NCBI GenBank assembly: GCA_964017235.1
Contig: OZ024936.1
Coordinates: 36,230,040-36,294,039, forward strand
DNA length: 64,000 bases
Origin: Sabellastarte sp. h YS-2021
Lineage: Eukaryota > Annelida > Polychaeta > Sabellida > Sabellidae
Direction of reading: 5' to 3'
The translations under genes were made by a program, and so were the position numbers. This document shows positions 1-64,000 of the stretch, piece after piece. Every line of letters begins with the position of its first letter. Position 1 is the stretch's first letter. The notes beneath the pieces are model-generated. The model saw only the letters and a list, made by a program, of their open reading frames with translations. It ran no database searches and was not told where the DNA came from.

Positions 1-880
1 CAACATGGTGAGTAACTTGGGTGTCTGTCTCAATAGCTAAGTGAGTAATAGCTACTTTTGGGCTTTTCAGTAACTTCCATCATGAGTAAAATCACTTGTA
101 ACTTGAAAACTATTGCATTTACACAATTTTGTATAAATATGTTATTCAGCTACTTTTGGGTCAGCTATAACATAGTAAAATTTCAGACCTGTAGCTCATG
201 GCATAGCTGAGTAATAGCTACTTTTAGGTTATCACTGTTGAGTAAATTACTTATAACTTCAAAAGTATTACATTTAGAGTATTTTGTTTCATATGGTTAT
301 TCACCTATTTCGGAGTCAGCTATAACATAGTGAAGTTTCAGACCTGTGGCTCATTGCATAGCTGAGTAATAGCTACTTTGAAGTTCACAGTGTTGAGTAA
401 ATCAGTTGTAATTGGAAAACTATTGCATTTACAGAAATTTGTGCAAATATGTTATTCAGCTACTTTTGGGTCAGCTATAACATAGTGAAATTACAGACCT
501 GTAGCTCATGGCACAACTGAGCAATAGCTATTTTCAGGTACTGACTGTTGAGTAAATGACTTGTAACTTGAAAAATATTGCATTTGGAGTATTTTGTTAA
601 AATATGTTGTTCACCTAATTTTGGGTCAGCTATAACATAGAAAAAATTCAGACATGTAGCTCATTGCATAGCTGAGTAATAGCTACTTTGAGGTTATCAC
701 TGTTGAGTAAATCAGTTATAACGTGAAAACTATTACATTTACAGTATTTTGTTTAAATATGTTATTCACATAATTTTTGGTCAGCTATAACAGAGTGAAA
801 TTGCAGACCTCTATGTCATGGCATAGCTTACCAATATCTACTTTCAGGTTCTCACTGTTGAGTAAATCATTGTATCCACT
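1..880 (+). repeat. Tandem array, 155-bp family (A)
   Basis: GTTATTCAGCTACTTTTGGG recurs with changes at about 141, 296, 451, 606 and 761, a strict 155-bp period. Units carry AGCTATAACATAGTGAAATT and TAACTTGAAAACTATTGCAT. Positions 1 to about 705 match 10427 to about 11131 almost base for base. Confidence 0.85.
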
Positions 881-1019
881 GGATAGCCGCAGTGTGGAGA
901 GAGATTTCACCATTACTGCTCTAACGAAAAAAAATATTATAGCTAGCCTTCTCAAGTTTGCAAGGTATATTAGAGGGTGCACCACAGTATTCTATTGGTA
1001 GGCTTTATGTCTAAATTAG

Positions 1020-1830
1020 GCCTGTGGCTAAATTACTTGCCTACTAAAAATGAGTAATTCTGCATTTTCTCTAAATGTATTGCAGATAGCAAATTTTTCT
1101 TAAATAACTCATTCACCTACTTTTGGGAGAGCTTTCACATGCTGAAGTTCCAGATCTGTAGGTAATTACTCACCTACTCAAAATGAGTAAATGCGAATTA
1201 TCTCTAAAAGTATTGCAGATAGCCAATTTTTCTCAAATAACTCATTCACCTACTTTTGGGAGAGGTTTCACTTGGTGAAGTTTCAGACCCGTAGGTAATT
1301 ACTCACCTACTGAAAATGAGTAAATGCAAATTATCTCTAAAAGTATTCCTGATAGCCAGTTTTTGTCAAATAACTCCTTCACCTACTTTTGGAAGACCTT
1401 TCACTTGGTGAAGTTTCAGACCTGTAGCTAATTATTCACCTACTCAAAATGAGTAAATGCTAATTATCTCTAAAAGTATTGCAGATATCCAATTCTTATC
1501 AAATAACTCCTTCATCTACTTTTGGGAGAGCTTTCACATGGTGAAGTTCCAGACCCATAGGTAATTACTCACCTACTGAAAATGAGTAAATTCGAATTAT
1601 CTCTAAAAGTATTGGAGATAGCCAATTTTTCTCAAATAACTCATTCGCCTACTTTTGGGAGAGCTTTCACTTGGTGAAGTTTCAGACCCATAGCTAATTA
1701 TTCACCTACTCAAAATGAGTAAATGTGAATTATCTCTGTATAGTATTGCAGATAGCCAATTTTTCTCAAATAACTCATTCACCTACTTTTGGAAGAGCTT
1801 CACACACGAAAATGAAAAATTGTGAATATC
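1020..1830 (+). repeat. Tandem array, 133-bp family (B), about 6 units
   Basis: Units contain CACCTACTTTTGGGAGAGCT, TGGTGAAGTTTCAGACCC, ACTCAAAATGAGTAAATG and TATCTCTAAAAGTATTGCAG in that order. It is the same unit as the large arrays at 26390-29460 and 42900-44985 but more diverged. Open frames through it are short and unrelated to any coding signal. Confidence 0.85.
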
Positions 1831-1859
1831 TCGGGAAAAGCTATTTCTTCTCCTTTAAT

Positions 1860-2165
1860 GCTCGGCGGGAGATACACACCGCGGCAGTGGTCTTGACAAA
1901 AAATTTTGTCTCCCCAAAAATGGTGGCCATTTTGAATTTTCAAAGTTTTTGCAAAACACAAAAATGCTTATATCTCGAAAACCGTGCTATATGGAGCGAA
2001 CTCAACAAAATTTTTGACCTGCTGGGTATCTCTGCAGAGTAGCCATGCCAATTTTCAAAATATTTTTGTCTCGCCCATTATAGCGGACATTTTTAATTTT
2101 TTAATTTTTTGCAAAACACAAAAATGCTTATATCTTGAAAACCGTGCTAGATAGAGCAGACTGCG
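1860..2165 (+). repeat. 170-bp family (C), about 1.8 units, preceded by a type II 3' end
   Basis: Two copies of a unit with TATATCTCGAAAACCGTGCT, ATTTTTGACC and CCAAAAATGGTGGCCATTTT. It begins just after CTCGGCGGGAGATACACACC and CAGTGGTCTTG (1861-1897), the 3' terminus of a second element type (type II), so type II material is captured inside a type I element. Confidence 0.75.
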
Positions 2166-2306
2166 CTGACTTTGGTTGCCACAACAGTGTAAGGCTAGAA
2201 ACGAAGCATTTTCTTAATACTTTAGCACTCTCCTTTATATCCTTTTCAGGACGCTTTGTTTTTGCTATGCAAAAACATTATCTTTTTTTTGCGAGCGATC
2301 CTCTAG

Positions 2307-3302
2307 TTTGGTTAGAGTTTGGGGTAAGGAAGATGGTATGTGAGGAGGTGTACGTTGAAAATTCCCAGATTGAAAATTCCCAGATGGAAAATCCCCGGAA
2401 ATCTGCAGACCCATAGAAAATCCCCCAATCAAAAAATCCCTAAAAGTAATAGTAAAAGATAAGGTACACTTTATTTGGAGTTACTGAACTTGACACACAT
2501 TCAGGTTTGGTATATTGCTGCACTGAATATTAAGATTTTAACATGATTTAAAAACACATCTTTTTAAAAATTGCTGTTAACATTTCCTTTGATAGAATTA
2601 GTTTCTTAGTAGGTTTAAAAGCTCCTTTAGGATGCCTATAATAATATCAACCCTTAAAGACTTAAAAGGTGTTTGAATGGGTTCCATTGCAAACATGAAA
2701 GTGCTTAAATGTTGAGTTAGTCTTTCAACATCCTTCCTGAGCAGTTATCAAAGAAAGAATCAGCCTATCTATCTATAGACAATGGGACAAATAAAAGCTA
2801 CTTTCCCTTATAGCAATTAACAGTTAGGGCCACACTTTATACAGGTAGATTAAAGAACACAGTTATAAAATAGTTCTTTAATACATCAATTCATAGAGGG
2901 CTACAAATCTAATCTGATTAATTGGAAGCCACATGCATTCCCTGGAAGAGGTAGATTAAAGACTACAGTTAAAAGTGGTTTATTTAATCGGTGAATAATA
3001 AAAAAGAAAAGGGAGTACCACACAATTAGTTTGAGAGGGACAGGAATTGGAAGCCACATCATAGACAAAGACAACATAACAATGCATTTGTCAATGTAAA
3101 GACCACTGTTAAAACTGGTTTATTTAATCAATGAAGAACAAAAAGGAAAAGGAAGGGCCAAAATTATTTTGAAGATGACAGTAATATACAATATACATAT
3201 ACAATCATGTGAGGAAACCAGTAGGTTGAAAGACTCGACAGGTATGTTTATGAGCAATAATGTAATAATCTATTAAGGTTACCTTAACATTTACATATTA
3301 TT
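2307..3302. other. Gene-free stretch with degenerate repeats
   Basis: No coding signal. At 2350-2460 there is a short run of GAAAATTCCC/GAAAATCCCC subrepeats, similar in style to the arms of the foldback element at 18.35 kb. From about 2840 to 3170 there are diverged direct repeats (GTAGATTAAAGA.., TGGTTTATTTAATC, TTGGAAGCCACAT) spaced about 90-150 bp. Probably old transposon remains. Confidence 0.4.
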
Positions 3303-3715
3303 ATCTCTGCCGGGCTTTAGCCCTGGAATTTTTCGCAAAAATTGCAAAGCACAAAGTGCTTATAGCTCGAGAACCGTTCTAGATAGAGGGATTTTGACGA
3401 AATTTTAACCCACAGGGTATATCTTCAGAGTAGTCATCCCAATTTTCAAAAAAATTTTGTCTCGCCAAAAATAACGACCATTTGGAATTTTCAAATTTTT
3501 TGCAAAAATTGCAAAACACAAAAATGCTTATATCTGGAAAACCATGCTAGATAGAGCAATTTCGACGAAATCTTTGACCCACAGGGTATCTCTTCAGAGT
3601 AGCCATCCCAATTTTCAAAAAAAAATTTGTCTCTCCAAAAATGGTGGCCATTTTGAATTTTCAAATTTTTCGCAAAAATTGCAAAACACAATTGTGTGTG
3701 TGTGTTTATGTTATG
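3303..3715 (+). repeat. 170-bp family (C), about 2.2 units, with a type II-like left tip
   Basis: Starts with TATCTCTGCCGGGCTTTAGCCC, the hairpin-forming 5' tip of type II elements, and passes at once into 170-bp units (TATAGCTCGAGAACCGTTCT, GATTTTGACGAAATTTT). Ends in a TGTGTGTGTGT run near 3692. A truncated element. Confidence 0.65.
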
Positions 3716-4849
3716 GTAAACCATTTGCTATTAAATTTGTCTCATGCTGAAAAAAGGCTTCTATGAATTTCCTTTTTTGAGCAGATCTATATAATTTATT
3801 CATTTTATGTAATTAAGTAGCCCGTCAGGGGCGCTTATTTCTTTTCATGTAAATTCGACTGATCACCGACGCCGCAGGATTATGGTCTCCCTTGAATAAC
3901 TTCTTGGATTTTCAAATTTTTCTTTCCTTCTTATCTTTCTTTAAAACTATAGGGGCAGGAAAAATTTTTGGGATACTTTGCGGAGACCTTAAGCTTTACT
4001 TAAGGTAGCCTTAAGCATTTTTCAAAAACACCCCATCATCGCTTTTCAGGAAAAAACCACACACACCTCTGCTATAAAATTTATCAGGTACATTCTAGAC
4101 CTAAATCTAAAGGTCGGAAAGGATTTTCTGATCAATCGGACCATAGATGCCTGAATGGGAGGAGTTTTATTTTCGTAAATTTTTTTTAAATGGGTACTTG
4201 GTCTGTATCTCAAAAACGGTCAGGATTTCAGCGTTTTGTTGGAATAACTTATTCAGCTACTTTTTATAATCTTTCACATGCCGAAGTTTTAGCCTTGTAT
4301 CTGCAATCTTAAGGTCACCTTAATATCGAAAAATGGGGTTTTGAGCCCTCCAGTTCACTTAGTTTTTCACTTTTTTCAACCAAACTGGGCATATATATTA
4401 AGATTTTCCAAATGAGTATCCTGACTTTATGGTGACCTTAAACTGTTAATATAATTGGAGCTATAACAATAACATCTGATAACATGACTTTGTGTATTTT
4501 TTTTACAATGGAACAATAAAGGATTTCACAAATATGATTATCTTAAGCATATTTATCTTATAAAAATATTAAATAGCAAAGTATTTTCAGAGGCATAAAC
4601 ATATGAATGTCTCTATCTATAGCCAATTATAGTTTACTACAGTGTTCCTTTATCATTATAAATCTAGGATTAAATATCTCCTGGAAAAAATTTACAATCC
4701 CAAATTTATGATCCCAAATTTACAGCAAAAATGATATATTCTTTTCATAAAATATACCACTCTACAAAACACAATAAAGCTCACATTCTGCTTACAGTCT
4801 AATACTGCAATTGATACAGTTTTTATTGTTTTCACCCATGGTGTCCGGA

Positions 4850-7070
4850 TGGGCGGGCGGGCGGGCGGCGGGAAATAGTTTGTCCGGGCTGTATCTCAGA
4901 AACCGTAAGGTGTAGGAAGTTGATACTTGGTAGGGACATTGGTTAGGGGGTGTAGGTGTGCAACGTCATGGTCTGACCTTGATTTGACCTTTGACCTTGC
5001 CGTAGTGACCTTGACCTATAAAATCTTGTCCGGGCTATATCTCGGAAACCGTAAGGTGTAGGAAGTTGATACTTGGTGGGGATATTGGTTAGGGGGTGTA
5101 GGTGTGCAACGTCCTGGTCTGACCTTGATTTGACCTTTGACCTTGCCGTAGTGACCTTGACCTATAAAATGTTGTCCGGGCTATATCTCGGAAACTGTAA
5201 GGTGTGGGAAGTTGATATTTGGTAGGGACATTGGTTAGGGGGTGTAGGTGTGCAACGTCATGGTGTGACCTTGATTTGACCTTTGACCTTGCCGTAGTGA
5301 CCTTGACCTATAAAATCTTGTCCGGGCTATATCTCAGAAACCGCAAGATGTAGGAAGTTGATATTTGGTAGGGACATTGGTTACGGGGTGTAGTTGTGCA
5401 ACGTCATAGTCTGACCTTGATTTGACCTTTGACCTTGCCGTAGTGGCCTTGACCTATAAAATCTTGTCCGGGCTATATCTCGGAAACCGTTAGGTGTAGG
5501 AAGTTGATACTTGGTAGGGATATTGGTTAGGGGGTGTAGGTGTGCAACGTCATGGTGTGACCTTGATTTGACCTTTGACCTTGCTGTAGTGACCTTGACC
5601 TATAAAATGTTGTCCGGGCTATATCTCGGAAACTGTAAGGTGTGGGAAGTTGATATTTGGTAGGGACATTGGTTAGGGGGTGTAGGTGTGCAACGTCATG
5701 GTGTGACCTTGATTTGACCTTTGACCTTGCTGTAGTGACCTTGACCTATAAAATCTTGTCCGGGCGAAACCGTAAGGTGTAGGAAAGTGATATTTGGTAG
5801 GGACATTGGTTAGGGGGTGTAGGTGTGCAACGTCATGGTGTGACCTTCATTTGACCTTTGACCTTGCCGTAGTGACCTTGACCTATAAATTCTTGTCCGG
5901 GCTATATCTCGGAAACCGTAAGGTTTAGGAAGTTGATATTTGGTAGGGACATTTGTTAGGGGGTGTAGGTGTGCAGCATCATGGTCTGATCTTGATTTGA
6001 CCTTTGACCTTGCCGTAGTGGCCTTGACCTATAAAATCTTGTCCTGGCTATATCTCAGAAACCGTAAGGTGTAGGAAGTTGATACTTGGTAGGGATATTG
6101 GTTAGGGGGTGTAGGTGTGCAACGTCATGGTGTGACCTTGATTTGACCTTTGACCTTGCCATATTGACCTTGACGTATAAAATGTTGTCCGGGCTATATC
6201 TCGGAAACCGCAAGGTGTAGGAAGTTGATATTTGGTAGGGACATTGGTTAGGGGGTGTAGGTGTGCAACTTCATGGTGTGACCTTCATTTGACCTTTGAC
6301 CTTGCCGTAGTGACCTTGACCTATAAATTCTTGTCCGGGCTATATCTCGGAAACCGTAAGGTTTAGGAAGTTGATATTTGGTAGGGACATTTGTTAGGGG
6401 GTGTAGGTGTGCAGCATCATGGTCTGATCTTGATTTGACCTTTGACCTTGCCGTAGTGGCCTTGACCTATAAAATCTTGTCCTGGCTATATCTCAGAAAC
6501 CGTAAGGTGTAGGAAGTTGATACTTGGTAGGGATATTGGTTAGGGGGTGTAGGTGTGCAACGTCATGGTGTGACCTTGATTTGACCTTTGACCTTGCCAT
6601 ATTGACCTTGACGTATAAAATGTTGTCCGGGCTATATCTCGGAAACCGCAAGGTGTAGGAAGTTGATATTTGGTAGGGACATTGGTTAGGCTTTGTAGGT
6701 ATGCAACGTCATGGTCTGACCAGGATTTGACCTTTGACCTTGCCGTAGTGACCTTGACCTATAAAATCTTGTCCGGGCTATATCTCGGAAACTGTAAGCT
6801 GTAGGAAGTTGATATTTGGTAGAGACATTGGTTAGGGGGTGTAGGTGTGCAGCATCATGGTGTGACCTTGATTTGACCTTTGACCTTGCCATAGTGACCT
6901 TGGCCTCTAAAATCTTGTCAGGGCTATATCTCGGAAACCGTAAGGTGTAGGAAGTTGATACTTTGTAGGGACATTGGTTAGGGGCTATAGGTGTGTATTA
7001 TCATGGTGTGACCTTAATTTGACCTTTTACCTTGTCGTAGTGACCTTGACCTTTAAAATCTTCATGGACC
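4850..7070 (+). repeat. Tandem array, 146-bp family (D), about 15 units
   Basis: GTCCGGGCTATATCTCGGAA recurs at 5028, 5174, 5320 and so on at exactly 146 bp, with few changes. Each unit continues GGTGTAGGAAGTTGATA, TTGGTAGGGACATTGGTTAG, GTGTAGGTGTGCAACGTCAT, then a run of TGACC motifs and CTATAAAATC. Some neighbouring pairs are near identical (5890-6330 against 6330-6770), which points to local block duplication. Confidence 0.95.
4985..6886. promoter_or_regulatory. Repeated nuclear-receptor-type motifs: DR1, extended half-site and TATA-like box, one set per 146-bp unit
   Basis: Nearly every unit contains TGACCTTTGACCT (first at 4985-4997, last intact at 6874-6886, about 14 copies). This is a perfect direct repeat of AGGTCA with 1-bp spacing on the minus strand, the classical DR1. 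About 20 bp on is TGACCTTGACCT, which includes TCAAGGTCA, the consensus ERR/SF-1 extended half-site. CTATAAAATC follows directly. The bases are seen; the factor classes are established knowledge; binding is not shown. Confidence 0.5.
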
Positions 7071-7710
7071 TTTGGGTCTGTCTTTTGATACAGATTAAGC
7101 AAAAGTCATATTAGAATTTATTAAAAATTTTACTTTCATAACTTCCCATTGTAAGAGATAGAATTTCATCAAGTGAGCCACAGATTTTGCTCCAACACCA
7201 CAATAAGCATTCATTAAATGTATTACCACTTCTGTATGCATGGTAATATTCAAACCATTTAAACCATAATTCGGCCATGCAGATGTAGATAAAGAGTGTT
7301 GAATTTTAGTTTACTGATTAATGCTGTCATCTTGTTATTGAATTATCTTGTTTTAATACTTCATCTTTATATGCATTATCTTTCTTTTAAACATTATTTC
7401 TCCATTTAAACATTGTTTGGACCTTTATATAACTGACAGTGCTCTGAAAGTATCCTGAAGTTTGTACTGGTACAGTACTTCTATATCTCATGGTGTTGAA
7501 AATATTTCCCTAGGCTGTGGGGTACGGGCATCTCTGATGCTATTTTTAGATAATCCACTTTTCCATCAGATACAAAACACAGTAAAGCTTACCTTCTTCT
7601 TACAGTCTCATACCACAACTACTACAGCTTTATTAACTCAAGTCTGCATCTGGGCCGCTCGTTTTTGTTAGCAAAAACATTTTTCTAGTTGGGAGGTATG
7701 CGTGAAACCA

Positions 7711-8517
7711 ACCCGCCTATTAGATTGATGTGTCCGACATCTGTCTATCCGTCCACATTTTTCATTTCCGGACTCTAACTCGAAAACGGTTTGTCCAATT
7801 GAATTCAAACTTGACAGGGAGATAGATCACCATCATAGCTAGGTTCCTTTTGAAATTGGTGTAATTCCATCCATTCGTTTATTTTTTTTTTGTCCGTTTG
7901 TCCATCCATCTGTCCATCCACATTTTCGTTTCCGGACTCTAACTCAAAAATGGTTTGTCCAATCGAATTCAAACTTGACAGGGACATAGATCACCATCAT
8001 AGCTAGGTTCCTTTCGAAATTGGTGTAATTCCGTCTGTCCGTTTGTCCGTCCACATTTTTGTTTCCTGGACTCTAACTCGAAAACAGTTTGTCCAATCGA
8101 TTTGAAACTTGACAGGGACATAGATCACCATCACAGCTAGGTTCCTTTTGAAATTGGTGTAATTCCGTCCGTTTTTTTGTCCGTTTGTCTGTCCGTCAAA
8201 ATTTCTGTTTTCCGGACTCTAACTCGAAAACGCTTTGTCTAATCGAATTCAAACTTGACAGGGAGATACATCACCATCATAGCTAAGTTGCTTTTGAAAT
8301 TGGTGTAATTCTGTCCTTTCGTTTGTCCGTTTATAGCATAGATACATTTATGTAACCTAGATTACAAGTTTTACGTTTCTTAGGACATCTAACACATTCA
8401 CCTTAACTGGGTGACCTAACATTTCTTTCCTTGTTTCTAAATGTAATTACAGCAGTCGCTAACCTTATTGCTGCCTGCACAACCCGCCTTTTGGGGCATC
8501 TTTGACCCTCTTGTTTT
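7711..8517 (+). mobile_element. Array-bearing element, F family, about 4 irregular units
   Basis: Begins ACCCGCCTATTAGATTGATG and ends AACCCGCCTTTTGGGGCAT, GACCCTCTTGTTT. A shorter copy with the same two ends lies at 24641-24990. The core has four units with GGACTCTAACTCGAAAACGG and TTCAAACTTGACAGGGA, spaced 164, 134 and 146 bp (GG at 7770, 7934, 8068, 8214), separated by GTCCGTTTGTCC-rich spacers of varying length, which explains the irregular period. Confidence 0.65.
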
Positions 8518-9325
8518 AGTTTGTTGAATACTGTACGATTCTGAGTATGATGAAAATGTAGTAAACATTTAATTTTCAACTATTCAACAAAAAATGTCAA
8601 AATTTTCATGACATATTGTTGAAGTGTTACAGTAAATGAGACCTGATCTCTCCACTTGATTTTGGTCCAAGGTCATTAGTTGCCTTTACAGGGAGTATGC
8701 ATGTTGTCTGTGAAGCAGTGGAAGACTGGGAGTTAAATTTAACTTAGGTTGAACTTAGTTTATTGTGATAAAAGATCTAAAAATGTACAGAAATTTTTAG
8801 TTTTATTTGTAACCAACAGGCAGTTACCAGTGAAAGAAACATGACAGATGATGTAAACAAATGTTATGAAAATAAATTGTTAAATATCTGTTAAAAAGAC
8901 ATTAAGGTGATTTTTTAAACATTTAAGTAGATGTTAAATTGGTTTTCCGTTCAGATGCAGGAGAACTACTAGCTGTGATTGAAAAGTGTATGTAAGAATT
9001 GGTTTTTCACAAACAGTAGATTATTCAGTTATTTAGCTGTACCTATTTTGGCATACACCCAATCACCAAGAATTAAAATATATTTATAACTGGTTAATAA
9101 TTTGTGATATTATGGCAGTGTTCTGACTTCATTTCATTGCAAAGCATTAGTGTCATTGCCTGGGTAATCTTTTTGCATATTTTACTTTGTTAAAGTCCCC
9201 TAATATCACCCATTGTACTTGGCTTTTCAGATAATAAGTATAGTGACTGCTGCCTCACTGTAGTTAATTATTGGAAAAGTCTTTCCATAGAGTCTTCCTG
9301 TAGGGATAACTTGACTTCTTTACAG
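8518..9325. other. Intron sequence, no gene found
   Basis: AT-rich with stops in all frames. No exon-like open segment with splice sites is visible upstream of the acceptor at 9325, so earlier exons of the host gene probably lie left of the window or were missed. Confidence 0.5.
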
Positions 9326-9518
9326 GTAATGCTCTGAAGCTGACCTCAGCCAGACAGGAGTATCCTGAAGCATTTTTTACCTGCAGTTACGATGGAAGGG
9401 TCAACGAGGACATTTTCTTGTGGTGGTTTCGGGATCACTTCCTGAAGAAAGTGCCGTGCTGTGCCTCTAGACCAGGAGTGCTGTTTATCAGTCGGGGAGT
9501 CAGTGACATCACCATGCA
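9326..9518 (+). CDS. Domesticated pogo/Tigger-like transposase gene, first visible exon (DDE domain, second catalytic position)
   Basis: The acceptor is TTCTTTACAG and the donor CA/GTATGT. The exon opens with two bases of a split codon and ends with two. Its peptide runs from NALKLTSARQEYPEA through FLWWFRDHFLKKV to RPGVLFISRGVSDITM. It aligns by eye with the DDE_1 superfamily (pogo, Tigger, jerky), where W-F..HFL is followed by RP-x-LLLLDGHSSH. The position of that catalytic Asp is Ser here (FISRG). The donor was chosen because CA joins the first base of the next exon as CAA (Gln) and restores the expected continuation into LLQLA. Upstream exons are not seen. The gene is intact through all eight exons, unlike the transposon ORFs round it. 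It most likely encodes a nuclear, DNA-binding, non-transposing protein; no function is assigned. Confidence 0.85.
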
Positions 9519-10359
9519 GTATGTGTCACCAAGTGCAGTTTATGCTTCCCATTGTCTTGATTTTGTACTAAGAAAAACCAGGGACGGGTATCCATTGTGT
9601 TATAACTAGTGATGGGTCAGTCTCAAACATGTGTAGATCGGGAGGTCACCAATACAAAACCGTACCGATTTCAGGACTTCGCATTTTAGTACACCCCAAC
9701 CAAACATGGACGTTTCCTCTTACAACATTGCAATAAAAGGCCTCAAATATACAAAATATGGGTTAAAGGTGCAGAATTTCTTCAGATTTCTGGTTTGTTT
9801 CCAATATTTTAAGTTTTTCTTCAATTATATGTGTTGACAAGTGAGATTAAGGTTATTAAATATAAATACCAAAACATGGCAGTTCTCAACATAATCACTA
9901 TAAAAGTCAGCAAAATGCATGCAAATATAGGATAAAAGCTTATAGTTTTTATGTCGTCACTCTGCGGCGTGGGCGTACGCGTCCACGTACACGTCCGCGT
10001 GAACAACTTCTCCTCCAAAACTACAAGGCCTAGAGACATGCTGTTTTTTTTAAAAGATACCTTATCTATCGAGGATGAAAAAGTGTTCAAGGCATGCAAA
10101 TCTGTCTGTTCGTCTGTTTGCTAGAGACATTATAAGGGAGGTACCCCCCACCAACAGTGTGAAAATTTCAACACTTAATCACAATTTTCTCAGTGACTAT
10201 TGCAGGGATTTCTCTCATATCTTGCATATATGTACTAGGCCAGAGGTAGATTCTCTTGTGTGAGTGTGAGACCTGGACCTGTCTTATTTTTTTTAATACA
10301 TTTTTTAATAATTTTTATGCATTAAAATTCATGAAATCATGCACTAAATCACTTACAAC

Positions 10360-11140
10360 TTGAAAAGTGTTGCATTTAGAGCATTTTGTTAAAATATGTT
10401 ATTCAGCTACTTTTTTCAGAGCTACAACATGGTGAGTAACTTGGGTGTCTGTCTCAATAGCTAAGTGAGTAATAGCTACTTTTGGGCTTTTCAGTAACTT
10501 CCATCATGAGTAAAATCACTTGTAACTTGAAAACTATTGCATTTAGAGAATTTCGTATAAATATGTTATTCAGCTACTTTTGGGTCAGCTATAACATAGT
10601 AAAATTTCAGACCTGTAGCTCATGGCATAGCTGAGTAATAGCTACTTTTAGGTTATCGCTGTTGAGTAAATCACTTATAACTTGAAAACTATTGCATTTA
10701 GAGTATTTTGTTTCAATATGTTATTCACCTATTTTGGGGTCAGCTATAACATAGTGAAGTTCCAGACCTGTGGCTCATTGCATAGCTGAGTAATAGCTAC
10801 TTTGAAGTTCTCACTGTTGAGTAAATCAGTTGTAATTGGAAAACTAGTGCATTTACAGAAATTTGTGTAAATATGTTATTCAGCTACTTTTGGGTCAGCT
10901 ATAACATAGTGAAATTACAGACCTGTAGCTCATGGCACAACTGAGCAATGGCTATTTTTAGGTACTGACTGTTGAGTAAATCAGTTGTAACTTGAAAAAT
11001 ATTGCATTTGGAGTATTTTGTTAAAATATGTTGTTCACCTACTTTTGGGTCAGCTATAACATAGTAAAAATTCAGACATGTAGCTCATTGCATAGCTGAG
11101 TAATAGCTACTTTGAGGTTATCACTAGGTTATCACTGTAC
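10360..11140 (+). repeat. 155-bp family (A) array, about 5 units
   Basis: From 10427 it copies positions 1 to about 705 with only scattered changes, then breaks off after a short local duplication (AGGTTATCACT twice near 11115-11135). It lies inside the hAT-like element. Confidence 0.85.
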
Positions 11141-11643
11141 TTCTGTACAGCACTTTCCCTGATAATTATGCTTTCCTCTCATTATCACCTTCACAAATCA
11201 AAAACACTCAGTCAGCTGACACAGTGCCCATTCACGGGCACTCTCCTCTTGTTTCAGATTTGGGGTTTCTTGTCTCCCGGCCGGCACGCTGGCAGGAGAT
11301 TATAATTTGCACCATGTGTTTGTGTGCGCCTATGTGTGTGAGTGTGTCACACAGTGTTTTCTAAAACTTACATATTTTTGTTAAATTACTAGTCCTCATG
11401 AATACTTATGCCCGTTAATATTTTTGGTTTTTGTGGACTTTGGCCTACTTTTGAGTGAGTAATCGCACATTTACCCAATATAATTAAATGGCTTATAACT
11501 CTCAAACTATTGCATGTACAGTATTTTCTTCAAATATGTTGTTCAGGTACTTTTTCTGCACCTACAACATGGTCAGTAGTTTGGAAGTGTATCTCCATAG
11601 CTAAGTGAGTAATAGCTACTTTGTCTTTGTTAATGGCAACCAC

Positions 11644-12036
11644 TAGGGCTGCGAACGGTTACTCAAGCCTCGATAGACAAGTCGATCTTGGCTAGTACTT
11701 GAGTCCATTTTAAGTACTCGGTTACTCGCGAGGTATTGTATTATCACCCACGTAATGAAACATTTGTGTAAAAAATATGGTACATTTCAGCATTTCCGTC
11801 ACATAATATCAATTAAAGTTGTCATTTTCGCTTGAAAACATATAATTTACTCCTTATTCTATAATATCTGGTTAAATAGAAGATGTTTTTCTTCAAAAGT
11901 TTCATTTCCGGAATCGACTATTTGTTTACAGAAGACTTCTAATGGTAGGTACTAAATCTCACGGTTACTCGAATTCGGGCCGGTTGTCAGAGGGCAAGTA
12001 CTCGGTGCCGTTTTTTCAGCACCCATCCCACCCCTA
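11644..12036. mobile_element. Small hAT-type MITE
   Basis: The ends TAGGGCTGCGAACGG and CATCCCACCCCTA are an imperfect inverted repeat of the TAGGGGTGGGA kind common in hAT elements. The flanking 8-mers GCAACCAC and GTAACCAT agree at 6 of 8. The body has internal inverted copies of GGTTACTCG. Non-coding. Confidence 0.6.
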
Positions 12037-12179
12037 GTAACCATAATGAGTAAATGGCTTATATCTTTAAAAATATTGCAGCTACACAATTTCTCTCAAG
12101 TATGTTGTTCATCTACTTTTTTGTGAACTGTAACATATTGAAGTTTCACACTTGTTGCTCAATGTACAAGTGAGTATTG

Positions 12180-12840
12180 GATACTTTTTTTTGCTACTTT
12201 TAGTGAAAATGTGAAAAATCAGAAATATCTCAAAAACCGTAAGAGATAGAGTGATTTCGAGCAAATTTTTGACCCACAGGGTAGTATTAGAGTATCCTAT
12301 GCAGAGGGAAAAAAATTTCAATTTTTCGCCACTTATGGCAGCCATCTTGAATTTTAGCGGAAAATAAAACATTGAAAATATCTCGGAAACCGTAAGACAT
12401 AGAGCGATTTTGAGCGAATTTTTGACAGACAGGGTAGTACAACAGTTTCCTGTACAAATGGGAGAAATTTCAATTTTCGCCACTTTTAGCAGCCATCTTG
12501 GATTTTAACAGAAAATAAAACATTGAAAATGTCTTTGAAACCATAAGAAATAGAGCAATTTCGAGCGAATTTTTGACCCAAAGAGTAGTACAAGAGTATC
12601 CTCTGCAAAGGGGAAAAGTTTCAATTTTTGCCACTTTTGGCGGCCATCTTGGATTTTAGCGGAAAACAAAAAATTGTAAATATCTTGGAAACCATTACAG
12701 ATAGAGCAATTTTGCCCGAATTTTTGATCCATAGTATAAGAGTATCCTGTACTTAGGGGAAAAATTCAGTTTTAGCCACATTTAGTGGCCATCTTGGATT
12801 TTAGCAGAAAATAAAACATTGAAAATATCATGGTTCTTCC
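12180..12840 (+). repeat. Tandem array, ~152-bp units (relative of the 170-bp family), about 4 units
   Basis: TAGAG.GATTTCGAGC recurs at 12247, 12400, 12551 and 12702. Each unit has ATATCTCGGAAACCGTAAG, GCGAATTTTTGACC and GCAGCCATCTTGGATTTT. The long open frames on the minus strand here come from the repeat composition. Confidence 0.85.
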
Positions 12841-13375
12841 CCTTTAATACTCATCGGGAGATACACGCCACAGTAGTGGTCTTGTTCCCAATATTTTAAG
12901 TTTTCCTTCCATTATATGTGGTGACTAGTGAAGTGGTGGTTGTAAAATCTCATCCCGGTATTTCAGTAAAATGCTCTCGATACTGAAATAACGGGCTTAC
13001 CGACCCATCCCTAGTTATGACCAACCAGAATCTGATTGCTAGGAAAAACCAGGCTGGGTACTGGTTGGGTTATAACCATCAAGAACCTGACCAGCTGAAT
13101 ACCTGCATTTTGATTGAAACCAACTGGAACTACAAGTGAAGCAAATATGGCAGATGTTGCAAACAAATTTATCAAAAATAACATGTCAAATATCAATGAA
13201 AATAAGAAAAAAAATGTTTAAAGAAATCAGAGCAGTGGAAATTTAAGCCAAATCAAAATACTTCCTGCAGAAACAGATTCACTACTTTTGGTAATTGCTA
13301 TTCCTACATGCAACTACCATGCAGCATATTATGTGTTATATGAAGTTACATTTTAAAAATTCTTGCAGGGGCCGA

Positions 13376-13925
13376 TTTCACAAAGGGACTTAAGTCCAGA
13401 TTTAGACTTAAGTTTAAGACTTTGGTATTAAATTTTGTCAACAAAGTGTGAAGTCTGTGGTCTTAGACTTAGTGGATTTCACAAAGCAGCTAAGTCCATC
13501 AAATTGCTACGTCAGTGGACTTAACTTTAACTCTGTTAGGTAGTGGGCTTAAATTTTGTAAAGAAGACTTAAATATGGCCGCCATAAACTTTTCTCCACT
13601 TCAAAATTTGAAATGGCTGTAAATAAAATATGATTATACAGAACACCTTACTGAAGTAGTCTTTGGGAAGTTTATATGATGTAACAAGGTTTTCTATTTC
13701 AAAACAGCACTTATCCTTAGATAAAATGCATCAAATGAAGGAGATAAAAGGTCATATGACACAGAAAACCACTGTGGTTATTTGATAAGCTTGGACTTAG
13801 CTAATTCACCCTTTATGAAATCCATTTAAGTCCCAGACCTAGCTAAGACCAAAGTCTTATATTTAAATCCCTGACTTAGCCAAAAACTTGGCTAAGTCTA
13901 AGTCCCTTTGTGAAATCGGCCCCTG
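13376..13925. mobile_element. 550-bp MITE with long terminal inverted repeats
   Basis: The first bases CAGGGGCCGATTTCACAAAG and the last, read on the other strand, are identical for about 27 bp. The interior has further inverted and direct copies of ACTTAAGTC and GATTTCACAAAG, so much of the element can fold on itself. No clear target duplication is seen. The CAG start suggests hAT but the family is not certain. It lies in the intron between exons 1 and 2. Confidence 0.8.
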
Positions 13926-14652
13926 GTATTGATTAAAATAAAGTCACAGTTAACATACCTTGTATTCTGGTCATAAAATAAATATAAAATAGACGCGCAT
14001 CACAAGACACATGCATTCTTTTGGTTTGACTTTCCATCTATTCCAATGTAATATTGCCTGAACCTCAAACATCCTACCCACAAAGTGTTTTTCACATTAA
14101 AACTTGAGTTTATAAACTACCCAAAAATACAAGGTGAAGATACACTATCCAATTCGTCCTTCTGTATTACTCTGTGCCCCTGTATAGAGAGATCAGTACT
14201 CCATCATATTATAGGATCTAAAATGTGTACAAACGCAGACATGGGTACAACTTATTATCTAATTAAGTAGGTAATTATTGTTAAAATGACTATACTTATC
14301 AACCATAATATACTCTGTGTGAACTGAGTGCTTTTTTGTGGTAGATTCTTCAAGTGTTTAAATGTAACAATGGTTTAACTTAAAACATATATTCAGATAC
14401 TCTTAATATATTGTAGGAGCTTAAACATGTTGTAATTTATAAAATGTAGTGGCATATGTACAAAAAATACAGTATATGATTCAGATAGACAGGTATTGTT
14501 CTTTCTTCATGTGTAGACAAAACTGAGCCTGCAAATAAAGATTTTATAAGACTGTGTGATTGCTATATCTCATTAAACCTTATACATTTTACACCATCCA
14601 TTGTTGTTGTGAATGAACTGTGTGTAAATATCTGCCCTTTTGATTTGTTCAG

Positions 14653-14772
14653 ATTGCTGCAGCTTGCAAAAGAAGACCGCATGAATCTGGTGGGCATGAC
14701 GTTTGGAATCTCACACTTAGTACAGCCACTGGATGATGACATCTCAGACATGATCAGGAACTCCTTCAACAA
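14653..14772 (+). CDS. Domesticated pogo-like transposase gene, exon 2 (third catalytic Asp region)
   Basis: Acceptor TTTGTTCAG, donor AA/GTAAGA. The first base completes a Gln codon from exon 1; the last two join G from exon 3 as AAG (Lys). The peptide includes LLQLAKEDRMNLVG, then HLVQPLDDDISDMIRNSF. The QPLD motif carries the third acidic residue of the pogo-type triad and is kept, but the LPPHTT-like stretch before it has become MTFGIS. It pairs with exon 1, where the second Asp is lost. Confidence 0.88.
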
Positions 14773-15104
14773 GTAAGAAAACACTCTCTGCTCTAGTAGT
14801 TCATTACAGTTGTATATCTTGAAAATTCCAAGTCTAAATATCTCCTGCCTCGTAATCCACTTATATTTTGCAAACCCATTGAAAATCCCAGGATGTGGCA
14901 TTGAAATGTACAAGATAAAAATCTATAAAAGTAAAATTATATAATATAAGTAATTTTAAAATAACAAAGTATACTTTGCTTTTAATATACTTCGTTCTTC
15001 ATTTGCAAGTGCACTTTTATTTTCAAGTGAACATTAGGCCACTAATAACCTTGCATTAATGTATCATAAGAACAAACACCAATAAAATATTTGATTGGGA
15101 AAAA
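14773..15104. other. Intron sequence with a degenerate GAAAATTCC-type repeat
   Basis: From 14815 to 14900 there are diverged GAAAATTCC/GAAAATCCC motifs like those at 2350-2460. No other feature is seen. Confidence 0.35.
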
Positions 15105-15516
15105 TAGAAATGGTTCGGTAGGCCCGGTGTCTCGGTCTCAAGAGCATGTTAGTGAAATACAGTGATGAGATTTTACAACTGCCACTTCGCTTGTCAACAC
15201 ATGTAATGGATGAAAGAGTTAAAATATTAGAAGCATACCGTAAATCTGAAGAAATTAGGAGCTTTTATCTCGTATTTTTGTACATTTGCAGTGTATTATA
15301 CAGTAGTGATAACATTGAGCAGAAATGCCATGCTTACATTACAACAGTTTGTAATCTCCATCTCGATTATCAGCATTTGGAGACTTTTATTGTGTTTTCG
15401 TTGACAGGATACGTCGATGTTTGATTAGTGTGTATAAAAAGCAGAGTCCCGGAATCGGAACGGTTTTGTATTGGCGAACTCCCGATCTACACATTTTTGA
15501 TACCGACCCATGCCTA
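15105..15516 (-). mobile_element. 412-bp hAT-like MITE, same family as the ends of the 9607-13013 element
   Basis: The sequence just inside each end is the reverse complement of the two ends of the large hAT-like element: near 15116 GGTTCGGTAGGCCCGG with GAGAGCAT-like sequence after it, and near 15440-15510 the counterpart of GTGTAGATCGGGAGGTC. The tips are TAGAAATGG and CCATGCCTA. The flanks are both A-rich, so the target duplication is unclear. A 92-codon open frame inside has no recognisable domain. Confidence 0.65.
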
Positions 15517-15906
15517 GAAAAAAGGGTTAATATTTATATATAATACAATGCATTAAAAAAAAAACAATAAAATACTGGAGGAGCTATCAGTCTGTTTTTG
15601 AAGATAACATGAAATGGAAGCTACTTTCTATGGTAGCAATTGACTGTGGGCACTTTGAGAGAAAATATTCCTCCATATCTATGGTTCAGGTAGATGATTT
15701 ACTCTAGAAAACCCTCCATAAAAACCACTGTTAAAAAACACCATTGTTTTTGGAAAATCCATGAAAAAGCCCACCCTCCAAGTAGAGATGGCATAAAGAA
15801 AAAGAAACCCACTGTAAAATTGTTTCTTCTGGAATTTTTAAAACACCTTTTCAAAACACAATAACGTAGATAAAAGAGGCAGTGTAGTGTGAAGTAGGGG
15901 GTTTTG

Positions 15907-17275
15907 CTTGACTGAAAATATTTTTGGCCTCATTTTGAAAAACAAGATGGAAAAAACAGGCATTTTTCGACTTTCAGCAAGGAGTTTTGTTGGCCCTTCA
16001 GAACAAAGGGAATTATAGGTAGAGATCTCAAATTTCGCAGGATATGTTCATCATTACAAAATCTTGACTGAAAATATTTTTGCCTTATTTTGAAAAGCAA
16101 GATAGCTGCCACGGGCGTTTCTTTTCAGTTATGAAAAGTGCTTAGATCTCCCTTATTATTGGTCCTAGAGGTTTGGAATGTTAAACCAACCTATAGGAAA
16201 TCATGGGCTGTGAATCTTCTGGTGTGGTCGGATTTGACCTTGGGCCGCTTCTTCAAGGTCAAATGAGGATAGCCAAACTTAAAGTGCTTATAACTCGCTT
16301 ATTATTGGTCCTAGAGGTTTGGGATGGTAAACCAACCTATAGGAAATCATGGGCTGTGAGTCTTCTCATGTGGTCAGATTTGACCTTGGATCCCTCCTTG
16401 AAGGTCAAATGTGGATAGCCAAACTTAAAAGTGCTTATAACTCGCTTATTATTGGTCCTAGAGGTTAGGGATGGTAAACCAACATATAGGAAATCATGGG
16501 CTGGGAATCTTGTGGTGTGGTTGGATTTGACCTTGGGCCACTCCTTCAAGGTCAAACGAGAATAGCCAAACTTAAAAGTGCTTATAACTCGCTTATTATT
16601 AGTCCTGGAGGTTTGGGATGGTAAACCAACCTATGGGAAATCACGGACTGGGAATCTTCTGGTGTGGTTGGATTTGACCTTAGGCTGCACCTTCAAGGTC
16701 AAACGAGGCTAACCAAACTTGTAAGTGCTTATAACTTGCTTATTATTGGTTCTAGAGATTTGGGATGGTAAACCAACCTATAAGAAATCATGGGCTGGGA
16801 ATCTTCTGGTGTGGTCAGATTTGACCTTGGGCCGCCCCTTCAAGGTCAAATGAGGATAGCCAAACTTAAAGTGCTTATAACTCGCTTATTATTGGTCCTA
16901 GAGGTTTGGGATGGTAAACCAAACTATAGGAAATCATGGGCTGTGAGTCTTCTCATGTGGTCAGATTTGACCTTGGATCCCTCCTTCAAGGTCAAACAAA
17001 GATAGCCAAACATAAAAGTGCTTATAACTCGCTTAGTATTGGTCCTAGAGGTTTCGAATGTCAAACCAACCTATAGGAAATCATGGGCTGTGAATCTTCT
17101 GGTGTGGTCGGATTTGACCTAGGGTCCCCTGCTTCAAGGTCAAATAAGGGTAGCCAAACTTAAAAGTCCTTAAAAGTCTCCTGACCTTTATACTGTTTCA
17201 CCTCTTCTATATTTCTTTGTATTCAATGCTCTTTCCCCGGGCTGTGGGGTACAAGCATCTCTGATACTATTTTTG
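15907..17275 (+). mobile_element. Array-bearing element with a type III 3' end
   Basis: A 156-bp direct repeat (TTGACTGAAAATATTTTT at about 15908 and 16064) leads into the 147-bp array. The right end is GGGCTGTGGGGTACAAG (from 17239), hairpin GCATC-TCT-GATAC, ATTTTTG, which is the type III 3' terminus. So the same terminus can carry either the 146-bp or the 147-bp array. The left end is not defined. Confidence 0.5.
16110..17180 (+). repeat. Tandem array, 147-bp family (E), about 7 units
   Basis: GCTTATAACTCGCTTATTAT recurs at 16286, 16433 and 16580, a 147-bp period. Each unit has GGTCCTAGAGGTTTGGGATG, GGAAATCATGGGCTG, then TTTGACCTTGG and CTTCAAGGTCAAA, an inverted pair of AGGTCA half-sites about 10 bp apart. 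Open frames on both strands follow the period and are not genes. Confidence 0.92.
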
Positions 17276-17481
17276 TGACTGCATTAAAGGTAAATCAGTT
17301 GTTACACTTTTATAGTAAACGTGTATTAATATAAGTCATATGTATAGATACAAGTGAAATTAGACATACGACCGTGTCAAGTAAGTGGATATATTTGTGT
17401 TGGTATATTTATAGTTCTCTGTGTCAAGAGTTAACTATTTCTGACAGTTTATGCATCATTCCATACTCCTGTCTATTTCAG

Positions 17482-17735
17482 GCGGTTCAAGAAGTGGCAG
17501 GATGAAAACCCAGGTGTTCAGGTCACTCAGAAGGTAGTTTCTCAGATACTGCGGAAGGTCTGGGCTAAAATAAATCCTGAGGAGATTGCCTCAAAGTTTA
17601 CGGGTAATGGAATCTACCCGCTGAATGCGTACGCCATCACACAGGACAAGCTGCTGACTGGTGCACACATCCTCAGGGAGATGGTGGAGAGATCCCCACC
17701 CAGACAGCCAGTGGGAGCCTCCCCTCAGCTGTCAG
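17482..17735 (+). CDS. Domesticated pogo-like transposase gene, exon 3 (end of DDE domain)
   Basis: Acceptor CTATTTCAG, donor TCAG/GTTAGT. Frame starts with one base of a Lys codon and ends with one base of a Gly codon. The peptide RFKKWQDENPGVQVTQ, ILRKVWAKINPEEIASKF and NGIYPLNAYAI matches the end of the DDE_1 domain, where F..VW....EEI...F...GIYP.N is characteristic. The exon closes with a Pro/Ser-rich linker (SPPRQPVGASPQ). All three DDE exons read cleanly, with no stop or frameshift, despite loss of the second catalytic Asp. That suggests the protein is selected for something other than transposition. Confidence 0.9.
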
Positions 17736-18347
17736 GTTAGTGTGATCCACTGTCAAGATAGCATGGCCTTAAGTGGACTGAGGTTCCCACCAAACTAGCA
17801 AAGGGGGGTGTCACGTGTGGCATTTGTCAGCCCTTACAATTTAGACCAGCATTTTGTTCACTGGCATTTTGTCCATGCACCACACCAGCTCTATGGTATG
17901 ACCCAGCCAAAAGTCACCATTTTGTTTTAAAAGAGAGACTTTTAATGGATTTCTGGTAAGATAAATTCCATTCCTGTGCACCAGATGTAAAGCATATGTT
18001 TTTCCCAATGCTGTTGAGCTGTGTATCTGCTTTCAGTTATGTTTGTGAACTAGTTATTTCCTGTATTGCAGGCCAGACATTGCTGTTTGCATTGTGTTCA
18101 TGTTGTTCTTGCATACTATGGAAAGTATTTGTTGTTTTGCTGCTACAGAGATTTTCACCATTAATGTTCTCAGGGAAAACTGGGCCAGCCAGCTTCACCA
18201 AATTTCCGGGATATCTTTATTCATAGGTTAGCTTGTGTGCAACCAAATTTTGAAAAACAAAATTGCTGCCCCTTACAATTGCATTGAAAATTTTCCACTT
18301 TTCCTACTGGCTGGTTCCCATAAGTAGAAAGTTGAATCTGTTCATGG
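17736..18347. other. Intron sequence, no recognised feature
   Basis: Gene-free. Open frames near 18000-18225 are short and hydrophobic, have no partner splice sites in the gene frame, and are not supported. Confidence 0.4.
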
Positions 18348-19207
18348 GTCATATATGAATGGCGGACAAAACCCCAGAGGGCAAAACCCCGGAGGACAAA
18401 ACCCCAGAAAAATCTGGCCACTGGGACAAAAAGCCGGAGTTGATTTTCAGGAGGAAGACAGAACCCCGTAGTTACAAGTATAGCAAATGTAAGAGAAATC
18501 ATCAAAATATAAAACAAATCATGAAGAAATATATTCTTTATTCCTTGTCAAAAGTATTTATTGACACCAAAAACACCAACATATGTATAAAGAGTAAGCA
18601 CCATAACCCTAAAACAATCTGAATCAACAATTAATCAATCTAACACAGTGTCCAATGCCAGGAAGGAAGTCTCCTAGATTTTCAGACCCATCATCAAATG
18701 TGTGGTATAGATTATTTAGTGTTTTTCTGTAGGGCGACAGCAGCTCAAGATTGTCTTTTGATTGGTAACTCACCCCTGGCTTACTACGAAATAAATTTTA
18801 TAACAAGCACTGCATCTTCTTGGAATATCCACAGATTTGACTATCTTAAATAGATCTGAGGCCGGGGTTCAACTCCCGGCACGGCCTTAAGTGGGAAAGC
18901 TGGTAGTTGCTTGCTGTTGGTCGGCAGTTTACAGTACAGAACCCTAATGAACTCTATGTACTGGCTTCCTCTGCCCTTCCAACTACCCGTCGTGATATAA
19001 CCTGTACAGTGTTGAAAACAACGTAAAACCCCAAATAAATAAATAAACTATCTTAAATAGAATAAATTTTATGAAAAGTAAATATAAAAAATGTCTGGGG
19101 TTCTGTCCACCCCTCTGAAAATCAACTCCGGGTTTTTGTCCCAGTGGCCAGATTTTTCCGGGGTTTTGTCCTCCGGGGTTTTGTCCTTTTACCGTCATAT
19201 ATATATG
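18348..19207. mobile_element. 860-bp foldback element with arms built of 14-bp subrepeats
   Basis: The arms (about 18362-18473 and 19090-19196) are inverted copies over about 100 bp. Each starts with repeats of GGACAAAACCCCGGA, three copies on the left and two on the right, followed by AATCTGGCCACTGGGACAAA and GAGTTGATTTTCAG. Both flanks contain TCATATAT, a possible target duplication. A SINE is nested near the right arm. Confidence 0.8.
18855..19046 (+). mobile_element. tRNA-derived SINE, 5'-truncated, with 15-bp target duplication
   Basis: Starts close to a pol III B box (GGTTCAACTCC, 18866-18876; consensus GGTTCRANNCC). The body has GGAAAGCTGGTAGTTGCTTG and CCTTCCAACTACCCGTCGTG. The tail is GTAAAACCCCAAATAAATAA. 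It is flanked by exact ACTATCTTAAATAGA at 18840-18854 and 19047-19061. No A box is present, so it is 5'-truncated. Confidence 0.9.
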
Positions 19208-19619
19208 TACAGTACAAGCATGCAGACATGATTTTGAAGCACTTCATTCAAAGTGAGCCACAGTATCCCAAAATACTACAAGTAGTTGATTTTGGCCAAA
19301 ATTTTAAGTGCTTATAGCTGTTATTATTTGTCCCAAAGGTTTGGAATATCCAAACTGTAGGAAATCATGTGCCCAAAGTCTTTTAGTAGGATCAAACCTA
19401 ACCCTAGGCCCTCCTCCTGCAAGTATAAATAGTTTGGCCAAACTTAAAATTGGCTACATCTCACTTTTTATTGTCCTGAAAACCTTTATTCCTAGCATGG
19501 GTGTTTGTTAAAATGCTTGCTAACCAGGTTGTAAATATGCATCAGTTTACCCATGCACCAGTCCTGAACATTAGCTTGGACCTGCTGTCCTCAACATTAT
19601 GCATTTTTCACCATTTCAG
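19208..19619 (+). repeat. Intron sequence with two diverged 147-bp-family units
   Basis: Around 19300-19500: AAGTGCTTATAGCTGTTATT, CCCAAAGGTTTGGAATATCC, GGAAATCATGTGCCC. These are E-family units much decayed, with the AGGTCA half-sites mostly lost. Confidence 0.6.
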
Positions 19620-19852
19620 GCCTGAATTTGCTGTCTGCTCTGTCTTCACATGAGTATGCCACCTTGGACCATATGCCCACACCTGGGGGCAGAGACTCGT
19701 ACAGCAGTGGAGGCAGGAATAGCTACTACGAGTCACAGGCATTTGAGACGCAGTCAGATATATCCATGAATGAGAGCCTGAGAGGAAATGACCGCGACTC
19801 CAACCAGGGCTACAAAGTGGTTATCAAGTCTCAGCCAGGCAAGGAGAATGAG
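19620..19852 (+). CDS. Domesticated pogo-like transposase gene, exon 4 (linker region)
   Basis: Acceptor CATTTCAG, donor GAG/GTGAGA, ends in phase 0. Begins GLNLLSALSSHEYATLDH and continues through a Gly/Ser/Tyr-rich stretch (GGRDSYSSGGRNSYYES) to YKVVIKSQPGKENE. No known domain recognised; the composition suggests a disordered linker. The exon links the transposase domain to a tail that transposases of this family lack. Confidence 0.85.
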
Positions 19853-19884
19853 GTGAGATGTCGCAATCCTTAAAAGCATCAGTA

Positions 19885-20060
19885 TCGATTCCCGGCACGG
19901 CCTCAAGTGGGAAAGCTGGTAGTTACTTGCCGTTGGTCGGCAGTTTACAGTACAGAACCCTAATGAACTGTATGTACTGGTTTCCTCTGCCCTTCCAACT
20001 ACCCGTCGTGATATGACCTGTACATTGTTGAAAGCGACGTAAAACCCCAAAATAAATAAA
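19885..20060 (+). mobile_element. SINE copy 32 bp past the exon 4 donor, with 15-bp target duplication
   Basis: Same family as the SINE at 18855. Begins TCGATTCCCGGCACGGCC and ends in AAACCCCAAAATAAATAAA. It is flanked by exact TTAAAAGCATCAGTA at 19870-19884 and 20061-20075. The perfect duplication implies a fairly recent insertion. It starts at the B-box region, so it lacks the upstream promoter half. Confidence 0.92.
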
Positions 20061-20544
20061 TTAAAAGCATCAGTACATCAGTGATAAAGTGTTTTTATTT
20101 TTAAAGTTGAAATATGATTGGATCAGATAATAGAAGTTCTACTGTATTTGAAATTTGTTGTGAAACAGTCAGTGTTCTCTCTTGTCAAAAATGAATGCGA
20201 GACAGACTGTCTCCCTTCACTTGAAAAGGCGGGACAACTGTGAAAATATGTGAGACATGTTTTGCGTCAAGATATTTTGAAATATTTAGTTCCAATTTGG
20301 GACTACATAAAATCTTCTTTATTTAAATAATAAGAAATAGATGCTAAACTAAAAGTTCAGAAAATAAAATATTTAATTCTCTTTTTATTTGTCTTTTATT
20401 TTTTTTTTAAATTTCACTTCTAAACCACATCTTAATGGCCTAATGGCTGGGTGCTACTGTTTTTTTTTATTTTTATATTACTGTTATCTGGATTCATCAA
20501 ATAAATAAATAAATTGCATTTCTTCTCTTTTCTTTGAAGAAATA

Positions 20545-21060
20545 TATATTTTGTCTCTTCCGATAATAGACAATTTCTTTGGTCAGTAGTTGTTTCGACT
20601 GTTTCGCCTGTGACACAATATGCAGAAGACGAGTTAAAAAATAGTCATAAAGCACGGAAATCTCGTGAGAATACCCGAAGTCTCGCGTGAATTACTGTTA
20701 GGTGGATGTATCAAATAAAATAAACTCACTTTCATGTCTTTCTCACCTATTTCTATGAGGAAATATGTACGTCGTCACTTCCGATAATAGACGAATTTCT
20801 TTGGTCAGTAGTTGTTTCGACTGTTTCGCCTGTGACACTATAAGCAGAAGACGAGTTTAAAAATCAACAAAAAGCACGGAAATCTCGCGAGAATACCCGA
20901 ATTCTCACGTGAATTACTGTTAGCTGGATATATAAAATAAAATAAACTGCTTTTCATGCTTTTCTCAAACATTTCTATGAGGAAATATGTACGCCGTCGC
21001 TTCTGATAATAGAGGAATTTCTTCCGTCAGTTTTGAGTGTTTCGCCTGGTAGCGACAGCA
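20545..21060 (+). repeat. 222-bp tandem repeat, about 2.3 units, just upstream of exon 5
   Basis: TGTTTCGACTGTTTCGCCTG at 20591 and 20813, and TTCTATGAGG at 20751 and 20973, give a 222-bp period. Units are CpG-richer than their surroundings and carry TCTCGTGAGA (20661) or TCTCGCGAGA (20883-20892), then ATACCCGA and a second CTCGCG/CTCACG motif. Confidence 0.88.
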
Positions 21061-21168
21061 CAGACGCGTTGGTGAGTTGGTTTTGCGACAACTCGCCTCA
21101 GAGTGTGTACAGCCTCGCAAAATTGCGCTCGAGAGCGAACACTGAGCAGTGTGTTTTGCTGTTGCCAG

Positions 21169-21279
21169 GTGATGGTGGTTCCCATGACAGAAACAGGGGG
21201 AGATGTGATAGAGGAGCAAGTGGAGGTGGGAGATGAGGTGCTGGAGACAGAGGTCATCACAGAGCCCACTGAGGAACAG
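21169..21279 (+). CDS. Domesticated pogo-like transposase gene, exon 5 (acidic segment)
   Basis: Acceptor TTGCCAG, donor CAG/GTGAGA, 37 whole codons. The peptide VMVVPMTETGGDVIEEQ and GDEVLETEVITEPTEEQ is strongly acidic and Val/Glu-rich, like exon 8. No domain recognised. Both ends are phase 0, so the exon could be skipped without changing frame. Confidence 0.78.
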
Positions 21280-21530
21280 GTGAGATTACAGGTGGTTGTC
21301 ACACAAGAAATGATGAAACTGGTAATAACTGTAAAGCTGTCATAATTAAATTCTCATTAAATGGAATAAAGGTGTTTCTGTCTGAAACTGAAAAAGTAAC
21401 TCAAGGATTTCATTGTGTTGAGTATTGTAAAAGAATACCAATTGTGTACAGAATTGATGTTTACATTTTAAGTTGGTTGTTTTGATTGCAAGGATCAGAT
21501 TCTTGCATGCATTATTTTTCACTCCTCAAG

Positions 21531-21702
21531 GTGCACGAGCTGATGGAGCAACAGCGGGAGTTGAAGAGAAAGCGACCCCGGCCCAGCACAGACATCCTGC
21601 AGCGAGATACCGATGTGCAAACTGAAATTGCAGCGGCCAGGGACAACATCGACCAGATCAACAAGGCCATAGACAGTATACTAGATAGCAAGGAGAACAG
21701 TG
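21531..21702 (+). CDS. Domesticated pogo-like transposase gene, exon 6 (basic patch and helix)
   Basis: Acceptor CTCCTCAAG, donor AGTG/GTGAGT, 57 codons plus one base. Begins VHELMEQQRELKRKRPRPST: an amphipathic start, then KRKRPRP, a plausible nuclear localisation signal. Next is a helix with regular hydrophobic spacing (VQTEIAAARDNIDQINKAI). It joins exon 7 as G/TG = Val. The donor and bases just before it are copied in the minisatellite that follows. Confidence 0.85.
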
Positions 21703-22470
21703 GTGAGTGGTCAGGGTGTGGTCAATCACATTGGACTGGGTATTAAGGAAGGCTGTGGTGAGTGGTCAGTGACACATTATACTGGACAGTAGGAAAGGCT
21801 GAGGTGAGTGGTCAGTTAAACATTCTACTGGACAGTAGGTAAAACTATGGTGAGTGGTTAGTGACACAATGTACTGGGCAGTAAGGAAGGCGATTGTGAG
21901 TAATCTATGCCACAATGTACTAGGCAGTAAGGAACACCCTGGTGAATGGACACACATTAAAATGGACAGGAGAACAGTGGTGAGTGGTCAGGGTGTGGTC
22001 AATCACATTGGACTGGGTATTAAGGAAGGCAGTGATGAGTGGTCAGTGATGCATTATACTGGACAGTAGGTAAGACTGTGGTTAGTGGTCAGTGGCACAT
22101 TATACTGGACAGTAGGTAAAACTATGGTGAGTGGTTAGTGACACAATGTACTGGGCAGTAAGGAAGGCGATTGTGAGTAATCTATGCCACAATGTACTAG
22201 GCAGTAAGGAACACCCTGGTGAATGGACACACATTAAAATGGACAGTAGGAAAGGCTGAGGTGAGTGGTCAGTGTCACATTATACTGGACAGTAGGGAAG
22301 ACTGTGATGAATGGTTAGTGACACAATGTACTGGGCAATAAGGAGGACTGTGTAGAGTTATCAGTGACACAATATACTGGGGAGTAAGGAAGGCAATGGT
22401 GAGTAATCTATGCCACAATGAACTAGGCAGTAAGGAACACTGTGGTGAGTGGGCATGGACAGTAAGGAAG
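21703..22470 (+). repeat. 46-bp minisatellite carrying repeated splice-donor sequence
   Basis: GTGAGTGG or close variants recur at 21703, 21758, 21804, 21850, 21896, 21980, 22127, 22173, 22261, 22399 and 22445, mostly at 46-bp steps, with GTGAATGG/GATGAGTGG between. Unit text: GTGAGTGGTCAGTGACACA, TATACTGGACAGTAGGAAAG. At 21965-21980 the last bases of exon 6 (AGGAGAACAGTG) are themselves copied before a donor, so the array grew from the exon-intron junction. Confidence 0.92.
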
Positions 22471-22474
22471 GTAT

Positions 22475-23830
22475 TGTTTTCACCCATGGTGTCCAGATAT
22501 GCTGTTTGTCCGCGCTGTATCTCACAAACTGTGAGGTGTAGGAAGTTGATACTTTGTAGGGACATTGGTTGGAGGGTGTAAGTGTGCAGCGTCATGATGA
22601 CCTTGACATAAGGACCTTGACCTAAAAAATCTTGTCTCACATTCCGTAAGGTATGGCAAGTTGATACATGGTAGGGACATTGGTTGGTGTATGTAGGTAT
22701 ACAGTGTCATGGTACGACATTGATATGACCTTGCCGTAGTGACTCTGACCTATAAAATCTTGTCCGGGCTATATTGCGGAAACCGTAGGGTGTAGGAAAT
22801 TGATACTTGGTAGGGACATTGCTTGGGGGTGTGTGCATCATCATGGTGTGACCTTGATTTGACCTTTGACATTGCCGTAGTGACCTTGACCTATAAAATC
22901 TTGTCCGGGCTATATCTTAGAAACTGTAAGGTGTAGGAAGTTGATACTTGGTATGGACATTGGTTGGGGGTGTAGGTGTGCAACGTCATGGTGTGACCTT
23001 GATTTGACCTTGCCGTAGTGACCTTGACCTATAAAATCTTGTCCGGGCTATATCTCGGAAACAGTATGGTGTAGGAAGTTGATACTTGGTAGGGACATTG
23101 GTTAGGGTTTGTAGGTGTGCAATGTCATGGTGTGACCTTGATTTGACCTTTGACCTTGCTGTAGTGACCTTGACCTATAAAATCTGGTCCAGGCTATATC
23201 TCTGAAACTGTAAGGAGTAGGAAGTCTATACTTGGTAGGGACATTGCCTAGAGTGTGTAGATGTAAAACGTCATGGTGTGACCTTGATTTGACCTTTGAC
23301 CTTGCAGCAGTGACCATTACCTATAATGCCTTGTCCAGGCTATATCTCGGAAACCATAAGGTGTAGGAAGTTGATATTTGGTAGGGACATTGGTCGGGGG
23401 TTATTGGTGTGCAACGTCATGGTGTGACCTGGATTTGATCTTGCATATCTGATGCTATTTTATATCTCTATAGGGATATCTGATACTATTTTATCTCTCT
23501 TATATCTCACTTATACCTTTTTACTTGAATCTTGGTTGTTGCACCTTTGCGTGTCTTTTGATGTAGATTAAGCACTGTTAAGTCATTTTAGAATTCATTA
23601 AGGGTTTTACTTCTGCAACTTCCCATTGTAACAGATGGTATTTTATCAAGTGAGCCACAGGTTTTGCCCCAACACCATACATAAGCATGTATTGCCACAT
23701 CTGTATGTATGGGTAATACTCAAAACATTCAAACCATAATTCGACCATACAAAACGAATATAAAATGGAAGAAGTCTTAAACCTTCATGCAAATGTACAA
23801 GGTCATCTCTGATGCTATTTTTGCCACTTG
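22475..23830 (+). mobile_element. Type III element with 146-bp family array, decayed
   Basis: Opens TATTGTTTTCACCCATGGTG, then about 6.5 units of the 146-bp family (22500-23450), more diverged than at 4.8-7.1 kb. DR1 is intact in only two or three units (about 23148, 23285). The conserved 3' segment follows (23530-23830: AAGTCATTTTAGAATTCATT, TTTTATCAAGTGAGCCACAG) and ends CATCTCTGATGCTATTTTTG. Confidence 0.65.
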
Positions 23831-24640
23831 CCTCTTTCCTTGATTCTAAGTCCCCTTAGAGTTAGAAATGTTCATGAACATGGTTCCATAACTTCTTACT
23901 ACTTGAAATCTAAGTAATACTTACTATCAAAGTTTGGAATAGTTTTGGTATTGTTCGTGAATATGGCCCATGTGCAAGCATTTTCTGTGTGAAAGCTGTA
24001 TTCAGGTTATTGTACCCCTGGCGAAAGTCAGGGATAATTAGGTTTTAGTACAGTCACGCTGCTCCTGCCCAGGATTTCCTTTCATATGTGATAACGTAAA
24101 AAAAAATTTACCTGGACCTTTCAAATTTGGTATGTGGGTATATGTGGGCTAGGCTTCGGAGGCTATTATTTTGTGGCCTCAGCCTTCCACAGTAACACCA
24201 GTGGGATTCTTCTAAAGATCAAATTTGGGATATTTCTTGACTTGGTACTCACTTAAAGAAGGACAGTTCATCCTATGGTTGAGATATGATACATATATAT
24301 ATGTAAGCATATGTCAACTATAAGCATGCAGAAATTTGACCTTCATTGTCTTTTTAAGCGTCCCTTGAAAAGGGCGCTTATTATATCCCCAGACAAAAGT
24401 CGGGGATATACTGGATTCAGCTCCGTCGCACCGCCATGGAAATTTCCTTGTGTACGCGATAACTATAAAACGGATAAACATTTTTTTTCCCAGACTTGGT
24501 ACGCTTGTTAAGGGTGGCCAAAGGAAGATCCCTATTTTAAGGAGACCTTAAACTCTTTATAATAAAGAACTTATGGCCATCTTAAGTCTCAAGTGGACCT
24601 ATGGCCACTTAAAACCATCTATGTTACATACTAGTGTAAC
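23831..24640 (+). mobile_element. Tips and fragments of Helentron-like elements
   Basis: Three hairpin-type 5' tips lie close together: GTACCCCTGGCGAAAGTCAGGG (from 24013), AAGCGTCCCTTGAAAAGGGC (type I, 24356) and TATATCCCCAGACAAAAGTC with its inverse GGGGATATA (24377-24405). Each is followed by a short TAACTATAAAACGG or TCCTTTCAT-like core but no array. No matching 3' ends found. Confidence 0.45.
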
Positions 24641-24990
24641 CACCCGCTTATTAGATTGATGTGTCCGACGTCCGTCAACATTTTCGTTTCTGGACTCTAA
24701 CTCGAAAACGCTTTGTCCAACCAAATTTAAACTTGACAGGTAGATAGATCGCCATCATCGCTAGATTCCTTTCGAAATTGGTGTAATTCCGTCCATTCGT
24801 TTGTCCATTTATAGCATAGATACAATTATGTAAGCTAGATTAAGTTTTACATTTCTTAGCACGTCTAACACATTTACCTTAACTGGGTGACCTAACATTT
24901 CTTTCCTTGTTTCTAAATTTAATTACGGCAGTCGCTAGCCTTATTGCTCCCTGTGCAACCCGCCTTTTGGGGCATTTCCAACCCTCTTGT
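24641..24990 (+). mobile_element. Short F-family element, one unit
   Basis: Shares both ends with 7711-8517: CACCCGCTTATTAGATTGAT, and ACCCGCCTTTTGGGGCATTT with CCCTCTTGTTT. It has one core unit (GGACTCTAACTCGAAAACGC, AAACTTGACAGGTAGATAGA) where the larger copy has four. Seen together they show unit number changing between fixed ends. Confidence 0.75.
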
Positions 24991-25429
24991 TTCATATGGC
25001 GTAATTTATAAATATTGATATACAATTTTCCTGTTTGGCACCCCTTATTAAGCGTCCCGCAAGGGACGCTTGTTTGTGTATGGGAGAGCTTCCGGCTCCG
25101 CCGGCTCCGCCGGCTCCGCATTTTGTTTTCCTTATAACTCTGTAACCGTTAGGCAGATTCTTTTCAAATTTGGCAGGTTTAGGCAGTAGCCTTGGGGAAT
25201 TTTTTTGAATATGTTGCAGTGACATTTCAACCAATCAGAGAGGTCACATGACCAAAAATGTCTTTTTTCGATGGGGAAGCTTGTCCGGATGATAACTTGA
25301 AAGGAATTTTATCAATTCACCTGAAACTTGGCAAATACATTCATTCTATTAAAATCTGGAAATCATTAGATTTTGGCATTGATTGGTCAAGAAATGGCCG
25401 AGTAATTAATGATTAATTAATCATTACGA

Positions 25430-26390
25430 ATTTTCCAAATAAGGAAAACACAAAAATGTTTATATCTCGAAAACCGTGCTAGATAGAGCGATTTCGACGA
25501 AATTTTTGACCCGCAGGGTATCTCTGCGGAGTAGTTTTCCCAATTTTGAAAAAATTTTTGTCTCGCCAAAAATGGCGGCCATTTTGAATTTTCGAAATTT
25601 TCGCAAAAATTGCAAAACACAAAAATGCTTATATCTCGAAAACCGTGCTAGATAGAGCGATTTCGACGAAATTTTTGACCCAAAGGGTATCTCTGCAGAG
25701 TAGTTATCCCAATTTTGAAAAAAAATTTTATCTCGCCAAAAATGGCGGCCATTTTGAATTTTCGAATTTTTCGCAAAAATTGCAAAACACAAAAATGCTT
25801 ATATCTCAAAAACCGTGCTAGATAGAGCAATTTCGACAAAATTTTTGACCCGCAGGATATCTCTGCGGAGTACTTTTCCCAATTTTCAAAAAAATTTTGT
25901 CTCGCCAAAAATGGCGGCCATTTTGAATTTTCTAATTTTTCGCAAAAATTGCAAAACATAAAAATGCTTATATCTCGAAAACCCTGCTAGATAGAGCGAT
26001 TTCGACGAAATTTTTGACCCGCAGGGTATCTCTGCAAAGTAGCCATGCCAATTTTCAAACAAAAAATTTCTCGCAAAAAATGGCGGCCATTTTGAATTTT
26101 CGAATTTTTTGCAAAATTGCAAAACACAAAAATGCTTATATCTCGAAAACCGTGCTAGATAGAGCGATTTCGATGAAATTTTTGACCCGCTGGGTATCTC
26201 TGCAGAGTATCCATGCCAATTTTCAAAAAAATTTTGTCTTGCCAAAAATGGCGGCCATTTTGAATTTTCGAATTTTTGCGCAAAAATTGCAAAACACAAA
26301 AATGCTAATATTTCGAAAACCGTGCTACATAGAGCGATTTCGACGAAATTTTTTATCTTCAGGGTATCTGTGCAGAGCAGCTATCCCAAA
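25430..26390 (+). repeat. Tandem array, 170-bp family (C), about 5.6 units
   Basis: ACACAAAAATGCTTATATCT recurs every 169-170 bp (25451, 25620, 25790 ..). Each unit has CTCGAAAACCGTGCTAGATA, GCGATTTCGACGAAATTTTT, GGGTATCTCTGC, then AAAATGGCGGCCATTTT, a 17-bp palindrome at 25569, 25739, 25908, 26077 and 26245. Minus-strand open frames of 67-137 codons run through it but shift frame between units. Confidence 0.94.
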
Positions 26391-29300
26391 GAGCTTTCAC
26401 TTGGTGAAGTTTCAGACCCATAGCTAATTGCTCACCTACTCAAAAAGAGTAAATGCGAATTACCTCTAAAAGTATTGCAGATGGCCAATTTTTCTCAAAT
26501 AACTCATTCACCTACTTTTGGAAGAGCTTTCACATGGTGAAGTTTCAGACCCATAGCCAATTACTCACCTACTCAAAATGAGTAAATGCGAATTATCTCT
26601 AAAAGTATTGCAGATAGCCAATTTTTCTCAAATAACTCATTCACCTACTTTTGGGAGAGCTTTCACATGGTGAAGTTTCAGACCCATAGCTAATTATTTA
26701 CCTACTCAAAATGAGTAAATGCTAATTATCTGTAAAAGTATTGCGGATACCCAATTTTTATCAAATAACTCATTCAACTACTTTTGGGAGAGCTTTCACA
26801 TGGTGAAGTTTCAGACCCATAGCTAATTACTCACCTACTCAAAATGAGTAAATGCGAATTATCTCTAAAAGTATTGCAGATAGCCAATTTTTCTCAAATA
26901 ACTCATTCACCTACTTTTGGGAGAGCTTTCACTTGGTGAAGTTTCAGACCCATAGCTAATTACTCACCTACTCAAAATGAGTAAATGCGAATTATCTCTA
27001 AAAGTATTGCAGATAGCCAATTTTTCTCAAATAACTCATTCACCTACTTTTGGGAGAGCTTTCACTTGGTGAAGTTTCAGACCCATAGCTAATTACTCAC
27101 CTACTCAAAATGAGTAAATGCGAATTATCTCTAAAAGTATTGCAGATAGCCAATTTTTGTCAAATTAATCATTGACCTACTTTTGGGAGAGCTTTCACTT
27201 GGTGAAGTTTCAGACCCATAGCTAATTACTCACCTACTCAAAATGAGTAAATGCGAATTATCTCTAAAAGTATTGCAGATAGCCAATTTTTGTCAAATTA
27301 ATCATTCACCTACTTTTGGGAGAGCTTTCACTTGGTGAAGTTTCAGACCCATAGCTAATTACTCACCTACTCAAAATGAGTAAATGCGAATTATCTGTAA
27401 AAGTATTGCAGATAGCCAATTTTTCTCAAATAACTCATTCACCTACTTTTGGGAGAGCTTTCACTCTGTGAAGTTTCAGACCCATAGCTAATTACTCACC
27501 TACTCAAAATGAGTAAATGCGAATTATCTCTAAAAGTATTGCAGATAGCCAATTTTTCTCAAATAACTCATTCACCTACTTTTGGGAGAGCTTTCACTTG
27601 GTGAAGTTTCAGACCCATAGCTAATTACTCACCTACTGAAAATGAGTAAATGTGAATTATCTCTAAAAGTATTGCAGATAGCCAATTTTTTTCAAATAAC
27701 TCATTCACCTACTTTTGGGAGAGCTTTCACTTGGTGAAGTTTCAGACCCATAGCTAATTACTCACCTACTCAAAATGAGTAAATGCGAATTATCTCTAAA
27801 AGTATTGCAGATAGCCAATTTTTCTCAAATAACTCATTCACCTACTTTTGGGAGAGCTTTCACTTGGTGAACTTTCAGACCCATAGCTAATTACTCACCT
27901 ACTCAAAATGAGTAAATGCGAATTATCTCTAAAAGTATTGCAGATAGCCAATTTTTCTCAAATTAATCATTCACCTACTTTTGGGAGAGCTTTCACTTGG
28001 TGAAGTTTCAGACCCATAGCTAATTACTCACCTACTCAAAATGAGTAAATGCGAATTATCTGTAAAAGTATTGCAGATAGCCAATTTTTCTCAAATAACT
28101 CATTCACCTACTTTTGGGAGAGCTTTCACTTGGTGAAGTTTCAGACCCATAGCTAATTACTCGTCTACTCAAAATGAGTAAATGCTAATTATCTCTAAAA
28201 GTATTGCAGATAGCCAATTTTTCTCAAATAACTCATTCACCTACTTTTGGGAGAGCTTTCACTTGGTGAAGTTTCAGACCCATAGCTAATTACTCACCTA
28301 CTGAAAATGAGTAAATGTGAATTATCTCTAAAAGTATTGCAGATAGCCAATTTTTCTCAAATAACTCATTCACCTACTTTTGGGAGAGCTTTCACTTGGT
28401 GAAGTTTCAGACCCATAGCTAATTACTCACCTACTCAAAATGAGTAAATGCGAATTATCTCTAAAAGTATTGTAGATAGCCAATTTTTTTCAAATAACTC
28501 ATTCACCTACTTTTGGGAGAGCTTTCACTTGGTGAAGTTTCAGACCCATAGCTAATTACTCACCTACTCAAAATGAGTAAATGCGAATTATCTGTAAAAG
28601 TATTGCAGATAGCCAGTTTTTCTCAAATTAATCATTCACCTACTTTTGGGAGAGCTTTCACTTGGTGAAGTTTCAGACCCATAGCTAATTACTCACCTAC
28701 TCAAAATGAGTAAATGCGAATTATCTGTAAAAGTATTGCAGATAGCCAATTTTTCTCAAATAACTCATTCACCTACTTTTGGGAGAGCTTTCACTTGGTG
28801 AAGTTTCAGACCCATAGCTAATTACTCGTCTACTCAAAATGAGTAAATGCGAATTATCTCTAAAAGTATTGCAGATAGCCAATTTTTCTCAAATAACTCA
28901 TTCACCTACTTTTGGGAGAGCTTTCACTTGGTGAAGTTTCAGACCCATAGCAAATTACTCACCTACTCAAAATGAGTAAATGCGAATTATCTCTAAAAGT
29001 ATTGCAGATAGCCAATTTTTCTCAAATAACTCATTCACCTACTTTTGGGAGAGCTTTCACTCTGTGAAGTTTCAGACCCATAGCTATTTATTCACCTACT
29101 CAAAATGAGTAAATGCTAATTATCTGTAAAAGTATTGCGGATACCCAATTTTTATCAAATACTCATTCATCTACTTGTGGGAGAGCTTTCACATGGTGAA
29201 GTTTCAGACCCATAGCTAATTACTCACCTACTCAAAATGAGTAAATGCGAATTATCTCTAAAAGTATTGCAGATAGCCAATTTTTCTCAAATAACTCATT

Positions 29301-29460
29301 CACCTACTTTTGGGAGAGCTTTCACTTGGTGAAGTTTCAGACCCATAGATAATTATTCACCTACTCAAAATGAGTAAATGTGAATTATCTCTTAATAGTA
29401 TTGCAGATAGCCAATTTTTCTCAAATAACTCATTCACCTACTTTTGGAAGACCTTTCACA
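26390..29460 (+). repeat. Tandem array, 133-bp family (B), about 23 units
   Basis: TAGCCAATTTTTCTCAAATA recurs at 26881, 27014, 27147 and onward at exactly 133 bp. Central units are nearly identical; edge units (26390-26760 and 29080-29460) are more diverged and share variants (GCTAATTATCTGTAAAAGTA, TATTGCGGATACCCAATTTT). That pattern is expected if the centre is homogenised by unequal exchange. Confidence 0.96.
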
Positions 29461-29963
29461 CACGAAAATGAAAAATTGTGAATATCTCGGAAAAGCTATT
29501 TCTTCTGCTTTAATGCTCGGCGGGAGATACACACCACGCCAGTGGTCTTGACAAAAATTTTTGTCTCCCCAAAAATGGTGGCCATTTTGAATTTTCAAAG
29601 TTTTTGCAAAACACAAAAATGCTTATATCTCGAAAACCGTGCTATATGGAGTGAACTCAACAAAATTTTGGACCTGCTGGGTATCTCTGCAGAGTAGCCA
29701 TGCCAATTTTCAAAATATTTTGTCTCGCCAAATATAGCGGACATTTTTAATTTTTTTATTTTTTGCAAAACACAAAAATGCTTATATCTTGAAAACCGTG
29801 CTAGATAGAGCAGACTGCGCTGACTTTGGTTGCCACAACAGTATAAGGCTAGAAACGAAGCATTTTCTTAATACTTTAGCACTCACCTTTATATCCTTTT
29901 CGGGACGCTTTGTTTTTGCTATGCAAAAACATTATCTTTTTTTTTTTGCGAGCGATCCTCTAG

Positions 29964-30380
29964 TTGATGTTTGATTTTTTTATTGCTCATTATAAAGATT
30001 AACCAAGCCTTTTGGGGGCAAATTTGTCTGCTTTCAAGTTAAATATTAATGATGTTATCGCTATCTTACACTTTAAAAACGGTGTTTTTATCGCTATGCT
30101 CACTCACTTTTTAAACATTTTAAAATCAAACTTGTTACACATATTAAAATTGCCAGCAGGTAAACTCTTAATTTGTGGTGACCTTGAAGTCCCATTGGGA
30201 CCAATTTCAATTCAGTCACTTGATAATCACACAGTTATAAATGGAGAATTATACAACATAATATAACTGACCAGCACCCTCAGATTTGTCTGGTACCAAC
30301 ACCCGATTTGCAAAAACTGACTACCAACAAATTGCCAAGGGACCAACCTCAGAAAGTGGACCGACCGACTACAGATTTGT
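29964..30380. other. AT-rich intron sequence, no recognised feature
   Basis: Lies between the composite element and the DIRS remnant. A few open frames without domain or splice support. Confidence 0.4.
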
Positions 30381-31400
30381 CTGGCACCAATGCTCCTGCT
30401 TAGCATCAACAGGTTACCAGCAAATCGACCACTGAACTGGCCACAAGATAAGGTGCTTCCAGCATGGATACTGACTCTGAAAGTGACACGTTGGACTGAC
30501 CAGAACTCAGCATCTTTGTCAAAGAGGGCGAGTTGTCAGGCTAGGATCCAGATGTCACTGTTACTGACCCTGACCAGACCCTCTCTGAGGAACAAACCTA
30601 CAGAGAAACTATGAGGGGGATCTAGTCATTTATGGGTTTGACACACATCCCTGATATGGACACTGCCACTTCAACATCAGATGACCATCTATTTGCCAGT
30701 CCAAAGTTACAGCCTGCCGAGAAAATGTTGGTCTGCATGCCCACTGATGAATGTCTTTGCAACAAACTGAAGAAACTTAATCTAACCCTGGTGGAAGGAT
30801 ACCCTTCCCGCAGCTCTGAGGCCGGTAGATTATTTAAGGATCAGTTCTTCCGACCAGCAAAGTCACAAGCAAAGTGGTACAGGCTGTATTCCAACCAACA
30901 AAAGACTGATCCTGCTTCTGTGTCTTCATGGAACTCTGATGCCTCAAAACTTAATAGTTCTTATAGTCGGATAGCCAGGGCAGCCGGACTTGCCTCAACC
31001 CCATCAGCTTCTAGACAGATCTGGCAGGAGAGGTCATCTTCATCTGTAACCAGGCCGCCGGTTTCAACCGATACCTCTACAAAGTGCAAGCAAGTATGTA
31101 GACTGAACTCAAGGCAATCTTGTCTGATCACAGCCAGGGGAAGTCCTCAAGCAAGGTTTCGACAGCTACTGATGAACTTCAGTACCTTATGGACTTTAAC
31201 GCCAGCATTAGCTGAGCCATGACCAAGACTATGCAGCACCTTATTGACTTTGTTTCTATGGCAAACTTCACCTTGGTTAGATAGGACTCCTACCTATGAC
31301 ATCTGAAGACGGGCATCAAACCCGACACTCTTACTGCTCAACTCCAGACGGCCACGTTGTTCCCAGAAAACATTCTCAAGCGAGCTTAGGAGGACATTGC
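30380..31400 (+). pseudogene. DIRS-type retrotransposon, gag-like region, decayed
   Basis: Frame passes stops near 30500, 30540 and 30623, then is open 30632-31222. Recognisable blocks: SIFVKEGELSG, DPDVTVTDPDQTLSEEQTY, MGLTHIPDMDTATSTSDDH, LNLTLVEGYPSRSSEAGRLF and SSWNSDASKLNSSYSRIARA. I recognise these as the gag-like ORF of animal DIRS1-type elements; its capsid-like role is presumed. Frameshifts after about 31050 and a continuation to about 31400 (QTATLFPENI) follow. It sits in the 13.4-kb intron of the host gene, same strand. Confidence 0.7.
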
Positions 31401-31924
31401 GAACTTTCAATCTAAAGGACAAGCTCACTAAAGCTCATCCCACAGTAAGGGTCGCTACCACCCTTATTAGTGTCCGGAGAAACGTCCTGACAGCAAGAGA
31501 TCCGACAAGCCTGCTTGGAAAAACATTGGAGTACATGGCCAGGGCAAGAGAAGCAAGGGCAATACCTCTCACTACTCATCACGGCCAGTCAAGGGTTAGC
31601 AGTCCTATAAATGAAAATTATTGTGTAAATGCTCCAGTTTATGCAGGAATGCTGGCCGGGAGCAAAGAGACTGTAAATGTGTGTCAGTCACCAGAGACTT
31701 AAAGGTTAACCAGAAAGACAGTAGAACATCAGACACAACAGACTTTAAGTGTAAAGTCACCTGTTGTAACTCTTGCACATATTGTGAAAGGGCAGCCACA
31801 CAAGAATGGCATAAATCCGGTTGTTGTAAATTGTTATTAGAGATTAAAATATCCCTGTATCAATCAATTGTTTTTTGTCAAACCTGTAGCCAATGTCCCA
31901 GCTGTTGCTCTAGATCTACCTGTA

Positions 31925-33060
31925 GGGGTAAGATTGCACTAGTTTTGGGAAACTTTCGAAGCTCTGGGTACCAGTCCAAAGGTTGTAAAAATGATCAAAC
32001 CAGCCAAAACTGGCAAGTCAAGGTCACTGACCGTCATAAGCAGCTATGTCAATCCCCACAGGAACCTCTACCTGTTGGAGGCATGACATCAGCTTATGAA
32101 CAAAAATGCAGTGGAGCTGGTCAAAAATCAGAAATCTCTGGGTTTTTTCAGCCGACTATTTTTGGTCCCAAAGCCAAACAACCAGTGGAGACCCATCTTA
32201 GACCTCCGCAATCTGAACAAATTCCTCAAGTCAGAAAAATTCAAACTGGAGACACCGGAAACAATAAGGACCTCCCTCCAGACAGGGGAGTGGGTAACAT
32301 CCATAGATTTCAAGAACGCATACTTCTACATACCCATTCAAAGCCAATCCAGCAAGTACCTGCATTTTCACGTCCAGGATCAAACCTACCAGTTCAAAGC
32401 ACTACCATTTGGTCTGGCCACAGTACCCATGGAGTTTTCGGTTGTGGCAAAGGAGGTTAAACTTATTGCCTTACAAAAGGGTATAAGGATCCACCAATAC
32501 CTAGATGACTGGTTGGTGAGAGCCTGATCCCACCAGGTTTGTCTCCAACACACTCAGACACTAGTGGGAATTTGTCAGCAGTGAGGTTAGCTAGTGAACT
32601 TGGAGAATCAGAGTTGGGTCCCAAAGAAGTGTTCGACTTCGTAGGTTACCAGTTTGACCTCAGATGTGGCTGGGTCTGACCCACACTGGGACCGAAGGCA
32701 GAACCTGTAATAAAAAATATTGGAACTGCTCTCCCGTCGGGCTTGTCCTGTCTGGCAGTTCATGTCCTTAATAGGTCTGCTAACAGCCACAGAGAAACAA
32801 TTTTACCTCGGTCGTCTCCACATGAGACCCATACAGTGACATCTCAAAAACAACTGGAGGGTACCAGAGTCTCTTGAAAAGGTCATCCCCATTCCAAGGT
32901 TACTCCACCCACATCTCAGATGGTGGCTACAAGAAGACAATGTGATTCAAGGTCAACCATTACACCCACAAAAACATGCACTGCAAGTTTTTATAGATGC
33001 ATCAAAAGAAGGGTTTTTGTTGTTATTTAGGAGTTCACGTAAGTCCCTAGTAACCTACCC
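31925..33060 (+). pseudogene. DIRS-type reverse transcriptase, truncated in RNase H
   Basis: Starts with a decayed leader (about 31925-32095, stops present), then a clean frame 32096-32527: NQKSLGFFSRLFLVPKPNNQ, RPILDLRNLNKFL, FKALPFGLATVPMEF and YLDDWLV. YLDD (32498-32509) is the catalytic motif of DIRS reverse transcriptases (the YxDD box). A stop ends it at 32527. The thumb region (PKEVFDFVGYQFDL) follows with frame changes. The last trace is FIDASKEG near 32988, the start of RNase H. There is no recombinase. Same copy as the gag-like region upstream. Confidence 0.85.
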
Positions 33061-33119
33061 GCCGACCAAGCGGTAGCTATTCAGCAATTATCCATTGGGT
33101 CCGATGTATTAATGCATTA

Positions 33120-33492
33120 AATTGCAAATTTAATAAGTAAATTAAATTTTTTTATAAGTTAATACCCTACCCAATGGACCGACAAGGCCCTCCTAACCGG
33201 CCCCGCTATCAGCTTACTGTGGGTCTAAATAGGTTTAGACAACAAAAAAGATACGATGATGTCATCCTGTCGGGACAGGAAGGAAGCACAATGCTCCACC
33301 TGGCGAATGCACAGTACATGACTGGCCCGGCCGGTGGAAACACAGGATGGCCTCTGTCATTTGGTGGGCCAGTCTGTGCCAAACAGATTAGTAATTGTCC
33401 ATTGGGAAGGGTATTAACTTATAAAAATTTACTTATTAATTTTGCAAATTTTTTAACTTATAAAAATTTAATTTACTTATTAATTTTGCAAA
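33120..33492. mobile_element. Foldback element replacing the DIRS 3' end
   Basis: Left sequence (about 33124-33183: AAATTTAATAAGTAAATTAA, TATAAGTTAATACCCTACCC, AATGGACC) is the inverse of 33393-33490, where the right arm is longer by a repeated TAACTTATAAAAATTTA block. The GC-richer middle (33184-33392) has a 114-codon open frame without known domain. Confidence 0.6.
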
Positions 33493-34630
33493 TTTGTATG
33501 TCTGAGCAAGCCTCATAGCCTTGACCTTCCACTGGTGGCCTTCTTTTGGTCAAATGTGGGACATTTCTTTACATTTTGACTTGGTTCTCACTTGGGGTGT
33601 GACTAATACAGATAATCGGGGTCGATTCCTTGTGGATGAAATTTTGACTTGACATTGAGCCCTTGTGAAGTTTAGAATGTACCTTGACAGAAAACAACGT
33701 CCAATATGGCAGCTCCCTTATATTAAAAAAAAATATGAATGAAAACCTTGAATCATTGGAATGAGCTGATGTCTCCATATAAAGTAGTGAATATTATATC
33801 AAAAATGGTGAATTATGCGATGGGAAAACATAATTACTTGGATGGTAGTTTATATAGACATGAGCACTCCACTCTTAAAATTGGGATCCTATTTTAATTA
33901 AATTTGGCTAGTTTATTGAGCATCGATTACTCGGTTGCACCCCTAGTTCCCACACAGAAGGACACTGTCAGATATCAGCTGATATGTGTAACACATAAAT
34001 GTCCCTTATAAGCATGGGGAAATTTTACAATCAGCTGCTTTCTCCAAGATCATTGGCTGTCTTCCAAACATTGGCTTGTTGGCTTTTTTGCTATATTTTT
34101 TTGGAGAAGTTTACTCCTTTAATATTGGTCATAGGTGTTCAGATGGTTGAATCAATTTTGACCTCTGCTTTGAGGTCAAACTCTGATTATGTTCTAAACA
34201 GGCCTTACATCTTCATTATTAATGGTCTTAAGGGTTTGGCACGTGAAAACAATCTATAAAAAATCATGGGCATTGAATATAAGAAGGGTCGGATTGTCCT
34301 TTGACCCTTACTTCAAGGTCCTCCATAGTTATCCTGCTTTTTCAACTCTAGGTCCATAGCCGAGTGAGCAATAGTGCTGGTAACTACTTTAAGTAAATTG
34401 TTTATAATTCCAAATTGACTGGATTTACAGCATTTAACTAAAATATGCTGTTCAGCTACTTTGTCTTTACCTGCAAGGTGGACCCTGTTTTAGAGGTCTA
34501 TCTCAAAAGCTAAGCGAGTAATTGCTATTATCTGTTTTTAACAATGAGAAAAAAGAGTGCTTGGTTTTTTCTTCATTTCTGTGACCAGGTCAAACATGGT
34601 TTACATTTAAAAAGCCCTATATCTTCATTG
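33493..34630 (+). repeat. Intron sequence with single decayed array units
   Basis: E-like units (TCAATTTTGACCTCTGCTTT, GAGGTCAAACTCTG near 34155-34190; CTTCAAGGTC at 34312) and A-like units (TATGCTGTTCAGCTACTTTG near 34445). No gene. Confidence 0.45.
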
Positions 34631-34817
34631 TAGAAATAAAGTCCTCAGTTTTGTGATTTATAACCGCAGATAATTCACAAATTTCCGGCAAGTAACGGAC
34701 GAGCGATACCAAATTTCCGGCGAATAACGGACAAGCGCTACTCGCTCTTCCGTTATTCGCCAGAAATGTGTGAATTATCGGGGGTTATAAATCACAAAAC
34801 TGAGGACTTTATTTCTA
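34631..34817. mobile_element. 187-bp palindromic MITE
   Basis: Ends TAGAAATAAAGTCCTCAG and CTGAGGACTTTATTTCTA are exact inverses. The arms match for about 80 bp (GTTTTGTGATTTATAACC and inverse; AATTCACA.ATTTC.GGC..; ..AACGGA). The loop is about 20 bp. TA at both ends would fit a Tc1/mariner-type insertion. Confidence 0.82.
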
Positions 34818-35107
34818 TTATAAAGACTGGTTTCATTGATTAATCCATAAATATTATTGTAAATATGTTTCAATACACACCTAGTTGTCGCACTATATTT
34901 TGTCTATATCGTTTGGTTCTCTATTATTGGCGATCGTCCAGTTATTGCCTCAGATAATTGTACGCAAAAATATGTGCAGTGCATTGTCTTGAGTAGTCTG
35001 CGCACTTCCGGTCTTTATAATATTATTTAACCCAGGAATTTGGCATTCGAAAAAATATCTTGGGAGCATCACCAGCCATTCATTGGTAACTGTGTGTGAT
35101 TTTTCAG

Positions 35108-35469
35108 TGAAACTGGAGGCAACTGAGGTGACAAGTGCAGAACTGACTAGTAGTGTGACTGCCGCAGTCAGAGACCACCACCCCACTATACTGAGGATCC
35201 CACCAGAAAAGGTCAAAGAGGAAATCTCCAAAGCCATGCGACGCAGCTCTACATCCGGCGACAACAACCCTGTGCAACTGTCAGATTTCCATGGAAATGA
35301 CATTAAAATACAGATCCGTATTCAGAATCCAGACAGTTCTGCGTTGGAGTCATTGAAGAGACAAAACTTGGCATCTGTGCTGAGCAAACCCCAGGATACA
35401 AAACAAGCTCAACCCAAGTCTCCCGTCAGAGTCAGGCCTGTGGGAGCAGCTAAAGGAGGCTTCATAAAG
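35108..35469 (+). CDS. Domesticated pogo-like transposase gene, exon 7
   Basis: Acceptor GTGATTTTTCAG, donor AAG/GTGGGT. Two bases complete the Val codon from exon 6, then 120 codons. Begins KLEATEVTSAELTSSVTAAV, with RIPPEKVKEEISKAMRRSS and DFHGNDIKIQIRIQNPDSS, and ends in a Lys/Pro/Arg-rich stretch (PKSPVRVRPVGAAKGGF). No known domain recognised. It lies 13.4 kb from exon 6; phase agreement and the shared Val/Glu style with exons 5 and 8 tie it to this gene. Confidence 0.82.
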
Positions 35470-36017
35470 GTGGGTCAGCAGTACAGTAATAGGGCATAAT
35501 AGTTTTCATAAGACAGTTAAACTCATCCAAATAAAATTTGTTTTAAGTTTAAGCACACATCAGTGACACAAATTGCACTCGCAGTGATATTTATCATGTT
35601 TTGTGGGTTTCGGAGTAAAGTAGAAGTGTTTTATGCTGTCTTAGATTTGACTTAACATTGTTCAAATGTTTTCAGAGTACTTTTGCTTACTGCTATATCT
35701 GCTCCTGCTAGCTGCACAGTTTGTATTTAGTTCAAACTATTATAGCAAAACCTATCCTGACAAGTTTGAAAGTACAATTATGTGTCCATGTAACACACAG
35801 ACTGGTCTCTCAGACATGTTTATCCAGTGAAGAGGAGATGCTGTGACTAGCCTGTGTTATTATTGTGCCCCCCAATCTTTCTGTATAACACTGTGTATAA
35901 ATGTTCACACTGATCTTGAATCTGTCGGTTCAGTCAGGTGTACACTATCATAGCTGGTGAGAAGAGATCACTAGATTTGCTCTGCATTAACTTTTGTATA
36001 AATCTATTCACACACAG

Positions 36018-36428
36018 GTGTCAGACCCTTCAGTCCAATTGAGTGGACAGCGGCATAATTTGGTGATCCAGTCCTCACAGATCCGCAGGAAGAATGAGGA
36101 CTTCTCGCCAATCTTGAAGTCGGTGGAAACAGTTCAGGCTGAGCTTCCCAGCCAGATACTGGACATTGAGGAGGACTTGGCCATGGAGGTCATTGAGGGC
36201 ACTCAGGAAGTGGTCACTTCAGTGAATACTGGGCATTTAGACTCTGAGCCAGGAAATACTGAGGACATTGTGGTGGAATGTACACAGGTAGAGCAAAGCA
36301 GTACTGTAGAACAGGAGGACCAGGTGACTGAACAAACTGTAGAGGAGGAAGTAACCAGTGGTCAATGTATTGTACAGTATGTTAACGAAAATGGAGAGAT
36401 CATAGAGGTGGCTGAAGTGACAGAGTGA
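36018..36428 (+). CDS. Domesticated pogo-like transposase gene, last exon and stop
   Basis: Acceptor TTCACACACAG, 136 codons and TGA at 36426-36428. Begins VSDPSVQLSGQRHNLVIQ. After residue ~25 it becomes strongly acidic: AELPSQILDIEEDLAMEVIE, EDIVVECTQVEQSS, and a terminal QYVNENGEIIEVAEVTE. Glu/Val/Gln-rich tails ending this way are common in nuclear proteins with protein-interaction roles, but no function is claimed. The frame is intact. Confidence 0.87.
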   Translation: MSDPSVQLSGQRHNLVIQSSQIRRKNEDFSPILKSVETVQAELPSQILDIEEDLAMEVIEGTQEVVTSVNTGHLDSEPGNTEDIVVECTQVEQSSTVEQEDQVTEQTVEEEVTSGQCIVQYVNENGEIIEVAEVTE

Positions 36429-36840
36429 CCACTCACTCACCAGATAGGCTAGTTGTGTATAATTAAGTCAGTTATAGTCATTGAGTAGAGCTACTGCTCG
36501 GAGCACAGAGTGAACCTACAGTTTACTTACATGTATGGTGTCTGACTGAGTCAGTTGTGATACTGTCTCACAGACACCCTGAATCACAGGCCGCTCATCT
36601 GAGCTGTAATCATGCCACTCCAGTTACAGTCTCTTTGCTCAGGGTTTTTAAAATGAATGAAGTCCTGTTTCCACTGTTGTCTGCTGAGGTAACCATTGAC
36701 ATACTGGTTTTAAAAGGGTGCAGATATAACCCATCATCTTTTTGTGCTTGAAGGTGCTGCAAATCTCACTGTAAAATTAATCTATAATTCAACTTAACTG
36801 GCTGACCATTGAGAACAGATTTCAACAAAATTCAGTTTTT
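36429..36840 (+). other. Probable 3' untranslated region
   Basis: Directly follows the stop codon. No canonical AATAAA is seen before the transposon at 36841; the nearest clear ones on this strand are far away (39819, 45715). The real 3' end is therefore unknown. Confidence 0.5.
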
Positions 36841-38256
36841 ACCCCACAGCCCTTAAGGGCTGTCGGGGTATTGTTTTCACCCATGGTGTCCGGATGGGCC
36901 GGTGGGCGGCGGGGAAAAGTTTGTCCGGGCTGTATCTCAGAAACCATAAGGTGTAGGAAGTTGATACTTGGTAGAGACATTGGTTAGGATGTGTAGGTGT
37001 GCAACGTCATGGTCTGACCTTGATTTGACCTTGCCATAGTGACCTTGAGTTTGAAAATTTTGTCCGGGCTATATCTCGGAAACCGTACGGTGTAGGAAGT
37101 TGATATTTGGTAGGGACATTAGTTGGTGGTGTAGGTGTTCAACGTCATGGTCTGACCTTGATTTCACCTTTGATCTTGCCGTAGTAACTTGACTTATAAA
37201 ATCTTGTCCGGGCTATATCTCGGAAACCGTAAGGTGTAGGAAGTTGATACTTGGTAGGGACATTCGTTAGGGGGTGTAGGTGTGCAACATCATGGTGTGA
37301 CATTGATTTGACCTTGCCGTAGTGACCTTGATTTATAAAATCTTGTCTGGGCTATATCTCGGAAACTGTAAGGTGTAGGATGTTGATATTTAATAGGGAC
37401 ATTGGTTAGGGGGTGTAGGTGTGCAACGTCATGGTCTGACCTTGATTTGACCTTGCTGTAGTGACCTTGACCTATAAAATCTTGTCCGGGCTATATCTCG
37501 GAAACCGTAAGGTGTAGGGTGTTGATATTTGGTAGGGACATTGGTTAGGGGGTGTAGGTGTGCAACGCCATGGTCTGACCTTGATTTGACCTTGCTGTAG
37601 TGACCTTGACCTATAAAATCTTGTCCGGGCTATATCTCGGAAACCGTAAGGTGTCGAAAGTTGATGCTTGGTAGGGACATTGGTTAGGAGTTGTAGGTGT
37701 GCAGCATCATGGTGTGACCTTGATTTGACCTTGTCGTAGTGACCTTGACCTTTAAAATCTTGTTGCACCTTTGGGTCTGTCTCTTGATGCAGATTAAGCA
37801 CTGTTAAAGTCAGATTAGAATTCATTAAGAATTTTACTTTTAAAACTTCGCATTGTAACAGATGGAATTTCATCAAGTGAGCCACAGATTTTGCTCCAAC
37901 ACCACACATCAGCATCCATTGAATATATTACCACTTCTGTATGCATGGTAATATTCAAAACATCCAATCCATAATACGGCCATTCCAGATGTAGATAAAG
38001 AGTGTCATAATGTTTAGTTTACTGATTAATGCTGTCATCTTGTTATTGAATTGTCTTGTTTTAATAATTCATCTTTACATGCATTATCTTTCTCTTAGAC
38101 ATTATTTTCTCTATTCAAACATTGTTTGGACCTTTATATAACTGAGAGTGCTCTGAAAGTATCCTGAACTTTGTACTGATACAGTACTTCTATATCTCAT
38201 GGTGTTAAAAATATTTCCCTAGGCTGTGGGGTACTGGGATCTCTGATGCTATTTTA
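36841..38256 (+). mobile_element. Complete Helentron-like element, type III ends
   Basis: 5' tip ACCCCACAGCCCTTAAGGGC.. is a palindrome closing on CTGTCGGGGT (36841-36869), followed by TATTGTTTTCACCCATGG. About 6 units of the 146-bp family run to 37770; most lack the second TGACC and so have no DR1. Then comes the conserved ~480-bp 3' segment and GGCTGTGGGGT (38222-38232), a weakened hairpin and GATGCTATTTTA. This is the best copy for defining the family ends. Confidence 0.75.
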
Positions 38257-38327
38257 CTCTCGTGGTTTAGCCTTGAGTAAATTGATGTTTGTATCCTGCG
38301 TCGTCTACCAATCATGATTGCTCTTTT

Positions 38328-39492
38328 TATCTCTGGCCAGGCGTAGCCCTGGAGGGAGATTATAAAATGCATCCTATGTGTATGTTGGTGCCTCCGTTGG
38401 TGTGTCATGCAGATTTCTCTAAAACTACTGCATTTACACATTTTTGGTAAATTACTTCTAATGGATTTTATATTTTGCATAGATGAGCAATAGCTACTTT
38501 CAGGTTCCCACTGCTGAGTAAATCCCTTGTAACTTAAAAACTATTGCATTTGGAGTATTTTCTTTAAATATGCTACTCACCTACTTTTGGGTCAGCTATA
38601 ACATAGTAAAATTGCAGACCAGTAACTCATTGCATAACTGAGCAATAGCTATCTGAGATTTTCACTGTTGAGAAAATAACTTTTATCTTGAAAACTGCAT
38701 TTAGAGTGTTTCGTTAAAATTTGTCATTCACCTACTTTTGGGACAGTTATAACAGTAAGACTACAGAGCTGAAGCTCATTGTATAACAGAACAGTAGATT
38801 TAGCTTCCTCTGGAGGATCAATGTTAGCCTTCTAAAGGTCAAATTTGAGGTATTACTTCTGGCATGAATAAAAAATGTCAATTATCTAGAAAACCGCTGG
38901 AGGTAAACTGATTTGGAGCAAATTTTGGATCTTTTGGATATTATAAACCCTCTATATAATGTCTATAAAAAATTTACGTTCCGAATTCCGGCTGAAGTGG
39001 AAAATGTTAGTTATCTCTAAAACCATTAGAAGTGGATAATGTTAGTTATCTCTAAAAGCATAAGAGATAGAGCAATTTTGAGAAAATTTCGGACTCTATG
39101 GGTACTATAACCTCTGGATGTAATGCACATAAAAAAATTTAACTTTCTGATTTCTTGCAGCCATCATGAATTTTCCGGAATCTCAAAATATTGAGTGGAT
39201 CAAAACCTTTAGAGATAGAGCAATTTGGAGCAAATTTGTAACCCTTTGGGTACTAAAGATCCTGGATATAATGTATCTGAAAAATTTTTTAATTTACTGA
39301 ATTCCGACCACCATCTTGAATTTTGCCAGAATCTGAAGATGTTGGTTGTCTAAAAAAATGTTAGACATAGAGCAATTTCGAGCAAATTTTTGACTGTTTG
39401 GGTACTATAACCCCTTGATATAATGTCAATAAAAAATTTAAATTTTCCCAATTGTGGCCGCCATCTTAGATAAATGCCTTGTGGTGGTCTTG
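38328..39492 (+). mobile_element. Helentron-like element, type II ends
   Basis: 5' tip TATCTCTGGCCAGGCG with the inverse CCTGGAGGGAGAT. Inside: two 155-bp-like units (38470-38780), then about four ~150-bp units with GAGATAGAGCAATTTTGAG or variants (39067, 39215, 39368) and CCATCTTGAATTTT. The right end GTGGTGGTCTTG (39481-39492) before TTAG matches the type II terminus. Confidence 0.6.
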
Positions 39493-40303
39493 TTAGCACT
39501 GGCTTCCCCCTAAGACTGTTAAAGTATGACTATCTCTTTATATTAATGATCTGTATAATAGAAGTCCTGCTAATATAGTTGTAATTACCACTTATAAAAT
39601 CTTATTTTCAAGACACAGCTATTTCTCAGTCTGTTGAGTGCATGGCCCTTTTTGCATGGTCATGACTCAAGGAAAAGTATTAGTAACCAGCCTCTGCAGT
39701 ATGTGCTGGCAATATATTCAAGTAGTCTTTATTTGATTAATTAAATGTTGTAAAATAATGTTAAATATGAAAAAGGAAGATCATATGTCTGCTTGTTAAG
39801 TTTGCATTATAACATTTAAATAAAACGTGAAAGGGAATAGCTGAGGTAACATTCTCAATACAGTTCCATGCAAGGGGGAGGTTGTATAGACTTTAATTAA
39901 CTGTTATGTTTACTGATTCAGAAAGCATTCCTATCATTATTGATTTGTTGTCTCTCTGTCACTGATATTTCAAGAGTTCAGACTCTTTAATTTACTAACT
40001 GATCACTTTAAAAATTTTCATAACTTGAGTTGTTTTAAAAGCATTCAAATGACAATAATCTGAATTAATATAGCACTGAATATGTGTGATGATGTAATTG
40101 ACTAGTTCACATCAAATGGAATTCTTTCCATGTGTGAGATTTCGTAGAATTAGGTCCACAGATCTCAGAGGCCAGCCATTGAATCAGACACATGCTTCTT
40201 ATTCTGTTCAAATTAATGTGTTACATGATGGTACCCATACCTCTTGTCTGTTAGGTATACACTGTTTCCAGCTACTGGCTCCTGTAAACTAACACCTCAT
40301 TTT
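39493..40303. other. Intergenic, no feature found
   Basis: AT-rich, short open frames only. An AATAAA at 39819 could serve the host gene but nothing ties it to it. Confidence 0.4.
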
Positions 40304-40599
40304 TATCTCCCGCCGGGCTTTAGCCCGGGAGGGAGATTATGAAATGATGCCTGTGTGTTCGTGCGTGCGTGCGTGCGTGCGTGTGTGCGTGCGTTAGTTA
40401 GTCACGCAGATTTCTCCAAAACTACTGCAGCTACAGATTTTTTGTAAATTAATAGTCCCAATGAATTTTCATGCCCTTGAAAATTTTTTTGGTTTTATGG
40501 ACTTAGGCCTAAAGATAAGTGAGTAATAGCAATCATAGCTACTTGGAGTAAAGGGCTCATAACTCAAAAACTATTGCAGATACAACTTTTTCTTGAAAT

Positions 40600-42740
40600 A
40601 TGTTGTTCAGCTACTTTGTCCTTAGCTATAAGATGGTACATAGTTTGGGGTTCTATTGCATACCGTAAGTGAGTAATAGCTATTTTCTCATTTGTAGCTA
40701 AATAACGACATGAGTAAATGTCAAATATCTTCAAAAGTATTAGAGTTACAGAAATCTTTTCAAATATGTTGTTCATCTACTTTTTGGTAAGCTATCACAT
40801 AGTAAAGTTTCAGACCTCTCGCACCTTGGATAGCTGAGTAATAGCTACTTTGAAATTCTGACTGTTGAGTAAAGCCATTGTAACTCCAAAACCATTGCAG
40901 TTAGAGTGTTTTCCTAAAATATGTTGTTCGGCTACTTTGTCCTTAGCTATAAGATGGTACATAGTTTGGGGTTCTATTGCATGCCATAAGTGAGTAATAG
41001 CTATTTTCTCATTTGTAGCTAAATAACAAAAGAAGTAAATGTCAAATATCTTCAAAAGTATTAAAGTTAGGGAAATCTTTTCAAATATGTTGTTCATCTA
41101 CTTTTTGGTAAGCTAGCACATAGTAAAGTTTCAGACCTGTTGCACCTTGGGTAGCCGAGTAATAGCTACTTTGAAATTCTGACTGTTGAGTAAAGCCATT
41201 GTAACTCCAAAACTATTGCAGTTAGAGTGTTTTCCTTAAATATGTTGTTCAGCTACTTTGTCCTTAGCTATAAGATGGTACATAGTTTGGGGTTCTATTG
41301 CATGCCATAAGTGAGTAAAAGCTACTTTCTCATTTGTAGCTAAATAACAAAAGGAGTAAATGTCAAATATCTTCAAAAGTATTAAAATTAGGGAAATCTT
41401 TTCAAATATGTTATCCATCTACTTTTTGGTAAGCTATCACATAGTAAAGTTTCAGACCTGTTGCACCTTGGATAGCTGAGTAATAGCTACTTTGAAATTC
41501 TGACTGTTGAGTAAAGCCATTGTAACTCCAAAACTATTGCAGTTCGAGGGTTTTCCTAAAATATGTTGTTCAGCTACTTTTTCCTTAGCTGTAAGATGGT
41601 ACATAGTTTAGAGTTCTGTTGCATGCTATAAGTGAGTAATAGCTATTTTCTCATTTGTAGCTAAATAACAGAAGGAGTAAATGTCAAATATCTTTAAAAG
41701 TATTAGAGTTAGGGAAATCTTTTCTAATATGTTGTCCATCTACTTTTTGGTAAGCTATCACATAGTAAAGTTTCAGACCTCTTGCACCTTGGATAGCTGA
41801 GTAATAGCTACTTTGAAATTCTGACTGTTGAGTAAAGCCATTGTAACTCCAAAACTATTGCAATTAGACTTTTTTCCTTAAATATGTTGTTCAGCTACTT
41901 TGTCCTTAGCTATAAGATGGTACATAGTTTGGGGTTCTATTACATGCCATAAGTGAGTAATAGCTACTTTCTCATTTGTAGCTAAATAACAAAAGGAGTA
42001 AATGTCAAATATCTTCAAAAGTATTAAAGTTAGGGAAATCTTTTCAAATATGTTATCCATCTACTTTTTGGTAAGCTATCACATAGTAAAGTTTCAGACC
42101 TGTTGCACCTTGGATAGCTGAGTAATAGCTACTTTGAAATTCTGACTGTTGAGTAAAGCCATTGTAACTCCAAAACTATTGCAGTTAGAGTGTTTTCCTA
42201 AAATATGTTGTTCAGCTACTTTGTCCTTAGCTATAACATGGTACATAGTTTGGGGTTCTATTACATGCCATAAGTGAGTAATAGCTACTTTCTCATTTGT
42301 AGCTAAATAACAAAAGGAGTAAATGTCAAATACCTTCAAAAGTATTAAAGTTAGGGAAATCTTTTCAAATATGTTATCATCTACTTTTTGGTAAGCTATC
42401 ACATAGTAAAGTTTCAGACCTGTTGCACCTTGGATAGCTGAGTAATAGCTACTTTGAAATTCTGACTGTTCAGTAAAGCCATTGTAACTCCAAAACTATT
42501 GCTGTTAGACTGTTTTCCTTAAATATGTTGTTCAGCTACTTTGTCCTTAGCTATAAGATGGTACATAGTTTGGGGTTCTATTGCATACCATAAGTGAGTA
42601 ATAGCTACTTTCTCATTTGTAGCTAAATAACAGAAGGAGTAAATGTCAAATATCTTCAAAAGTATTAAAGTTAGGGAAATCTTTTCAAATATGTTATCCA
42701 TCTACTTTTTGGTAAGCTATCACAGAGTAAAGTTTCAAAT
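40600..42740 (+). repeat. Tandem array, 321-bp units (dimers of ~160 bp), about 6.7 units
   Basis: TTGTTCAGCTACTTTGTCCT and TTGTTCATCTACTTTTTGGT alternate. Each 321-bp unit has two related halves, one with GATGGTACATAGTTTGGGGT, the other with AAGTTTCAGACC.GTTGCACC. Each half has a CAAAAGTATTA or CAAAACTATTG core. Repeated 60-codon minus-strand open frames are a by-product: 321 is divisible by 3. Confidence 0.93.
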
Positions 42741-42899
42741 TTCAAAGTTTACAACTTTTGCTGGCCATCTTGAATTTTTGCGGAAAATGAAAAATGGCAA
42801 ATATCTCTGAAACTGTCAGAGAAAGAGCGATTTCGAGCAAGTTTTGGACCCGCAGTGTAGTAGAAGGGTATTCTGTTGAAACATGAAAGTTTTCAATTT

Positions 42900-44985
42900 C
42901 ACATGGTGAAGTTTCAGACCCATAGCTAATTACTCACCTACTCAAAATGAGTAAATGCTATTTATCTCTAAAAGTATTGCAGAGAGCCAATTTTTCTCAA
43001 ATAACTCATTCACCTACTTTTGGGAGAGCTTTCACTTGGTGAAGTTTCAGACCCATAGCTAATTACTCACCTACTCAAAATGAGTAAATGCTAATTATCT
43101 CTAAAAGTATTGCAGATAGCCAATTTTTCTCAAATAACTCATTCACCAACTTTTGAAAGAGCTTTCACATGGTGAAGTTTCAGACCCGTAGCTAATTACT
43201 CACTTACTCAAAATGAGTAAATGTGAATTATCTCTAAAAGTATTGCAGATAGCCAATTTTTCTCAAATAACTCATTCACCTACTTTTGGGAGAGCTTTCA
43301 CTTGGTTAAGTTTCAGACCCGTAGCTAATTACTCACCTACTCAAAATGAGTAAATTTGAATTATCTCTAAAAGTATTGCAGATACCCAATTTTTCTCAAA
43401 TGACTGATTCACCTACTTTGGGAAGAGCTTTCAGTTGGTGAAGTTTTAGACCCATAGCTAATTACTCACCTACTCAAAATGAGTAAATGCAAATTATCTC
43501 TAAAAGTACTGCAGATAGCCAATTTTTCTCAAATAACTCATTCACCTACTTTTGGAAGAGCTTTCACATGGTGAAGTTTTAGACCCATAGCTAATTACTC
43601 ACCTACTCAAAATGAGTAAATGCGAATTATATCTAAAAGTACTGCAGATAGCCAATTTTTCTCAAATAACTCATTCACCTACCTTTGGGAGAGCTTTCAC
43701 TTGGTGAAGTTTCAGACCCATAGCTAATTAATCACCTACTCAAAATGAGTAAGTGTGAATTATCTCTAAAGGTATTGCAGATAGCCAATTTTTCTCAAAT
43801 AACTCATTCACCTACTTTTGGGAGAGCTTTCACATGGTGAAGTTTTAGACCCATAGCTAATTACTCACCTACTCAAAATGAGTAAATGCGAATTATATGT
43901 AAAAGTACTGCAGATAGCCATTTTTTCTCAAATAACTCATTCATCTACTTTTGGGAGAGCTTTCACTTGGTGAAGTTTCAGACCCATGGCTAATTACTCA
44001 CCTACTCAAAATGAGTAAATGCTAATTATCTCTAAAAGTATTGCACAGAGCCAATTTTTCTCAAATAACTCATTCACCTACTTTGGGAAGAGCTTTCACT
44101 TGGTGAAGTTTCAGACCCATAGCTAATTACTCACCTACTCAAAATGAGTAAATGTGAATTATATCTAAAAGTACTGCAGATAGCCAATTTTTCTCAAATA
44201 ACTCATTCACCTACTTTTGGGAGAGCTTTCACTTGGTGAAGTTTCAGGCACGTAGCTAATTACTCACCTACTCAAAATGAGTAAATGCTAATTATCTCTA
44301 AAAGTATTGCAGATAGCCAATTTTTCTCAAATAACTCATTCACCTACTTTTGGGAGAGCTTTCACTTGGTTAAGTTTCAGACCCGTAGCTAATTACTCAC
44401 CTACTCAAAATGAGTAAATTTGAATTATCTCTAAAAGTATTGCAGATAGCCAATTTTTCTCAAATGACTGATTCACCTACTTTGGGAAGAGCTTTCAGTT
44501 GGTGAAGTTTTAGACCCATAGCTAATTACTCACCTACTCAAAATGAGTAAATGCGAATTATCTCTAAAAGTACTGCAGATAGCCAATTTTTCTTAAATAA
44601 CTCATTCACCTACTTTTGGAAGAGCTTTCAGTTGGTGAAGTTTCAGACCCATAGCTAATTACTCACCTACTCAAAATGAGTAAATGTGAATTATCTCTAA
44701 AAGTACTGCAGATAGCCAATTTTTCTCAAATAACTCATTCACCTACTTTTGGGAGAGCTTTCACTTGGTGAAGTTTCAGGCACGTAGCTAATTACTCACC
44801 TACTCAAAATGAGTAAATGCTAATTATCTCTAAAAGTATTGCAGATATCCAATTTTTCTCAACTAACTCATTCACCTACTTTGGGAATAGCTTTCACTTG
44901 ATGAAGTTTCAGACCCATAGCTAATTACTCACCTACTCAAAATGAGTAAATACGAATTATCTCTAAAAATACTGCAGATAGCCAA
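42900..44985 (+). repeat. Tandem array, 133-bp family (B), about 15.7 units
   Basis: Same unit as 26390-29460 but with its own variants: AAAAGTACTGCAGATAGCC (creating PstI sites), TTCAGGCACGTAGCTAATTA and CAAATGACTGATTCACC. A block of about 5-6 units seems repeated (43300-43700 resembles 44360-44760), so some spread was by multi-unit duplication. Confidence 0.93.
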
Positions 44986-44989
44986 TTTT

Positions 44990-45255
44990 TATCTCCCGCC
45001 AGGCTTTAGCCCGGGAGGGAGATTATGAAATGATGCCTGTGTGTGCGTACGTGCGTGCGTGCATTAGTCACGCAGATTTCTCCAAAACTACTGCAGCTAC
45101 AGATTTTTTGTAAATTAATTGTCCCAATGAATTTTCACTCCCTTGAAAATTTTTTGGGTTTTATGGACTTAGGCCTAAAGATAAGTGAGTATTCCACTAT
45201 CTTTAGTACATCTTATTTATACGGCGGGAGATAAATGCATGCGTCAGAATGCTTG
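44990..45255 (+). mobile_element. 266-bp minimal type II element
   Basis: TATCTCCCGCCAGGCTTTAG at the left, GGCGGGAGATAAA at the right, then a GCAT..ATGC hairpin and CTTG before TTTT. It has the family leader (GAAATGATGCCTGTGTGTGC, GTCACGCAGATTTCTCCAAA) but no array. Confidence 0.7.
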
Positions 45256-45904
45256 TTTTATGTACAATTGTGCCTTACATTCTCTTTACCTCTTTTCGCA
45301 ATGTTTACTAAATACCTGTTAATTGCTTGTTTAACTGTATGCCTCAAGTTCCCTCATAGTACAAATGGTAGACATTGAATGTCCACCAGTTAAGATTGCA
45401 TCATTAAAGTTCCGAAAACTATAGAGTGAAGTGAAGAAATGAGGTGCCTTTTATCTGAATAATCTAGATAACTCCCAAGTTTTAGACCTAGTTCAGGGCC
45501 TCATTTCTTGAAATATATTAAATAAGAACTATCACCTAAAATGTTTAAAACAATGACTCAGTATATGTGGGCACTGATGACCAGCATTTGTATTTGCCAT
45601 GTATGAGATAGCCGTTGTTTTCCTGCATTTTCAGCTCAAGTAGTATGAAGTTTTCTCACATATATATTGTTTATTTATTGGTACCAGTGAGGTATTGTAA
45701 TGATTAAAATTTTAAATAAATGTAGTTGAATTGCTTTATCCTCATTTCAGTTGGTTATATGTGTACAGTTAATAGTGATGTATAATGTTTGTAAATACTA
45801 ATGTGAATACAAGTGTATAAGTTGGATGCAGTTTTCTTTTTGGTGTCAACCTTTCAGCTATTGTACCCCTATACCTCGTAGATGAACTGTATCTAATATA
45901 TTTT
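45256..45904. other. Intergenic, no feature found
   Basis: AT-rich unique-looking sequence with short ORFs only; AATAAA at 45715. Confidence 0.4.
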
Positions 45905-47130
45905 TAACCTGAGCCCATAAGGACTGGGGTTATAGTCATCCCCTGCTCCATCTGGGCAGCAGTGGTGGCAGTGATGGGAATAGAGTTGTGAGCGTTCCAC
46001 AACCTAAACCTGTGCATACATTTTCACAAAATTTTTATAATATGTTTACCCCAAGATGATCTAGAGCTGATTAGGTTTTGAGGGGTGTCTGGCAACAACT
46101 GTTGCCATGGTAACACTTTTAACCTTTTTACACCACAGCCCCTAAGGGCTGTCGGGTATTGCTTTCACCCATGGTGTCCTGATGGGCGGGCAGGTGGTGG
46201 GGAAAAGTTTGTCCAGGCTGTATCTTGGAAACCGTAAGGTGTAGGTAGTTGATACTTGGTAGGGACATTGGTTAGGGGGTGTAGCTGTGCAACATCAGTG
46301 TTACATTAATTTGACCTTGCCGCAGTGACCTTGAGTTTGAAAATCTTGTCCAGGCTATATCTCGGCAACTATACAGTGTAGGAAGTTGATACTTGGTAGG
46401 GACATTAGTTAGGGGATGTAGGTGTGCAGCGTCATGGTGTGACCTTGATTTGACCTTGTCATAGTGACCATGAGTTTTAAATTCTTGTCTGGGCTATTTC
46501 TTGTATTCCATAAGGTGTAGAAGGCTGACACTTGATGGGACATTAGTTAGAGGGTGTAGGTGTGCATCATGGTGTGACATTTAACTTTGGCTCAAAGTGT
46601 GTTCAGCTGTCATATTTGAGACATCTTTCTCTTATGGCAAAGATATATGGATTGCTGCAACTGATTATTGTATGCACTTTTAAATAATTGTGCTTTTTCC
46701 ATTGACAGCTATTCTCCAATTAATAAATTTTACAGCTTCATAATTTTTAGTTTGCTGATTAATGCTGTCATCTTGCTATAGAATTGTTTTGTTTTAATAC
46801 TTTATCTTTACATACATTTTCTTTCTCTTAGATGTTATTTTCTCTACTTAAACATTATTTGGAGCTTTATATAACTGACACTGCTCTGAAAGTATCCAGA
46901 TCTTTGTACTGTTTCACTACTTCTACATCTCATGGTGTTGAAAACTATTTCCCTAGCCTGTGTTTACGGGTATCTCTGATGCTTTTTTGGGGTCTTAAGG
47001 TGTGTATTTTCACCATATTTTAAAGTTATGTTTACCCCAAGAGGATCTAGAGCTGATTAGGTTTTCTGATGTATCTGGAAACAACTGTTGCCATGGCAAC
47101 AATTTTAAGATTTTATTGTGTTAATACATC
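45905..47130 (+). mobile_element. H-family element split by a nested type III element
   Basis: Left part (45905-46129) begins GAGCCCATAAGGACTGGGGT and holds one H unit ending TTGCCATGGTAACACTTTTAA. The unit resumes at 46989 (GGTCTTAAGG, ACCCCAAGAGGATCTAGAGC) and ends with a second TTGCCATGGCAACA near 47100. The interruption (46130-46988) is a type III element. Confidence 0.65.
46130..46988 (+). mobile_element. Type III element, short, nested in the H-family element
   Basis: 5' tip ACACCACAGCCCCTAAGGGC.., TATTGCTTTCACCCATGGTG, under three 146-bp-family units, then the conserved 3' segment (CTGATTAATGCTGTCATCTT, TCTCATGGTGTTGAAAA) and a decayed end (TATCTCTGATGCTTTTTTGG). Confidence 0.7.
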
Positions 47131-47159
47131 CTATCTAATGGAGAATTGCTTTACCGGTC

Positions 47160-48245
47160 GGGGCAACCGGTCCCACCAAACGCCAGAAAAAGACGTCATG
47201 TATATAGTACCAGCAGGACCAGTCACAGAGTGTGCATTCACTAGGTGGCGCATCGTACTTCCTTCCTGACTAGACAGCGTGACGTCTTAGCATCTTTTTT
47301 GTTTGGCGCGTGGAGGCAGATGTGTTTTCTACAGAGACGTTTTTGAAATTTATCCAGTTTATGAACTTTTAAGTTTATTTACTTAGTTCTACGAGTTCTA
47401 TCATCATTATGTCTTCTCCTGGACAGAAAAGAGGAATTTGCGGGCATGTTATGGCCCTGTTTGACAACCACAAGAAGTGTGCCAGATGTGGGGAGAAGGG
47501 GGTGGGAGACGATCCCTGGGTCAAGAAACTTGAACGTCATATTTGCAAGGGCTTCACGCCTGCTCGAGTTCAACAATTGGTCACGCCTACCTACAAGTCC
47601 AGGAAAGAACGTCGGACGACAGAAACTACCAGTAGTGCTACCCCCACTCTCGTGGACCCTTCAGATGTGACTCTGTTGGGACGAGTACACACAGACAAGC
47701 CATCTTCTGTTGAATCGACACCTACCAAGAAGAAGAAGCGTTCTGATGGGCTCTCCTAGACCCAGCAAGGGGAAACCCAGCAGTAAACCTGCTTCTGAGG
47801 ACCTCAAAAGTTTGGATGACAAGTGGAGTGAGAGGTTTTCACGACTTGAAGCTTTGCTTCTTAGTAAGTTGTTTGCTATGCCGGTAGAACCTGTGAAACC
47901 CCCAACTGTGGTGACCAGAGAACATCCTTCTTTGATCCGGGTGCATCTTCCAGTGTTGTGTCTTCTGGTTTGGTCACTGATTGTACCGGTCCCTGTCTTG
48001 TACAGACCACCGGTAAAGCTGCCCAGTTGTCTGCTACCCAACCTCCGCTGGAGGTTCCCGGTATGAAAGCTGTGCAGGATGTCAGTAAGTGTGCTACCCA
48101 CCCTGTTACCCTTTACAGGCTCCCGGTGCAGGGACAGCAACCCAGCCTCCACAGGCTCCCGGTGTAGGTCCTAAAGTGCTGCCAACCGGTAATGACTCTG
48201 CTCAGCTAGACCAGTCACTTTCCGGTGGAAGAACTGTTGAGATTG
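47160..48245 (+). pseudogene. DIRS-like gag fragment with 5' leader
   Basis: After a GC-richer leader (47160-47400), an ORF runs 47409-47759: MSSPGQKRGICGHVMALFD, then CARCGEKGVGDDPW and HICKGFTPARVQQLVTPTY. The spaced Cys/His with GDDP is the N-terminal zinc-finger-like region I associate with DIRS-type gag ORFs; compare CPTYREAGKGDDPC in the copy at 51.7 kb. A frame change near 47750 leads to DDKWSERFSRLEALLLSK, a block usual in these gags, then another shift. The end is replaced by a LINE near 48245. Family assignment is by pattern memory. Confidence 0.6.
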
Positions 48246-48254
48246 AGAGTGAGC

Positions 48255-48720
48255 CAGTATAAACTCAGTTTTATCTGGATTAAGTTTAAGTTTGCTAGCC
48301 GACATCCATTCCTGAATATCTTGAAGGCATCTGTTCAACTTATCGGAAGCAGCTGAGGCATTCATGTGCGACAGATGGACATAAAGTTGTGAATCATCAG
48401 CATAGAAATGGTAGTTTACGCTTTTGTGTTTACCAATCAGTGTACTAAGGGGAGATGTGTAAAGAGAGAATAGCAGAGGACCCAGAACAGAACCTTGAGG
48501 CTCACCAAACAGGAGTTTTTGTAAATCAGACAAAGTAGAACCAATCTTAATAGACTGAAAGCGTTCTGTCAAATAAGAAGAGAACCATTTGAGAGTGGAC
48601 CCACCAACACCGAACCAATCCAGAAGACAGCTGAGGAGAGTGGAATGATCAATAGTATCAAAGGTGGCCGAGAGATCCAGAAGTACCAAGGCAGTAGCTT
48701 CACCCCGAGATAGTGACAAA
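48255..48720 (-). pseudogene. LINE reverse transcriptase, C-proximal half of a split copy
   Basis: Minus-strand frame with LSRGEATALVLLDLSATFDT, EPQGSVLGPLLFSLY, FYADDSQLYVHLS and MSASKLKLNPDKTEFI. These are RT domain blocks 3-7 of a CR1/L2/jockey-type non-LTR element; F-YADD is the catalytic box. Frame is open. It is cut on the right by the Helentron-like element and continues at 50790. After the KTEFI block the sequence turns into the gag fragment. Endonuclease and the 3' tail are absent. Confidence 0.88.
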
Positions 48721-48934
48721 TGAATATAATTAAGCGTCCCTGAAAGGGCGCTTATTTGTTTTCATCTCAGTTTCCACGCCGCCGCATTATGGTCTCCCTT
48801 GAATATCTCCCTTATTATTAGAAGGTTTCAAACCATATTTGGCAGTTATATACCTTAGGCGTGGGAAAATTTTTCTGCATGATTAAATTTGACCTTTATG
48901 AAGGTCACATGATCAAAAACAATTTTTTTAAGTA

Positions 48935-48958
48935 CCCCCCCCCCCCCCCCCCCCCCCC
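48935..48958 (+). repeat. Poly-C tract, 24 bp
   Basis: Uninterrupted C run inside the Helentron-like element. Length may be affected by sequencing error. Confidence 0.9.
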
Positions 48959-49259
48959 GTCATCACAGTTCAGGAAAAACTGCTTGCTACACAGCCTTAT
49001 AATTTGACACACCTGTTCATACTATCGAAAACGCGAGCTGATTAGATTTTGGGAGCAATCCCTTGAAAAATGTCTCATTTATGGGTGATTTCCTCACACC
49101 TTCCAATCTGAGAGCCTTAAATTTAGGTCAACCCCTCTATTATCTTCTTAAGTATTGCATTTAGAGCCATAAGATGTATTGGGAGGTAATAGGAAACCAT
49201 ATGTGTAGAGTCTAAATAGCCGGTCAGTTTTACCCCCCGACCCCCCCTTATGGGTCAAA

Positions 49260-50425
49260 CTGGGGTCATAAAATAGCTGATTTTCAGTTTTTGCCTTATA
49301 TCTCCTTTATTGTTGCTTTTATAGCTTCAGAATGTATTAAGAGGTATTGGGAAAGCATATGTGGAGAGTCTAAATAGCCGGTCAGTTTTACCCCACGGCC
49401 CCCCCTTATGGGTCAAACTGGGGTCATAAAATAGGTGATTTTCAGTTTTTGCCTTATATCTCCTTTATTGTTGCTTTTATAGCTTCGGAATGTATTAAGA
49501 GGTATTGGGAAAGCATATGTGGAGAGTCTAAATAGCCGGTCAGTTTTACCCCCCGACCCCCCCTTATGGGTCAAACTGGGGTCATACAATAGCTGATTTT
49601 GAGTTTTTGCCTTATATCTTTTTTATTGTTGCTTTTATAGCTTCAGAATGTATTAAGAGGTATTGGGAAAGCATATGTGGAGAGTCTAAATAGCCAGTCA
49701 GTTTTACCCCCCGATCCCCCTCCCCTTATGGGCCAAACTGAGGTCATAAATAGCTGCTTTGGAGTTTTTGCCTTATATCTCCTTTATTGTTGCTTTTATA
49801 GCTTTAGAATGTATTAAGAGGTATTGGGAAAGCATATGTGGATAGTCTACATAGCTGGTCAGTTTTACCCCCGACCCCCCCTTATGGGTCAAACTGGGGT
49901 CATAAAATAGCTGATTTTCAGTTTTTGCCTTATATCTCCTTTATTGTTGCTTTTATAGCTTCAGAATGTATTAAGAGGTATTGGGAAAGCGTATGTGGAG
50001 AGTCTAAATAGCCAGTCAGTTTTACCCCACGGCTCCCCCTTATAGGCTAAACTGGGGTCATAAATAGCTGCTTTGGAGTTTTTGCCTTATATCTCCTTTA
50101 TCGTTGCTTTTATAGCTTCAGAATGTATTAAGAGGTATTGGGAAAGCATATGTGGAGAATCTAAATAGCTGGTCACTTTTACCACCCGACCCCCCCCCCC
50201 TTATGGGTCAAACTGGGGTAAAAAATAGCTGTTTTGGAGTTTTTACCTGATAGCTCCTTTATTGTTGCTATTATAGCTTCGGAATGTATTAAGAGGTATT
50301 GGGAAACCATATGTGGACAGTCTAAATAGCCGGTTAGTTTTACCTCCTCACCCCCATGTATGGGTCACACTGGGGTCATGAAATAGCTTTTGCCTTTATT
50401 GTTGCTTTTATGCTTTCACAATGTA
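49260..50425 (+). repeat. Tandem array, 158-bp family (G), about 7.5 units
   Basis: GCCTTATATCTCCTTTATTG recurs at 49293, 49451 and 49609, a 158-bp period. Each unit has CTTTTATAGCTTCAGAATGT, ATTAAGAGGTATTGGGAAAG, AGTCTAAATAGCCGGTCAGT and a C-run (CCCCCGACCCCCCCTTATGG) whose length varies, which makes unit length vary by a few bases. Confidence 0.93.
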
Positions 50426-50789
50426 TTAAAACCTATTGCAAAACCCTGTGGACATACTTGCACACATGATTATATATGAAGTTATCAATACTCGTTACTG
50501 AAATGCTTTGTAGCATTTACACAAAATTTACTAAAGTTACATCCAATGTTGTACATCCAATGTACAACACTTTCTCCAGCTTGTCTATGTCTACAACGCT
50601 TGTTTATGTTAATTAAAGAAGACCTTTGTAGGATTTTCCCTGTCATGATCTCACTAAGGGGGTTGGTTTATGTAACAGTACGGTACAGCTTTGTGCTTTC
50701 TTAGCTTTACAGCATGCTTATTAAAACCACAAGGCATTTTAAACTCTCAGGGACGCTTCGCTTTTGTTAGCAAAAGCATTCATCTAGTT

Positions 50790-51217
50790 TTTGATGGAAA
50801 GCAGAGCCGTCTCCATTGAGTGACCTGACTTATATGCTGACTGGTATGGGTTATCCAAGCCATGTCGATGAATATGATCAAATAGCTGTTAGCAACTACA
50901 TGTTCCACCAGTTTAGAAATGAAGCTAAGTCCAGATACTGGGCGGTAGTTTTTCAAATCCTCAACAGGAAGAGAGGCCTTCTTTATAAGTGGAGTGACTA
51001 CAGCTTTTTTTAACCCATCTGGAACCAGTCCCTCCCGGAGCGAACAATTAACCAATTTGGTTATAGATGGTAGAAGGATGTCAATGCATTCCTTAATAAG
51101 GAATGTGGGCAATGGGTCCAACAGGCATGATTTGGTGGGTGATTTGCTGATTATTTTACCGATTTCATCTTGAGTGACTTGAGTAAAGACTTTTAATTTA
51201 GGAGGGTCATAAGACAT
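50790..51217 (-). pseudogene. LINE reverse transcriptase, N-proximal half of a split copy
   Basis: Minus-strand frame: FTQVTQDEIGKIISKSPTKS, LLDPLPTFLIKECIDILLP, LKKAVVTPLIKKASLPVEDL and NYRPVSGLSFISKLVEHVVA. These are the start blocks of a CR1/L2-type RT. A frame change follows VANS, but the downstream peptide (QSAYKSGHS-like in another frame) leads on to the other half at 48720 across the inserted Helentron-like element. It is bounded at about 51240 by a DIRS element. Confidence 0.85.
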
Positions 51218-51738
51218 TATTTTCTCTACTACTTTCTCTACATGTATATGAGTACCATAAACACCCCATCCGAGTGACCTTTTGTATATTTTTCACATAT
51301 ATTGCCCTATAATTTGGAAATGGTAAAGTCTGAAAAGTCTCATTTTATTGCGCTACAATAGCTTACCATGTGGGACTGACTGCTGTTCTCAGATGGCCGC
51401 CAGGCCCGGCCAACGTCTAAGAAAAAGAGACATCTATTGTTGGCCGTAGCCTCAGGTTGTCGTCACGTGGTCTACCTCATTTGTCTTCTCCTTTCCTGTT
51501 GGTCGCCGCCATATTGGAATCTGTTGTGAAAAGCTTAGCCATTTGTTCTACTATATCTCACTTTATACTTATTGTTGGATGTCGATATTTAGCCATTTTG
51601 TTTTTTAATTGTCATTCATCGTTTTGTTAAAGTTTCATTGCAGTTGGATAAGTATATTTTACTTATTTCTGTGTTTTGAGCTTTTGTCTCGACAAAGGCT
51701 TGTTGTTATTGGGTTACGTTTTTTATTGCGTTTTCAAT

Positions 51739-53645
51739 ATGTCTTCTCACCAAAGCAATAAAGATAAACCCAGAGTGCTCAAATGTCATCATTTCTGCCA
51801 TTCATTTGATACTCATAACTTCTGTCCAACATACAGGGAGGCTGGCAAGGGAGATGATCCCTGTGTCACCTTCATTTCACCCTGCAATATTTGTGCTTCT
51901 TTTACAGAAGAACAAATGATCAAGATCACACATAGAAAGAGATATGTGAAGAAACAAAAATCTGATTTACCTAAGAATGATGACGAACTAGATTTATTGG
52001 GCGATCAGGAGGTTGAATCCTTCTCGGGTTCTCATGCAGACCTTGAGAGTGTTGCAGATCACCTTTTTAGTTCTCCTCTACGTCCTCAGCCACTTGCCTT
52101 CGAGGCCTTGTCATTAAAACCTCTAGCAAATCTGCCCCACCCACCCCAGGTACTGCCTTACAGCAGAAAATAGAGTCTAAGATTGAACAATCTCTGGGGT
52201 CTCGGCTAGACATCAAATTGGAACAGAAAATGGGTATTTTTCAGGCTAATATGCTCGAGGCAATGAAGTCCCTTCAGGAAGATTTTCAAAAGTCTATCCA
52301 GAAGACTTCTTCCCAAGTGGAAGTGGATAGCGGAAGCGGACCATTACTCAGATCAGACCGATGACCCTCGGCCTGTCTCTAGTAGACCAAAGAAACATGC
52401 TGACAAGACTAAACACAAATCCAGGTCCAGATATTTACCATCTTCGTCAGAGGAGGATCAGTCCTCTGTACCCAGACATAGGTCTCCAAAACCTTCTAGA
52501 AAGGCCTTTTCAGATCAAGACCAACCTCAACATGATCCAGACCCACCTTACTACAGGGAAGTAGCACTGTCTGACATTCCCTCTCAATATGCAGAGGAGG
52601 TAGATACTTTCAGGCGTATCCTGAAACTCCCTGACCCTAGGGAATCTTTGCCTAGGTCCTCCACTGCAGTAATGGCTCTAGATGACGAGAAAAGTAGACA
52701 GGAGCTCATGCCAAGAGGCCCTTCTTCTATGCTGCCCCTTAATTCTATTATCAAAGACGCCTTTGATAAATTTGATCATGACTTCCAAGCAGCAAATTTA
52801 CCTGAGGGTAAATACATAAAAGCTCTTTCCACTGACAAGTGGTGCAAGGTGGGACAGCCTTGTTATGAAGACAAAATACAGGAGCTCAATACAGACTTTG
52901 CAAAGATCTGTATTTCTCCTAAGCCCTCTGGGGCCCCTATGGGCAAGGTTCCCCTACCAATTCTCAAGGAATTGGAACACCAAGCGAGGCAAAACATCTC
53001 CACAGTCAACTTTGCCACTACCTTTGCCAAGACTTCTTCTTCTTGCAATGCCACTCTTGAGAAGTGCCAATATAGTCTGAAGTCAACCTTTAAGAAGGTT
53101 AAGTCTCAAATTCATAAAGGTGCCGATCCTGAGAAAGCAGCAAAGCGTGGATACGAGGAAGCCTGTGAATACTTGGATCTCTGGAACAAGACTGATCTAA
53201 TTCACAGGGCCTTGACATGCCTCAGCAAATTCTTAGCTCATATACTCCAGAGGGAGTTATACTCCATGGGCAACACCGGCTTGCTCAGGCGCAAAGCCGA
53301 AATGACCCTCTTACAACCACACCTAGGGGAAACGGGACGCCAGGACCTCGTCCTTTTGACCGTCTTCCCTGTTCAAGTCTCAATTAGTCAAGGAAGGTGA
53401 AGACTTCCTTCTCAAGAAAGGCACCTTAAAAGACTCTCAGGGTTTTGGACCCTATCAAAACAAGCCCTTTCGTGGTCCCCACAAGAAAAGAGGCTCCTAC
53501 AGGAAACGTCCCTACAGGGGCAACTCCTCTTAAAGCAGTAACCAATCGTTTTCCTCCAACAGAGGAAAACCAAATTTCAGAGGCTCAAGAGGTCATTTTC
53601 GACCCCACAATGGGGGACGAGGGCGTGGAAACCCCTCTCCCCAAT
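51739..53645 (+). pseudogene. DIRS gag-like ORF, frameshifted
   Basis: Start chosen at MSSHQSNKDK (51739). The N-terminal part has a Cys/His cluster (LKCHHFCHSFDTHNFC, CNICASFTEEQ) with GKGDDPC, open to 52173. The frame then changes: a coiled segment (KIESKIEQSLGSRLDIKLEQ, MLEAMKSLQEDFQKSIQK) to about 52325, another shift, and a long capsid-like part to 53400 (YREVALSDIPSQYAEEVDTF, MPRGPSSMLPLNSI, STDKWCKVGQ). After a third shift there is a basic Arg/Gly-rich end (FRGPHKKRGSYRKRPYRG, GGRGRGNPSP), like nucleic-acid-binding gag tails. At least three frameshifts and one stop (53530). Confidence 0.8.
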
Positions 53646-53663
53646 GACTCCTTAAAAGCCTCT

Positions 53664-55555
53664 CTCAGTCCACCAGTAGGAGGTCGCCTCCATTCTTTCA
53701 GAAGAGACTGGCAAGCAAACAGATGTTCATCCAACTTGTGTAACATTATCACCAATGGCTACGTACTGCCATTCCTCTCAAAACCAAACTTGGTCAGATT
53801 TCCTCTGATTCTATCAGAATACAAGGACCTTCAAAAAGGCCAACCTCTGGCCGATTATATCCAGTCTCTTCTGTCAAAGAACGCAATCGAAAGGGTGGAA
53901 AATGTAAAATCTCTCGAGTTTTACAGTCGCTTGTTTCTAGTCCCCAAGCCTCACCAAAGGTGGAGGCCAGTAATAGACTTAAGCAGGCTCAACACTTTTC
54001 TACATGTAGAAAAGTTCAAAATGGAAACTCCAGAGTCCATCAGGACCTCCCTGATTCCAGGGGAATGGATATCATTGATAGACCTATCTGACGCTTACCT
54101 CCACACCCCATCCACCCAAACTCAAGGAAATACCTAAGGTTTTGCCACAGGTCTCAGGTGTTTCTTTTCACCTCCCTCCCTTTCGGACTAGCCACAGCCC
54201 CCAGGTCTTTACAATGATCGTAATGGAAGTGAAGCTAATGGCCCTCTCCAGAGGACTCAGAATTTACCAATACCTGGACGACTGGCTGATCAGGTCCCAG
54301 TCTCAGGAGGAAGCCCTAGTGAACAACCAGATAGTAGTAGACCTAACCCAGTCTTTGGGGTGGATAATAAATCAGGAAAAATCAGAACTGAAACCTACTC
54401 AGGTGTTTTCATTTGTGGGCTACGAATACCATCTAGATTCAGCCCTCATTCAAGATAGATGGCTCAAACTTCAGGATTTGATCCTGCGTCTCAAATCAAA
54501 ACATGTTTTGACTGCAAGATGTTTGATGTTGCTAATTGGGTTGCTTGCCTCAACGGAGAAAATGGTGCCGGAGGGACGCCTTCACATAAGGCCCTTTCAG
54601 TTTCACCTCAAGGAGCACTGGAAATATCCTCAGTCGCTGGACAGCCTCCTTCCTTGGACAGAAATGATTTCTGCACACCTAGAATGGTGGCAGAACCCCA
54701 CAAATGTGATGATAGGCGTGGACCTTCATCCCAAAGACCACAGCATCCAACTCTTTACAGACGCCTCAAACAAAGGTTGGGGCGCTCACTTAAATCAAAG
54801 TTCTACCAAGGGTCTGTGGTCAGACGGGGCAAAAAGGCTACACATAAATGTCCTAGAGTTGAAGGCGGTTTCACTGGCCCTTTGAAGCTTCAAGGACCAG
54901 TGTCAGAACCAAACTGTACTAGTTGCAACGGACAACTCAACAGTGGTAGCCTACATCAACAAACAAGGAGGAACTCACTCAGCGGAGATGTGTGCGCTCC
55001 TGTGGAAGATTATGACATGGTGCCATCATTATCACATAACATTGAAAGCCAGACACATTCCAGGGTGTCTGAATGTGATCGCCGAGCTTCTGTCCAGGTC
55101 CAACCAAGTTCAATCAACAGAATGGTCACTGCACCCTCAGGTGTTCAAACAGATCTGTCGGAGGTGGTTCACCCCTCATGTAGATCTATTTGCCACTCCT
55201 CTAAACCACAAACTTCCACAGTACGTCTCTCCAATCCCAGACCCAAAGGCTTGGGACATAGATGCTCCGAACATAAACTGGACGGGTCTCACGGCTTATG
55301 CTTACCCTCCAACGGCTCTCCTTCACAGGGTGATCCAAAAAATCAGGCAATGCCACTGCCTGATCATAGTAATTACCCCAGGCTTGCCAGGGATGCCCTG
55401 GTTTTGGGACCTAGTGAAGCTCTCTACAGAGATCCCACTACAACTCCTGGTGTCAACAACTCTGCTCAAACAGTCCCACAGTTATGTGTTTCACAGCAAT
55501 CCGCAACATCTCAACCTCCACACCTGGTGTCTAGGAGTAGACAACTCCAAGAACA
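53664..55555 (+). pseudogene. DIRS reverse transcriptase, RNase H and following region, frameshifted
   Basis: Begins PPVGGRLHSFRRDW. RT blocks: FYSRLFLVPKPHQRW, PVIDLSRLNTFLHVEKFKME and ISLIDLSDAYLH. A one-base loss near 54110 shifts the frame; then FGLATAP, YLDDWLI (54271-54291, catalytic), and VFSFVGYEYHLDSA. RNase H: LFTDASNKGWGAHL (first Asp at 54760), INVLELKAVSLA, a shift near 54885-54940, VAYINKQGGTHSAEM and ARHIPGCLNVIAELLSR. After it is the conserved DIRS region HVDLFATPLNHKLPQYV, GLPGMPWFWDLVKLS, HTWCLG, ending about 55555. The last ~1 kb is also open in the recombinase frame. Confidence 0.9.
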
Positions 55556-56659
55556 AGGCTTCTCTGTGGAGGTGGCAGAGAGAATTGCTGTCTCTCAGCG
55601 GTCAACAAGGACCATCTACAAGTCAAAGTGGGCCCTATTTGAGAAATGGTGCAGAGAAAATTCGGTGCATTTCTCCACTCCATCTATGAAACAAATCTCA
55701 GTTTTTTTCCTGTACCAAGACCTAAACAGGCGCCCCTCGACCATTGATGGTTACAGGACGGCCATTGTTGACTCTTTGGGCCCAGCGGGCCACCATATTA
55801 CACAAAGTTCAGACCTTCACAGGTTACTCTCCAGTTTTCACAGGGATCGTCCCAAAAGTTCCAGGAATCTTCCTAAGTGGAACCTTTCTGTTCTTCTCAA
55901 TGAGCTCACAAAAGCACCATTTGAGCCTATGAAAGACACAGACCTCAAACATCTTACTCTCAAAACTGCATTCTTGCCAGCTTTGGCCTCCGGCAAGCGC
56001 CGCAGCGAAATCCATGCCTGGATCACAAACAAAGTATCTAATCTGGACCAATGGGAAAAGGTTGCCTTGTTCCCTTCTTCTGACTTCATAGCCAAAAACC
56101 AACTAGCAAGAGAAGGTTCTCAAAGTGTGTCTCCAGTGACTATTCCTGCTTTGACTACCATTGTAGATAGACAATTCAAAGAAGACAGGGCCCTGAGTCC
56201 TGTGCAGGCCCTGAGGTACTATTTGGATTGGACCAAAGAACTGAGAGGGTCTCGATCCCTCCTTTTCATCTCCAAGAAAGGACATACCTCAAACATCAGA
56301 CCCGCTACTCTCTCTTCGTGGTTGAAAGAAACCATTCTACTTTGTAAAAAACAAGCAGACCAACAACCCTCGTCCAAGTTAAAGCGCATCACATTGGGGC
56401 CTTCGTGGCCTCTAAGGCCTTTTACGGTGGGGTATCGGTGGACCAAATCATGCAAGCCTGTCACTGGAAAGCTCACAACACATTTACAAATTTTTATCTA
56501 AAAGACCTTACTTGGTCAGACAAAGACAACAATATGTATCTGGGGCCAGTAGTAGCGCCACAACAGGTCCTAGACCCTTCCCTCAGACCAGTCATCCTCA
56601 GAAAGAAAAGAATGGGGGGGGGGGGCACATCCGCTGCAACCAAGTCTTCAGGAGTCTAA
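55530..56659 (+). pseudogene. DIRS tyrosine recombinase, frameshifted near the C-terminus
   Basis: Frame shared with an open stretch from 54459 to 56501, but recognisable recombinase begins about 55530: GFSVEVAERIAVSQRSTRTI, KWALFEKWCRENSV, SQISVFFLYQDLNR-like helices, FLPALASGKRRSEIHAW (first catalytic Arg, 55988-56008). A frame change near 56375 leads to AHHIGAFVASKAFYGG (second box; the usual HxxR Arg is not obvious) and HWKAHNTFTNFYLKDL (nucleophile Tyr at 56494). The region after it has a 12-base G run at 56614. DIRS uses this enzyme to insert its circular DNA without target duplication. Confidence 0.85.
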
Positions 56660-57098
56660 CCCCAGGGTCTAGATATAGGTTTACCTCATCAGGGTGTTTG
56701 GGTAAGGTCTTTATATTCTTTAATTTTAGTATATATTGTATTATGTATTAAGGACTTTTAAGGTTGTCATTAATCTCATTCTAGGGTGGTAATAAGTTTT
56801 GTATCTCCAAGCCTTGGTCTTAGATCTCTTCCGTGGTAGCCCTTGGGGCTTTACTCCATCTAAGTGTACTTAGGTTACATTCTCTCCTTCTGTCAAAACA
56901 CCCAGACAGTATATTAGCATTGTCAGTCATTCATTCAGCTTTTTTGGTTCTTTACGGTCCCGGTCTTCGGGATTGGGGCACTGTAAATGGGACTCAGACT
57001 GGTACTTTCTCTCATTCTCTTTATTTTTACCTCAGAAAAACTGAACATATCTTCCAGTCTCAGTTGTAATCCCTCCACCAAGCGGTTGGATTCAGCAA
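56660..57098 (+). other. DIRS 3' non-coding region
   Basis: No ORF of note. Lies between recombinase and right terminal repeat, where DIRS elements usually have the internal complementary region. GCGGTTGGATTCAGCAATCA precedes the repeat. Confidence 0.5.
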
Positions 57099-57197
57099 TC
57101 AGTCCCACATGGTAAGCTATTGTAGCACAATAAAATTGAAAATTTTAATTACTTAAATGTAGCTTTTATGAGCTACAAGCTTACCATGTGGGACTGA
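57099..57197. repeat. DIRS end unit, ~99-bp imperfect palindrome
   Basis: TCAGTCCCACATGGTAAGCT at the left and its exact inverse AGCTTACCATGTGGGACTGA at the right, with GCTACAA/TTGTAGC and GAGCTACAAG inside. The same sequence in opposite orientation is at 58633-58731. It looks like two DIRS terminal repeats back to back. Confidence 0.8.
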
Positions 57198-57224
57198 GAA
57201 GAGTCCCACCCCACCTCCCCGCTA

Positions 57225-58500
57225 TATTAGAATAGAATAGAATAGAAACATTTATATAGCGCAAAATTGATGTAACATCCTCTAATGCGCTTGAGGTCAA
57301 AAAGGGAAGGTCCAGGGACGTATCAGGTCAAGATCTGAAAATTAGCGTCCGCCAGGGAGATGTACTATGGAGGAGGATATGCTAGTCTAAACAAATAGGT
57401 CTTTAGCTGGCTACGGAAACCTGTTATTGTTTGCTGTGATCGTACTGATTGTGGGAGTCTGTTCCATTCTGTGGGGGAAGCCATTGCAAAACCTCGCCTA
57501 CCAATGGCCTTTTTGTGAGAGACTGAGGAAAGAGAAAGACGATTTCCACGCGTTAAACAACTGGTTTTGATCAAGGATGATAGGTATATGGGTCGAGAGA
57601 ATATGATAGCCTTGAAAGTAATTAGATTGTACTTAAACAAGATGCGGTATGTGATAGGGAGCCAGTGTAGTTTTTGAAGAAAGGGAGTGACATGGCTAGT
57701 TCTATCAAGTCCAAAAACAATTCTAAAAAGGGCATTTTGAATCTTTTGGAGTTTAGCTACATTGTATTTACTTACGCCATAAAGTAGGGAATTGCAGTAG
57801 TCAAGTTGACTGCTGATCATTGAGTTTGCAAGCAAGGCTGCAGTATCCACTCTGAGGAATTTACGGATGCGTCTTAGGTCCTTAAGGTGGTAGTAACAAG
57901 CGCGACACATATTGGTTATGTGGCTAGAAAAGGTGTTTCCGGAGTCAAAAGTAACACCTAGGTTCTTGACTGTATCGGTAGGGGAGATAGAATTTCCAAG
58001 AAGTTGAATGGGGAATTTGTTGATGAGGGACTCTCTGGCTTGTCTATCACCAATGATGATAAATTCAGTTTTCTCAGGGTTAAGTTTAAGTTTCACACCA
58101 GCCATCCAGTTTTGGACACATGTGAGACACTCAGTAAGCTCAGCAAAACTGGAATCAAAGTTCCTATGGTCCAGTGCTAGATATATTTGGGTGTCATCAT
58201 AGTATAGAGGGTAAAAAGAAGGGGGCCCAGTACAGAGCCCTGGGGCACACCATATGGGAGTGAGAAAGCATCTGAAAAGCTATTACCTAGTTTAACCTTT
58301 TGTTTGCGGTTTGAAAGATAGGACTTGATCCACCTCAACACAGTGCCATCAACCCCAAACCAATCCCTGAGGGAATTAAAAAGAATGTCATGGTCGATAG
58401 TGTTGAATGCCGCTGAGAGGTCCAGCAATGTGAGTGCAACAGCCTTACCAGAGTCCATCGAAGCAGCAATGTCATCCTGGATTATATTACAGCTGAGGGG
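57225..58500 (-). pseudogene. LINE (CR1/L2-like) 3' half, with reverse transcriptase and tail
   Basis: Minus strand. First frame (58500-58180): SMDSGKAVALTLLDLSAAFN, DWFGVDGTVLRWIKSYLSNR, GVPQGSVLGPLLFTLY. The sequence then jumps straight to YDDTQIYLAL, so about 20 codons before the catalytic DD are lost and the frame shifts. Second frame (58105-57365): KLKLNPEKTEFIIIGDRQA, VKNLGVTFDS, DYCNSLLYGVSK, HWLPITYRILFKYNLITFK and WNRLPQSVRSQQTI. The 3' tail GCGCTATATAAATG with TTCTA repeats ends at about 57225. It lies between two DIRS end units. Confidence 0.9.
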
Positions 58501-58534
58501 GTATGGGTTTAAATCTCAACGAGAAAGACAAATG

Positions 58535-58870
58535 GGGTAGACCACGTGATGACAACCTGAGGCTACGGCCAACAATAAATGGCTGTTTTTCTTAGACATT
58601 GGCCGGGCCTGGCGGCCATCCGAGAACAGCAATCAGTCCCACATGGTAAGCTTGTAGCTTATAAAAGCTACATTTAAGTAATTAAAATTTTCAATTTTTT
58701 TTCGCTACAATAGCTTACCATGTGGAACTGAATGCTAACTCGGGAGGCCGCAGGCATCCGGCCAACATCCAAGAAAAATAGAGATCTAGTATTGACCAAA
58801 TCCCCTGTCGTGAGGGTGTACCAAAGCAGTGTAATCCCACGCTTCATCCTTCTTCTCTCGTTGGCCGCTT
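58535..58870. mobile_element. DIRS ends in inverted arrangement
   Basis: 58537-58632 is the inverse of the leader of the 51.3-kb DIRS (51380-51480: ACCACGTGAT, GGCCAACAAT, GGCCGGGCCTGGCGGCCATC). 58633-58731 is the ~99-bp end unit. 58700-58870 is a second, diverged leader in + orientation (GGCCAACATCCAAGAAAAAT). So two solo DIRS ends point away from a shared terminal palindrome. No coding part remains. Confidence 0.75.
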
Positions 58871-59029
58871 GACTAGCAAGCTTTTAAAATAAGCTTATTT
58901 TATTTCACTGTTTTCTCAAGATACACATATTGTTGGATGTTACCATTTAGTCATTTGTTTTATTATATATCATAGCTTATTCTGTTAAAATTTGAATTCT
59001 GTAGGATAAGTTTTCATTAATTCATAAAG
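58871..59029. other. AT-rich spacer
   Basis: Resembles the DIRS leader at 51590-51660 (TTGTTGGATGT.., AGTCATTTGTTTTAT), probably the rest of the diverged leader. Confidence 0.4.
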
Positions 59030-59099
59030 GCTGGGGTTATAGTCGTCCCCTGCGCCGTCTGGGTGGCGGCGGCAGGCATAAAGCTTGTGGGTGTTCCAC

Positions 59100-60400
59100 A
59101 GCCTAAAGCCTTGCACGGATTTTCACCAAATTTTTAGGGGATGTTTATCCCAAGAGGATCTAGAGCTGATTAGGTTTTGGGGGGTATCTGGTAACAACTG
59201 TTGCCATGGCAACACTTTTAAGATTTTTGGGTCTTAAAGTTTGTGGGTGTTTCACAGCCTAAACCCCTTCAAGGATTTTCACCAAATTTTCAGGGTATGT
59301 TTATCCTAAGAGGATCTAGGGCTGATTAGGTTTTGGGAAGTATCCAGTAACAACTGTTGCCATGGCAACACTTATAAGATTTTCGGGTCTTAAAGTTTGT
59401 GGGTGTTCCACAGACTAAACCCCTGCATGGATTTTCACCAAATTTTCAAGATATGTTTACCCCAAGAGGATCTAGAGCTGATTAGGTTTTGGGGGGTATA
59501 TGGTACCAACTGTTGCCATGGCAACACTTTTAAGATTTTCAGTTCTTAAAATTTGTAGGTGTTCCACAGCTTAAACCCCTGCACAGATTTTCACCAAATT
59601 TTCAGGGAATGTTTACTTCAAGAGGATCTAGAGCTGATTAGGTTTTGGGGGGTATTCAGTTACAACTGTTGCCATGGCAACACTTTTAAGATTTTCGGGT
59701 CTTAAAGTTTGTGGGTGTTCCACAGCCTAAAACCCAACCTAGAGCTGATTAGGTTTTTGGGGTATCCGGAAACAACTGTTGCCATGGCAACACTTATAAG
59801 ATTTTCGGGTCTTAAAGTTTGTGGGTGTTCCACAGACTAAACCCCTGCATGGATTTTCACCAAATTTTCAAGATATGTTTACCCCAAGAGGATCTAGAGC
59901 TGATTAGGTTTTGGGGGGTATATGGTACCAACTGTTGCCATGGCAACACTTTTAAGATTTTCAGTTCTTAAAATTTGTAGGTGTTCCACAGCTTAAACCC
60001 CTGCACAGATTTTCACCAAATTTTCAGGGAATGTTTACTTCAAGAGGATCTAGAGCTGATTAGGTTTTGGGGGGTATTCAGTTACAACTGTTGCCATGGC
60101 AACACTTTTAAGATTTTCGGGTCTTAAAGTTTGTGGGTGTTCCACAGCCTAAAACCCAACCTAGAGCTGATTAGGTTTTTGGGGTATCCGGAAACAACTG
60201 TTGCCATGGCAACATTTTAAAGATTTTCAGGTCTTAAAGTTTGTGGGTGTTCCACAGCCTTAACCCACACATGGATTTTCACCAAATTTTCAGGATATGT
60301 TTACCCCAAGAGAATCTAGAGCTGATTAGGTTTTGGGGGGTATCTGGCAGCAACTGTTGCCATGGCAACACTTAAAATTTTGGGGTCTTAAAGTTTGTTC
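59100..60400 (+). repeat. Tandem array, 156-bp family (H), with a 422-bp higher-order duplication
   Basis: GTTGCCATGGCAAC lies at 59200, 59356, 59512, 59668, 59778, 59934, 60090, 60200 and 60356. Spacing is 156 bp except for two 110-bp steps. The run 156+156+110 occurs twice, and the two 422-bp blocks (about 59400-59820 and 59822-60242) are almost identical. Unit text: CCCCAAGAGGATCTAGAGCT, GATTAGGTTTTGGGGGGTAT, CTTAAAGTTTGTGGGTGTTC. Confidence 0.95.
59200..60369. promoter_or_regulatory. Nine palindromic RFX-type X-box motifs, one per repeat unit
   Basis: GTTGCCATGGCAAC is a perfect palindrome and matches the RFX X-box consensus GTNRCC-N(0-3)-RGYAAC with a 2-bp spacer. It is unchanged in all nine units although other parts of the units vary. 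Further copies in the split H element: 46101-46114 (GTTGCCATGGTAAC) and 47087-47100. RFX factors control ciliary genes in animals; binding here is not shown. Confidence 0.5.
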
Positions 60401-60800
60401 TAAAATCTTTACTATTTTCTGTAACCTAAAATATTGCAGCTAGCTTCATCAGATTTGCACAAAATGTAAATGGAAAGGAAAGCTTTTCTCAAAGTAATTG
60501 TGACCTTGTTTTGGAAACAAAGTGGCCGCCATATCACATCATTAATGCCAAATAGGAGGGTGATCATGTCAGAAAGGCCTTATATCTCCCTAAAAATTGT
60601 TTCTAGGGCTTCAAAATATGAAAACTACTTTTAAGAAATCATGGCCTGTGAATCTTTTGTAGAACGTCTTGTGGGTCCTCTATACTTCTTACAACGGACG
60701 TTGTTCCTAAGATTTTCCCAAATCTCAACGTCATTGGCCATTTACCTGTACCTGCGGGCTGGGGTTCTTGCCTGCTGAGGCTGGCTATTTTCATTGTATA

Positions 60801-61024
60801 AAATAGCCTTACCTTATCCTCATAAGTGCTTGTTTTGGTTTAGTGGAGCAAAACACATCAACCAACTAGTCTTTTTTTTAAAGACTTTACTTATCGAGAA
60901 GTGACCCCTTTGTCTGCAAATATCTGCGAATATGCAGAAATCGTTGTCAAGAGTGTATGTCTAGAAACTCTTCATTACATTTTTGGTCGCATTTAGAGCA
61001 GCATCATGTCTGTTCTCTAGTATA
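60801..61024. other. Leader of a DIRS-like fragment, no gene
   Basis: Non-coding; precedes a gag start at 61025. No terminal repeat recognised. Confidence 0.35.
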
Positions 61025-61770
61025 ATGGCTGATGCGCAGGTAAAAAACTCCAAAGAACTTAAATGCACACCATGATGTGGACACCCCCTTTTCGATTGGG
61101 ATTGCCACCAGTTTTGGTTCCCGTGTAGGGAGAAAGGTTGTAACGACGTGTGTGTTAAAGCAAAAGAGGAAGATTGCTTCATATGTTTGCAATTCTCTGA
61201 AGATCTAAAAAGGAAACTTGCACACAAATCTAAAAGAAAAGAAAAGTCTACACCAAAGCGTGGTGTCGAAGGATATAGAAGATGCCTTACTGGAGGTGGA
61301 GTGCCACCCATGCTAAGTATCATCAAATCCACAACCTACGACAGAAGAGAATGCGTTTGATCCTCTACAAGTTATATTAAAAAGATTGGATAATATTTAG
61401 GGGCAAATAATGTCTCTTAAAAACATATCTGCTTCCATTGGTCCTGTCCATTCTGAAGAAGGTGAAGCTTCAGATGAAGATTCTACTCTATATGACACTA
61501 TTAATTCAAAGAAGCGAGATAGGTCACCTTCATCAGACGACACAGGAGACGACCCTACAGACAAACGTTGGTGGCAGTGCGTTCTTTGTTAGAACTCACC
61601 ATTCCTGATGAATTTTCAGAGCATCCTTCATGAATTTTTGGTTTGAAGCCAAAGGACAAGTGCAAGTCCTCTTTACTAGCAATGGTGATGCCTCCAGTGG
61701 ACGGGGTCTTAGAAAGAAAGATGGGATTTCTATGAGAAGAAATCAGCCGGAAACCCTCAACAGGTGGATG
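61025..61770 (+). pseudogene. DIRS-like gag fragment, + strand
   Basis: Frame starts MADAQVKNSKELKCTP, passes a TGA at about 61072, then CGHPLFDWDCHQFWFPCREK, NDVCVKAKEEDCFICLQFSE and DLKRKLAHKSKRKEKSTP: a Cys/His N-terminal region as in the other gag copies. After frame changes: GPVHSEEGEASDEDSTLYDT, KKRDRSPSSDDTGDDPTDK, then TIPDEFSEHPS and GLKPKDKCKSSLLAMVMPP to about 61770. There it meets a reverse transcriptase on the other strand. Confidence 0.65.
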
Positions 61771-61774
61771 CAAG

Positions 61775-62611
61775 CAATCCAATGGTGGACATAAGAGTCC
61801 TTGCACTGATTACAGACTTCATGGAGCGGCGATGGAACATCTGAAGTTTTGTCCACCTGTCTTGCGTGGGCTTCACAAGAGCGAAATCTAGTAAAAAATG
61901 GTAGCCCAGGAAGTTGAACCTCTGCGATGGTTTAAGTTCTGACTTCTTGAGGTTTGCTATAAAGCCCAAATGCTTCACCAGCTTTAGTAGTTTTTGTGTC
62001 TGATCCATGCATTCCTGTTCTGAGGGGGCACGGATCAACCAGTCATCCAGGTATTGGTGGAGTCTGATTCCTGATTGCAAAGCTATCAGTTTTACTTCCT
62101 TGACTATACTGGTGATGCTGAGGGGGCTGGTGAACTGGTAAGTGACGCTTTTGAAATGAAACCTGAGGTACTTCTGAGACTGGGTGTGAATAGGTATGTG
62201 TAGGTAGGCGTCGGTGAGATCTATAGATGTGACCCATTCCCCTTTCCTGAGGGAGGCGCGTATGGACTCTGGGGTCTCCATCTTTAACTTTGGGATGGCC
62301 AGGAATTTGTTTAGTGAGCTTATGTCTATGACTGGCCTCCAGTGGTTGCCTGGTTTTGGGACCAGGAAGAGACTGCTGTAAAATCCTAGACTGTCTGGGG
62401 TATGAACGACTTTGACTGCGTCTTGAATAGAGGTCCATAAGGCATTTTGTTTGTCGAAGCCTGCGTAACTGCTGACTATGCAGGGTACCCTGGATAGGTT
62501 GGAATGTTCCCTGAAGGGCAACTTGTATCCGTCTCTTATGAGCCCTATAATCAACCGGTGGGAGCCTTGTTTTTCCCACTCTGGAAGGAACTGCCTCAGT
62601 CTGCCCCCCAC
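61775..62611 (-). pseudogene. DIRS reverse transcriptase, minus strand, truncated
   Basis: Reads from 62611 down: VGGRLRQFLPEWEKQGSHRL, SLGFYSSLFLVPKPGNHWRP, VIDISSLNKFLAIPKLKMET and VTSIDLTDAYLHIPIHTQSQ. In the next block, FTSPLSITSIVKEVKL, part of the usual LPFGLATAP stretch is lost. YLDDWLI (catalytic) reads on the minus strand from 62053, then FNFLGYHFLLDFALV. Ends at MSTIGLLAST near 61775, before RNase H. Upstream on the same strand are a minisatellite and the gag of the same copy. Confidence 0.88.
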
Positions 62612-62619
62612 TGGCAGGT

Positions 62620-62867
62620 TTTTTTACTTTTTCTGGAATATATACACTTTTGAACTGAACTTGTTTGGATATATCCTGTACACACAGAGTATTCTCCCCC
62701 TCTATTGGGGACTGTACACACTGAGTCTTTCCCCCCTCCGGTGGGGGCTGTACACACGGAGTCGTTTCCCCCTTTGGTGGGGACTGGAGTCTTTACCCTC
62801 TCCAGTAGGGTTAACACACTCAGAGTATTCTGCCCATCTGGACTGGTTACAGGGAAAACACAGTGTA
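62620..62867 (-). repeat. 36-bp minisatellite between gag and RT of the minus-strand DIRS
   Basis: CTGTACACAC.GAGT recurs at 62676, 62712 and 62748, with decayed units after; each unit has a CCCCCTCCGGTGGGGG-type inverted repeat. The minus strand is open through it (62817-62596) and reads as a 12-residue repeat, SVCTAPTGGGKD and variants. The frame does not join the RT frame. Confidence 0.75.
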
Positions 62868-62900
62868 ATTTTTTATTTATTTATTTGGGGTTTTACAGTG
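62868..62900 (-). mobile_element. SINE 3' tail fragment
   Basis: TTATTTATTTGGGGTTTTAC is the inverse of the tail of the SINEs at 18855 and 19885. Only about 30 bp remain. Confidence 0.6.
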
Positions 62901-62904
62901 TAAG

Positions 62905-63999
62905 GGATCTCCTGAAAGCATTGTCAGTTCTAATCCAGGGCTTTGTGAAGGTAGCACTTGGTATTGAGTGTCATTGAGGAGGTTGCTGCTGCTTGTTACC
63001 ATTTGTGCTGCCTCCACGGCCGTGACCTCTGCGACCACCACTTCCTCCTCTATGACCACCTTGGGGTGGAGGCTGAAAGAAGGGTTGTTACACCATATAT
63101 TGAGGCGCCAGCATGGGTTGATAATAAACCCCTTGTGGAGCTTGTTGACGTCCAACCCTACCCTTCTTGTTTTTCTTATATGGGTAGAAACGTTGCTCCT
63201 TCTTGGATCCAGGCTTCACTCCTAATCCAATCAAATGCTGCTTATATTCCTGCATGAGACTCCTCTCAAACAGGTCACCACCTGAGACTGGGGCAGCATA
63301 GAGATTGCGAACCCTAAAAGCATCCAGGTTGGGGTGAGCATGGCGTAGCTAGGCATCACGCCTGAGAAGCACCAGGTTGGTGAGTGTGGAGAGGAAGTTG
63401 GATACCAAGTCTGCGTAGGCCTTGGGCATACTCCTACTTATATCCAGCATAAACTCCATCTGGGCAGATTCCTGTTGAGTCATAGAGAACAGCTGCAACA
63501 TGAGCTGCTCCCTGGTGGTTGCACGGAACTGGTCAAACAACCTCTCTCTCTGGTCCCTTGAGAGACGAAGATTGTTGAGGCACGACTCACTGGCCATCCC
63601 GAAGGTGGAGAGGAAGTTATAGAGCAATACAGATGTTCTCCCGAGTCATGTATTCCAGCTTGACTAGATCCTTCTGTTGGACTGAAGCTGGGGGTCCACT
63701 CCTATAACCAGGCTTTGCAATGTTTTAGAAAGCATTGGGAAGCACCTGTGGTGTCTGTGAAAGTTTGTTGCCTGCTACAATGTACCAGCTTCCTTTGTGT
63801 GGTGGAATGCCTGTGAATTTGCCTAACTCCAGAGTATTTGATGTGCTTGGTTTGATTGAGTCGTCCTGAGCAGACTGAAGACAAGATAGGTCGGGCACCA
63901 TCGGAAGCTTGATAGATGGGGGTCTATCCAACTTTTCCTGTTGCAGGAGAAGGGGATCACATCCCAGTGCTGAGCCCAGCTTGTAGTCCTCTTCTGCTG
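62905..63999 (-). pseudogene. DIRS gag-like ORF, minus strand, runs off the window
   Basis: From the window edge downward: SALGCDPLLLQQEKLDRPPS, LELGKFTGIPPHKGSWYIVA, a stop near 63726, YMTRENICIAL, FGMASESCLNNLRLSRDQRE, AQMEFMLDISRSMPKAYADL, a stop near 63348, then a basic end with FYPYKKNKKGR and GGHRGGSGGRRGHGRGG (about 63000-63060). Layout (helical capsid-like part, then RGG-type tail, then RT) equals that of the 51.3-kb DIRS. At least three breaks. Confidence 0.75.
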
Positions 64000-64000
64000 C

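Follow-up and report, generated by a model that had tools for sequence, protein, structure and literature searches.

A core motif common to unlike tandem arrays of Sabellastarte, probably the central repeats of non-autonomous Helentrons, and the shared strand of neighbouring copies

The window, i.e., the whole 64,000-nucleotide stretch analysed here (Sabellastarte sp. h YS-2021, contig OZ024936.1), contains unlike tandem arrays and dispersed elements that carry the modules flanking these arrays. The layout comprises a left repeat with a hairpin, a short microsatellite, the array, a complementary right repeat and a palindrome, and the arrays between element ends all lie in one orientation; every element or array of the window listed below is on the plus strand. 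The arrays are quite probably the central repeats of non-autonomous Helentrons (HINEs) of several groups.

Group B elements have TACCCCACAGCC with GGGCTGTCGGGGTA at the 5' end and GGCTGTGGGGTA plus the palindrome GCATCTCTGATGC at the 3' end. The copy at 4823-7546 is truncated at its left end and retains a 146-bp array (4880-7062) and both right-end modules, and the copy at 36839-38255 has the left repeat with its inverted copy, a G-rich microsatellite, a 146/139-bp array, the complementary right repeat and a palindrome carrying a change. A third copy (46129-46990), its right repeat degraded, interrupts a 156-family repeat at a T-run, and a degraded and truncated one (22474-23830) holds a 146-bp array. 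At 16134-17285, a 147-bp array is followed by a group B right end, with no left end recognised. Group D, with less clear ends, is represented at 7708-8516 (F array, GTCC-type microsatellite, core at 7772) and, with a single core copy, at 24640-24992. Group C ends are AAGCGTCCC...GGGACGCTT (5') and GGACGCTT plus GTTTTTGC/GCAAAAAC (3'). The element at 25050-29945 starts with the AAGCGTCCC hairpin, a 9-nt microsatellite and a single core (25131), continues into 170 and 133 arrays, contains a group A right end (29519) and finishes with the group C right end at 29904-29930. A 133 array with remnants of 170 and a group C right end forms a right half at 1031-2290, of the same kind as 28687-29965, and at 48731-50388 a group C left end precedes a single core (48801) and a 158-bp array, the right end not being found.

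Group A elements are bounded by ATCTCCCGCC...GGGAGGGAGAT (5') and GGCGGGAGAT plus ACCACgccaGTGGT (3'). Their left end is joined to two 170 monomers at 3301-3691; to 155-like monomers, an interruption, a 151-bp array and a right end at about 12860 in 11273-12880; to 155-like and then 152 arrays, with no clear right end, at 38329-39480; and, with a TGCG microsatellite, to a 321 array, a 151-like monomer and a 133 array at 40303-44983. A short copy without an array (44987-45250) consists of the left end and the right repeat GGCGGGAGAT. Further 155-bp arrays occupy 83-874 and 10351-11125. Group E, without the core, comprises a left end with a 156-family repeat (45915-47114), interrupted by the group B element at 46129-46990, and a 156-bp array element at 59028-60398, in whose array (59079-60398) the matrix test described below did not find the core (p=0.82).

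The 5' subterminal repeat with its adjacent inverted repeat is present in groups A, B and C and less clear in group D, and the microsatellite of the left flank, which precedes the central repeats, has GGGC, TGCG, GTCC-type or 9-nt units. In groups A, B and C, though not in every copy, a 3' repeat that is complementary to the 5' repeat precedes a palindrome; several right ends in the window are degraded or were not found. Insertion into T-rich sequence without target duplication is shown by one empty site, the T-run that received the element at 46129-46990, and the left ends at 36839, 38329, 40303, 44987 and 46129 begin in T-runs.

A preliminary description had placed one core under at least nine unlike families. 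A 24-nt core matrix, built only from other groups, was scored on each left-out family against shuffles. With 2000 shuffles, the core was recovered in families 170 and 146 (p=0.0005 each), F (p=0.003), 133 (p=0.0065), 155 and 321 (p=0.001 each), and with 1000 shuffles in 151 (p=0.002). Families 147 and 158 each gave p=0.001 (1000 shuffles) while the other stayed in the matrix, and marginal values of 0.058 and 0.087 (2000 shuffles) when both were removed. The top match of left-out families lay on the plus strand; two control arrays (three consensuses) gave plus-strand p values of 0.30, 0.80 and 0.88, and matches of at least 13 bits over the whole window numbered 117 on the plus strand and 0 on the minus strand. 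A motif-free check, i.e., local alignment of all consensuses against each other (66 pairs, 300 shuffles, p floor 0.003), yielded p<=0.05 in 12 plus pairs vs. 7 minus pairs (66 each; lowest minus p 0.027). The aligned segment was the core in 170/146, 151/146, 146/F and 170/147 (p=0.003, the floor) and also in 147/158 (p=0.02), and it lay outside the core in 146/147 (p=0.007), 321/158 and 170/158. The profile comparison by which the earlier claim could be tested thus gives significant similarity between families, in leave-group-out matrices and motif-free alignments alike, and a core common to unlike tandem families beyond chance is confirmed.

The number of independent families is nonetheless lower than nine, as 133, 155 and 321 are homologous over most of the monomer, and likewise 170 and 151. 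The motif ATATCTCAAAAACCGT, previously assigned to the 152 family, actually lies within the 151 array, at about 12225; the consensus of the array at 39063 lacks the core on the plus strand (p=0.65), and cores occur just upstream of it at 39008 and 39043. Of the 42 arrays in 200 kb of flanks, 34 fall into core families known from the window and contain the core (p<=0.010, scored with a matrix that is not independent of these families). Another flank family, at 137295-138662, combines the first block with GGATTT..GAAATTTTCAGG and weakly resembles the 156 family.

The second block, described earlier as often following 15-35 bp on, stands exactly 29 nt after the core in F, in 146 and in two left-end cores present as single copies (four modules and three end groups in all); this fixed distance is absent from 133, 155, 321, 170, 151, 147 and 158. 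In 146, the block reaches significance only when held to that distance (p=0.004; 0.24 at any place). The best single-copy bipartite core (25131-25175, plus strand; ACTC, then 29 nt on AAATTTGGCAGG) scores 22.8 bits (p=0.001). The core lies 44-121 nt from the left end in 10 of the 16 left ends, which were chosen by eye (cross-group p<=0.022), and in some elements this is a single copy; the group A left ends at 38329, 40303, 44987 and 11273 and both group E ends fail the cross-group test (p 0.24-0.46). The idea of one old repeat superfamily holds insofar as the set is related, but the shared part is a stretch that follows the left-end microsatellite of non-autonomous Helentrons and not a satellite superfamily standing by itself.

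The exact core pattern occurs at 51,037 places in the genome (25,320 plus, 25,717 minus) and one left end at 8,292 (4,136 plus, 4,156 minus), with 0 for the respective controls (for the core, the reversed pattern); both are balanced between strands over the whole genome. Strand agreement was sampled on the first 100 places of each set, one chromosome per search. Among the matches listed, adjacent left ends shared a strand in 19 of 20 cases when less than 20 kb apart and in 12 of 18 at 20-50 kb; agreement did not change monotonically with distance (76 of 119 at 200-400 kb), and runs tests were moderate (p=0.005, 0.050 and 0.100, depending on merging distance; left ends p=0.024). Thus, on these samples, neighbouring copies share a strand over tens of kb. 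Within 264 kb around the window, all 15 left ends found point the same way, and the minus strand carries 7 core clusters, including two arrays at 134.9-136.5 kb. Around 14 kinase exons, a small sample, all five nearby arrays are sense and two single cores antisense. An excess of T-runs (256 runs of at least 6 outside arrays vs. 191 A-runs) was considered as a cause of one-strand insertion and rejected as too weak for 15:0.

It is possible, if somewhat doubtful, that strand domains arise only because segments are duplicated or because new copies keep inserting next to one already present. Nearby copies may have arisen by local duplication, and the agreement does peak below 20 kb among the matches listed; moreover, the segments 1031-2308 and 28687-29965 are 94% identical, and group C elements in which a 133 array follows a 170 array are found at 25050, 77904 and 130069, all on the plus strand. 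However, the likeness between the window's group B copies ends at the element ends, copies of groups A, B, C and D have a common strand across the 264 kb, and reverse-transcriptase ORFs of the same region lie on both strands.

We propose instead a coupling of copy strand to transcription or replication. HINEs would be moved by a rolling-circle Rep/helicase supplied elsewhere, and their insertion or survival might follow the direction of a host process, most probably that of transcription (copies lying sense to genes), otherwise that of the replication fork. If copies are oriented to such a process, thousands of them would constitute a fossil map of strand across the genome, with domains of approx. 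50-200 kb. The core, in turn, may be an inherited module of the left part of HINEs. Tandem amplification that begins within or next to it would enlarge the arrays, which would explain why unlike monomers carry it in the same orientation, while outside the core repeats might drift or pass between elements. A present function of the core, if any, would belong to one copy near the left end, in transposition, and not to each monomer. Presumed fly DINE-1 letters match the 146 core at 27 of 48 aligned positions with the register fixed on TCTC (p=0.0002, the floor); against 15 other modules, these presumed letters gave p 0.0008-0.064. Only tentatively do we join both parts: a host process would orient Helentron copies into a strand map, and the bipartite core that follows the microsatellite would be an old functional element of the Helentron left end, common even to fly DINE-1.

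Alternatively, different HINEs might have repeatedly captured, as filler, an ancient free satellite family similar to BIV160/Cg170. Standalone and double arrays are described in oysters (PMC8268682; PMC7492417), and BIV160/Cg170 monomers are described as sharing two conserved motifs (PMC5139131). Capture appears unlikely given that group C elements, whose arrays are of other families, have single cores a short way behind the left-end microsatellite, in the same orientation.

Less probable still is that every monomer uses the core, for instance to bind a protein of replication or chromatin. The core is indeed common to several groups, some group A cores can pair TATCT...AGATA, and, by eye, 321 reads TAACT...AGTTA. 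Within arrays, however, core columns are no less variable than the remaining monomer (8 families, Fisher p=0.76; 0.57 for a 50-nt block), so that a function of every monomer, and with it the suggestion that the core was kept because it does something there, is unsupported. Between related families, the core is not the best-kept part (0.69 vs. 0.52 elsewhere for group A1, in which a downstream window is better kept; 0.49 vs. 0.48 for group A2). Fold prediction, proposed earlier as a check, placed the core no better than shuffles in most families, and Rfam covariance models (hammerhead and other families) gave 0 matches at gathering score in the window. A tRNA-derived origin was rejected, no such match being found; likeness to the CENP-B box was looked at by eye only. 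That the core is a mere chance likeness of AT-rich repeats is hardly credible: it is short, 147 and 158 are marginal and minus-strand pairs also reach p<=0.05, but for the main families this is contradicted by the leave-group-out tests and control arrays, the 117:0 ratio, the alignments located at the core and the genome-wide count against the reversed pattern (mainly a measure of abundance).

If HINEs are the source, many unlike satellite families derive from a single type of element, for which the succession of left-end hairpin, microsatellite, core, 29-nt interval and second block provides a short search signature. Should strand domains hold genome-wide, the orientation of Helentrons would offer an inexpensive indicator of the direction of transcription or replication, and it could be tested whether eukaryotic rolling-circle transposons, like IS200/IS605, use host-exposed single strands.

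Among prokaryotes and viruses, core patterns gave 0 or single matches per contig (15 stretches in one search, 2 in another), roughly the chance expectation by a rough estimate and in unlike contexts. One such stretch (L004) reached 23.5 bits with the core matrix, as a single match. A phage BLAST search returned one match (E=0.4), and a literature search with the core letters no relevant paper. IS200/IS605 transposons, as outlined in PMC5371812, resemble the proposed behaviour only in how they work, i.e., single-strand transposition with copy orientation following replication direction; they are bacterial, and their anatomy is unlike that of the window elements. The bivalve satellites BIV160/Cg170, compared by description only, are alike in having two conserved motifs in divergent monomers, and pearl elements are described as carrying repeats of this type (PMC5139131). 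Drosophila DINE-1/INE-1, as far as the cited accounts describe it, is alike in its block A1, GTCY microsatellite, block A2, central repeats, block B with a hairpin, and TT insertion (PMC2374699, PMC4067079). Cg_HINE of Crassostrea gigas is described with a 5' subTIR, an IR and a mostly 4-nt microsatellite, a 3' subTIR with a palindrome, central repeats mostly of 140-180 bp in one orientation, T-rich insertion, double arrays, and related ends with unlike repeats (PMC7492417). The window elements are similar in ends, microsatellite, one-way repeats, T-rich insertion and double arrays, and in having unlike repeats between related ends. For Cg_HINE, integration in both orientations is reported, local strand agreement not being mentioned in the sections consulted, and its clusters are mostly called unrelated, except for group 1 and two segments that group 1 has in common with cluster 4 (PMC7492417); in the window elements, by contrast, the core links most families across end groups.

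The preliminary description of this region held that one short core underlies at least nine unlike families of tandem arrays, and the window arrays that it named (designated here by period, or as F) were confirmed in the TRF listing. Each family group was tested with a 24-nt matrix derived from the remaining groups, 147 and 158 counting as one, and the scores on circular consensuses were compared with those of dinucleotide shuffles. Similarity was significant between most families, with p ranging from 0.0005 (170 and 146) through 0.001 (155 and 321), 0.002 (151) and 0.003 (F) to 0.0065 (133), and it was marginal for 147 (p=0.058) and 158 (p=0.087), both being left out of the matrix. Three control consensuses from two arrays gave p values of 0.30, 0.80 and 0.88. 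The core matrix detected no core in the 156 consensus (p=0.82) or on the + strand of 152 (p=0.65); the minus strand of 152 matched at p=0.010 and 321 had a weaker minus-strand match (p=0.015), which we attribute to the nearly palindromic form of the core in group A, one of five element groups (A-E) sorted by their ends. When 12 consensuses were aligned locally in all 66 pairings, unguided by the core, 12 + pairs reached p<=0.05, as did seven minus pairs (lowest p=0.027); between groups, five + pairs align at the core and three elsewhere. Longer homology unites 133, 155 and 321, as well as 170 and 151, and by our sorting the nine families thus reduce to about six groups. The core observation holds with corrections: most families have the core in common, but the groups are fewer and 156 lacks it. 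A lone 23.5-bit match in a bacterial metagenome-assembled contig was taken as chance since it stood by itself. In the group A cores (12225-12250, 39043-39072, 26590-26615 and 40877-40905), TATCT...AGATA pairing is possible, and 321 has the paired change TAACT...AGTTA, too weak for a structural claim.

Self-comparison revealed that the modules flanking the arrays recur at several places in the window and, once read, these have the layout of non-autonomous Helentrons (HINEs), a layout described together with oyster elements in the portions consulted of PMC7492417, PMC4067079, PMC2374699, PMC8268682 and PMC11136912. The carriers of the arrays are thus HINEs, ordinary in kind. Group B carries 146, and also 147, assigned via its right end; its left end combines TACCCCACAGCC and an inverted copy of it with a G-rich microsatellite, and its right end consists of GGCTGTGGGGTA with the palindrome GCATCTCTGATGC, altered in some copies. 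Group A, with arrays 155, 133, 321, 151 and 152, has ATCTCCCGCC, its inverted copy and a TGCG microsatellite in its left end and GGCGGGAGAT and a hairpin in its right end. Group C left ends (AAGCGTCCC...GGGACGCTT) lie at 25050, ahead of 170/133 arrays, and at 48731, ahead of a 158 array; right ends of this group were seen at 29904 and 2250. Groups D and E carry F and 156, respectively. The group B copy at 46129 splits a 156 repeat inside a T-run, and joining its flanks restores the repeat, apart from gaps further right; the target is not duplicated. The order 170 then 133 behind a group C left end occurs at three places (25050-29945, 77904-81908 and 130069-134279), the first of which also contains, at 29519, a right end of group A. 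Among the 156-bp repeats at 59079-60398, the units read contain the palindrome GTTGCCATGGCAAC, and the period changes between 156 and 110.

At 16 left ends picked by eye, the best match to a matrix from the other groups within 150 nt was significant in ten (p<=0.022), 44-121 nt from the end; the test failed at four group A left ends (p 0.25-0.46) and at both of group E (p 0.24 and 0.37). The strongest of these cores is a single copy at 25131 in a group C left end (22.8 bits). The preliminary description also had a further block following the core. Such a block, A[AT]A[CT]TTGGCAGG, lies exactly 29 nt past [AT]CTC in F, both group C single copies and 146 (p 0.0005-0.004 at this fixed place, with a consensus taken from the 25131 copy, itself among those scored), but it is not at that place in 133, 155, 321, 170, 151, 147 or 158, and with any offset allowed it is not significant in 146 (p=0.24). 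Among 42 arrays of period 90-350 in 200 kb of flanking DNA, 34 belong to window families with the core (p<=0.010, the matrix not being independent of those families) and eight lie outside them. Three of these eight (137295-138662, extended window coordinates) join the first block to GGATTTTGATGAAATTTTCAGG (p 0.017-0.047), and two of the three bear a weak resemblance to 156 (E values of 5e-6 and 1e-4 against a small database), a hint at how 156 might be connected.

The core had been read as the mark of an old superfamily or as a sequence kept for its function. Within arrays, it is as variable as the rest (eight families, 100 monomers in total, gaps scored as differences; Fisher p=0.76), and the share of 24-nt windows conserved at least equally ranges from 0.06 to 0.93. 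Between families, its conservation is above average without being the best part in group A1 (0.69 vs. 0.52 elsewhere) and average in group A2. We therefore consider inheritance of the core as a module of the element's left part more likely than a duty of each monomer.

All 117 window cores of at least 13 bits lie on one strand. Across the 264 kb of window and flanks, cores of at least 14 bits divide 313:20, the minority including two arrays at 134.9-136.5 kb, and left ends matching group A-D patterns divide 15:0, unlike the reverse-transcriptase ORFs, which occupy both strands. Genome-wide (1.786 Gb in 647 contigs, the window being 36,230,040-36,294,039 of contig 14), the strands are equally represented for the core pattern (25,320/25,717) and the group B left end (4,136/4,156). 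Neighbour agreement was counted, locally duplicated copies included, over the first 100 listed places per pattern, all on contig 1. Group B left ends (65:35 by strand, expected agreement 0.545) agreed in 21/22 pairs below 20 kb, 22/30 at 20-50 kb, 23/33 at 50-100 kb, 24/45 at 100-200 kb, 76/119 at 200-400 kb and 102/227 at 400-800 kb; core clusters (5-kb merging) from these places agreed in 27/35 at 10-50 kb, 26/33 at 50-100 kb, 39/57 at 100-200 kb, 52/123 at 200-400 kb and 90/249 at 400-800 kb. Runs tests on the same places gave p=0.024 for group B left ends and p=0.005, 0.050 and 0.100 for core clusters with 5-, 10- and 20-kb merging. The group C elements at 25050, 77904 and 130069, a recurring arrangement of this local kind, are all on +.

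Two Pfam-supported exons near the window have one strand in common: one, at about -76 kb, belongs to a kinase (E 6e-29), and the other, at +96.65 kb, to an exostosin (E 7e-6, below the curated cut-off). Among 14 kinase exons found genome-wide via a codon pattern, the 3-kb surroundings of four contain five arrays (two or more cores of at least 12 bits), all sense; taken by itself, agreement at 4/4 loci does not reach significance (p=0.125, two-sided, calculated by hand). Of the single cores, one, at 15.2 bits, is sense and two, at 13.0 and 16.2 bits, are antisense, and seven loci have no core in these surroundings. Reverse-transcriptase ORFs lie at 30632-32527, 48171-48719, 51676-56501, 57365-58515 and 61757-62611 on both strands, several with RVT_1 matches and some DIRS-like by eye. 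Exon-like ORFs, probably on + (9325-9519, 17477-17734, 35083-36428 and -13277 to -12609), look by eye like a putative transposase-derived (pogo/Jerky-like) host gene, and a Pfam search of them gave no match. Integrase-, capsid- and ATPase-like ORFs, also recognized by eye at -71.2 to -63.4 kb, suggest a putative Maverick/adintovirus-like insertion; one piece of this stretch gave no Pfam match.

The bipartite module common to different end groups and the strand domains appear worth following up. What we take to be the sequence of fly INE-1, a Helentron-like element, matches 146 at 27/48 positions with the register fixed at TCTC (p=0.0002), a likeness that may serve as a lead only. Two conserved motifs are described for BIV160/Cg170 (PMC5139131). 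Among the papers retrieved on Helitron orientation bias, no title or abstract opening reports strand domains of Helentrons, and the consulted part of PMC7492417, which reports oyster elements integrating in both orientations, makes no mention of local agreement. For IS200/IS605, orientation is coupled to replication (PMC5371812).
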